Of a stretch of 64,000 bases of DNA, positions 1 through 64,000 are shown piece after piece. Position 1 is the stretch's first letter. Each line of letters starts with the position of its first letter. The DNA is from Loxodes magnus (taxonomy: Eukaryota > Ciliophora > Karyorelictea > Loxodida > Loxodidae). A program made the translations under genes and the position numbers. The stretch is from NCBI GenBank assembly GCA_946699065.1, contig CAMPDV010001292.1:1-64000 (forward strand), in the 5' to 3' direction. The notes beneath the pieces are model-generated. The model made no database searches. It had not been told where the DNA came from and saw nothing but the letters and a program-made list of their open reading frames with translations.

Positions 1-3000
1 ATCTGAAATTCTTTCTTCTTTTCTTACTTTACTTCCTCACTTTTCCAAATACTTATATCTTCTCTTTATCCAGTTTTAGTAATTCTAAATCTGAAATTCT
101 CTCTTCTTTTCTTACTTTACTTCCTCACTTTTCTAAATTCTTATATCTTCTCTTTATATAGTTTTAGTAATTTTCTAAATCTGAAATTCTTTCTTCTTTT
201 CTTACTTTACTTCCTCACTTTTCTAAATACTTATATCTTCTCTTTATCCAGTTTTAGTAATTCTAAATCTGAAATTCTTTCTTCTTTTCTTACTTTACTT
301 CCTCACTTTTCTAATTTCTTATATCTCTTTTTATCTAGTTTTAGTAATTCTAAATCTGAAATTCTTTCTTCTTTTCTTACTTTACTTCCTCACTTTTCTA
401 AATTCTTATATCTTCTCTTTATCCAGTTTTAGTAATTCTAAATCTGAAATTCTTTCTTCTTTTCTTACTTTACTTCCTCACTTTTCTAAATTCTTATATC
501 TTCTTTTTATCTAGTTTTAGTAATTCTAAATCTGAAATTCTTTCTTCTTTTCTTACTTTACTTCCTCACTTTTCTAAATTCTTATAACTTCTTTTTTCCA
601 GTTTTAGTAATTCTAAATCTGAAATTCTTTCTTCTTTTCTTACTTTACTTCCTCACTTTTCTAAATTCTTATATCTTCTCTTTATCTAGTTATAGTAATT
701 TTCTAAATCTGTAATTCTTTCTTCTTTTCTTACTTTACTTCCTCACTTTTCTAAATTTTTATATCTTCTTTTTATCTAGTTTTAGTAATTTTCTAAGCTG
801 AAATTCTTTCTTCTTTTCTTACTTTACTTCCTCACTTTTCTAAATTCTTATATCTTCTTTTTATCTAGTTATAGTAATTTTCTAAGCTGTAATTCTTTCT
901 TCTTTTCTTACTTTACTTCCTCACTTTTCTAAATTCTTTTATCTTCTTTTTATCTAGTTTTAGTAATTCTAAATCTGAAATTCTTTCTTCTTTTCTTACT
1001 TTACTTCCTCACTTTTCTAAATTTTTATATCTTCTTTTTATCTAGTTTTAGTAATTTTCTAAGCTGAAATTCTTTCTTCTTTTCTTACTTTACTTCCTCA
1101 CTTTTCTAAATTCTTATATCTTCTTTTTATCTAGTTATAGTAATTTTCTAAGCTGTAATTCTTTCTTCTTTTCTTACTTTACTTCCTCACTTTTCTAAAT
1201 TCTTTTATCTTCTTTTTATCTAGTTTTAGTAATTCTAAATCTGAAATTCTTTCTTCTTTTCTTACTTTACTTCCTCACTTTTCTAAATTCTTATATCTTC
1301 TTTTTATCCAGTTATAGTAATTCTAAATCTGAAATTCTTTCTTCTTTTCTTACTTTACTTCCTCACTTTTCTAAATTCTTATAACTTCTTTTTTCCAGTT
1401 TTAGTAATTCTAAATCTGAAATTCTTTCTTCTTTTCTTACTTTACTTCCTCACTTTTCTAAATTCTTATATCTTCTTTTTATCCAGTTATAGTAATTCTA
1501 AATCTGAAATTCTTTCTTCTTTTCTTACTTTACTTCCTCACTTTTCTAAATTCTTATATCTTCTTTTTATCCAGTTATAGTAATTCTAAATCTGAAATTC
1601 TTTCTTCTTTTCTTACTTTACTTCCTCACTTTTCTAAATTCTTATAACTTCTTTTTTCCAGTTTTAGTAATTCTAAATCTGAAATTCTTTCTTCTTTTCT
1701 TACTTTACTTCCTCACTTTTCTAAATTCTTATATCTTCTTTTTATCAAGTTTTAGTAATTCTAAATCTGAAATTCTTTCTTCTTTTCTTACTTTACTTCC
1801 TCACTTTTCTAAATTCTTATATCTTCTTTTTATCTAGTTATAGTAATTCTAAATCTGAAATTCTTTCTTCTTTTCTTACTTTACTTCCTCACTTTTCTAA
1901 ATTCTTATATCTCTTTTTATCTAGTTATAGTAATTCTAAATCTGAAATTCTTTCTTCTTTTCTTACTTTACTTCCTCACTTTTCTAAATTCTTATATCTT
2001 CTTTTTATCCAGTTTTAGTAATTCTAAATCTGAAATTCTTTCTTCTTTTCTTACTTTACTTCCTCACTTTTCTAAATTCTTATATCTTCTTTTATCCAGT
2101 TTTAGTAATTCTAAATCTGAAATTCTTTCTTCTTTTCTTACTTTACTTCCTCACTTTTCTAAATTCTTATATCTTCTCTTTATCCAGTTTTAGTAATTCT
2201 AAATCTGAAATTCTTTCTTCTTTTCTTACTTTACTTCCTCACTTTTCTAAATTCTTATATCTTCTTTTTATCTAGTTTTAGTAATTCTAAATCTGAAATT
2301 CTTTCTTCTTTTCTTACTTTACTTCCTCACTTTTCTAAATTCTTATATCTTCTCTTTATCCAGTTTTAGTAATTCTAAATCTGAAATTCTTTCTTCTTTT
2401 CTTACTTTACTTCCTCACTTTTCTAAATTCTTATATCTTCTCTTTATCTAGTTATAGTAATTTTCTAAGCTGTAATTCTTTCTTCTTTTCTTACTTTACT
2501 TCCTCACTTTTCTAAATTCTTATATCTTCTTTTTTCCAGTTTTAGTAATTCTAAATCTGAAATTCTTTCTTCTTTTCTTACTTTACTTCCTCACTTTTCT
2601 AAATTCTTATATCTTCTTTTTATCTAGTTTTAGTAATTCTAAATCTGAAATTCTTTCTTCTTTTCTTACTTTACTTCCTCACTTTTCTAAATTCTTATAT
2701 CTTCTTTTTATCCAGTTATAGTAATTCTAAATCTGAAATTCTTTCTTCTTTTCTTACTTTACTTCCTCACTTTTCTAAATTCTTATATCTTCTTTTTATC
2801 CAGTTTTAGTAATTCTAAATCTGAAATTCTTTCTTCTTTTCTTACTTTACTTCCTCACTTTTCTAAATTCTTATATCTTCTTTTTATCCAGTTTTAGTAA
2901 TTCTAAATCTGAAATTCTTTCTTCTTTTCTTACTTTACTTCCTCACTTTTCTAAATTCTTATATCTTCTTTTTATCTAGTTTTAGTAATTCTAAATCTGA

Positions 3001-5640
3001 AATTCTTTCTTCTTTTCTTACTTTACTTCCTCACTTTTCTAAATTCTTATATCTTCTTTTTATCTAGTTTTAGTAATTCTAAATCTGAAATTCTTTCTTC
3101 TTTTCTTACTTTACTTCCTCACTTTTCTAAATTCTTATAACTTCTTTTTTCCAGTTTTAGTAATTCTAAATCTGAAATTCTTTCTTCTTTTCTTACTTTA
3201 CTTCCTCACTTTTCTAAATTCTTATATCTTTTTTTATCTAGTTTTAGTAATTCTAAATCTGAAATTCTTTCTTCTTTTCTTACTTTACTTCCTCACTTTT
3301 CTAAATTCTTATATCTTCTTTTTATCCAGTTATAGTAATTCTAAATCTGAAATTCTTTCTTCTTTTCTTACTTTACTTCCTCACTTTTCTAAATTCTTAT
3401 ATCTTCTTTTTATCTAGTTTTAGTAATTCTAAATCTGAAATTCTTTCTTCTTTTCTTACTTTACTTCCTCACTTTTCTAAATTCTTATATCTTCTTTTTA
3501 TCCAGTTATAGTAATTCTAAATCTGAAATTCTTTCTTCTTTTCTTACTTTACTTCCTCACTTTTCCAAATACTTATATCTTCTTTTTTCCAGTTTTAGTA
3601 ATTCTAAATCTGAAATTCTTTCTTCTTTTCTTACTTTACTTCCTCACTTTTCTAAATTCTTATATCTTCTTTTTATCTAGTTTTAGTAATTCTAAATCTG
3701 AAATTCTTTCTTCTTTTCTTACTTTACTTCCTCACTTTTCTAAATTCTTTTATCTTCTTTTTATCCAGTTTTAGTAATTCTAAATCTGAAATTCTTTCTT
3801 CTTTTCTTACTTTACTTCCTCACTTTTCTAAATTCTTATATCTTCTTTTTATCTAGTTTTAGTAATTCTAAATCTGAAATTCTTTCTTCTTTTCTTACTT
3901 TACTTCCTCACTTTTCTAAATTCTTATAACTTCTTTTTTCCAGTTTTAGTAATTCTAAATCTGAAATTCTTTCTTTTTTTCTTACTTTACTTCCTCACTT
4001 TTCTAAATTCTTATATCTTTTCTTTATCTAGTTATAGTAATTTTCTAAGCTGTAATTCTTTCTTCTTTTCTTACTTTAATTCCTCACTTTTCTAAATTCT
4101 TATATCTTCTTTTTATCCAGTTATAGTAATTCTAAATCTGAAATTCTTTCTTCTTTTCTTACTTTACTTCCTCACTTTTCTAAATTCTTATAACTTCTTT
4201 TTTCCAGTTTTAGTAATTCTAAATCTGAAATTCTTTCTTCTTTTCTTACTTTACTTCCTCACTTTTCTAAATTCTTATATCTTCTTTTTATCTAGTTTTA
4301 GTAATTCTAAGCTGTAATTCTTTCTTCTTTTCTTACTTTACTTCCTCACTTTTCTAAATTCTTATATCTTCTTTTTATCTAGTTTTAGTAATTCTAAATC
4401 TGAAATTCTTTCTTCTTTTCTTACTTTACTTCCTCACTTTTCTAAATTCTTATATCTTCTTTTTATCCAGTTTTAGTAATTCTAAAATTTGAAATTCTTT
4501 CTTCTTTTCTTACTTTACTTCCTCACTTTTCTAAATTCTTATATCTTCTTTTTATCTAGTTTTAGTAATTCTAAATCTGAAATTCTTTCTTCTTTTCTTA
4601 CTTTACTTCCTCACTTTTCTAAATTCTTTTATCTTCTTTCTATCTAGTTTTAGTAATTCTAAATCTGAAATTCTTTCTTCTTTTCTTACTTTACTTCCTC
4701 ACTTTTCTAAATTCTTATATCTTCTTTTTATCCAGTTATAGTAATTCTAAATCTGAAATTCTTTCTTCTTTTCTTACTTTACTTCCTCACTTTTCTAAAT
4801 TTTTATATCTTCTTTTTATCTAGTTTTAGTAATTCTAAATCTGAAATTCTTTCTTCTTTTCTTACTTTACTTCCTCACTTTTCTAAATTCTTATATCTTC
4901 TTTTTATCTAGTTATAGTAATTCTAAAAGCTGTAATTCTTTCTTCTTTTCTTACTTTACTTCCTCACTTTTCTAAATTCTTATAACTTCTTTTTTCCAGT
5001 TTTAGTAATTCTAAATCTGAAATTCTTTCTTCTTTTCTTACTTTACTTCCTCACTTTTCTAAATTCTTATATCTTCTTTTTATCCAGTTATAGTAATTCT
5101 AAATCTGAAATTCTTTCTTCTTTTCTTACTTTACTTCCTCACTTTTCTAAATTCTTATATCTTCTTTTTATCCAGTTATAGTAATTCTAAATCTGAAATT
5201 CTTTCTTCTTTTCTTACTTTACTTCCTCACTTTTCTAAATTCTTATAACTTCTTTTTTCCAGTTTTAGTAATTCTAAATCTGAAATTCTTTCTTCTTTTC
5301 TTACTTTACTTCCTCACTTTTCTAAATTCTTTTATCTTCTTTTTATCTAGTTTTAGTAATTCTAAATCTGAAATTCTTTCTTCTTTTCTTACTTTACTTC
5401 CTCACTTTTCTAAATTCTTATAACTTCTTTTATCCAGTTTTAGTAATTCTAAATCTGAAATTCTTTCTTCTTTTCTTACTTTACTTCCTCACTTTTCTAA
5501 ATTCTTATATCTTCTTTTTATCTAGTTTTAGTAATTCTAAATCTGAAATTCTTTCTTCTTTTCTTACTTTACTTCCTCACTTTTCTAAATTCTTATATCT
5601 TCTTTTTATCCAGTTTTAGTAATTCTAAATCTGAAATTCC
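1..5640. repeat. 88-bp pyrimidine-rich tandem satellite
   Basis: About 64 head-to-tail units of 88 bp (range roughly 84-90) run from the left edge. Every unit has an almost invariant pyrimidine-rich core (TTTCTTCTTTTCTTACTTTA followed by CTTCCTCACTTTTC). A variable part follows, with alternatives such as TCTAG or TCCAG, TTTTAG or TTATAG, and ATTCTAAAT or ATTTTCTAAG. The unit is not a multiple of three and carries no module-like peptide, so it is non-coding. The last unit decays at 5630-5690. The array continues beyond the left edge. A centromeric, subtelomeric or simple satellite role is possible; nothing here decides it. Confidence 0.97.
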
Positions 5641-6450
5641 TCTAACTTTATTTCTTCACTTTTGTAATATCTCAGATCATTTTTTTTTGCAATACTTCGT
5701 TTTTTATTTATCTTTATTTTTCTTAATTTCACTACGAATACAATTTTATTATTATATTTGTTTTGTATATAAACTTTCATATTTTTAACAAAAAGTTTCT
5801 TTTATTTCTTGTGTAGATCTTATTAATTTTACAAAAAATTCTTTGATTTACTTTTATTATAATTTTTTTTTAAACTTAATTAATTCCGTTCGGCATCTTT
5901 TTGCATTTACGATCCCAGCACTGCCTTCATGTGATATCGTTGATATCCTGTTGCTTTCGAAAAGCATCTACTATGGAGCTCTATCTCTATTGGCAGCCAG
6001 GCTTCAAGCCCTTACCAGGAGTGGATAATCAAGAGGAAGGCTTTCCTTTCCAAAGGTTGACTTCTACCAGGGACTTTCTCACTTCGTTAAAGGAACTTGT
6101 TCCTATCCATAAAGCCAGAAAGTATGATTCAGAATGTCAATCTCGGCTCCCACCTTTTTTATTATCATTTCTTACTTTTCTTTGCATATTTTTATTTTAT
6201 TTATTTTATCATTATTTTTGAAATATTTCTTCTTAGTAGATTTTTTTGTATTTCAAGATCTTTTTCTACTTTTATTAACTCTAAAAATTGAAAATTTTTC
6301 ATTACCCAAAATTCTTAAAAATTATCACAACTCAATTCAAAAAAAAATTAGCACAACCCATAATCAAAACATTTCGAAACCAAAATCAAAAATTATATCC
6401 TTCTTCTTTTTTAATCCCATTTTTTCTCAAAACCCTTTTATATTTTGAAA
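5641..6450. other. AT-rich spacer with a GC-richer island
   Basis: Most of this stretch is T-rich or A-rich low-complexity sequence. Between about 5890 and 6150 composition is clearly richer in G+C. In the plus frame around 5971-6160 it reads as an ordinary-looking peptide (for example LYLYWQPGFKPLPG, then FLTSLKELVPIHKARK) without low-complexity bias. I do not recognise it. It may be an exon or a decayed gene or transposon fragment. Flanking ORFs that extend from it are low-complexity and are not called. Confidence 0.35.
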
Positions 6451-7600
6451 TTTTTTTTAGAAAGATTGTTCCTTTCGGACCTTTATCTATCCAGATTTCT
6501 CCCAGTTTGTTCCTTTCGAAAAAAGTCTTGCAGTGTAAAAAGCTGAGCAAAAAAACAAAATTAAATTTTTCACGATTTAATGCTTTAAATACTCTTATTC
6601 GTCTTTCATTTAGCTCTAAAAATCAAAAAAAAATACCAAAATCCAATTCTTAAAATTTTTATCATGCACCAAAATCGAAAATTTTCAAAGCAAAAAAACA
6701 AAAACTTGCAAAACCAAAACTTAAATCTTCAAAACCAAAATACAAAATCGAAAGTTTTCAAAACAAATATCGAAACTTTCAAATCCCAATTCAACAATTT
6801 TCCAACCCAAATCCAAAATTTTCATAACCAAAATCAAAAAATTTAAAACCAAAATCAAAAAAAATAGTCTCAAATTTTTTATTCCCATTTTTTTTCAAAA
6901 ACCTTTTTTAATTTAAAACTTTTTCTCAAAAATTTTTATTCCTTTCTGATTTTATTTCAATCCCGAAATCCCCCAGTTTGTTCCGTCCCAACTCAGACCT
7001 ATAGTGTAAAACGTTGAGCAAAAAAAGGCTTTCACACTTTTTGCAATTTAAAGCTGCTCGTCATCTTATTTCTCCTTTTATTTAACTCTACAAATCAAAT
7101 TTTAAAAAAATATCATGTCAAATCGAAAAATTTTTATCACAACCCGTTCAAAAAACAATTATTATAACCAAAATCAAAAGAAATTTGAACCCTGGATCAA
7201 AAAAATTTCAAGTCCAAACTAAAAAAAAATTCCAAATCCAAAATCAAAATTTTCAAACCCAAAATCAAAAAAATTTCGAATTCAATATCTAAAGTTTTCA
7301 AAACCAAAATCGAAATTTTTCAAAACCAAACTCAAAATTTTCAAAAACAAAATCAAAAAAAAATGGTCTTAATTTTTTTTATTCACATTTTTTTCAAAAA
7401 CCTTTTATACTTTTAAACTTTTTCTTAAAAAATTTATTCCTTTCTTACCCTCAACTAATCCCGAAATCCCCCAACTTGTTCCGTCCCAACTCAGCCCTAT
7501 AGTGTAAAACGCTGAGCAAAAAAAGGCTTTGACACTTTTTGCCATTTTCAGGCTTCTATCTAATGAAAAATTTAATCTGCTATCATTCAAATGTAGAATA
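6450..7600. repeat. Three degenerate copies of a ~480-bp repeat
   Basis: A recognisable block starting TTCCTTTC, with a CCCAGTTTGTTCC-like segment and then GTGTAAAA(A/C)GCTGAGCAAAAAA, occurs at about 6469, 6939 and 7437, spaced about 470 and 498 bp apart. Copies two and three are closest (both contain CCGTCCCAACTCAG and CTATAGTGTAAAACG). The first is more diverged. Between the blocks lies A-rich filler made of short CAAAATC-like words, which yields spurious Q/N/K-rich ORFs. No coding function is evident. Confidence 0.75.
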
Positions 7601-7764
7601 CGAAATTTTTCCTATCGTAAAAACACATTATGTAACTTGAAATTAATAATAATAAGCTTAGAACAAACGTAAACAAATTTTATAAATAAATAACAAAATG
7701 TAATTGCACGCTGCTCACAAATTTTCTAGTACTGTACTATAAAATTTAAAATTTTATAACTCTA

Positions 7765-8040
7765 GTACTTACTTCAAAAAATTTTCTGACACTTCGAAAA
7801 TTTAAAATTTTTTTAACTTTGAACCATACTTCAAAAAATTTCCTTACAATAGAAAAATTAAAAAATTTTTATCTTTGAAACATACTCCAAAAAATTTCCT
7901 AACACCAGAAAAATTAAAATTTTTTAACACTTGCACCTACTCCAAAAAATTTCTTAACACCAGAAAAATTTTTAAAATTTTTAAACTTTAAAACATACTC
8001 CTAAAAATTTCTAACACTAGAAACATTTAAAAATTTCTCT
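7765..8040. repeat. Short AT-rich tandem repeat, 55-58 bp unit
   Basis: Five diverged units begin with ACTTCAAAAAATTTTC-like or ACTCCAAAAAATTTC-like words at about 7771, 7828, 7884, 7939 and 7997. Each continues with TAACAC(C)AGAAAAATT and a T-rich tail. The unit drifts in length and sequence, which suggests an old minisatellite. It lies just downstream of the 3' end of the minus-strand WD40 gene. From 8040 to 8333 I see only AT-rich sequence. Confidence 0.7.
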
Positions 8041-8333
8041 AACACTTTATTTAAAGAATTTACACTTTTGTTAAAATAATATTAAGTTCAAAAAAGACTT
8101 AGAAAAAAATCATAGACGTAGAAAATTTTTTTCTTTGAATTTTATAACTAAAAGAAATACTTCTTTAGAATTAAAAACTTAACAATTTTTTAAATTCTTA
8201 AATATAAATATTAAATAGTTTAACAGTTGAAGATCATTTGATGTATCTCTACTTGTCCTCCACACTCATTATAGTATTAGCCATTACGCAATTGTTAAAT
8301 CTTAAACCATAGTCAGCATATATTCTATTCCAG

Positions 8334-10577
8334 TCAGTCTATATAAATGTGGTTAGTTAAATTTAAACTTACTTATTATTAGTTATTAGTATCTACTCCA
8401 TTCAATATCCTTCCTAAGTTTCATCTTCGAACGTTGTAATCTTTCGTTGAACTTCCGTAGATTTTATCACCTGTACTTGATACCAACCAATTGTTGTCCT
8501 TAGATAGAGATAAACTTCCTGCATAGTCAGAATTATTTAAAACACAGACACATTGTCCATTATTGATATTTCATATTCTTATTGTCTTGTCATAAGATCC
8601 AGATAAGATATACTTGTTGTTACTTGAGAATATTACCGAGAGGACATAATGAGAATGTCCCGATAAGGTTCTTATACATTATTAAGTCTTAGAGTTCCAT
8701 AGTCTCACCGTATTATCTCTACTTCCCGATACGATGAACTCTGAATCACTGGATATAGCCACAGATAATACATAACTAGTGTGACCACTCATGGTCTTAC
8801 AGGTACCTGTCTTGACGTTCCATAGTCTCACCGTCTCATCTCTACTTCCCGATACGATGAACTCTGAATCACTGGATATAGCCACAGATAATACATAACT
8901 AGTGTGACCACTCATGGTCTTACAGGTACCTGTCTTGACGTCCCATAGTCTCACCGTATTATCATGACTTCCCGATACGATGAACTCTGAATCACTGGAT
9001 ATAGCCACAGATAATACATAACTAGTGTGACCACTCATGGTCTTACAGGTACCTGTCTTGACGTTCCATAGTCTCACCGTAGAATCTCTACTTCCCGATA
9101 CGATGAACTCTGAATCACTGGATATAGCCACAGATAATACATAACTAGTGTGACCACTCATGGTCTTACAGGTACCTGTCTTGACGTCCCATAGTCTCAC
9201 CGTATAATCTGCACTTCCCGATACGATGAACTCATTGTTTGGTGAGATGGCAACTGAAGTGACAGCTGCTGTATGTCCAGTGTATATGTGTGGGTGTTCA
9301 GAAGTTATGGATGAGAGGTTGACGTTGGAGAGATCGCAGTTAAGGAACTTAGTGTTACGTAGGTTGGCCAATGTTAGGTTGGAATAATTGAATTTGCAGT
9401 TTGTGAAGGTGATGTCTGAAAGGTCTGCGTTAGATAGGTCGATGTTTTGAAAAATTTGATTGCTGAATTATATCTAGTTATTAAGCATTATATTAGAGGG
9501 ATTTTGAATAAGAGGCATAATTAAATTTGCTTATTATTAACAAACTTCAATTACTCGGTTATCAAATTTGTAATTATTTGAAAGATTTTTAAATTAATAT
9601 TCCATTGTTGATATTAAAGTTCTGGCGTCGATGATTTTTATTTGCTTTTGCAATATATCAAACTAGACATGAGATTCATTAGCCTGTACCATAGCTTGTT
9701 TTTATTTTTAAGTAATTATTTGATCTTATTATTATTAAGGGATAAACTAAATCTCTTATTTAATTTGAAGATCGGTATTTTAAGATTTTACCTTACTTTT
9801 TTATTACATAACAGGAATTTATTACTAAATAAGTCCTTTTGCAAACTTAAATTTCTTGAAAAACTTTTAGGCTGATTACTCTGCTTTATTCAACGTTAAT
9901 TACTGATCTTATGCATTCTCATTTAAATATCTGAAAAAATTGAACATGCATGCCTAGATATTATTTCTTATGACTTATATATCTATTTGCTAACTCGATT
10001 CTTTCTTTAACTCAGCTATCTCTTTCAATATTTACTAAAACAATTCTTAGGCTTGACCATTTTACTATTAATCCATTCTTTAGGCTTATTCTTATTATAA
10101 CTGATTTACTGCTTGAAGCTCAGTTAAACGATTCAATAAATTTTAAACTTTACTGCTACTACTAGCAAACTATTCTAATAAAATCTTCAATAACTGACGA
10201 AACGATAGAGCCTAAATATTATGCATAAATTAAGCAAAGTTCTAGACAACTTCCTTTATCTTATTATATTCTTTCTAATTCTTGCCTTGGTAATTCTTTA
10301 TCCACTTAAGCAAATCATTGATTTACAATTGATTAATTATTGTTTCTTAATGCTGCATTACTTCTTAATGAACTTGTACTTAAACTTGATGTCCTTGTAA
10401 CTCTTCAGGATTTATGTTATAGACTTAGTTATGTAAGACACATTTAATTTCTTTTGTAAGTCGAAATACTGTCTTAAAACACTTCAAACATGAAATGCAA
10501 CCACATGGTAATTGCTTAGACACTTGCTTGTCTTAATCAAATTACTCTTCACAGTTTGGACACTGCTTGCTATCCAT
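8334..10577 (-). CDS. RING-like / coiled-coil / pentapeptide / WD40 propeller protein (candidate E3 ubiquitin ligase)
   Basis: Read with TAA/TAG=Gln and TGA=Trp this is one uninterrupted 747-codon frame from ATG at 10577. Residues 6-49 form a RING-type ligand set: C6, C9, C25, C27, C30, C33, C46 and H49, with CPNC and LPCGC motifs; C27 replaces the usual His. Residues ~50-345 are Q/K/E-rich and coiled-coil-like. Residues ~350-430 contain pentapeptide-type repeats (IDLSNADLSDI, LANLRNTKFL, CDLSNVNL). Residues ~433-715 give seven WD40 blades: blade 1 divergent, blades 2-5 almost identical 41-residue modules, blade 6 ending RI-TGA-N, blade 7 degenerate. RING plus WD40 suggests a ubiquitin ligase with the propeller as substrate reader; that role is inferred. 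TGA at 8334-8336 is the assumed stop; 8313-8315 is an alternative. Blades 2-5 match the modules of the 23-64 kb array. Confidence 0.85.
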
Positions 10578-11018
10578 TTATAAAGATTAAAAAACAATTC
10601 AGTATATAGAAACTAATTATATTGAAATAAAAATTGATAAATTATTTTTATTATTTAAAAAAAGGATTTAAAATTATAAAAAATTAAAATAAAACTTTTA
10701 AGATAGAATTAAAAAAAATATTATATTACACAAAATATTTTAAGATTATGAATTAAAAAATAATTATATATTAAAACAAAAAAGTTATATATATATAACG
10801 AAAATGTAAATGTAAATAATAAAATATTTTAAATAGAAATGAAATAAGAATACTGAGAAAATAGTAAATTTAAGAAAAAAAAACCATAAAAAAATAAAAT
10901 TGCAAAACATAATGATAAAAAAATTAATGACTTTAATACAAAGAGATAAAAATTAAATTTGAATAAATAAAAATTATTAGTACTTCTTTTACATACAGCA
11001 CTTTTATAATTAATATTT
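10578..11018. other. AT-rich upstream region of the RING-WD40 gene
   Basis: Very AT-rich sequence, A-rich on the plus strand, directly upstream of the minus-strand start at 10577. It should hold the promoter and 5' UTR of that gene, but no defined promoter motif can be picked out. I see no other gene in it. Confidence 0.4.
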
Positions 11019-11369
11019 CATTTTAGAAAAATGTTTACATGCTTCTTGTTATAATTTTATTATCATAATAAGATACGTCACCTTCAATAAATGGGAAATC
11101 TTCTTATTAAATATGAATCTCGACTCTTAGATCAAATGCAACTTGTCCTCTTGAAAAAAAAATTGAAAAAGAATAATTATTAAGTCGTCAGTAGGTCCTT
11201 CATGTAAATGTTAATACATCTTGTGAGAATACTTAAGAAAGTTAGGGTTATCTCTTTCTAACTTGTCCACTGTTTTTGATGGTGACAGTTTATTGTGAGA
11301 GATTACTTTTTATGTAGTATACACTACACCAAATGTTCAATGGTTCTCCAGACAACTTCCTATATCCAT
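11019..11369 (-). CDS. Possible small hypothetical protein
   Basis: With the reassigned code the minus strand reads from ATG at 11369 as an ordinary-looking peptide of about 117 codons, including HNKLSPSKTVDKLERDNP and KYSHKMYQHLHEGPTDDL. It has one TGA (N-H-TGA-T) near the start that would be Trp. G+C is higher here than in the flanks. No family is recognised and no stop is evident; the frame degenerates into AT-rich filler below 11019. It could be an exon, a gene remnant or chance. Low confidence, because under this code open frames carry little weight. Confidence 0.3.
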
Positions 11370-11877
11370 TTTTTTTAATATAGAGATTTTGATGGAAATT
11401 TAAAAATTATAACTATCAACAAAAACATATTATAAATCAATTGATCTATGAAAGAATCTTTGTACATATATTCGATGATAAATATTAAAAAAATTATATA
11501 AATTAAATAAAAAATGTTGGATAAAATAAAAAAAGAAAACTTTTATAAAACTCATATATTATAAGAATAAGTATGAAAATACTATATTTATAACCACGTT
11601 ATCTTTTAAAAAGAATAATATTCTTATTAAACTTAACAATTACTTCCCAATGAACTAGAAAAAAAAACATGAAATGCTTCTTAAATATTCGAAACTTTAA
11701 TATCAGAGAATAAACTTAAAACATAAAAAATAATAAAAAACCACAATAAATCGAAGAAATTACAACTGAAAAAAAAAAATATAAACAGATAGTTAAAGTA
11801 ATGTTTAACTTACATTAAGAATTTATAAAGACTAATAACTGACTAAAAAAAATAAAATCGAATTATTAACTATTAAA
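11370..11877. other. AT-rich spacer
   Basis: Low-complexity A/T-rich sequence between the possible small gene and the retroelement cluster. I see no gene, structured element or repeat array in it. Confidence 0.5.
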
Positions 11878-12225
11878 ATTTAAATAGGGTGGAAAGCCCT
11901 TTCCTTCGGATGTTGCTTGGAGGCCCAGCAAGGCAAATAAAAAATAAGCGCAGACGGAGGATAAATCTGAGAAAGAGAAATCAATGACAAGAGAAAGCCG
12001 ATGTAATAAGCTGAAGAACTAGGAATGCCAGGAGGAAACTTTCTTCATTATAGGTCGGGGAAATGTACCCGTAATCGCATATTGCATCCTATGCTTTGGA
12101 AGGAAAAATTACAGGGACTGCAGGAAGGGAAAACAGGGACAGAGAGACATAAATTTTTTTTCGACATTAAATAAAATTAATTTAAAGAGCTGCGCACCAA
12201 CGAGAGTGCTATGCGCTCTATAATC
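11878..12225 (+). mobile_element. ~350-bp dispersed repeat, plus-oriented copy
   Basis: This GC-richer block recurs in inverted orientation at 18353-18702 with only scattered differences. It opens with AATTTAAATAGGGTGGAAAG, which contains a GGAAAG/CTTTCC hairpin and is followed by a TTGCT...AGCAA hairpin. It ends in a stem formed by AGAGC at 12186-12190 and GCTCT at 12215-12219, then ATAATC and a T/A-rich (TTTA)n tail to about 12245. The same terminal stem also closes the unrelated-looking element ending near 20910. These are traits of a short retroelement (SINE) or of a LINE untranslated region; the LINE reading frame starts only 88 bp further on. Neither role is proven. Confidence 0.75.
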
Positions 12226-12312
12226 CAATTTATTTATTTATAATACAATTTTTAATCTCCTTAACTCTAAAACTTTATCAGACAAGGTTCGTGAAAAAGG
12301 AACTAATATTAA

Positions 12313-15300
12313 ATGAGTAATGTTCAAGGAAGGTATATAACAATTAATAAAGATTTAATTCAAGGCACTGTAGATAGTAACTAAAATGTTATTAAAATAG
12401 ACAATAAACTACTAGAATCTTATTCGATATAAGTAATTTATATTCTGATCTAATATTTCCACCAGCACCCTGAGTATAAAAAAGAACTGGTACATATTTA
12501 AAGAGATTCATAAGGGACTAAATATATTTACATATATTAGGGAGGACTCCCTGGTGAAGCGCAAGAATCTAAGAAAATAAAAATAGGACATGTAAATATA
12601 AGCTCAATAGCTAGTAAATAGGTGGCATTATAATAATTCATCCTTGATAATGAATTTAACATTTTTTCAATAAAAGAAGCATGAACGTAATAAACATATT
12701 GCCCAATTGTTATAGAACAATATCGTACCTATTACTAAAACCAAATAAACGTGCTGGTGGAGTATGTCTATTAGCAAAAAAGTAACTTGATTCTTGTTAA
12801 AATGAATTAGATTTCTCAAATCTTCCTGGACATTTTATAAGCGTGAGAGTTGGAAATTTAATAATTGCATCATGTTATTTGCCTACAAATGAAAAGTAAA
12901 ATATTTATAAGGACATTGCATATGAATACCTTAACAATATCATAAAAAATAGAGACCAGAACCCTAATATACTTTGTGGCGACTTTAATGCCTTAATTCC
13001 TAACTATGGTAATAATTAATCACAAATCAATAATAATACTTAAAGATTACTAGACTTTATAGAAGCAAATGAATTAATAATTTTAAATGATTAAGAGTCC
13101 AACACATTTATTCATAGAGTGAATAATTAATGCTATTGTAATGACTACTTCTTGGCAACTTAACATTTAAATTCTGATGATTTCGTTGACTATAAAGTTA
13201 TCCAAGATTCGGGTTTGTATATTGATAATTTTCCACTAAGTATTACATTAAATTATAATTTAAATGAAGTGAATAAGATTAGCAATAACGATTACTCTTT
13301 AAAATTTCTAAATTATAGGATCTGAACACGAGAAACTATTATTAAACTATTTTTGGGATAATTTTATAAATTCTAGTAACTTTATTAAAAAGATGTTGAA
13401 AATTAGTATCAATTCAACTGCGATCTTATTAGTTATGATGCTGAGATTGCGCTTGGATCTTTAAATTAAAGAAAAAACTATTATCAATTGCCAAGTTACT
13501 TAGCTACGTTATTTGTTCAAGCAAAAAGAACAATATTGCATATTAGAACGCATTAGCTTTGTATGGATGTCATAATTAAGAAGTTATCAAACTTTACTAG
13601 CTTAAAATTTAATCTTATAAGCATTATCTTCACAAATTTTGGAAATGAAAAAAAATAAAAAAAATAAAAAGCTAAGGAAAAGCATAAAGATCTTAACAAA
13701 AATGCTTAAATAATGTTTAAATATGCTAAGAATCTAATAAACCCAAAAATTCTTAATTAGATGAATTTTAACTTTAAATAAAAACAGCAATTTATTGAAA
13801 ATTGGGAAACTAACATTTTTGATAAACATTCAAAAATAAGTAAGATAGATTTTGACTTCTCAAATAGAAAAATAGATAGAATATTTAGAAATAAATCTTT
13901 TATCTTAAATTAGGAATTAAGTCATTTATAAAATTGCCTCTTTTTACGTGATTTGAAATTAAAAAAATTATATCTTAGTTTGCAAATAATAAAGCAAAGG
14001 TAATGAGGGTCTAAAGCTGAGCTTATTAAATATTGAGGTTAAGATTTGCATTAAATTATTACAAGTTTCATTAATAACATACTTAGAACATTTAAAATAC
14101 CTAATGCAATGAAAAAAATAAACATTCTTCCGATTTTCAGAAAGGGAAGCAAAAGTAATTGATGTAATTGACGACCTATCGCTTTATTGAACTGTCTACT
14201 TAAAATTTATGATAAAGCACTAACATAACGACTTTACAATTATATTTATGAACGAAACACTTTACATCCAGACTAATTTGGATTTATTCGTAAAAGCTCC
14301 ACTACTTAGCAAATTTGAACTATTTAGTAAATTATAGACTTGCATCGTAGATGGTCCCATAAAAAGTAATTAATTGCTATTTTAATAGATGTAGAAAAAA
14401 TGTTCGATAGCATATCTAGGAAATTACTTTTTTATCATCTTAGAAGATTTAATTTACCTTTGGACCTAATATGGCACTAGAATCTTTTTATGATAATGTT
14501 GATGCTAAGTTTATAATTGATTTATATCTTGCAAGAACAATTAAATATAACAATGGATTACTATAAGGAAGTAGTCATGCACCTGTACTTGCAATTTCAT
14601 ACTATGATATTGTTATAAGATATTTAGAAGATAATCAGAAGAAATTAGGATTTCAAATATTATCTAAAACTTTCGTAGTACGAGCCTTTGCTGACGACTT
14701 AATCCAATTGTCCTCTTCCTAGAAAAATGCCTAAAAAGTATTATAAGCTACATCTACAGTTTTTGATTGAGTAAAACTTACAATTAATGTAGATAAATGT
14801 GAAGTAATAGAATTCTTGAAAAAAAATAAATGAAAAGAAAGCTAACCTTCTATTACTCTAAAGTTCAATGGAATTTCAATTGCTTAAAAAGATGAAGTTA
14901 ACTATTTAGGATATTAGTTAGGAATGTAAATGTAAATTAAGTGTTAAGGAAGGGACTATTATCTTAATAGATGCCTACCTGATGTGTGTTAAGTGCACAT
15001 CGTCACTAATCTTTTCTTCTTGTGTATGTCTTTTTGGGCTTTCCTATCGTCTCGCCTGAAGCCAGTTTAGGTCAATAAAGTATGATTCATTGAATGTGAA
15101 TTCTTAAGATCTAAACGCCTATCTTGAGATAAGTCTTTACGATTTTTGTTATCTTGTTTTATATTCCTTTAATTCCAGAAATAGTAGCTCACAGAGTAAT
15201 ATCACTTCCATATTCAACTTTAGACAAAATAAAAGTTCTACAAAGAGTTTTTAAGCTGAGAGGGATACTAATCCATATTAGAAAGTATTGCAGTAGCTTT

Positions 15301-16512
15301 TTAAATAGCTATTCTGTATTTGGTAGCTACTGCTGTACAATGTAATTTGTAATTTTATTTTATTCCTAACTAATAATTGAAATTAAAGAGGGTGAAAATG
15401 GGACCTGAGATGCACAAGGGACCTTCAGCAGGTTTAAAGGGACTTGCGATGAAGATGCAATCCTCTGTGCTGAGAAATAAGACACAGAAAGGCTTAAATA
15501 CCTTCCCTCAGCAACTTGTGCACTCTGTGGTGCATTCATCCTTGGACTTCCCAACTAAGGGACTCAATTACACCTCCTACTAACTCAGACCGAGGTGCCG
15601 CCTTGGAGTGATCTCTCCACCGCTTAGGAGCTACCTAGGCAGATCGGCGGTTTCTGCCAGTTGAAGACGGACTGGATGGCGATATTCGCCTATAAAGCCG
15701 AGAAATGGGTTCCTTTTACACATATAGCAACTCAAAATTTAATGCACTTTTATTATAAATTAATGTAATATAGCAAAGAAAATCCTAACTCAGATACTTC
15801 TTTTCCATTAGAAAAATGCACTAAATTTAATTTACCATATTAGAAACATATAAAGAAATGTATCGATTTGTATAATTTTGACATGCCACATGTTTAGAGT
15901 AAGATGAATTTTTATAAACTCAAGGAATAAAAAATAAAACATAAATTTTTAATGGAATGTCTCTCTAGAAATACACTTATGCCAACAGCAAAAAGAATTA
16001 TAGACTAAATATAAAATAATTAAAGTGTATTTCCTGAAATTACTTACACCAAATATAATAAACACTATATTAGAGAGACTATTTCTATCTATAAACTAAG
16101 AAATTTTTCTTTTAATTTTCAATAAGAACTCAGTAATTTCTACATTAACGTTAGATATAGCATTATTTGCTTATGTGGCTAAGACTTTGATGAAACTGAT
16201 CATATTTTTGAATGCTAATACTATGCAGATATTATTGAGGAATTCGAAAGTCATAAAGCTCTTAAAGAAAAAGACAAAAAGAAACTAATTCTTTATGACT
16301 AAAACTATATAAGCAAACATCTTTCAAAAAATCAAATTCCTAAAATAGACAAATTAATCAAAAATTTTAATTTCAAATTACTCAAAAAGCGTCTTGAAAT
16401 GTTTAAACTACAAGATGAGTTGTTAGAAGAGCTTCTAGAAGAAAAAAAAGAAAAATTTAATCAAGAAAATAAATAAAAATATATGATAGTGAAAGAGCAA
16501 GAAGAAACTTGA
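12313..16512 (+). pseudogene. LINE polyprotein: endonuclease, reverse transcriptase, CCHC zinc knuckle; frameshifted
   Basis: The ATG at 12313 opens a frame through IGHVNISSIASKQ and FSIKEA-TGA-T, the catalytic Glu region of the EEP endonuclease. A shift near 12680 continues the frame with KRAGGVCLLAKK and C-GDFNA (codons at 12978-12992). That second frame stays intact for about 600 codons, through SN-TGA-CN-TGA-RPIALLN, HPDQFGF and the motif A stretch LIDVEKMFDSI (around 14380-14412). A further shift near 14465-14495 leads to NGLLQGSSHAPV, then FADD at 14687-14698 (catalytic motif C), then NYLGYQLG. A third change of frame precedes the C-terminal knuckle C-L-C-x6-ET-x2-H-x4-C at 16168-16215. 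A TGA at 16510 is the likely stop. At least three frame changes mean this copy is probably inactive. Confidence 0.85.
15380..15725 (+). other. GC-rich block inside the LINE
   Basis: The local composition jumps to high G+C between the reverse transcriptase/thumb region and the zinc-knuckle region. It contains segments such as GACCGAGGTGCCGCCTTGGA and GGCGATATTCGCC (a GGCGA/TCGCC palindrome). Under the host code one frame reads through and rejoins the downstream coding frame. That proves little, because nearly all frames are open. A short element inserted into the LINE is my preferred reading; an in-frame coding segment is the alternative. Confidence 0.45.
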
Positions 16513-16659
16513 TTGACATTTACAAACTTTTATCTTTCAACATATTTTTAATATTTATAGTCTAAGCGATATCTATTGCAACTATGTCTCAATATTATTA
16601 AATATTGAAAATATTATATTTAAATTAATTAATTAATTGGAAATCATGCTGCTTAGATC

Positions 16660-17860
16660 ATTTAGAGCTGTAATAGATGGATCTTTTTGCGCATAAAACG
16701 AAATCCTGGAGAATGAACTGCGTTTCCTTAAACTACAATACTATATGTGATAACGTATGTTAATGTTCAGAAGAAAATTGCTCCTAAACTAAGAATCAAC
16801 ATTGGATGGATGATTAATTCAATTAGCAAAGAGGAATAACTCTATATTTGAAACATACTCAATGACGAAATAATAATACAAGAAAAATGAAAAGGAATAG
16901 ATGGAAAATTAATGATAAAAAGCGATAAAGTTCCATAATGATGTAAATTCCATTACACGAGTGTAGAATATGATCACCTGCAAAAAATTAAAAGTGAATT
17001 AATTGAACAATTCATACAAGGAATACCAAACTATCTAAGATTCAACAAACACAGAAAACAGGAAATATGATACTTATTTAGGCTACGGGCCAAATGCAAT
17101 GGAGCAGAATAAACAATGAAAAGAAAGAAAAAATCTAATAGAGAGTGAAGCATTTTAATTCTGCAATTATAGAAAGATAGATGAGATCCATATAATAGAA
17201 GATTGCAGATAATACAAAGAAGAAAGAGAATAGTTAATAGAAAATATTGAGAACATAAATATCAGTAATAACTAATAAAAATAAGACTTCTTAAACCTCA
17301 GACTTGAAGAAATAGTATGAGGAAATTACAAATTAGAAAATCTGATATGAACTCTTCAAGTAATCAAAAGAAAAGAAATAGATTATCACATTAAAAGTTT
17401 TCTGAAAGATATATAAGAGAAAAAAAATGGGGTTATATTTAAAAAATTCTTACTTATTAGAAAAAAAATGATAAAGACTATAGAGCAGGATCCAACGAGC
17501 ATATTTGAATTTATAATATCTTATCAAGAGGACAAAAATAAAAATATGATTTAGCAATTTATAATAATTCTAAGAAAATGTAGAAAGGAACTTACGATGC
17601 TCTCAGAAAAGACTAACAGATAGCTTAACTATCTAAAGACAAATGAAAGAGTTGGAAAAGTAATAGATAGAAATAGAATTCTACTGTTTTAAAAAGACCT
17701 AATGATGGAGATTGACTCTAACTATTCAGTTCAGGATATAATGAATCTATTGGAAGAAAATTTAGAAGATTCTGGTCTGATAAGATAATTTCCAAGAATA
17801 CTCTTACTTTTGATTTTCTCTTAATTTGTGGTAAAAATATCTATGGTGAAACCACGTAAA
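16660..17860 (+). pseudogene. 3' portion of a second LINE (zinc knuckle and C-terminal tail)
   Basis: Immediately after the (TTAA)n end of the first LINE, the plus strand reads as another coding region with TGA as Trp (EQLYI-TGA-NIL, then KVPQ-TGA-CKFHY). It shifts frame near 17150. It then reads C-N-Y-R-K-I-D-E-I-H-I-I-E-D-C (Cys codons at 17162 and 17204, His at 17189), the second half of the same C-terminal zinc knuckle seen in the first LINE; the first Cys of the pair appears lost. A charged K/E-rich tail runs to about 17840. No reverse transcriptase precedes it, so this is a 5'-truncated copy, as expected of LINE insertions. Confidence 0.6.
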
Positions 17861-18352
17861 TTAATTGATTGGTTAATTCATTCATTCATAAACTCTTTCT
17901 TCAACATTTATAGTTTTTTTTTTATTTTTTTTGATTTTTTGATTTTTAGATCTTAATCGGTTGTTCATTTCTACACTTTTTTTTTCTTTTACTTTTAAAC
18001 TTCGATTTTTTTTTCGTTTCATTTATAACTTTGTTATGTTGTCGATTTAAATGCCTTTTATCATCTTAAACAGATTTAATTTTTTTATTGTTTATTTCTT
18101 TTTATTTTAAGATTTCTGATAATTTCCTTTTTCAATCATCATTTTTTCTATTTTTTCTCTATTATAGCCATTTGAGTTTATAATTTTTGCTTATTTTCTA
18201 TTTTTTTGTGGTCTTATATTAATTTCTATCTGATTTGCTTACATGCTTTAAGTGTTGTTAGTCTGATCTTATGAAGTGCTTCAAAAAGTATTTAATTTTC
18301 TTTAATGGGAGTAAAGTTTTATTGTTATTTTTTTAGTTAAATAAATTTTTTC
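17861..18352. other. T-rich spacer
   Basis: Strongly T-rich on the plus strand. Read on the minus strand around 17930-18280 it gives a K/N/Q-rich frame, including a K/R-rich run. This could be low-complexity chance or the start of a basic ORF1-like protein following the inverted ~350-bp repeat. I do not call a gene here. Confidence 0.35.
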
Positions 18353-18702
18353 GATTATAGAGCGCGTAGCACTCTCGTTGGTGCGCTGCTCTTTAAATTA
18401 ATTTTATTTAATGTCGAAAAAAAATTTATGTCTCTCTGTCCCTGTTTTCCCTTCCTGCAGTCCCTGTAATTTTTCCTTCCAAAGCATAGGATGCAATATG
18501 AGATTAAGGGTACATTTCCCCGACCTATAATGAAGAAAGTTTCCTCCTGGCGTTCAGAGTTCTTCAGCTTGTTACATCGGCTTTCTCTTGTCATTGATTT
18601 CTCTTTCTCCGATTTATCCTCCGTCTGCGCTTATTTTTTATTTGTCTTGCTGAGCCTCCAAGCAACATCCGAAGGAAAGGGTTTTCCACCCTATTTAAAT
18701 TA
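18353..18702 (-). mobile_element. ~350-bp dispersed repeat, inverted copy
   Basis: This is the reverse complement of the block at 11878-12225, matching almost end to end, from GATTATAGAGCGCGTAGCAC at 18353 to CCACCCTATTTAAATT near 18700. The terminal stem (AGAGC/GCTCT) is conserved. The 79-codon ORF on the minus strand at 18355-18594 has a counterpart in the plus copy. However, the two copies differ mainly at amino-acid-changing sites (C/S, C/R, V/L, A/S), so it does not look constrained as protein. Together the copies form a 6.1-kb-spaced inverted pair around the LINE cluster. Confidence 0.8.
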
Positions 18703-19121
18703 TATATATTATAATAATTTAAAATATTGACGGTGAGTCTTAAGCTAGTCTCTAGCTTGAGACTCAATATCAGAAAAAGCGAGTCTTATTCTGTAGTTTG
18801 CGCCTCAGAATCTCTCCTATTCACTATGCCGTCAACTTGGATAGGAGCTTGGTGGAAAACAAGGCATAGCTGAGGCAAAAATAAACTAAGATTTTTAACT
18901 ATAAAAGATACTAAAGACTGACTTTGTACTAGAATGAGAATTCCTTAAGAATTTCAACTCCGGCCTTAGACAGAATCACAAGAATAGAGAGAAGAAGGTT
19001 TCACATTTGTGAATTAAAACAAAGAGAAAAGAGTATCAAGTCTATATTATTAAAACATTAATCCGTGGATAGCCTATAATGGCAGACCCGCGTTAATTAA
19101 TTAATTTATTTATTTATCGTA
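18703..19121 (+). mobile_element. Structured GC-richer module with (TTAA/TTTA)n tail, SINE-like
   Basis: The module starts with a long hairpin at 18735-18765. A 75-nt segment of three interlocking complementary 7-mers follows at 18802-18876. It ends with a GC-rich patch (GGCAGACCCGCG) and TTAATTAATTAATTTATTTATTTAT at about 19095-19119. The tail resembles the 3' (TTAA)n end of the LINE at 16620-16638, which is how SINEs often match the LINE that mobilises them. No tRNA-like A or B box was recognised. The right end overlaps the C-terminal end of the minus-strand coiled-coil gene. Confidence 0.5.
18802..18876 (+). other. Predicted pseudoknot-type RNA fold
   Basis: Three perfect 7-nt complementary pairs lie in 75 nt: GCCTCAG (18802) with CTGAGGC (18870); CTCCTAT (18814) with ATAGGAG (18841); CTATGCC (18824) with GGCATAG (18863). 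The second and third pairs interleave, so they form a pseudoknot enclosed by the first. A small CTTG/CAAG hairpin (18848-18863) fits between them. The pairing is visible in the sequence; any function is unknown. Confidence 0.5.
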
Positions 19122-20415
19122 TTATCTGTTCACTTTCTCTTTCATTTTTACATTTAATATTGCGTTTAGCTGGAGGAATTTAAATTCCATCTTTTTCATG
19201 TTTTCTTTTGCAAGGACTTGATTATTTAATAACAGTGCGATTCTAGTTTTCAATATAATTAATGTTTGTTTAGCTCATTTAATCTTTTTATCAAGGCTTG
19301 GTTTTTAGATCAAATAATTCTTTCATTAATTACTTATTAATTTCTTATTATTTTCTTAGTTTTACTCAAACTTTTAATTGTTACAAACGAAGTTAAATAT
19401 TTAGCTAATGATAGAATTACTGGAGTTTTATATAATTCTCATCAAGCAAACTTGTCTAGCAAAATTGATTATATTATTCAATTTTTATTGTACTAGATGA
19501 AGCATTTGAACATTAAACTTTAACTTATATTTTTTTATCCTAACTTATATTGTCTGTTTAAGTTTGACTAATTTTATGTGAATTTACTTCCGTTTAAGTT
19601 TGCATTTCAACTTTAATTATTTTTTGTATTTGTAACTGATAAGTATAAATTATTGTATTATTTTCTAATTCTCTTTGTTTTTATATTAATATATCTTAAA
19701 TGATATTTTATTTTCATGGTAAATCTGTTTTATACATCATATATTACTTATTTCCATTTTAATATTGCTTTTCTAATTCTTTACTCAAATATAAAATTTA
19801 ATTCTTTAGCATTAAACACTAATCAGCAGATTATTGATTTAAATATTAATAATTTTATAATTAAGCTTCAGTGTTTATTTTTTATTTAATAAGCTTCTTA
19901 AAGTTCTTGTTAGATATGCTTTAATGCTTATTCTTATTATTTATATAATTCAATTTAAACTTGCAGGAAGTTTATTTATTTATGGGTTAGCATATCACTA
20001 GATTATAAATTTTTTTGTGTTTATTTATGACTTTTAACTAGTTCTGTTTAAGTAAATTATTCATTACTAAGAGTTTATTCAATATATTTCTTTATTTCAT
20101 CTGTTTAAATTAACTTTTCTTTTGAGCTATCATAATTTGTTTATATTGATTATTCATTTCTTCAAGAAATGCTTATACCAGTCTAGATAATTTAATTAAT
20201 AAGGCAAATTCAGGAATTTGCTTAAACTTCTTTATCTAAAATTATATTTAATTTGTTGCAAAATTTAACTTTTTAGACCTTATTTTTAATTATTATAACT
20301 CTTATAGATCTAACATTAGCATCTAATTTTCATTTTTGATTTCCTTTATTTTCTTAGTAATTTTATTTATATAAGTCTTATACTATTCAAAGGTTGCTTC
20401 ATAAGAACTTTTCAT
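19036..20415 (-). CDS. Q-rich coiled-coil protein, hypothetical
   Basis: Read with TAA/TAG=Gln and TGA=Trp, one frame from ATG at 20415 runs about 460 codons without a shift. It begins MKSSYEATFEQYKTYINK and continues K/E/Q/N-rich with heptad-like Leu and Ile spacing (residues ~10-170), then EMQTQTEVNSHKIS and a basic end with IPPAKRNIKCKNERESEQ. Three TGA codons fall at 19714, 19366 and 19291; coding-like sequence continues past each, so Trp is more likely than stop. The TGA at 19036 is only a nominal end: below about 19121 the frame enters the (TTTA)n tail of the adjacent module, so the C-terminus may be truncated or altered. No conserved family is recognised. Coiled-coil structural or cytoskeletal roles are common for such proteins in ciliates, but this is a guess. 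Confidence 0.6.
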
Positions 20416-20499
20416 GACTTAAATATTTTGATTATTTTATGTAAGAATAGTGTTTAGTTTTTCTAAAGAATTGTTATTATATATAAAAAAATATAAAAT

Positions 20500-20945
20500 T
20501 GACGTCGGCCGCATCAGACAAATTAGTAAGTAATCTGGTACAGAGTATATTGCATTGCGAGTAATCTCACACTAGATGTCACAACGGGGAATGGTGGATA
20601 AGCTCCGTTGAGACATACCTAGCTTACCCCAAGGATTCTCTCTAGCAGTATGAAAGTTTGATTGACGGGCCTTCTTATTACCGACTTAATAACTATCTCT
20701 TATTTGGACCTTATTCAAGAAGACTGAAGCATTTGACTCAAGATTTTAGAATAAATTTTAATAAGCAGATTCCCTATTTGGAGAAGCTGACATGACTCAT
20801 CGGACTTCCAGAATTTTAACAAGAAACATGAGAACATTTTTCTTAATATTAAATATTAATATTGAAAGAGCTGCGCGCCAATGAGGTGCTACGCGCTCTA
20901 TAATCATTTTATTTATTTGTTTATTTATCTGTTAATTTTTATATT
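20500..20945 (+). mobile_element. Structured short repeat sharing a 3' stem with the ~350-bp family
   Basis: A GC-richer block starts near GACGTCGGCCGCATCAGAC. Its last ~45 bp (AGAGC, TGCGCGCC, then GGTGCTACGCGCTCT and ATAATC) match the 3' end of the ~350-bp repeat, followed by a TTTATTTATTTGTTTATTT tail. The body differs from that repeat. It contains interleaved complementary segments, CAACGG (20582) with CCGTTG (20605) and TAAGCT (20599) with AGCTTA (20621), enclosed partly by ATGTC/GACAT. A modular family with exchangeable bodies and a shared 3' end suggests mobilisation by one LINE machinery. Confidence 0.5.
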
Positions 20946-21379
20946 TTAATCTTGAGTTCTTTTACTTCATATAGAAGTATTTCATTTTATTTTTCAACTT
21001 AAAGAGTATCTTAAATATTCATAATATTATTTACTGCTTTTAACTGGTTAGAGAATGAATTATCAAAAAGTATCTTACTATGTAGAGGATACTTTTGATA
21101 CGAGTGCTGAGACTGAGGTACCAATCTAGTTTTTTTTATCTATAAATATATTTTTGAATCTTTAAAACTCTTGCTAGTTAATTTCCAGTTCTTAAGGAAT
21201 TTCGAAGTAATTTTAACGAAATTCGAAGGATCTTTTTAACTGGAGATTAACTACAACTATTTAATAAAGCTCTTAACAAGTTTATAATATGCTTTACGGA
21301 TTTGAGTTGAAATGAATCAGGATAAATTTTAGAAAGTAGTCGAGCATCTACCTATGCTCATTTAATTAGATAGCAGTTC
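20946..21379. other. AT-rich spacer with two long imperfect palindromes
   Basis: No gene is seen. Two hairpin-forming inverted repeats are present. One pairs TATCAAAAAGTATC at 21061-21074 with GATACTTTTGATA at 21088-21100. The other pairs TAGTTAATTTCCAGTT at 21175-21190 with AACTGGAGATTAACTA at 21238-21253, with an inner AATTTCG/CGAAATT pair. They lie on the 3' side of the minus-strand LINE fragment and may belong to its 3' region. Confidence 0.5.
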
Positions 21380-22640
21380 TTTATTTTTAGGTAAAGAAGA
21401 TTCGTCAAGATTTTAATCCCGTGATATTTAGAAATAATAAATTTTTTTATATTTACAATTTATTTAAAGAGTTATTTCCTATAGCTTCTTCTATGTATGG
21501 AATACAATCGCTTCCATAACCAAAATCTTGATTATAAAGAATTTTATTATTATAGATGCATTATATGGAGTGATTCTTTTCTATATTGTTAATTTGCTTA
21601 AAATTCATGCTTGGGTTTTCTGGCATTCTAAGATTCTTGACTCCAGATGTTTTAAATATGAAATATTTTCTTATATCCAATGATCCAAATACTTAAATTC
21701 CTTCACTTTCTCTATTGCTATACCATTTATCGTGATTATATCTTATTTTTGTCATGCATTAACATTTCATACCATTCATTTTGTTTTGTCCGTAATTTAT
21801 AAATTATGGCGTTATGATCATTATTATAGTATATCAATCATATCATCTAGTTAATCTGGATGAACAAATGGTACAATATCATCAGCATATGCTAGGGTGC
21901 CTACATATCTTACTTCTGTTTCCAATTCCGTTTCAGTCTGCATTTTAATACCAACTTCTTTTATCCTTTAGTTCATTCAATAACTAATTTAATAATATAT
22001 TGAATAATCTCCGGGGAGCAGACACATCCTTATTTAACTCCGTTTTAAGTTTCAAATTCTTCAGAAATAAGATAATTTATTCTTAATCTTATTCTCTCAT
22101 CTTTATATATGATTGATAGGAAACTTTTCATTCCTTACTGTACTTAGATCTTATTCAGGATTTTTCATAAATTTGATCAAATCACTGAATCAAATTCTTT
22201 TTAAATAAAATAAAAATGACGATAATCTCTTGATTGTTATAATAAAGTCATTCAAGTATTGTTCTTAGATAGAATATTTATTGAGAGCATAAATTAACTA
22301 CTTTAAATCCGTATCACAATTCATCGTAACATCTTTACAAGTAAGGATTTGAATATTAAATAGTCAGAGATCATGATTTTCAAAAGGAGATTTATAAGTG
22401 ATATGGGAAAATAGCAAAAAGGGTCATATGTGTTTGATTATTGTCAGCTATATAAAGTAGGATTTCTGTTTAGGTATTTATCGAAAAAATCAACCTTTAA
22501 ATTTATATTGCAGTAATATTTATATTAAACTCTACTCCTACTAAAATAAGTCCTTCTTATTTATATCAGGTCCTGAAAGTTCTTTTTGCTTACTTGGTAT
22601 AGAAACTTTTTCATGTTTTATATAAATTATTTAATTGATT
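21380..22640 (-). pseudogene. Third LINE reverse transcriptase fragment
   Basis: On the minus strand a frame from about 22614 reads FPISLINLLLKI. Motif A follows as FIQKEFDSVI-TGA-SNL (around 22194; TGA is where Trp is common), then FETQNGVKQGCVCSPE (the QG motif at 22027-22041). A one-base frame change leads to TLAYADDIVPFVHP (catalytic YADD at 21878-21889). Sequence further down still looks coding (EKVKEFKYLD) but decays by about 21400. The endonuclease and zinc knuckle were not found, so the copy is truncated. The motif spelling differs from the plus-strand LINE (YADD against FADD, GVKQG against GLLQG), so this is a separate LINE lineage. Confidence 0.75.
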
Positions 22641-23045
22641 TTAATTTAAAAATATTATTGAATGTAATTATTTAAATTAATGATAGCTTATAATTATCTG
22701 GAATTCTTTTGAATGTAACAAATTATAAGACATAAAAAAGAAACTTTTGTTTCGAGTATTTTATAATAATTTCCAGATTTTTTTTTATTTTATTTAAAAA
22801 AGTAAAATATTTTCTGAATAAGTTTTCAAATAATTTTCAAATCTTTTAGATATAAAAGAAATATACGAAAAGACTTTATAAATATTTTATTAGGAAAAAA
22901 AGAAAATGCTAAAAAATTTTCAAATTAAAATTAAATTGTATCGTTAAATAAACGCAAAAAATCTTTTATAAACGATTGAAAATATATTTTTGATGTGGCA
23001 ATAGTAAAAAAATAAAAAAAATTTATAAAAATGTGTAAACAAATG
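22641..23045. other. AT-rich junction next to the WD40 array
   Basis: Low-complexity AT-rich sequence. The WD40 array stops abruptly, mid-module, at about 23045. Reading on in frame gives no WD40 residues or closing blade, only filler. I see no gene here. Confidence 0.5.
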
Positions 23046-25740
23046 AGGTCTTACAGGTACCTATCTGGACGTTCCATAGTCTCACCGTCTTATCATCACT
23101 TCTCGATACGATGAACTCTGAATCACTGGATATAGCCACAGATAATACGTAATTAGTGTGACCACTCATGGTCTTACAGGTACCTGTCTTGACGTTCCAT
23201 AGTCTCACCGTATTATCTCAACTTCCCGATACGATGAACTCTGAATCACTGGATATAGCCACAGCATATACATCACAAGTGTGACCACTCATGGTCTTAC
23301 AGGTACCTGTCTTGACGTCCCATAGTCTCACCGTATTATCTCTACTTCCCGATACGATGAACTCTGAATCACTGGATATAGCCACAGATCATACTGAATT
23401 TGTGTGACCACTCATGGTCTTACAGGTACCTGTCTTGACGTTCCATAGTCTCACCGTCTCATCTCAACTTCCCGATACGATGAACTCTGAATCACTGGAT
23501 ATAGCCACAGCATATACATAATCTGTGTGACAACTCATGGTCTTACAGTACCTGTCTTGATGTTCCATAGTCTCACCGTATTATCTCTACTTCCCGATAC
23601 GATGAACTCTGAATCACTGGATATAGCCACAGATAATACATAATGTGTCTGACCACTCATGGTCTTACAGGTACCTGTCTTGACGTCCCATAGTCTCACC
23701 GTCTCATCTCTACTTCCCGATACGATGAACTCTGAATCACTGGATATAGCCACAGATCATAAATAACTAGTGTGACCACTCATGGTCTTATAGGTACCTG
23801 TCTTGACGTCCCATAGTCTCACCGTATAATCTGCACTTCCCGATACGATGAACTCTGAATCACTGGATATAGCCACAGATAATACATAACTAGTGTGACC
23901 ACTCATGGTCTTACAGGTACCTGTCTTGACGTTCCATAGTCTCACCGTCTCATCTCTACTTCCCGATACGATGAACTCTGAATCACTGGATATAGCCACA
24001 GATCATACATCACAAGTGTGAGCACTCATGGTCTTATAGGTACCTGTCTTGACGTTCCATAGTCTCACCGTATTATCTCTACTTCCCGATACGATGAACT
24101 CTGAATCACTGGATATAGCCACAGATAATACAGAATCAGTGTGACCACTCATGGTCTTACAGGTACCTGTCTTGAAGTCCCATAGTCTCACAGTCTTATC
24201 TCTACTTCCCGATACGATGAACTCTGAATCACTGGATATAGCCACAGATAATACATGACTAGTGTGACCACTCATGGTCTTACAGGTACCTGTCTTGACG
24301 TCCCATAGTCTCACCGTCTTATCATGACTTCCCGATACGATGAACTCTGAATCACTGGATATAGCCACAGATCATAAATAACTAGTGTGACCACTCATGG
24401 TCTTACAGGTACCTGTCTTGACGTCCCATAGTCTCACCGTCTTATCATGACTTCCCGATACGATGAACTCTGAATCACTGGATATAGCCACAGATAATAC
24501 ATGACTAGTGTGACCACTCATGGTCTTACAGGTACCTGTCTTGACGTTCCATAGTCTCACCGTATTATCTCAACTTCCCGATACGATGAACTCTGAATCA
24601 CTGGATATAGCCACAGATCATACAGAATTTGTGTGACCACTCATGGTCTTACAGGTACCTGTCTTGACGTCCCATAGTCTCACCGTCTTATCATCACTTC
24701 CCGATACGATGAACTCTGAATCACTGGATATAGCCACAGATCTTAAAGAATTTGTGTGACCACTCATGGTCTTATAGGTACCTGTCTTGACGTTCCATAG
24801 TCTCACCGTATTATCTCTACTTCCCGATACGATGAACTCTGAATCACTGGATATAGCCACAGATCATAAATAACTAGTGTGACCACTCATGGTCTTACAG
24901 GTACCTGTCTTGACGTCCCATAGTCTCACCGTCTCATCTCTACTTCCCGATACGATGAACTCTGAATCACTGGATATAGCCACAGATCATAAATAACTAG
25001 TGTGACCACTCATGGTCTTACAGGTACCTGTCTTGACGTCCCATAGTCTCACTGTATTATCTCTACTTCCCGATACGATGAACTCTGAATCACTGGATAT
25101 AGCCACAGATCATACTGAATTTGTGTGACCACTCATGGTCTTACAGGTACCTGTCTTGACGTTCCATAGTCTCACCGTCTCATCTCAACTTCCCGATACG
25201 ATGAACTCTGAATCACTGGATATAGCCACAGCATATACATAATCTGTGTGACAACTCATGGTCTTACAGTACCTGTCTTGATGTTCCATAGTCTCACCGT
25301 ATTATCTCTACTTCCCGATACGATGAACTCTGAATCACTGGATATAGCCACAGATAATACATAATGTGTCTGACCACTCATGGTCTTACAGGTACCTGTC
25401 TTGACGTCCCATAGTCTCACCGTCTCATCTCTACTTCCCGATACGATGAACTCTGAATCACTGGATATAGCCACAGATAATACAGAATCAGTGTGACCAC
25501 TCATGGTCTTACAGGTACCTGTCTTGACGTCCCATAGTCTCACCGTATTATCTCAACTTCCCGATACGATGAACTCTGAATCACTGGATATAGCCACAGA
25601 TCATAAATAACTAGTGTGACCACTCATGGTCTTACAGGTACCTGTCTTGACGTCCCATAGTCTCACCGTCTCATCTCAACTTCCCGATACGATGAACTCT
25701 GAATCACTGGATATAGCCACAGATAATACAGAATCTGTGT

Positions 25741-28700
25741 GACCACTCATGGTCTTACAGGTACCTGTCTTGACGTCCCATAGTCTCACCGTCTCATCTC
25801 AACTTCCCGATACGATGAACTCTGAATCACTGGATATAGCCACAGATAATACCTAACTAGTGTGACCACTCATGGTCTTACAGGTACCTGTCTTGACGTC
25901 CCATAGTCTCACCGTCTTATCATGACTTCCCGATACGATGAACTCTGAATCACTGGATATAGCCACAGATAATACGTAATTAGTGTGACCACTCATGGTC
26001 TTACAGGTACCTGTCTTGACGTCCCATAGTCTCACCGTATTATCTCAACTTCCCGATACGATGAACTCTGAATCACTGGATATAGCCACAGATAATACAG
26101 AATCAGTGTGACCACTCATGGTCTTACAGGTACCTGTCTTGACGTCCCATAGTCTCACCGTCTCATCTCAACTTCCCGATACGATGAACTCTGAATCACT
26201 GGATATAGCCACAGATCTTACATAACTAGTGTGACCACTCATAGTCTTACAGGTACCTGTCTTGACGTCCCATAGTCTCACCGTATTATCTCAACTTCCC
26301 GATACGATGAACTCTGAATCACTGGATATAGCCACAGATCTTACATAACTAGTGTGACCACTCATGGTCTTACAGGTACCTGTCTTGACGTCCCATAGTC
26401 TCACCGTATAATCTGCACTTCCCGATACGATGAACTCTGAATCACTGGATATAGCCACAGATCATACAGAATTTGTGTGACCACTCATGGTCTTACAGGT
26501 ACCTGTCTTGACGTCCCATAGTCTCACCGTCTTATCATCACTTCCCGATACGATGAACTCTGAATCACTGGATATAGCCACAGATCTTACAGAATTTGTG
26601 TGACCACTCATGGTCTTATAGGTACCTGTCTTGACGTTCCATAGTCTCACCGTATTATCTCTACTTCCCGATACGATGAACTCTGAATCACTGGATATAG
26701 CCACAGATCATAAATAACTAGTGTGACCACTCATGGTCTTACAGGTACCTGTCTTGACGTCCCATAGTCTCACCGTCTTATCTCTACTTCCCGATACGAT
26801 GAACTCTGAATCACTGGATATAGCCACAGATAATACATGACTAGTGTGACCACTCATGGTCTTACAGGTACCTGTCTTGACGTTCCATAGTCTCACCGTA
26901 TTATCTCTACTTCCCGATACGATGAACTCTGAATCACTGGATATAGCCACAGATCATACAGAATTTGTGTGACCACTCATGGTCTTACAGGTACCTGTCT
27001 TGATGTTCCATAGTCTCACCGTATTATCTCTACTTCCCGATACGATGAACTCTGAATCACTGGATATAGCCACAGAAATTACAGAATCTGTGTGAGCACT
27101 CATGGTCTTACAGGTACCTGTCTTGACGTTCCATAGTCTCACCGTATTATCTCAACTTCCCGATACGATGAACTCTGAATCACTGGATATAGCCACAGAT
27201 CATACAGAATTTGTGTGACCACTCATGGTCTTACAGGTACCTGTCTTGACGTCCCATAGTCTCACCGTCTCATCTCAACTTCCCGATACGATGAACTCTG
27301 AATCACTGGATATAGCCACAGATCTTACATAACTAGTGTGACCACTCATGGTCTTACAGGTACCTGTCTTGACGTCCCATAGTCTCACCGTCTCATCTCA
27401 ACTTCCCGATACGATGAACTCTGAATCACTGGATATAGCCACAGATCTTACATAACTAGTGTGACCACTCATGGTCTTACAGGTACCTGTCTTGACGTTC
27501 CATAGTCTCACCGTATTATCTCAACTTCCCGATACGATGAACTCTGAATCACTGGATATAGCCACAGATCATACAGAATTTGTGTGACCACTCATGGTCT
27601 TACAGGTACCTGTCTTGACGTCCCATAGTCTCACCGTATTATCTCAACTTCCCGATACGATGAACTCTGAATCACTGGATATAGCCACAGATAATACATA
27701 ACTAGTGTGACCACTCATGGTCTTATAGGTACCTGTCTTGACGTTCCATAGTCTCACCGTATTATCTCTACTTCCCGATACGATGAACTCTGAATCACTG
27801 GATATAGCCACAGATCTTACAGAATCTGTGTGAGCACTCATGGTTTTATAGGTACCTGTCTTGAAGTCCCATAGTCTCACCGTCTCATCTCAACTTCCCG
27901 ATACGATGAACTCTGAATCACTGGATATAGCCACAGCATATACATCACAAGTGTGACCACTCATGGTCTTACAGGTACCTGTCTTGACGTCCCATAGTCT
28001 CACCGTCTCATCTCAACTTCCCGATACGATGAACTCTGAATCACTGGATATAGCCACAGATAATACAGAATCAGTGTGACCACTCATGGTCTTACAGGTA
28101 CCTGTCTTGACGTCCCATAGTCTCACCGTATAATCTGCACTTCCCGATACGATGAACTCTGAATCACTGGATATAGCCACAGATCTTACATAACTAGTGT
28201 GACCACTCATGGTCTTACAGGTACCTGTCTTGACGTTCCATAGTCTCACCGTATTATCTCAACTTCCCGATACGATGAACTCTGAATCACTGGATATAGC
28301 CACAGATAATACAGAATCAGTGTGACCACTCATGGTCTTATAGGTACCTGTCTTGACGTTCCATAGTCTCACCGTCTTATCATCACTTCCCGATACGATG
28401 AACTCTGAATCACTGGATATAGCCACAGATCTTACAGAATCTGTGTGAGCACTCATGGTTTTATAGGTACCTGTCTTGAAGTCCCATAGTCTCACCGTCT
28501 CATCTCTACTTCCCGATACGATGAACTCTGAATCACTGGATATAGCCACAGCATATACATCACAAGTGTGACCACTCATGGTCTTACAGGTACCTGTCTT
28601 GACGTCCCATAGTCTCACCGTCTCATCTCAACTTCCCGATACGATGAACTCTGAATCACTGGATATAGCCACAGATCTTACATAACTAGTGTGACCACTC

Positions 28701-31700
28701 ATGGTCTTACAGGTACCTGTCTTGACGTTCCATAGTCTCACCGTATTATCTCAACTTCCCGATACGATGAACTCTGAATCACTGGATATAGCCACAGATA
28801 ATACAGAATCAGTGTGACCACTCATGGTCTTACAGGTACCTGTCTTGACGTCCCATAGTCTCACCGTCTCATCTCAACTTCCCGATACGATGAACTCTGA
28901 ATCACTGGATATAGCCACAGATAATACCTAACTAGTGTGACCACTCATGGTCTTACAGGTACCTGTCTTGACGTCCCATAGTCTCACCGTCTTATCATGA
29001 CTTCCCGATACGATGAACTCTGAATCACTGGATATAGCCACAGATAATACGTAATTAGTGTGACCACTCATGGTCTTACAGGTACCTGTCTTGACGTCCC
29101 ATAGTCTCACCGTATTATCTCAACTTCCCGATACGATGAACTCTGAATCACTGGATATAGCCACAGATAATACAGAATCAGTGTGACCACTCATGGTCTT
29201 ACAGGTACCTGTCTTGACGTCCCATAGTCTCACCGTCTCATCTCAACTTCCCGATACGATGAACTCTGAATCACTGGATATAGCCACAGATCTTACATAA
29301 CTAGTGTGACCACTCATAGTCTTACAGGTACCTGTCTTGACGTCCCATAGTCTCACCGTATTATCTCAACTTCCCGATACGATGAACTCTGAATCACTGG
29401 ATATAGCCACAGATCTTACATAACTAGTGTGACCACTCATGGTCTTACAGGTACCTGTCTTGACGTCCCATAGTCTCACCGTATAATCTGCACTTCCCGA
29501 TACGATGAACTCTGAATCACTGGATATAGCCACAGATCATACAGAATTTGTGTGACCACTCATGGTCTTACAGGTACCTGTCTTGACGTCCCATAGTCTC
29601 ACCGTCTTATCATCACTTCCCGATACGATGAACTCTGAATCACTGGATATAGCCACAGATCTTACAGAATTTGTGTGACCACTCATGGTCTTATAGGTAC
29701 CTGTCTTGACGTTCCATAGTCTCACCGTATTATCTCTACTTCCCGATACGATGAACTCTGAATCACTGGATATAGCCACAGATCATAAATAACTAGTGTG
29801 ACCACTCATGGTCTTACAGGTACCTGTCTTGACGTCCCATAGTCTCACCGTCTTATCTCTACTTCCCGATACGATGAACTCTGAATCACTGGATATAGCC
29901 ACAGATAATACATGACTAGTGTGACCACTCATGGTCTTACAGGTACCTGTCTTGACGTTCCATAGTCTCACCGTATTATCTCTACTTCCCGATACGATGA
30001 ACTCTGAATCACTGGATATAGCCACAGATCATACAGAATTTGTGTGACCACTCATGGTCTTACAGGTACCTGTCTTGATGTTCCATAGTCTCACCGTATT
30101 ATCTCTACTTCCCGATACGATGAACTCTGAATCACTGGATATAGCCACAGATCTTACAGAATCTGTGTGAGCACTCATGGTCTTACAGGTACCTGTCTTG
30201 ACGTTCCATAGTCTCACCGTATTATCTCAACTTCCCGATACGATGAACTCTGAATCACTGGATATAGCCACAGATCATACAGAATTTGTGTGACCACTCA
30301 TGGTCTTACAGGTACCTGTCTTGACGTCCCATAGTCTCACCGTCTCATCTCAACTTCCCGATACGATGAACTCTGAATCACTGGATATAGCCACAGATCT
30401 TACATAACTAGTGTGACCACTCATGGTCTTACAGGTACCTGTCTTGACGTCCCATAGTCTCACCGTCTCATCTCAACTTCCCGATACGATGAACTCTGAA
30501 TCACTGGATATAGCCACAGATCTTACATAACTAGTGTGACCACTCATGGTCTTACAGGTACCTGTCTTGACGTTCCATAGTCTCACCGTATTATCTCAAC
30601 TTCCCGATACGATGAACTCTGAATCACTGGATATAGCCACAGATCATACAGAATTTGTGTGACCACTCATGGTCTTACAGGTACCTGTCTTGACGTCCCA
30701 TAGTCTCACCGTATTATCTCAACTTCCCGATACGATGAACTCTGAATCACTGGATATAGCCACAGATAATACATAACTAGTGTGACCACTCATGGTCTTA
30801 TAGGTACCTGTCTTGACGTTCCATAGTCTCACCGTATTATCTCTACTTCCCGATACGATGAACTCTGAATCACTGGATATAGCCACAGATCTTACAGAAT
30901 CTGTGTGAGCACTCATGGTTTTATAGGTACCTGTCTTGAAGTCCCATAGTCTCACCGTCTCATCTCAACTTCCCGATACGATGAACTCTGAATCACTGGA
31001 TATAGCCACAGCATATACATCACAAGTGTGACCACTCATGGTCTTACAGGTACCTGTCTTGACGTCCCATAGTCTCACCGTCTCATCTCAACTTCCCGAT
31101 ACGATGAACTCTGAATCACTGGATATAGCCACAGATAATACAGAATCAGTGTGACCACTCATGGTCTTACAGGTACCTGTCTTGACGTCCCATAGTCTCA
31201 CCGTATAATCTGCACTTCCCGATACGATGAACTCTGAATCACTGGATATAGCCACAGATCTTACATAACTAGTGTGACCACTCATGGTCTTACAGGTACC
31301 TGTCTTGACGTTCCATAGTCTCACCGTATTATCTCAACTTCCCGATACGATGAACTCTGAATCACTGGATATAGCCACAGATAATACAGAATCAGTGTGA
31401 CCACTCATGGTCTTATAGGTACCTGTCTTGACGTTCCATAGTCTCACCGTCTTATCATCACTTCCCGATACGATGAACTCTGAATCACTGGATATAGCCA
31501 CAGATCTTACAGAATCTGTGTGAGCACTCATGGTTTTATAGGTACCTGTCTTGAAGTCCCATAGTCTCACCGTCTCATCTCTACTTCCCGATACGATGAA
31601 CTCTGAATCACTGGATATAGCCACAGCATATACATCACAAGTGTGACCACTCATGGTCTTACAGGTACCTGTCTTGACGTCCCATAGTCTCACCGTCTCA

Positions 31701-31890
31701 TCTCAACTTCCCGATACGATGAACTCTGAATCACTGGATATAGCCACAGATCTTACATAACTAGTGTGACCACTCATGGTCTTACAGGTACCTGTCTTGA
31801 CGTTCCATAGTCTCACCGTATTATCTCAACTTCCCGATACGATGAACTCTGAATCACTGGATATAGCCACAGATAATACAGAATCAGTGT
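25741..31890 (-). repeat. Higher-order duplication, 3,075 bp (25 units), two copies
   Basis: The order of variant modules in about 25741-28815 repeats in 28816-31890 at a constant offset of 3,075 bp, exactly 25 units. Few differences are seen. One is at 27063 (AGAAATTAC), where the second copy at 30138 has AGATCTTAC. Further short repeats of 6 units (738 bp) follow at about 31088 and 31826. This indicates a recent segmental duplication, or an assembly duplication. Confidence 0.8.
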
Positions 31891-33597
31891 GACCACTCAT
31901 GGTCTTACAGGTACCTGTCTTGACGTCCCATAGTCTCACCGTATAATCTGCACTTCCCGATACGATGAACTCTGAATCACTGGATATAGCCACAGATCTT
32001 ACATAACTAGTGTGACCACTCATGGTCTTACAGGTACCTGTCTTGACGTTCCATAGTCTCACCGTATTATCTCAACTTCCCGATACGATGAACTCTGAAT
32101 CACTGGATATAGCCACAGATAATACAGAATCAGTGTGACCACTCATGGTCTTATAGGTACCTGTCTTGACGTTCCATAGTCTCACCGTCTTATCATCACT
32201 TCCCGATACGATGAACTCTGAATCACTGGATATAGCCACAGATCATACAGAATTTGTGTGACCACTCATGGTCTTACAGGTACCTGTCTTGACGTCCCAT
32301 AGTCTCACCGTCTCATCTCAACTTCCCGATACGATGAACTCTGAATCACTGGATATAGCCACAGATAATACAGAATCAGTGTGACCACTCATGGTCTTAC
32401 AGGTACCTGTCTTGACGTCCCATAGTCTCACCGTCTCATCTCAACTTCCCGATACGATGAACTCTGAATCACTGGATATAGCCACAGATCTTACATAACT
32501 AGTGTGACCACTCATGGTCTTACAGGTACCTGTCTTGACGTTCCATAGTCTCACCGTATTATCTCAACTTCCCGATACGATGAACTCTGAATCACTGGAT
32601 ATAGCCACAGATCATACAGAATTTGTGTGACCACTCATGGTCTTACAGGTACCTGTCTTGACGTCCCATAGTCTCACCGTATTATCTCAACTTCCCGATA
32701 CGATGAACTCTGAATCACTGGATATAGCCACAGATAATACATAACTAGTGTGACCACTCATGGTCTTACAGGTACCTGTCTTGACGTTCCATAGTCTCAC
32801 CGTCTCATCTCAACTTCCCGATACGATGAACTCTGAATCACTGGATATAGCCACAGCATATACATAATCTGTGTGACAACTCATGGTCTTACAGTACCTG
32901 TCTTGACGTCCCATAGTCTCACCGTATTATCTCAACTTCCCGATACGATGAACTCTGAATCACTGGATATAGCCACAGATCATACTGAATTTGTGTGACC
33001 ACTCATGGTCTTACAGGTACCTGTCTTGACGTTCCATAGTCTCACCGTCTCATCTCAACTTCCCGATACGATGAACTCTGAATCACTGGATATAGCCACA
33101 GCATATACATCACAAGTGTGACCACTCATGGTCTTACAGGTACCTGTCTTGACGTCCCATAGTCTCACCGTCTTATCATCACTTCCCGATACGATGAACT
33201 CTGAATCACTGGATATAGCCACAGATAATACAGAATCAGTGTGACCACTCATGGTCTTATAGGTACCTGTCTTGACGTTCCATAGTCTCACCGTATTATC
33301 TCTACTTCCCGATACGATGAACTCTGAATCACTGGATATAGCCACAGATAATACGTAATTAGTGTGACCACTCATGGTCTTATAGGTACCTGTCTTGACG
33401 TTCCATAGTCTCACCGTATTATCTCTACTTCCCGATACGATGAACTCTGAATCACTGGATATAGCCACAGATCTTACATAACTAGTGTGACCACTCATGG
33501 TCTTACAGGTACCTGTCTTGACGTCCCATAGTCTCACCGTCTCATCTCAACTTCCCGATACGATGAACTCTGAATCACTGGATATAGCCACAGATCA

Positions 33598-33717
<120 letters not shown>

Positions 33718-34089
33718 TCATACAGAATTTGTGTGACCACTCATGGTCTTATAGGTACCTGTCTTGACGTCCCATAGTCTCACCGTATTATCTCTACTTC
33801 CCGATACGATGAACTCTGAATCACTGGATATAGCCACAGATCTTACAGAATCTGTGTGAGCACTCATGGTTTTATAGGTACCTGTCTTGAAGTCCCATAG
33901 TCTCACCGTCTTATCTCTACTTCCCGATACGATGAACTCTGAATCACTGGATATAGCCACAGATCTTACATAACTAGTGTGACCACTCATGGTCTTACAG
34001 GTACCTGTCTTGACGTCCCATAGTCTCACCGTCTCATCTCAACTTCCCGATACGATGAACTCTGAATCACTGGATATAGCCACAGATCA

Positions 34090-34209
<120 letters not shown>

Positions 34210-35195
34210 TCATACAGAATTTGTGTGACCACTCATGGTCTTATAGGTACCTGTCTTGACGTCCCATAGTCTCACCGTCTCATCTCAACTTCCCGATACG
34301 ATGAACTCTGAATCACTGGATATAGCCACAGATCTTACATAACTAGTGTGACCACTCATGGTCTTACAGGTACCTGTCTTGACGTTCCATAGTCTCACCG
34401 TATTATCTCAACTTCCCGATACGATGAACTCTGAATCACTGGATATAGCCACAGATAATACAGAATCAGTGTGACCACTCATGGTCTTACAGGTACCTGT
34501 CTTGACGTCCCATAGTCTCACCGTATTATCTCAACTTCCCGATACGATGAACTCTGAATCACTGGATATAGCCACAGATAATACATAACTAGTGTGACCA
34601 CTCATGGTCTTACAGGTACCTGTCTTGACGTTCCATAGTCTCACCGTCTCATCTCAACTTCCCGATACGATGAACTCTGAATCACTGGATATAGCCACAG
34701 CATATACATAATCTGTGTGACAACTCATGGTCTTACAGTACCTGTCTTGATGTTCCATAGTCTCACCGTCTCATCTCTACTTCCCGATACGATGAACTCT
34801 GAATCACTGGATATAGCCACAGATAATACATAATGTGTCTGACCACTCATGGTCTTACAGGTACCTGTCTTGACGTCCCATAGTCTCACCGTATAATCTG
34901 CACTTCCCGATACGATGAACTCTGAATCACTGGATATAGCCACAGATAATACGTAATTAGTGTGACCACTCATGGTCTTATAGGTACCTGTCTTGACGTT
35001 CCATAGTCTCACCGTATTATCTCTACTTCCCGATACGATGAACTCTGAATCACTGGATATAGCCACAGATCTTACATAACTAGTGTGACCACTCATGGTC
35101 TTACAGGTACCTGTCTTGACGTCCCATAGTCTCACCGTCTCATCTCAACTTCCCGATACGATGAACTCTGAATCACTGGATATAGCCACAGATCA

Positions 35196-35315
<120 letters not shown>

Positions 35316-35687
35316 TCATACAGAATTTGTGTGACCACTCATGGTCTTATAGGTACCTGTCTTGACGTCCCATAGTCTCACCGTATTATCTCTACTTCCC
35401 GATACGATGAACTCTGAATCACTGGATATAGCCACAGATCTTACAGAATCTGTGTGAGCACTCATGGTTTTATAGGTACCTGTCTTGAAGTCCCATAGTC
35501 TCACCGTCTTATCTCTACTTCCCGATACGATGAACTCTGAATCACTGGATATAGCCACAGATCTTACATAACTAGTGTGACCACTCATGGTCTTACAGGT
35601 ACCTGTCTTGACGTCCCATAGTCTCACCGTCTCATCTCAACTTCCCGATACGATGAACTCTGAATCACTGGATATAGCCACAGATCA

Positions 35688-35807
<120 letters not shown>

Positions 35808-38267
35808 TCATACAGAATTTGTGTGACCACTCATGGTCTTATAGGTACCTGTCTTGACGTCCCATAGTCTCACCGTCTCATCTCAACTTCCCGATACGAT
35901 GAACTCTGAATCACTGGATATAGCCACAGCATATACATCACAAGTGTGACCACTCATGGTCTTACAGGTACCTGTCTTGACGTCCCATAGTCTCACCGTC
36001 TTATCATCACTTCCCGATACGATGAACTCTGAATCACTGGATATAGCCACAGATAATACAGAATCAGTGTGACCACTCATGGTCTTACAGGTACCTGTCT
36101 TGACGTCCCATAGTCTCACCGTATTATCTCAACTTCCCGATACGATGAACTCTGAATCACTGGATATAGCCACAGATAATACATAACTAGTGTGACCACT
36201 CATGGTCTTACAGGTACCTGTCTTGACGTTCCATAGTCTCACCGTCTCATCTCAACTTCCCGATACGATGAACTCTGAATCACTGGATATAGCCACAGCA
36301 TATACATAATCTGTGTGACAACTCATGGTCTTACAGTACCTGTCTTGATGTTCCATAGTCTCACCGTCTCATCTCTACTTCCCGATACGATGAACTCTGA
36401 ATCACTGGATATAGCCACAGATAATACATAATGTGTCTGACCACTCATGGTCTTACAGGTACCTGTCTTGACGTCCCATAGTCTCACCGTATAATCTGCA
36501 CTTCCCGATACGATGAACTCTGAATCACTGGATATAGCCAAAGATCATACAGAATTTGTGTGACCACTCATGGTCTTACAGGTACCTGTCTTGACGTCCC
36601 ATAGTCTCACCGTCTCATCTCAACTTCCCGATACGATGAACTCTGAATCACTGGATATAGCCACAGCATATACATAATCTGTGTGACAACTCATGGTCTT
36701 ACAGTACCTGTCTTGACGTTCCATAGTCTCACCGTATTATCTCTACTTCCCGATACGATGAACTCTGAATCACTGGATATAGCCACAGATCTTACAGAAT
36801 CTGTGTGAGCACTCATGGTTTTATAGGTACCTGTCTTGACGTTCCATAGTCTCACCGTCTTATCATCACTTCCCGATACGATGAACTCTGAATCACTGGA
36901 TATAGCCACAGATAATACAGAATCAGTGTGACCACTCATGGTCTTACAGGTACCTGTCTTGACGTCCCATAGTCTCACCGTCTTATCATCACTTCCCGAT
37001 ACGATGAACTCTGAATCACTGGATATAGCCACAGATCTTACATAACTAGTGTGACCACTCATGGTCTTACAGGTACCTGTCTTGACGTCCCATAGTCTCA
37101 CCGTATTATCTCAACTTCCCGATACGATGAACTCTGAATCACTGGATATAGCCACAGATCATACAGAATTTGTGTGACCACTCATGGTCTTACAGGTACC
37201 TGTCTTGACGTCCCATAGTCTCACCGTCTCATCTCAACTTCCCGATACGATGAACTCTGAATCACTGGATATAGCCACAGCATATACATAATCTGTGTGA
37301 CAACTCATGGTCTTACAGTACCTGTCTTGATGTTCCATAGTCTCACCGTATTATCTCTACTTCCCGATACGATGAACTCTGAATCACTGGATATAGCCAC
37401 AGATAATACATAATGTGTCTGACCACTCATGGTCTTACAGGTACCTGTCTTGACGTCCCATAGTCTCACCGTATAATCTGCACTTCCCGATACGATGAAC
37501 TCTGAATCACTGGATATAGCCACAGCATATACATCACAAGTGTGACCACTCATGGTCTTACAGGTACCTGTCTTGACGTTCCATAGTCTCACCGTCTCAT
37601 CTCTACTTCCCGATACGATGAACTCTGAATCACTGGATATAGCCACAGATAATACATAATGTGTCTGACCACTCATGGTCTTACAGGTACCTGTCTTGAC
37701 GTTCCATAGTCTCACCGTATTATCTCAACTTCCCGATACGATGAACTCTGAATCACTGGATATAGCCACAGATCATACAGAATTTGTGTGACCACTCATG
37801 GTCTTACAGGTACCTGTCTTGACGTCCCATAGTCTCACCGTCTCATCTCTACTTCCCGATACGATGAACTCTGAATCACTGGATATAGCCAAAGATCATA
37901 CAGAATTTGTGTGACCACTCATGGTCTTATAGGTACCTGTCTTGACGTTCCATAGTCTCACCGTATTATCTCTACTTCCCGATACGATGAACTCTGAATC
38001 ACTGGATATAGCCACAGATAATACAGAATTTGTGTGACCACTCATGGTCTTATAGGTACCTGTCTTGACGTTCCATAGTCTCACCGTCTCATCTCTACTT
38101 CCCGATACGATGAACTCTGAATCACTGGATATAGCCACAGATAATACATAATGTGTCTGACCACTCATGGTCTTACAGGTACCTGTCTTGACGTTCCATA
38201 GTCTCACCGTATTATCTCAACTTCCCGATACGATGAACTCTGAATCACTGGATATAGCCACAGATCA

Positions 38268-38387
<120 letters not shown>

Positions 38388-41300
38388 TCATACAGAATTT
38401 GTGTGACCACTCATGGTCTTATAGGTACCTGTCTTGACGTCCCATAGTCTCACCGTATTATCTCTACTTCCCGATACGATGAACTCTGAATCACTGGATA
38501 TAGCCACAGATCTTACAGAATCTGTGTGAGCACTCATGGTTTTATAGGTACCTGTCTTGAAGTCCCATAGTCTCACCGTCTTATCATCACTTCCCGATAC
38601 GATGAACTCTGAATCACTGGATATAGCCACAGATCTTACATAACTAGTGTGACCACTCATGGTCTTACAGGTACCTGTCTTGACGTTCCATAGTCTCACC
38701 GTATTATCTCTACTTCCCGATACGATGAACTCTGAATCACTGGATATAGCCACAGATAATACAGAATCAGTGTGACCACTCATGGTCTTACAGGTACCTG
38801 TCTTGACGTCCCATAGTCTCACCGTCTCATCTCAACTTCCCGATACGATGAACTCTGAATCACTGGATATAGCCACAGATCTTACATAACTAGTGTGACC
38901 ACTCATGGTCTTACAGGTACCTGTCTTGACGTCCCATAGTCTCACCGTATTATCTCAACTTCCCGATACGATGAACTCTGAATCACTGGATATAGCCACA
39001 GATCATACAGAATTTGTGTGACCACTCATGGTCTTACAGGTACCTGTCTTGACGTCCCATAGTCTCACCGTCTCATCTCAACTTCCCGATACGATGAACT
39101 CTGAATCACTGGATATAGCCACAGATAATACAGAATCAGTGTGACCACTCATGGTCTTACAGGTACCTGTCTTGACGTCCCATAGTCTCACCGTCTCATC
39201 TCAACTTCCCGATACGATGAACTCTGAATCACTGGATATAGCCACAGATCTTACAGAATCTGTGTGAGCACTCATGGTTTTATAGGTACCTGTCTTGAAG
39301 TCCCATAGTCTCACCGTCTCATCTCAACTTCCCGATACGATGAACTCTGAATCACTGGATATAGCCACAGATAATACATAACTAGTGTGACCACTCATGG
39401 TCTTACAGGTACCTGTCTTGACGTTCCATAGTCTCACCGTCTCATCTCAACTTCCCGATACGATGAACTCTGAATCACTGGATATAGCCACAGCATATAC
39501 ATAATCTGTGTGACAACTCATGGTCTTACAGTACCTGTCTTGATGTTCCATAGTCTCACCGTATTATCTCAACTTCCCGATACGATGAACTCTGAATCAC
39601 TGGATATAGCCACAGATAATACATAACTAGTGTGACCACTCATGGTCTTACAGGTACCTGTCTTGACGTTCCATAGTCTCACCGTCTCATCTCAACTTCC
39701 CGATACGATGAACTCTGAATCACTGGATATAGCCACAGCATATACATAATCTGTGTGACAACTCATGGTCTTACAGTACCTGTCTTGATGTTCCATAGTC
39801 TCACCGTCTCATCTCTACTTCCCGATACGATGAACTCTGAATCACTGGATATAGCCACAGATAATACATAATGTGTCTGACCACTCATGGTCTTACAGGT
39901 ACCTGTCTTGACGTCCCATAGTCTCACCGTATAATCTGCACTTCCCGATACGATGAACTCTGAATCACTGGATATAGCCAAAGATCATACAGAATTTGTG
40001 TGACCACTCATGGTCTTACAGGTACCTGTCTTGACGTCCCATAGTCTCACCGTCTTATCATCACTTCCCGATACGATGAACTCTGAATCACTGGATATAG
40101 CCACAGATCTTAAATAACTAGTGTGACCACTCATGGTCTTACAGGTACCTGTCTTGACGTCCCATAGTCTCACCGTATTATCTCAACTTCCCGATACGAT
40201 GAACTCTGAATCACTGGATATAGCCACAGATCTTACAGAATTTGTGTGACCACTCATGGTCTTATAGGTACCTGTCTTGACGTTCCATAGTCTCACCGTA
40301 TTATCTCTACTTCCCGATACGATGAACTCTGAATCACTGGATATAGCCACAGCATATACATCACAAGTGTGACCACTCATGGTTTTATAGGTACCTGTCT
40401 TGAAGTCCCATAGTCTCACCGTCTCATCTCAACTTCCCGATACGATGAACTCTGAATCACTGGATATAGCCACAGATAATACATAATGTGTCTGACCACT
40501 CATGGTCTTACAGGTACCTGTCTTGACGTCCCATAGTCTCACCGTATAATCTGCACTTCCCGATACGATGAACTCTGAATCACTGGATATAGCCACAGCA
40601 TATACATCACAAGTGTGACCACTCATGGTCTTACAGGTACCTGTCTTGACGTTCCATAGTCTCACCGTCTCATCTCTACTTCCCGATACGATGAACTCTG
40701 AATCACTGGATATAGCCACAGATCATACATCACAAGTGTGACCACTCATGGTCTTACAGGTACCTGTCTTGACGTTCCATAGTCTCACCGTCTCATCTCT
40801 ACTTCCCGATACGATGAACTCTGAATCACTGGATATAGCCACAGATCATACATCACAAGTGTGACCACTCATGGTCTTATAGGTACCTGTCTTGACGTTC
40901 CATAGTCTCACCGTATTATCTCTACTTCCCGATACGATGAACTCTGAATCACTGGATATAGCCACAGATAATACAGAATCTGTGTGACCACTCATGGTCT
41001 TATAGGTACCTGTCTTGACGTTCCATAGTCTCACCGTATTATCTCTACTTCCCGATACGATGAACTCTGAATCACTGGATATAGCCACAGATCTTACATA
41101 ACTAGTGTGACCACTCATGGTCTTACAGGTACCTGTCTTGACGTTCCATAGTCTCACCGTATTATCTCAACTTCCCGATACGATGAACTCTGAATCACTG
41201 GATATAGCCACAGATCATACATCACAAGTGTGACCACTCATGGTCTTATAGGTACCTGTCTTGACGTTCCATAGTCTCACCGTCTTATCATCACTTCCCG

Positions 41301-41709
41301 ATACGATGAACTCTGAATCACTGGATATAGCCACAGATCATACAGAATTTGTGTGACCACTCATGGTCTTATAGGTACCTGTCTTGACGTCCCATAGTCT
41401 CACCGTATTATCTCTACTTCCCGATACGATGAACTCTGAATCACTGGATATAGCCACAGATAATACAGAATCAGTGTGACCACTCATGGTCTTACAGGTA
41501 CCTGTCTTGACGTCCCATAGTCTCACCGTCTCATCTCAACTTCCCGATACGATGAACTCTGAATCACTGGATATAGCCACAGATCTTACATAACTAGTGT
41601 GACCACTCATGGTCTTACAGGTACCTGTCTTGACGTTCCATAGTCTCACCGTATTATCTCAACTTCCCGATACGATGAACTCTGAATCACTGGATATAGC
41701 CACAGATCA

Positions 41710-41829
<120 letters not shown>

Positions 41830-43599
41830 TCATACAGAATTTGTGTGACCACTCATGGTCTTATAGGTACCTGTCTTGACGTCCCATAGTCTCACCGTCT
41901 CATCTCAACTTCCCGATACGATGAACTCTGAATCACTGGATATAGCCACAGATCTTACATAACTAGTGTGACCACTCATGGTCTTACAGGTACCTGTCTT
42001 GACGTTCCATAGTCTCACCGTATTATCTCAACTTCCCGATACGATGAACTCTGAATCACTGGATATAGCCACAGATAATACGTAATTAGTGTGACCACTC
42101 ATGGTCTTACAGGTACCTGTCTTGACGTCCCATAGTCTCACCGTCTCATCTCAACTTCCCGATACGATGAACTCTGAATCACTGGATATAGCCACAGATC
42201 TTACATAACTAGTGTGACCACTCATGGTCTTACAGGTACCTGTCTTGACGTTCCATAGTCTCACCGTATTATCTCAACTTCCCGATACGATGAACTCTGA
42301 ATCACTGGATATAGCCACAGCATATACATCACAAGTGTGACCACTCATGGTCTTACAGGTACCTGTCTTGACGTCCCATAGTCTCACCGTCTCATCTCTA
42401 CTTCCCGATACGATGAACTCTGAATCACTGGATATAGCCAAAGATCATACAGAATTTGTGTGACCACTCATGGTCTTATAGGTACCTGTCTTGACGTTCC
42501 ATAGTCTCACCGTATTATCTCTACTTCCCGATACGATGAACTCTGAATCACTGGATATAGCCACAGATAATACAGAATCAGTGTGACCACTCATGGTCTT
42601 ACAGGTACCTGTCTTGACGTCCCATAGTCTCACCGTCTCATCTCAACTTCCCGATACGATGAACTCTGAATCACTGGATATAGCCACAGCATATACATAA
42701 TCTGTGTGACAACTCATGGTCTTACAGTACCTGTCTTGATGTTCCATAGTCTCACCGTATTATCTCTACTTCCCGATACGATGAACTCTGAATCACTGGA
42801 TATAGCCACAGATAATACATAATGTGTCTGACCACTCATGGTCTTACAGGTACCTGTCTTGACGTCCCATAGTCTCACCGTCTCATCTCTACTTCCCGAT
42901 ACGATGAACTCTGAATCACTGGATATAGCCACAGATCATAAATAACTAGTGTGACCACTCATGGTCTTATAGGTACCTGTCTTGACGTCCCATAGTCTCA
43001 CCGTATAATCTGCACTTCCCGATACGATGAACTCTGAATCACTGGATATAGCCACAGATAATACATAACTAGTGTGACCACTCATGGTCTTACAGGTACC
43101 TGTCTTGACGTTCCATAGTCTCACCGTCTCATCTCTACTTCCCGATACGATGAACTCTGAATCACTGGATATAGCCACAGATCATACATCACAAGTGTGA
43201 GCACTCATGGTCTTACAGGTACCTGTCTTGACGTCCCATAGTCTCACCGTCTTATCATCACTTCCCGATACGATGAACTCTGAATCACTGGATATAGCCA
43301 CAGATCTTACAGAATTTGTGTGACCACTCATGGTCTTATAGGTACCTGTCTTGACGTTCCATAGTCTCACCGTATTATCTCTACTTCCCGATACGATGAA
43401 CTCTGAATCACTGGATATAGCCACAGCATATACATCACAAGTGTGACCACTCATGGTTTTATAGGTACCTGTCTTGAAGTCCCATAGTCTCACCGTCTCA
43501 TCTCAACTTCCCGATACGATGAACTCTGAATCACTGGATATAGCCAAAGATCATACAGAATTTGTGTGACCACTCATGGTCTTATAGGTACCTGTCTTG

Positions 43600-46500
43600 A
43601 CGTTCCATAGTCTCACCGTATTATCTCTACTTCCCGATACGATGAACTCTGAATCACTGGATATAGCCACAGATCTTACAGAATCTGTGTGAGCACTCAT
43701 GGTTTTATAGGTACCTGTCTTGAAGTCCCATAGTCTCACCGTCTCATCTCAACTTCCCGATACGATGAACTCTGAATCACTGGATATAGCCACAGCATAT
43801 ACATCACAAGTGTGACCACTCATGGTCTTACAGGTACCTGTCTTGACGTCCCATAGTCTCACCGTCTCATCTCAACTTCCCGATACGATGAACTCTGAAT
43901 CACTGGATATAGCCACAGATAATACAGAATCAGTGTGACCACTCATGGTCTTACAGGTACCTGTCTTGACGTTCCATAGTCTCACCGTATTATCTCAACT
44001 TCCCGATACGATGAACTCTGAATCACTGGATATAGCCACAGATAATACGTAATTAGTGTGACCACTCATGGTCTTACAGGTACCTGTCTTGACGTCCCAT
44101 AGTCTCACCGTCTCATCTCTACTTCCCGATACGATGAACTCTGAATCACTGGATATAGCCAAAGATCATACAGAATTTGTGTGACCACTCATGGTCTTAC
44201 AGGTACCTGTCTTGACGTCCCATAGTCTCACCGTCTCATCTCTACTTCCCGATACGATGAACTCTGAATCACTGGATATAGCCACAGCATATACATAATC
44301 TGTGTGACAACTCATGGTCTTACAGTACCTGTCTTGATGTTCCATAGTCTCACCGTATTATCTCTACTTCCCGATACGATGAACTCTGAATCACTGGATA
44401 TAGCCACAGATCATACAGAATTTGTGTGACCACTCATGGTCTTACAGGTACCTGTCTTGATGTTCCATAGTCTCACCGTATTATCTCTACTTCCCGATAC
44501 GATGAACTCTGAATCACTGGATATAGCCACAGCATATACATCACAAGTGTGACCACTCATGGTCTTACAGGTACCTGTCTTGACGTCCCATAGTCTCACC
44601 GTCTCATCTCAACTTCCCGATACGATGAACTCTGAATCACTGGATATAGCCACAGATCTTACATAACTAGTGTGACCACTCATGGTCTTACAGGTACCTG
44701 TCTTGACGTTCCATAGTCTCACCGTATTATCTCAACTTCCCGATACGATGAACTCTGAATCACTGGATATAGCCACAGATCATACAGAATTTGTGTGACC
44801 ACTCATGGTCTTACAGGTACCTGTCTTGACGTCCCATAGTCTCACCGTCTCATCTCTACTTCCCGATACGATGAACTCTGAATCACTGGATATAGCCAAA
44901 GATCATACAGAATTTGTGTGACCACTCATGGTCTTACAGGTACCTGTCTTGACGTCCCATAGTCTCACCGTCTCATCTCTACTTCCCGATACGATGAACT
45001 CTGAATCACTGGATATAGCCACAGATCTTACATAACTAGTGTGACCACTCATGGTCTTACAGGTACCTGTCTTGACGTTCCATAGTCTCACCGTCTCATC
45101 TCAACTTCCCGATACGATGAACTCTGAATCACTGGATATAGCCACAGATAATACAGAATTTGTGTGACCACTCATGGTCTTACAGGTACCTGTCTTGACG
45201 TCCCATAGTCTCACCGTCTTATCATCACTTCCCGATACGATGAACTCTGAATCACTGGATATAGCCACAGATCTTACAGAATTTGTGTGACCACTCATGG
45301 TCTTACAGGTACCTGTCTTGACGTCCCATAGTCTCACCGTCTCATCTCTACTTCCCGATACGATGAACTCTGAATCACTGGATATAGCCACAGATCTTAC
45401 AGAATTTGTGTGACCACTCATGGTCTTATAGGTACCTGTCTTGACGTTCCATAGTCTCACCGTATTATCTCTACTTCCCGATACGATGAACTCTGAATCA
45501 CTGGATATAGCCACAGATCTTACAGAATCTGTGTGAGCACTCATGGTTTTATAGGTACCTGTCTTGAAGTCCCATAGTCTCACCGTCTCATCTCAACTTC
45601 CCGATACGATGAACTCTGAATCACTGGATATAGCCACAGCATATACATCACAAGTGTGACCACTCATGGTCTTACAGGTACCTGTCTTGACGTCCCATAG
45701 TCTCACCGTCTTATCATCACTTCCCGATACGATGAACTCTGAATCACTGGATATAGCCACAGATAATACAGAATCAGTGTGACCACTCATGGTCTTACAG
45801 GTACCTGTCTTGACGTCCCATAGTCTCACCGTATTATCTCAACTTCCCGATACGATGAACTCTGAATCACTGGATATAGCCACAGATAATACATCACAAG
45901 TGTGACCACTCATGGTTTTATAGGTACCTGTCTTGAAGTCCCATAGTCTCACCGTCTCATCTCAACTTCCCGATACGATGAACTCTGAATCACTGGATAT
46001 AGCCAAAGATCATACAGAATTTGTGTGACCACTCATGGTCTTATAGGTACCTGTCTTGACGTTCCATAGTCTCACCGTATTATCTCTACTTCCCGATACG
46101 ATGAACTCTGAATCACTGGATATAGCCACAGATAATACATAATGTGTCTGACCACTCATGGTCTTACAGGTACCTGTCTTGACGTCCCATAGTCTCACCG
46201 TATAATCTGCACTTCCCGATACGATGAACTCTGAATCACTGGATATAGCCACAGCATATACATCACAAGTGTGACCACTCATGGTCTTATAGGTACCTGT
46301 CTTGACGTTCCATAGTCTCACCGTATTATCTCTACTTCCCGATACGATGAACTCTGAATCACTGGATATAGCCACAGATCTTACATAACTAGTGTGACCA
46401 CTCATGGTCTTACAGGTACCTGTCTTGACGTTCCATAGTCTCACCGTATTATCTCAACTTCCCGATACGATGAACTCTGAATCACTGGATATAGCCACAG

Positions 46501-49500
46501 ATCATACAGAATTTGTGTGACCACTCATGGTCTTACAGGTACCTGTCTTGACGTCCCATAGTCTCACCGTCTTATCATCACTTCCCGATACGATGAACTC
46601 TGAATCACTGGATATAGCCACAGATCTTACAGAATTTGTGTGACCACTCATGGTCTTATAGGTACCTGTCTTGACGTTCCATAGTCTCACCGTATTATCT
46701 CTACTTCCCGATACGATGAACTCTGAATCACTGGATATAGCCACAGATCTTACAGAATCTGTGTGAGCACTCATGGTTTTATAGGTACCTGTCTTGAAGT
46801 CCCATAGTCTCACCGTCTCATCTCAACTTCCCGATACGATGAACTCTGAATCACTGGATATAGCCACAGCATATACATCACAAGTGTGACCACTCATGGT
46901 CTTACAGGTACCTGTCTTGACGTTCCATAGTCTCACCGTATTATCTCTACTTCCCGATACGATGAACTCTGAATCACTGGATATAGCCACAGATGATACA
47001 TAACTAGTGTGACCACTCATGGTCTTACAGGTACCTGTCTTGACGTCCCATAGTCTCACCGTATAATCTGCACTTCCCGATACGATGAACTCTGAATCAC
47101 TGGATATAGCCACAGCATATACATCACAAGTGTGACCACTCATGGTCTTACAGGTACCTGTCTTGACGTTCCATAGTCTCACCGTCTCATCTCTACTTCC
47201 CGATACGATGAACTCTGAATCACTGGATATAGCCACAGATCATACATCACAAGTGTGACCACTCATGGTCTTATAGGTACCTGTCTTGACGTTCCATAGT
47301 CTCACCGTATTATCTCTACTTCCCGATACGATGAACTCTGAATCACTGGATATAGCCACAGATAATACAGAATCTGTGTGACCACTCATGGTCTTATAGG
47401 TACCTGTCTTGACGTTCCATAGTCTCACCGTATTATCTCTACTTCCCGATACGATGAACTCTGAATCACTGGATATAGCCACAGATCTTACATAACTAGT
47501 GTGACCACTCATGGTCTTACAGGTACCTGTCTTGACGTCCCATAGTCTCACCGTATAATCATGACTTCCCGATACGATGAACTCTGAATCACTGGATATA
47601 GCCACAGATCATACAGAATTTGTGTGACCACTCATGGTCTTACAGGTACCTGTCTTGACGTCCCATAGTCTCACCGTCTTATCATCACTTCCCGATACGA
47701 TGAACTCTGAATCACTGGATATAGCCACAGATAATACAGAATCAGTGTGACCACTCATGGTCTTACAGGTACCTGTCTTGACGTCCCATAGTCTCACCGT
47801 CTTATCATCACTTCCCGATACGATGAACTCTGAATCACTGGATATAGCCACAGATAATACAGAATCAGTGTGACCACTCATGGTCTTACAGGTACCTGTC
47901 TTGACGTCCCATAGTCTCACCGTATTATCTATACTTCCCGATACGATGAACTCTGAATCACTGGATATAGCCACAGATAATACATAACTAGTGTGACCAC
48001 TCATGGTCTTACAGGTACCTGTCTTGACGTCCCATAGTCTCACCGTCTTATCATCACTTCCCGATACGATGAACTCTGAATCACTGGATATAGCCACAGC
48101 ATATACATCACAAGTGTGACCACTCATGGTCTTACAGGTACCTGTCTTGACGTCCCATAGTCTCACCGTCTCATCTCAACTTCCCGATACGATGAACTCT
48201 GAATCACTGGATATAGCCACAGATAATACAGAATGTGTCTGACCACTCATGGTCTTACAGGTACCTGTCTTGACGTTCCATAGTCTCACCGTATAATCTG
48301 CACTTCCCGATACGATGAACTCTGAATCACTGGATATAGCCACAGCATATACATCACAAGTGTGACCACTCATGGTCTTATAGGTACCTGTCTTGACGTT
48401 CCATAGTCTCACCGTATTATCTCTACTTCCCGATACGATGAACTCTGAATCACTGGATATAGCCACAGATAATACAGAATCTGTGTGACCACTCATGGTC
48501 TTATAGGTACCTGTCTTGACGTTCCATAGTCTCACCGTATTATCTCTACTTCCCGATACGATGAACTCTGAATCACTGGATATAGCCACAGATCTTACAG
48601 AATCTGTGTGAGCACTCATGGTTTTATAGGTACCTGTCTTGAAGTCCCATAGTCTCACCGTCTCATCTCAACTTCCCGATACGATGAACTCTGAATCACT
48701 GGATATAGCCACAGCATATACATCACAAGTGTGACCACTCATGGTCTTACAGGTACCTGTCTTGACGTCCCATAGTCTCACCGTCTCATCTCAACTTCCC
48801 GATACGATGAACTCTGAATCACTGGATATAGCCACAGATAATACAGAATCAGTGTGACCACTCATGGTCTTACAGGTACCTGTCTTGACGTTCCATAGTC
48901 TCACCGTATTATCTCAACTTCCCGATACGATGAACTCTGAATCACTGGATATAGCCACAGATAATACGTAATTAGTGTGACCACTCATGGTCTTACAGGT
49001 ACCTGTCTTGACGTCCCATAGTCTCACCGTCTCATCTCTACTTCCCGATACGATGAACTCTGAATCACTGGATATAGCCAAAGATCATACAGAATTTGTG
49101 TGACCACTCATGGTCTTACAGGTACCTGTCTTGACGTCCCATAGTCTCACCGTCTCATCTCTACTTCCCGATACGATGAACTCTGAATCACTGGATATAG
49201 CCACAGCATATACATAATCTGTGTGACAACTCATGGTCTTACAGTACCTGTCTTGATGTTCCATAGTCTCACCGTATTATCTCTACTTCCCGATACGATG
49301 AACTCTGAATCACTGGATATAGCCACAGATAATACATAATGTGTCTGACCACTCATGGTCTTACAGGTACCTGTCTTGACGTCCCATAGTCTCACCGTAT
49401 AATCTGCACTTCCCGATACGATGAACTCTGAATCACTGGATATAGCCACAGCATATACATCACAAGTGTGACCACTCATGGTCTTACAGGTACCTGTCTT

Positions 49501-52500
49501 GACGTCCCATAGTCTCACCGTCTCATCTCAACTTCCCGATACGATGAACTCTGAATCACTGGATATAGCCACAGATCTTACATAACTAGTGTGACCACTC
49601 ATGGTCTTACAGGTACCTGTCTTGACGTTCCATAGTCTCACCGTATTATCTCAACTTCCCGATACGATGAACTCTGAATCACTGGATATAGCCACAGATC
49701 ATACAGAATTTGTGTGACCACTCATGGTCTTACAGGTACCTGTCTTGACGTCCCATAGTCTCACCGTATAATCTGCACTTCCCGATACGATGAACTCTGA
49801 ATCACTGGATATAGCCAAAGATCATACAGAATTTGTGTGACCACTCATGGTCTTACAGGTACCTGTCTTGACGTCCCATAGTCTCACCGTATTATCTCAA
49901 CTTCCCGATACGATGAACTCTGAATCACTGGATATAGCCACAGATCTTACATAACTAGTGTGACCACTCATGGTCTTACAGGTACCTGTCTTGACGTTCC
50001 ATAGTCTCACCGTCTCATCTCAACTTCCCGATACGATGAACTCTGAATCACTGGATATAGCCACAGATAATACAGAATTTGTGTGACCACTCATGGTCTT
50101 ACAGGTACCTGTCTTGACGTCCCATAGTCTCACCGTCTTATCATCACTTCCCGATACGATGAACTCTGAATCACTGGATATAGCCACAGATCTTACAGAA
50201 TTTGTGTGACCACTCATGGTCTTACAGGTACCTGTCTTGACGTCCCATAGTCTCACCGTCTCATCTCTACTTCCCGATACGATGAACTCTGAATCACTGG
50301 ATATAGCCACAGATCTTACAGAATTTGTGTGACCACTCATGGTCTTATAGGTACCTGTCTTGACGTTCCATAGTCTCACCGTATTATCTCTACTTCCCGA
50401 TACGATGAACTCTGAATCACTGGATATAGCCACAGATCTTACAGAATCTGTGTGAGCACTCATGGTTTTATAGGTACCTGTCTTGAAGTCCCATAGTCTC
50501 ACCGTCTCATCTCAACTTCCCGATACGATGAACTCTGAATCACTGGATATAGCCACAGCATATACATCACAAGTGTGACCACTCATGGTCTTACAGGTAC
50601 CTGTCTTGACGTCCCATAGTCTCACCGTCTTATCATCACTTCCCGATACGATGAACTCTGAATCACTGGATATAGCCACAGATAATACAGAATCAGTGTG
50701 ACCACTCATGGTCTTACAGGTACCTGTCTTGACGTCCCATAGTCTCACCGTATTATCTCAACTTCCCGATACGATGAACTCTGAATCACTGGATATAGCC
50801 ACAGATAATACATCACAAGTGTGACCACTCATGGTTTTATAGGTACCTGTCTTGAAGTCCCATAGTCTCACCGTCTCATCTCAACTTCCCGATACGATGA
50901 ACTCTGAATCACTGGATATAGCCAAAGATCATACAGAATTTGTGTGACCACTCATGGTCTTATAGGTACCTGTCTTGACGTTCCATAGTCTCACCGTATT
51001 ATCTCTACTTCCCGATACGATGAACTCTGAATCACTGGATATAGCCACAGATAATACATAATGTGTCTGACCACTCATGGTCTTACAGGTACCTGTCTTG
51101 ACGTCCCATAGTCTCACCGTATAATCTGCACTTCCCGATACGATGAACTCTGAATCACTGGATATAGCCACAGCATATACATCACAAGTGTGACCACTCA
51201 TGGTCTTATAGGTACCTGTCTTGACGTTCCATAGTCTCACCGTATTATCTCTACTTCCCGATACGATGAACTCTGAATCACTGGATATAGCCACAGATCT
51301 TACATAACTAGTGTGACCACTCATGGTCTTACAGGTACCTGTCTTGACGTTCCATAGTCTCACCGTATTATCTCAACTTCCCGATACGATGAACTCTGAA
51401 TCACTGGATATAGCCACAGATCATACAGAATTTGTGTGACCACTCATGGTCTTACAGGTACCTGTCTTGACGTCCCATAGTCTCACCGTCTTATCATCAC
51501 TTCCCGATACGATGAACTCTGAATCACTGGATATAGCCACAGATCTTACAGAATTTGTGTGACCACTCATGGTCTTATAGGTACCTGTCTTGACGTCCCA
51601 TAGTCTCACCGTATTATCTCTACTTCCCGATACGATGAACTCTGAATCACTGGATATAGCCACAGATGATACATAACTAGTGTGACCACTCATGGTCTTA
51701 CAGGTACCTGTCTTGACGTTCCATAGTCTCACCGTCTCATCTCAACTTCCCGATACGATGAACTCTGAATCACTGGATATAGCCACAGCATATACATAAT
51801 CTGTGTGACAACTCATGGTCTTACAGTACCTGTCTTGATGTTCCATAGTCTCACCGTATTATCTCTACTTCCCGATACGATGAACTCTGAATCACTGGAT
51901 ATAGCCACAGATGATACATAACTAGTGTGACCACTCATGGTCTTACAGGTACCTGTCTTGACGTCCCATAGTCTCACCGTATAATCTGCACTTCCCGATA
52001 CGATGAACTCTGAATCACTGGATATAGCCACAGCATATACATCACAAGTGTGACCACTCATGGTCTTACAGGTACCTGTCTTGACGTTCCATAGTCTCAC
52101 CGTCTCATCTCTACTTCCCGATACGATCAACTCTGAATCACTGGATATAGCCACAGATCATACATCACAAGTGTGACCACTCATGGTCTTATAGGTACCT
52201 GTCTTGACGTTCCATAGTCTCACCGTATTATCTCTACTTCCCGATACGATGAACTCTGAATCACTGGATATAGCCACAGATAATACAGAATCTGTGTGAC
52301 CACTCATGGTCTTATAGGTACCTGTCTTGACGTTCCATAGTCTCACCGTATTATCTCTACTTCCCGATACGATGAACTCTGAATCACTGGATATAGCCAC
52401 AGATCTTACATAACTAGTGTGACCACTCATGGTCTTATAGGTACCTGTCTTGACGTTCCATAGTCTCACCGTATTATCTCAACTTCCCGATACGATGAAC

Positions 52501-53440
52501 TCTGAATCACTGGATATAGCCACAGATCATACAGAATTTGTGTGACCACTCATGGTCTTACAGGTACCTGTCTTGACGTCCCATAGTCTCACCGTCTTAT
52601 CATCACTTCCCGATACGATGAACTCTGAATCACTGGATATAGCCACAGATAATACAGAATCAGTGTGACCACTCATGGTCTTACAGGTACCTGTCTTGAC
52701 GTCCCATAGTCTCACCGTCTTATCATCACTTCCCGATACGATGAACTCTGAATCACTGGATATAGCCACAGATAATACAGAATCAGTGTGACCACTCATG
52801 GTCTTACAGGTACCTGTCTTGACGTCCCATAGTCTCACCGTATTATCTATACTTCCCGATACGATGAACTCTGAATCACTGGATATAGCCACAGATAATA
52901 CATAACTAGTGTGACCACTCATGGTCTTACAGGTACCTGTCTTGACGTCCCATAGTCTCACCGTCTTATCATCACTTCCCGATACGATGAACTCTGAATC
53001 ACTGGATATAGCCACAGATCTTACAGAATTTGTGTGACCACTCATGGTCTTATAGGTACCTGTCTTGACGTCCCATAGTCTCACCGTATTATCTCTACTT
53101 CCCGATACGATGAACTCTGAATCACTGGATATAGCCACAGATCTTACAGAATTTGTGTGACCACTCATGGTCTTATAGGTACCTGTCTTGACGTTCCATA
53201 GTCTCACCGTATTATCTCTACTTCCCGATACGATGAACTCTGAATCACTGGATATAGCCACAGATCATATACATCACAAGTGTGACCACTCATGGTCTTA
53301 TAGGTACCTGTCTTGACGTTCCATAGTCTCACCGTATTATCTCTACTTCCCGATACGATGAACTCTGAATCACTGGATATAGCCACAGATCTTACATAAC
53401 TAGTGTGACCACTCATGGTCTTACAGGTACCTGTCTTGAC
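43600..53440 (-). repeat. Higher-order duplication, 4,919 bp (40 units minus one base), two copies
   Basis: Variant order from about 43600 to 48520 recurs at an offset of 4,919 bp up to about 53440. Each period includes one 122-bp frameshift unit (44331 and 49240), which explains the missing base. Rare variants such as S-I-D-N-T (ATA codon, near 47930 and 52849) recur at the same offset. The second copy has later changes, including the 2-nt insertion near 53265. Confidence 0.75.
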
Positions 53441-53919
53441 GTTCAATAGTCTCACCGTATTATCTCAACTTCCCGATACGATGAACTCTGAATCACTGGA
53501 TATAGCCACAGATCATACAGAATTTGTGTGACCACTCATGGTCTTACAGGTACCTGTCTTGACGTCCCATAGTCTCACCGTCTTATCATCACTTCCCGAT
53601 ACGATGAACTCTGAATCACTGGATATAGCCACAGATAATACAGAATTTGTGTGACCACTCATGGTCTTATAGGTACCTGTCTTGACGTCCCATAGTCTCA
53701 CCGTATTATCTCTACTTCCCGATACGATGAACTCTGAATCACTGGATATAGCCACAGATGATACATAACTAGTGTGACCACTCATGGTCTTACAGGTACC
53801 TGTCTTGACGTTCCATAGTCTCACCGTCTCATCTCAACTTCCCGATACGATGAACTCTGAATCACTGGATATAGCCACAGCATATACATAATCTGTGTGA
53901 CAACTCATGGTCTTACAGT

Positions 53920-56900
53920 ACCTGTCTTGATGTTCCATAGTCTCACCGTATTATCTCTACTTCCCGATACGATGAACTCTGAATCACTGGATATAGCCAC
54001 AGATAATACATAATGTGTCTGACCACTCATGGTCTTACAGGTACCTGTCTTGACGTCCCATAGTCTCACCGTATAATCTGCACTTCCCGATACGATGAAC
54101 TCTGAATCACTGGATATAGCCACAGCATATACATCACAAGTGTGACCACTCATGGTCTTACAGGTACCTGTCTTGACGTTCCATAGTCTCACCGTCTCAT
54201 CTCTACTTCCCGATACGATGAACTCTGAATCACTGGATATAGCCACAGATCATACATCACAAGTGTGACCACTCATGGTCTTATAGGTACCTGTCTTGAC
54301 GTTCCATAGTCTCACCGTATTATCTCTACTTCCCGATACGATGAACTCTGAATCACTGGATATAGCCACAGATAATACAGAATCTGTGTGACCACTCATG
54401 GTCTTATAGGTACCTGTCTTGACGTTCCATAGTCTCACCGTATTATCTCAACTTCCCGATACGATGAACTCTGAATCACTGGATATAGCCACAGATAATA
54501 CAGAATCTGTGTGACCACTCATGGTCTTACAGGTACCTGTCTTGACGTCCCATAGTCTCACCGTCTTATCATCACTTCCCGATACGATGAACTCTGAATC
54601 ACTGGATATAGCCACAGATCTTACAGAATTTGTGTGACCACTCATGGTCTTATAGGTACCTGTCTTGACGTTCCATAGTCTCACCGTATTATCTCTACTT
54701 CCCGATACGATGAACTCTGAATCACTGGATATAGCCACAGATCTTACAGAATCTGTGTGAGCACTCATGGTTTTATAGGTACCTGTCTTGAAGTCCCATA
54801 GTCTCACCGTCTCATCTCAACTTCCCGATACGATGAACTCTGAATCACTGGATATAGCCACAGCATATACATCACAAGTGTGACCACTCATGGTCTTATA
54901 GGTACCTGTCTTGACGTTCCATAGTCTCACCGTATTATCTCTACTTCCCGATACGATGAACTCTGAATCACTGGATATAGCCACAGATCTTACAGAATCT
55001 GTGTGAGCACTCATGGTTTTATAGGTACCTGTCTTGAAGTCCCATAGTCTCACCGTCTCATCTCAACTTCCCGATACGATGAACTCTGAATCACTGGATA
55101 TAGCCACAGCATATACATCACAAGTGTGACCACTCATGGTCTTACAGGTACCTGTCTTGACGTTCCATAGTCTCACCGTATTATCTCTACTTCCCGATAC
55201 GATGAACTCTGAATCACTGGATATAGCCACAGATCTTACAGAATCTGTGTGAGCACTCATGGTCTTACAGGTACCTGTCTTGACGTTCCATAGTCTCACC
55301 GTATTATCTCAACTTCCCGATACGATGAACTCTGAATCACTGGATATAGCCACAGATAATACATAACTAGTGTGACCACTCATGGTCTTATAGGTACCTG
55401 TCTTGACGTTCCATAGTCTCACCGTATTATCTCTACTTCCCGATACGATGAACTCTGAATCACTGGATATAGCCACAGATCTTACAGAATCTGTGTGAGC
55501 ACTCATGGTTTTATAGGTACCTGTCTTGAAGTCCCATAGTCTCACCGTCTCATCTCAACTTCCCGATACGATGAACTCTGAATCACTGGATATAGCCACA
55601 GCATATACATCACAAGTGTGACCACTCATGGTCTTACAGGTACCTGTCTTGACGTTCCATAGTCTCACCGTATTATCTCTACTTCCCGATACGATGAACT
55701 CTGAATCACTGGATATAGCCACAGATCTTACAGAATCTGTGTGAGCACTCATGGTCTTACAGGTACCTGTCTTGACGTCCCATAGTCTCACCGTATTATC
55801 TATACTTCCCGATACGATGAACTCTGAATCACTGGATATAGCCACAGATAATACATAACTAGTGTGACCACTCATGGTCTTACAGGTACCTGTCTTGACG
55901 TCCCATAGTCTCACCGTCTTATCATCACTTCCCGATACGATGAACTCTGAATCACTGGATATAGCCACAGATAATACATAACTAGTGTGACCACTCATGG
56001 TCTTACAGGTACCTGTCTTGACGTCCCATAGTCTCACCGTATTATCATGACTTCCCGATACGATGAACTCTGAATCACTGGATATAGCCACAGATCATAC
56101 ATGACTAGTGTGACCACTCATGGTCTTACAGGTACCTGTCTTGACGTTCCATAGTCTCACCGTATTATCTCAACTTCCCGATACGATGAACTCTGAATCA
56201 CTGGATATAGCCACAGATCATACTGAATTTGTGTGACCACTCATGGTCTTATAGGTACCTGTCTTGACGTTCCATAGTCTCACCGTATTATCTCTACTTC
56301 CCGATACGATGAACTCTGAATCACTGGATATAGCCACAGATGATACATAACTAGTGTGACCACTCATGGTTTTATAGGTACCTGTCTTGACGTTCCATAG
56401 TCTCACCGTATTATCTCTACTTCCCGATACGATGAACTCTGAATCACTGGATATAGCCACAGATCTTACATAACTAGTGTGACCACTCATGGTCTTACAG
56501 GTACCTGTCTTGACGTTCCATAGTCTCACCGTATTATCTCAACTTCCCGATACGATGAACTCTGAATCACTGGATATAGCCACAGATCATACAGAATTTG
56601 TGTGACCACTCATGGTCTTACAGGTACCTGTCTTGACGTCCCATAGTCTCACCGTCTCATCTCTACTTCCCGATACGATGAACTCTGAATCACTGGATAT
56701 AGCCAAAGATCATACAGAATTTGTGTGACCACTCATGGTCTTATAGGTACCTGTCTTGACGTTCCATAGTCTCACCGTATTATCTCTACTTCCCGATACG
56801 ATGAACTCTGAATCACTGGATATAGCCACAGATAATACATGACTAGTGTGACCACTCATGGTCTTACAGGTACCTGTCTTGACGTCCCATAGTCTCACCG

Positions 56901-59900
56901 TCTTATCATGACTTCCCGATACGATGAACTCTGAATCACTGGATATAGCCACAGATAATACATAACTAGTGTGACCACTCATGGTCTTACAGGTACCTGT
57001 CTTGACGTCCCATAGTCTCACCGTATTATCATGACTTCCCGATACGATGAACTCTGAATCACTGGATATAGCCACAGATAATACATAACTAGTGTGACCA
57101 CTCATGGTCTTACAGGTACCTGTCTTGACGTCCCATAGTCTCACCGTCTTATCATGACTTCCCGATACGATGAACTCTGAATCACTGGATATAGCCACAG
57201 ATAATACATAACTAGTGTGACCACTCATGGTCTTACAGGTACCTGTCTTGACGTCCCATAGTCTCACCGTATTATCATGACTTCCCGATACGATGAACTC
57301 TGAATCACTGGATATAGCCACAGATCATACATGACTAGTGTGACCACTCATGGTCTTACAGGTACCTGTCTTGACGTTCCATAGTCTCACCGTCTTATCT
57401 CCACTTCCCGATACGATGAACTCTGAATCACTGGATATAGCCACAGATCATACAGAATTTGTGTGACCACTCATGGTCTTACAGGTACCTGTCTTGACGT
57501 TCCATAGTCTCACCGTATTATCTCAACTTCCCGATACGATGAACTCTGAATCACTGGATATAGCCACAGATCTTACAGAATTTGTGTGACCACTCATGGT
57601 CTTATAGGTACCTGTCTTGACGTTCCATAGTCTCACCGTATTATCTCTACTTCCCGATACGATGAACTCTGAATCACTGGATATAGCCACAGATGATACA
57701 TAACTAGTGTGACCACTCATGGTTTTATAGGTACCTGTCTTGAAGTCCCATAGTCTCACCGTCTCATCTCAACTTCCCGATACGATGAACTCTGAATCAC
57801 TGGATATAGCCAAAGATCTTACATAACTAGTGTGACCACTCATGGTCTTACAGGTACCTGTCTTGACGTTCCATAGTCTCACCGTATTATCTCAACTTCC
57901 CGATACGATGAACTCTGAATCACTGGATATAGCCAAAGATCATACAGAATTTGTGTGACCACTCATGGTCTTATAGGTACCTGTCTTGACGTCCCATAGT
58001 CTCACCGTCTCATCTCAACTTCCCGATACGATGAACTCTGAATCACTGGATATAGCCACAGATCATACATCACAAGTGTGACCACTCATGGTCTTATAGG
58101 TACCTGTCTTGACGTTCCATAGTCTCACCGTATAATCTCTACTTCCCGATACGATGAACTCTGAATCACTGGATATAGCCAAAGATCATACAGAATTTGT
58201 GTGACCACTCATGGTCTTATAGGTACCTGTCTTGACGTTCCATAGTCTCACCGTATTATCTCTACTTCCCGATACGATGAACTCTGAATCACTGGATATA
58301 GCCACAGATCATAAATAACTAGTGTGACCACTCATGGTCTTATAGGTACCTGTCTTGACGTTCCATAGTCTCACCGTATTATCTCTACTTCCCGATACGA
58401 TGAACTCTGAATCACTGGATATAGCCACAGATCATACAGAATTTGTGTGACCACTCATGGTCTTACAGGTACCTGTCTTGACGTTCCATAGTCTCACCGT
58501 ATTATCTCAACTTCCCGATACGATGAACTCTGAATCACTGGATATAGCCACAGATCTTACAGAATTTGTGTGACCACTCATGGTCTTATAGGTACCTGTC
58601 TTGACGTTCCATAGTCTCACCGTATTATCTCTACTTCCCGATACGATGAACTCTGAATCACTGGATATAGCCACAGATCATAAATAACTAGTGTGACCAC
58701 TCATGGTCTTATAGGTACCTGTCTTGACGTTCCATAGTCTCACCGTATTATCTCTACTTCCCGATACGATGAACTCTGAATCACTGGATATAGCCACAGA
58801 TCTTACATAACTAGTGTGACCACTCATGGTCTTACAGGTACCTGTCTTGACGTTCCATAGTCTCACCGTCTTATCATGACTTCCCGATACGATGAACTCT
58901 GAATCACTGGATATAGCCACAGATAATACAGAATCAGTGTGACCACTCATGGTCTTACAGGTACCTGTCTTGACGTCCCATAGTCTCACCGTCTCATCTC
59001 AACTTCCCGATACGATGAACTCTGAATCACTGGATATAGCCAAAGATCATACAGAATTTGTGTGACCACTCATGGTCTTACAGGTACCTGTCTTGACGTC
59101 CCATAGTCTCACCGTCTCATCTCAACTTCCCGATACGATGAACTCTGAATCACTGGATATAGCCACAGATCATAAATAACTAGTGTGACCACTCATGGTC
59201 TTACAGGTACCTGTCTTGACGTTCCATAGTCTCACCGTATTATCTCTACTTCCCGATACGATGAACTCTGAATCACTGGATATAGCCACAGATAATACAT
59301 GACTAGTGTGACCACTCATGGTCTTACAGGTACCTGTCTTGACGTCCCATAGTCTCACCGTCTTATCATGACTTCCCGATACGATGAACTCTGAATCACT
59401 GGATATAGCCACAGATAATACATAACTAGTGTGACCACTCATGGTCTTACAGGTACCTGTCTTGACGTCCCATAGTCTCACCGTATTATCATGACTTCCC
59501 GATACGATGAACTCTGAATCACTGGATATAGCCACAGATCATACATGACTAGTGTGACCACTCATGGTCTTACAGGTACCTGTCTTGACGTTCCATAGTC
59601 TCACCGTCTTATCTCCACTTCCCGATACGATGAACTCTGAATCACTGGATATAGCCACAGATCATACAGAATTTGTGTGACCACTCATGGTCTTACAGGT
59701 ACCTGTCTTGACGTTCCATAGTCTCACCGTATTATCTCAACTTCCCGATACGATGAACTCTGAATCACTGGATATAGCCACAGATCTTACAGAATTTGTG
59801 TGACCACTCATGGTCTTATAGGTACCTGTCTTGACGTTCCATAGTCTCACCGTATTATCTCTACTTCCCGATACGATGAACTCTGAATCACTGGATATAG

Positions 59901-62900
59901 CCACAGATGATACATAACTAGTGTGACCACTCATGGTTTTATAGGTACCTGTCTTGAAGTCCCATAGTCTCACCGTCTCATCTCAACTTCCCGATACGAT
60001 GAACTCTGAATCACTGGATATAGCCAAAGATCTTACATAACTAGTGTGACCACTCATGGTCTTACAGGTACCTGTCTTGACGTTCCATAGTCTCACCGTA
60101 TTATCTCAACTTCCCGATACGATGAACTCTGAATCACTGGATATAGCCACAGCATATACATCACAAGTGTGACCACTCATGGTCTTACAGGTACCTGTCT
60201 TGACGTCCCATAGTCTCACCGTCTCATCTCAACTTCCCGATACGATGAACTCTGAATCACTGGATATAGCCAAAGATCATACAGAATTTGTGTGACCACT
60301 CATGGTCTTACAGGTACCTGTCTTGACGTCCCATAGTCTCACCGTCTCATCTCAACTTCCCGATACGATGAACTCTGAATCACTGGATATAGCCACAGAT
60401 CATAAATAACTAGTGTGACCACTCATGGTCTTACAGGTACCTGTCTTGACGTTCCATAGTCTCACCGTATTATCTCTACTTCCCGATACGATGAACTCTG
60501 AATCACTGGATATAGCCACAGATAATACATGACTAGTGTGACCACTCATGGTCTTACAGGTACCTGTCTTGACGTCCCATAGTCTCACCGTCTTATCATG
60601 ACTTCCCGATACGATGAACTCTGAATCACTGGATATAGCCACAGATAATACATAACTAGTGTGACCACTCATGGTCTTACAGGTACCTGTCTTGACGTCC
60701 CATAGTCTCACCGTATTATCATGACTTCCCGATACGATGAACTCTGAATCACTGGATATAGCCACAGATCATACATGACTAGTGTGACCACTCATGGTCT
60801 TACAGGTACCTGTCTTGACGTTCCATAGTCTCACCGTCTTATCTCCACTTCCCGATACGATGAACTCTGAATCACTGGATATAGCCACAGATCATACAGA
60901 ATTTGTGTGACCACTCATGGTCTTACAGGTACCTGTCTTGACGTTCCATAGTCTCACCGTATTATCTCAACTTCCCGATACGATGAACTCTGAATCACTG
61001 GATATAGCCACAGATCTTACAGAATTTGTGTGACCACTCATGGTCTTATAGGTACCTGTCTTGACGTTCCATAGTCTCACCGTATTATCTCTACTTCCCG
61101 ATACGATGAACTCTGAATCACTGGATATAGCCACAGATGATACATAACTAGTGTGACCACTCATGGTTTTATAGGTACCTGTCTTGAAGTCCCATAGTCT
61201 CACCGTCTCATCTCAACTTCCCGATACGATGAACTCTGAATCACTGGATATAGCCAAAGATCTTACATAACTAGTGTGACCACTCATGGTCTTATAGGTA
61301 CCTGTCTTGACGTCCCATAGTCTCACCGTCTCATCTCAACTTCCCGATACGATGAACTCTGAATCACTGGATATAGCCACAGATCATACATCACAAGTGT
61401 GACCACTCATGGTCTTATAGGTACCTGTCTTGACGTTCCATAGTCTCACCGTATAATCTCTACTTCCCGATACGATGAACTCTGAATCACTGGATATAGC
61501 CAAAGATCATACAGAATTTGTGTGACCACTCATGGTCTTATAGGTACCTGTCTTGACGTTCCATAGTCTCACCGTATTATCTCTACTTCCCGATACGATG
61601 AACTCTGAATCACTGGATATAGCCACAGATCATAAATAACTAGTGTGACCACTCATGGTCTTATAGGTACCTGTCTTGACGTTCCATAGTCTCACCGTAT
61701 TATCTCTACTTCCCGATACGATGAACTCTGAATCACTGGATATAGCCACAGATCATACAGAATTTGTGTGACCACTCATGGTCTTACAGGTACCTGTCTT
61801 GACGTTCCATAGTCTCACCGTATTATCTCAACTTCCCGATACGATGAACTCTGAATCACTGGATATAGCCACAGATCTTACAGAATTTGTGTGACCACTC
61901 ATGGTCTTATAGGTACCTGTCTTGACGTTCCATAGTCTCACCGTATTATCTCTACTTCCCGATACGATGAACTCTGAATCACTGGATATAGCCACAGATC
62001 ATAAATAACTAGTGTGACCACTCATGGTCTTATAGGTACCTGTCTTGACGTTCCATAGTCTCACCGTATTATCTCTACTTCCCGATACGATGAACTCTGA
62101 ATCACTGGATATAGCCACAGATCTTACATAACTAGTGTGACCACTCATGGTCTTACAGGTACCTGTCTTGACGTTCCATAGTCTCACCGTCTTATCATGA
62201 CTTCCCGATACGATGAACTCTGAATCACTGGATATAGCCACAGATAATACAGAATCAGTGTGACCACTCATGGTCTTACAGGTACCTGTCTTGACGTCCC
62301 ATAGTCTCACCGTCTCATCTCAACTTCCCGATACGATGAACTCTGAATCACTGGATATAGCCAAAGATCATACAGAATTTGTGTGACCACTCATGGTCTT
62401 ACAGGTACCTGTCTTGACGTCCCATAGTCTCACCGTCTCATCTCAACTTCCCGATACGATGAACTCTGAATCACTGGATATAGCCACAGATCATAAATAA
62501 CTAGTGTGACCACTCATGGTCTTACAGGTACCTGTCTTGACGTTCCATAGTCTCACCGTATTATCTCTACTTCCCGATACGATGAACTCTGAATCACTGG
62601 ATATAGCCACAGATAATACATGACTAGTGTGACCACTCATGGTCTTACAGGTACCTGTCTTGACGTCCCATAGTCTCACCGTCTTATCATGACTTCCCGA
62701 TACGATGAACTCTGAATCACTGGATATAGCCACAGATAATACATAACTAGTGTGACCACTCATGGTCTTACAGGTACCTGTCTTGACGTCCCATAGTCTC
62801 ACCGTATTATCATGACTTCCCGATACGATGAACTCTGAATCACTGGATATAGCCACAGATCATACATGACTAGTGTGACCACTCATGGTCTTACAGGTAC

Positions 62901-64000
62901 CTGTCTTGACGTTCCATAGTCTCACCGTCTTATCTCCACTTCCCGATACGATGAACTCTGAATCACTGGATATAGCCACAGATCATACAGAATTTGTGTG
63001 ACCACTCATGGTCTTACAGGTACCTGTCTTGACGTTCCATAGTCTCACCGTATTATCTCAACTTCCCGATACGATGAACTCTGAATCACTGGATATAGCC
63101 ACAGATCTTACAGAATTTGTGTGACCACTCATGGTCTTATAGGTACCTGTCTTGACGTTCCATAGTCTCACCGTATTATCTCTACTTCCCGATACGATGA
63201 ACTCTGAATCACTGGATATAGCCACAGATGATACATAACTAGTGTGACCACTCATGGTTTTATAGGTACCTGTCTTGAAGTCCCATAGTCTCACCGTCTC
63301 ATCTCAACTTCCCGATACGATGAACTCTGAATCACTGGATATAGCCAAAGATCTTACATAACTAGTGTGACCACTCATGGTCTTACAGGTACCTGTCTTG
63401 ACGTTCCATAGTCTCACCGTATTATCTCAACTTCCCGATACGATGAACTCTGAATCACTGGATATAGCCACAGCATATACATCACAAGTGTGACCACTCA
63501 TGGTCTTACAGGTACCTGTCTTGACGTCCCATAGTCTCACCGTCTCATCTCAACTTCCCGATACGATGAACTCTGAATCACTGGATATAGCCAAAGATCA
63601 TACAGAATTTGTGTGACCACTCATGGTCTTACAGGTACCTGTCTTGACGTCCCATAGTCTCACCGTCTCATCTCAACTTCCCGATACGATGAACTCTGAA
63701 TCACTGGATATAGCCACAGATCATAAATAACTAGTGTGACCACTCATGGTCTTACAGGTACCTGTCTTGACGTTCCATAGTCTCACCGTATTATCTCTAC
63801 TTCCCGATACGATGAACTCTGAATCACTGGATATAGCCACAGATAATACATGACTAGTGTGACCACTCATGGTCTTACAGGTACCTGTCTTGACGTCCCA
63901 TAGTCTCACCGTCTTATCATGACTTCCCGATACGATGAACTCTGAATCACTGGATATAGCCACAGATAATACATAACTAGTGTGACCACTCATGGTCTTA
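53920..64000 (-). CDS. In-frame WD40 array segment, partial (possible giant propeller protein)
   Basis: From the right edge down to the frameshifted unit at about 53918 all ~82 modules stay in one frame (TGA=Trp), which would encode about 3,360 residues of WD40 blades. The true start lies beyond the window, so any N-terminal domain is unseen. At seven blades per propeller this would be about a dozen consecutive propellers. Being stop-free is not evidence here, because the code leaves few or no dedicated stops; the evidence is that the module phase and the W, D and GH residues are preserved. It may be expressed, or simply a part of the array not yet reached by the frameshifted variant. Confidence 0.45.
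57960..64000 (-). repeat. Higher-order duplication, 3,321 bp (27 units)
   Basis: Module order from about 57960 to 61280 recurs at an offset of 3,321 bp until the window ends, so the second copy is incomplete. A marker spelling, TATAATCTCT (58131 and 61452), sits at exactly this offset. An additional internal 1,230-bp (10-unit) duplication is nested in each copy (for example 59170 to 60400 and 62491 to 63721). No frameshift unit is present here. Confidence 0.75.

What the first reader, a model, noticed from the sequence alone, without database searches (positions are those of the whole stretch)
23046..64000. Forty-one kilobase coding satellite of about 333 near-identical WD40 blades
A 123-bp unit encoding exactly one WD40 blade is repeated about 333 times and runs off the window. 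Ordinary WD40 proteins have 4-14 diverged blades; even fungal receptors with highly conserved WD repeats have a few tens at most. Identity at synonymous sites shows homogenisation or very recent amplification. It may be a giant gene, a donor bank or a satellite born from a coding exon.
Basis: partly seen in the sequence, partly recalled or inferred. Interest (0 to 1): 0.9.

Follow-up and report, generated by a model that had tools for sequence, protein, structure and literature searches.

The report
Receptor-blade satellite in a ciliate genome
A 123-base unit encoding one blade of a WD40 propeller fills this stretch and recurs several hundred thousand times in the genome of what looks like the ciliate Loxodes, and the same blade, variable at the same contact residues, sits in a family of receptor-like genes with which the repeats appear to share variants.

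Summary
The array (window 23,047-64,000, coding on the minus strand) runs on to the contig end at 122,205: 806 anchors, 99 kb. The genome is very probably the Loxodes magnus macronuclear assembly: 705.7 Mb, TAA/TAG=Q, TGA=W (PMC11441545). Exact 36- and 39-mers of the unit occur 377,806 and 333,603 times, reversed controls 0: 41-46 Mb at 123 bp each, 5.8-6.6% of the assembly. Five codons (8, 9, 11, 27, 29) hold 67% of unit diversity; four match the positively selected sites of fungal HNWD receptors. Between two family genes the N-terminus is under purifying selection while synonymous divergence collapses in the blades. In ten contigs genes share variants preferentially with their own upstream array (10 of 100,000 shuffles; 2 of 10 genes share none). 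A single giant gene is unlikely: 15 frame-changing units. Best reading: a coding-born satellite in concerted evolution with a hypervariable receptor-like family; a donor-bank function is plausible, unproven.

The parts
23047..64000 (-). WD40-blade satellite array, 123-bp units, 333 anchors in the window; continues to the contig end (122,205), 806 anchors in all, 786 of 805 spacings being 123 bp
54037..64000 (-). Window part of the array upstream of its first frame change, 81 units in one frame; part of a 122-unit in-frame run in the contig
23545..54036 (-). Part of the array holding the 14 units of 122 bp (one base lost, always GGTACTGT for GGTACCTGT, always followed by the same kind of unit) and one spacing of 125 bp (53,298-53,422): frame changed 15 times
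23034..23052 (-). 3' edge of the array; this 19-mer occurs 15 times in the genome, on 14 contigs; 6 of 6 further loci read share the spacer with the window at 94.6-99.4% identity
8334..10577 (-). Gene of the source family: 747 codons in one frame under TAA/TAG=Q, TGA=W, then a putative TGA stop at 8,334-8,336
10379..10577 (-). RING-like N-terminus (C-x2-C-x15-C-x-C-x2-C-x2-C-x12-C-x2-H); Pfam zf-RING_2 20.7 bits, E 5e-4, below the curated cut-off of 27.3
9303..9470 (-). Pentapeptide repeats (PF13599 43.3 bits, PF00805 42.9 bits, both above cut-off)
8693..9233 (-). Gene cassette of near-identical blades: every base is an allele seen in the array's full units except one at 9,082 (codon 29); sharp drop of identity on both sides
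8334..8680 (-). Diverged blades 6-7 of the gene; TGA codons sit at the conserved WD40 Trp of both

Best explanation
The array is one block of a genome-wide satellite that was born from, and still shares variants with, the blade-coding region of a multi-copy receptor-like gene family in a karyorelict ciliate, very probably Loxodes magnus. The family genes read in full encode a RING-like zinc finger, a Gln-rich coiled-coil-like stretch, pentapeptide repeats and a seven-bladed WD40 propeller whose middle blades are near-identical except at the residues that face the ligand. Shown here: the copy number, the gene family, purifying selection on the N-terminus in the one pair not saturated, collapse of synonymous divergence in the middle blades, the hypervariable sites, and preferential sharing of variants between genes and their adjacent arrays. 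Inferred: unequal crossing-over and gene conversion amplify and shuffle blades; the array pool acts as a de facto reservoir from which genes acquire new top-face combinations; the proteins are recognition E3-like ligases that mark bound targets. The array itself is not one giant gene.
For: Copy number: 333,603 exact cores and 377,806 exact junctions, reversed controls 0. A family gene in the window, 747 codons open; 40 of 40 scored candidates for its RING part, the window's own copy included, at 85% or more nucleotide identity, from 388 first-look candidates. C1292 against C2 gene: dN/dS 0.20 RING, 0.36 middle region, 0.11 pentapeptide, 0.44 blades 6-7; dS 0.85 for the N-terminus, 0.55 for blades 6-7 but 0.157 in the near-identical blades; C1292 against C3: N-terminal pS 0.75 (saturated), near-identical-blade dS 0.26. 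Codons 8, 9, 11, 27, 29 carry 67% of array diversity, pN/pS 2.63; codons 9, 11, 27 are the R1-2, R1 and D-1 hotspots by the sequence rule of PMC3419727, and 9, 11, 27, 29 match the four selected codons 7, 9, 25, 27 of PMC1805685; chance of four given codons in the top five of 41 is 4.9e-5. Genes L010 and L011: upstream 560 nt 99.6% identical, codons 8-11 and 27-29 54%. Own-array sharing 0.470 against 0.236 shuffled, 10 of 100,000.
Against: Concentration of variation alone is not special: the 88-bp satellite in the same window has a similar Gini (0.85 against 0.86), so the argument rests on where the variation lies. Own-array sharing fails for 2 of 10 genes (C1076 and C3841 share nothing), the frequency version is weaker (193 of 100,000), and the five pairs added after the first look give only 9 and 13 of 120 on their own. 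Direction of exchange is not resolved. One other array looks decayed: in C4, 25 of 71 full units have Cys for the conserved Trp at codon 34. Several gene copies (L011-L015) have frame shifts. The RING match is below Pfam's cut-off in the three genes tested. dN/dS below 1 for the RING was computable for one pair only. No expression data were available. The species name is inferred, not given by the tools.
Confidence: 0.62

Rival explanations
1. Selfish satellite only. Blades of the gene were amplified by unequal crossing-over and spread as neutral satellite DNA. The hypervariable codons are a memory of founder blades diversified in the genes; local sharing reflects local origin, not donation, and the arrays do nothing for the genes. 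(This overlaps with the best explanation on origin; the two differ on donation, so the odds do not add to one.)
For: Frame-changing units are tolerated; one deletion was copied into 14 units of the window. 25 of 71 C4 units have Cys for the structural Trp. No register of seven units: identity at lags that are multiples of 7 is no higher than at others. The 88-bp satellite shows comparable concentration of variation.
Against: Gene blades show collapsed dS relative to the rest of the same genes, so exchange among copies did reach the genes; arrays beside spacers of 94.6-99.4% identity differ in hypervariable repertoire. Neither point shows a function of the array.
Confidence: 0.45
2. Giant gene: the array is the sensor region of a protein of thousands of residues.
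For: In-frame runs are long, up to about 270 units at the contig end; nearly every unit in C1292 keeps the blade consensus.
Against: 15 frame-changing units in the window; the 3' edge leads into non-blade spacer in 7 of 7 loci read; the C4 array starts in mid-unit after AT-rich DNA, with no gene N-terminus in the 1.3 kb read; the three family genes read in full have 747, 793 and 828 codons. The 5' end of the C1292 array lies beyond the contig and was not seen.
Confidence: 0.07
3. Assembly artefact: a short repeat expanded by the assembler.
For: The authors of the L. magnus paper suspect misassembly of low-complexity repeats (PMC11441545, section 8).
Against: 205 distinct sequences among 785 full units in the contig and no exact repeat longer than 3,342 bp; circular consensus reads (section 25); the same array edge recurs beside near-identical spacers on other contigs.
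Confidence: 0.04

Closest known systems
HNWD / NWD receptors of Podospora anserina (het-d, het-e)
   Same: Near-identical WD40 blades kept alike by concerted evolution within and between genes; the same four codons vary (ours 9, 11, 27, 29; theirs 7, 9, 25, 27); repeat exchange between family members (PMC1805685, PMC12222747, passages read).
   Different: No NACHT or HET domain in the Pfam scans: the N-terminus is RING-like with pentapeptide repeats. Blade is 41 codons, not 42. About 70 blades in the Podospora family, more than 330,000 copies here.
RING-coiled-coil-WD40 E3 ligases (COP1, TRAF7) and TRIM proteins (recalled, no call)
   Same: Order RING-like domain, coiled-coil-like stretch, C-terminal recognition domain.
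   Different: Pentapeptide repeats before the propeller; near-identical hypervariable blades; RING match below Pfam cut-off.
Highly-Repetitive WD40 proteins, e.g. Nostoc punctiforme 2YMU with 14 repeats
   Same: Best solved relative by sequence (423 bits); high internal identity with diversity at hotspots (PMC5587647, passages read).
   Different: Single proteins of ordinary length; no satellite mentioned in the passages read.
Gene-derived satellite DNA / megasatellites (recalled)
   Same: Tandem amplification of a coding unit.
   Different: Scale (about 6% of a 706-Mb assembly) and shared variants with an apparently intact gene family.

Membership tests
WD40 repeat family | Match to the WD40 profile above cut-off | tested here: met
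   PF00400 728 bits for 820 aa of the array, cut-off 27; gene region 240 bits
WD40 repeat family | D-H-S/T-W tetrad and propeller fold | tested here: inconclusive
HNWD (NACHT-WD40) receptors | NACHT domain | tested here: not met
   None in Pfam scans of the gene (one search showed 25 of 42 families); a genome-wide search for PF05729 did not complete
HNWD (NACHT-WD40) receptors | Near-identical blades with variation at the four top-face codons | tested here: met
   positions
HNWD (NACHT-WD40) receptors | Concerted evolution between loci | tested here: met
   dS collapse in the near-identical blades; identical core in gene and array
HNWD (NACHT-WD40) receptors | Cell death or incompatibility function | not testable with these tools
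   needs experiment
RING E3 ligases | RING domain above Pfam cut-off | tested here: not met
   20.7 bits against cut-off 27.3 in the window gene; also below cut-off in the C2 and C3 genes
RING E3 ligases | Eight metal ligands with cross-brace spacing | tested here: met
   Eight Cys/His positions kept in the three aligned genes; spacing rule recalled
RING E3 ligases | Ubiquitin transfer | not testable with these tools
   needs biochemistry
Satellite DNA | Long head-to-tail arrays, high copy number, many loci | tested here: met

The most novel reading that the evidence does not exclude
The satellite is a functional archive: the cell keeps hundreds of thousands of recognition blades in arrays, some of them set about 11-12 kb upstream of receptor genes, and rewrites the ligand face of those genes by conversion from the adjacent array: a genome-scale anticipatory recognition system in a single-celled eukaryote. 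Since Loxodes somatic nuclei develop anew from germline copies even at asexual division (PMC11441545 abstract), rewriting could even be somatic.
Probability: 0.25. Interest if true: 0.97.

Novelty: new variant of a known kind. Interest (0 to 1): 0.88.

Why it matters
Fungal HNWD receptors showed that near-identical WD40 blades can be traded between genes to make new recognition specificities. Here the same solution, with variation at the same residues, appears in a ciliate on a different N-terminal chassis, and the traded blade has become about 6% of the assembly. It gives a case where satellite DNA and receptor diversity can be studied as one process, and a concrete test of whether a satellite can serve its source genes. 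It also suggests that treating tandem repeats as non-coding before gene prediction can hide coding repeats and their gene family.

Tried and rejected
Bacterial reading (table 11, then table 4): besides the gene's blades, table 11 gives no ORF of 150 aa in the first 23 kb; dropped once the LINE and the gene read well with TAA/TAG=Q and TGA=W. CpG decay of CGA to TGA at codons 11 and 27: dropped, no CGA occurs there in the 317 units, the alternatives being AGA, TTA, TAT, TCA, GAT, GCA, CAT, GGA and rarer ones. Choosing the residue of TGA from the WD40 score alone: failed, Trp 728, Tyr 736, Arg 732 and Glu 722 bits are alike; Trp is taken from TGA at the conserved Trp of blades 6 and 7 of the gene and from table 27. 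Concentration of diversity as proof of selection: dropped because of the 88-bp satellite control. Short introns that would restore frame at the 122-bp units: none found by hand reading (no call). Seven-unit register: absent. Directed mutation of adenines only: dropped, all four bases and all codon positions vary. Viral collection: 1 pattern match, no relative. Bacterial genome scan: 9 relatives, 27-47% identity in the best segment, 6 of 9 cyanobacterial. Literature: searches; WD40 with karyorelict gave no paper; the word WD40 does not occur in the L. magnus main text. Supplements were not readable.

Rows dropped or odd: unit 87 (misparsed after a 2-bp insertion) was left out but is; the last, cut unit is out of the unit counts. 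In one search, 2 of 42 blades failed the frame filter, a few misframed ones stayed in the 40, the L015 upstream values (about 0.33) are an indel offset, and L013/L014 values for codons 30-38 are lowered by frame shifts; L011's frame-shifted blade 4 is in the L010/L011 comparison. In one search, C346 and C865 gave no gene at the predicted place; C276 ended before it; C1346 was cut by the contig end.
Full report
Observation. The window's right-hand 41 kb is a head-to-tail array of a 123-bp unit. I count 333 anchors and 332 spacings: 317 of 123 bp, 14 of 122 and 1 of 125. On the minus strand one frame reads one WD40 blade per unit, consensus [41 protein letters not shown]. In frame, 820 aa score 728 bits for Pfam WD40; one base out of frame there is no WD40 match. 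The contig continues past the window, and so does the array, to the contig end at 122,205: 806 anchors, 786 of 805 spacings being 123 bp, 16 being 122 and one each 125, 131 and 152.

Organism and code. A LINE at 12,250-15,050 reads as endonuclease and reverse transcriptase, split over two frames, with TAA/TAG as Gln and TGA as Trp. The window's assembly has 705,730,643 bases in 7,843 contigs. The Loxodes magnus MAC assembly is 706 Mbp, uses NCBI table 27 with TGA as Trp or stop, and is rich in tandem repeats and LINEs (PMC11441545; outline with abstract, passages, and sections 8, 11, 25, 30 read). I infer L. magnus; the tools gave no name. The WD40 score does not discriminate the TGA residue, but TGA sits at the conserved Trp of two blades of the gene described below.

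Where units differ. Of 317 full units, 114 are distinct. Codons 8, 9, 11, 27 and 29 hold 67% of the diversity of 332 units, and pN/pS is 2.63 over the units without the deletion. The 39-bp core is identical in 331 of 332 units. By the sequence rule of PMC3419727 (passages read), codons 9, 11 and 27 are the top-face hotspots R1-2, R1 and D-1. In Podospora the four codons under strong positive selection are 7, 9, 25 and 27, each pair around a conserved site (PMC1805685, passages read); aligned by hand on the conserved Val and Asp they are our 9, 11, 27 and 29. The chance that four given codons fall in the top five of 41 is 4.9e-5. A control warns against over-reading: the 88-bp satellite at 1-5,639 shows the same concentration of diversity (Gini 0.85 against 0.86). 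What differs is the place and kind of the variation and the load of rare alleles: 4 singletons in 331 units, 0.10 per kb, against 1.46 per kb in 63 units of the 88-bp satellite; in blocks of 63 WD40 units the figure is 0.43 on average (0 to 1.03).

Array dynamics. Blocks recur at lags such as 10, 17, 25, 27 and 40 units; the longest exact repeat in the window part is 2,727 bp and in the 99-kb array 3,342 bp. The two halves of units are recombined: 28 types of one and 39 of the other in 119 combinations. Neighbouring units are no more often identical than in shuffles (5 observed, 4.1 expected), and lags of seven units are not favoured. All 14 units of 122 bp carry the same 1-bp deletion, 12 of 14 have ATC at codon 36, and all 14 are followed by a unit with the same start, so one event was copied. 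Genome-wide, that deletion before the common unit start occurs 112 times, against 377,806 intact junctions; the window's 14 copies precede a different unit start and so are not among the 112.

The gene. The minus strand from 10,577 to 8,334 is one open frame of 747 codons and a TGA: a RING-like Cys/His cluster (20.7 bits, below Pfam's cut-off of 27.3), a Gln-rich, coiled-coil-like region (my reading, no call), pentapeptide repeats (43.3 bits) and seven WD40 blades (counted by eye). From 9,233 to 8,693 every base but one is an allele seen in the array; the exception is in codon 29. Identity falls sharply on both sides. Forty of 40 scored candidates for the RING part, the window's own included, are at least 85% identical in DNA (388 first-look candidates). 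Two, on C2 and C3, were read in full: single frames of the same order. Between the C1292 and C2 genes dN/dS is 0.20 (RING), 0.36 (middle region), 0.11 (pentapeptide) and 0.44 (blades 6-7); dS is 0.85 over the N-terminus and 0.55 in blades 6-7 but 0.157 in the near-identical blades, where dN/dS is 0.85. With C3 the N-terminal synonymous difference is saturated (pS 0.75 for both pairs), while dS in the near-identical blades is 0.26 and 0.21. That contrast is the mark of concerted evolution in genes whose other parts look conserved by selection. In 40 blades of 11 gene loci the same five codons carry 44% of nonsynonymous and 10% of synonymous differences. Genes L010 and L011 are 99.6% identical over 560 upstream bases, 98% in codons 30-38, and 54% in codons 8-11 and 27-29. 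Five copies (L011-L015) have frame shifts and look like pseudogenes; L010, L016, L017, L024 and L030 keep frame through the near-identical blades.

Genome scale. The exact 39-bp core occurs 333,603 times and an exact 36-bp junction 377,806 times, reversed-pattern controls 0: 41 to 46 Mb at 123 bp per unit, 5.8 to 6.6% of the assembly. A 32-mer of the 88-bp satellite occurs 905 times. The array's 3' edge occurs 15 times on 14 contigs. Six of six further loci read have the array upstream and the window's spacer downstream at 94.6-99.4% identity, yet each array has its own set of hypervariable variants. On 11 of the 14 contigs a family gene lies downstream on the same strand: five with blades, the window's included, and one cut by the contig end were known from searches, and five more were found at the place predicted from the spacing. 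C346 had none there, C865 had a run of blades instead, C276 ended before it. From array edge to gene start it is 11.4-12.5 kb on the five contigs where both were located and about 18 kb on C1346.

Test of exchange. For ten contigs with both gene blades and array I asked whether the gene's variants occur in about 32 units (4 kb) of its own array more than in the others. Own 0.470, shuffled 0.236, reached in 10 of 100,000 permutations; by frequency 193 of 100,000; by distinct variants 8 of 100,000. The own array ranks first, ties included, for 6 of 10 genes by presence; C1076 and C3841 share nothing with theirs. The first five pairs prompted the test (1 and 5 of 120); the five added later alone give 9 and 13 of 120. 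So local sharing is supported, moderately, and its direction is unknown.

What it is not. A giant gene would need one frame and gene ends. The window has 15 frame changes, the 3' edge leads straight into AT-rich spacer in 7 of 7 loci, and the C4 array begins in mid-unit without an N-terminus in the 1.3 kb read. The C4 array also shows decay: Trp 34 is Cys in 25 of 71 units. In-frame runs remain long, up to about 270 units at the contig end, and the array's 5' end was not seen, so expression of part of an array is not excluded.

Mechanism. Shown: a gene family with a conserved N-terminus and hypervariable blades in concerted evolution; a satellite of the same blade; shared local variants. Inferred: unequal crossing-over and conversion; recognition through the top face; ubiquitin marking. 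Open: whether the arrays serve the genes. I rate satellite plus exchange at 0.62, a purely selfish satellite at 0.45 and a working archive at 0.25; these overlap, since they share the origin and differ on donation, and do not add to one.

Novelty. The principle is that of fungal HNWD receptors (PMC1805685, PMC12222747, PMC4986451, passages read), on another chassis and in another eukaryotic group, and at a scale I found no report of in the searches named. The gene family does not meet the NACHT criterion, so it works like HNWD but is not a member.

Noticed in passing
window 1-5639: An 88-bp satellite (64 copies, 26 of 63 spacings not 88 bp) opens the contig; a 32-mer of it occurs 905 times, the first 100 listed lying on C1041, C1292, C3004 and C3502. 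On C1041 it lies between a family gene (133,208) and the contig end (142,929).
   Followed up: partly
window 12250-15050: A LINE-like element with endonuclease (PF14529) and reverse transcriptase (PF00078) matches split over two frames, using TAA/TAG as Gln and TGA as Trp.
   Followed up: partly
window 21401-22498, minus strand: Text reading ..GTLAYADDIV.. in the altered code looks like another reverse-transcriptase remnant; no Pfam match at E 0.01.
   Followed up: no
L066 (C865:71400-73200): Where the spacing predicts a gene there is a 15-unit run of blades with its own variants (TWYVSAV types), possibly a second array.
   Followed up: no
L033-L043 (C4:2224414-2235086): A more diverged array with TAG as Gln at codon 29 in 59 of 71 full units and Cys for the structural Trp in 25 of 71; starts in mid-unit.
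   Followed up: partly
L011 (C449), fourth near-identical blade: The frame-shifted gene copy carries, inside a blade, a stretch matching 18 of 19 bases of the array's 3' edge, as if an array end had been copied into the gene.
   Followed up: partly
L011 and L012 (C449 and C81): Two contigs begin with nearly the same stretch and identical gene blades at hypervariable codons: probably two haplotypes or a duplicated assembly end.
   Followed up: no
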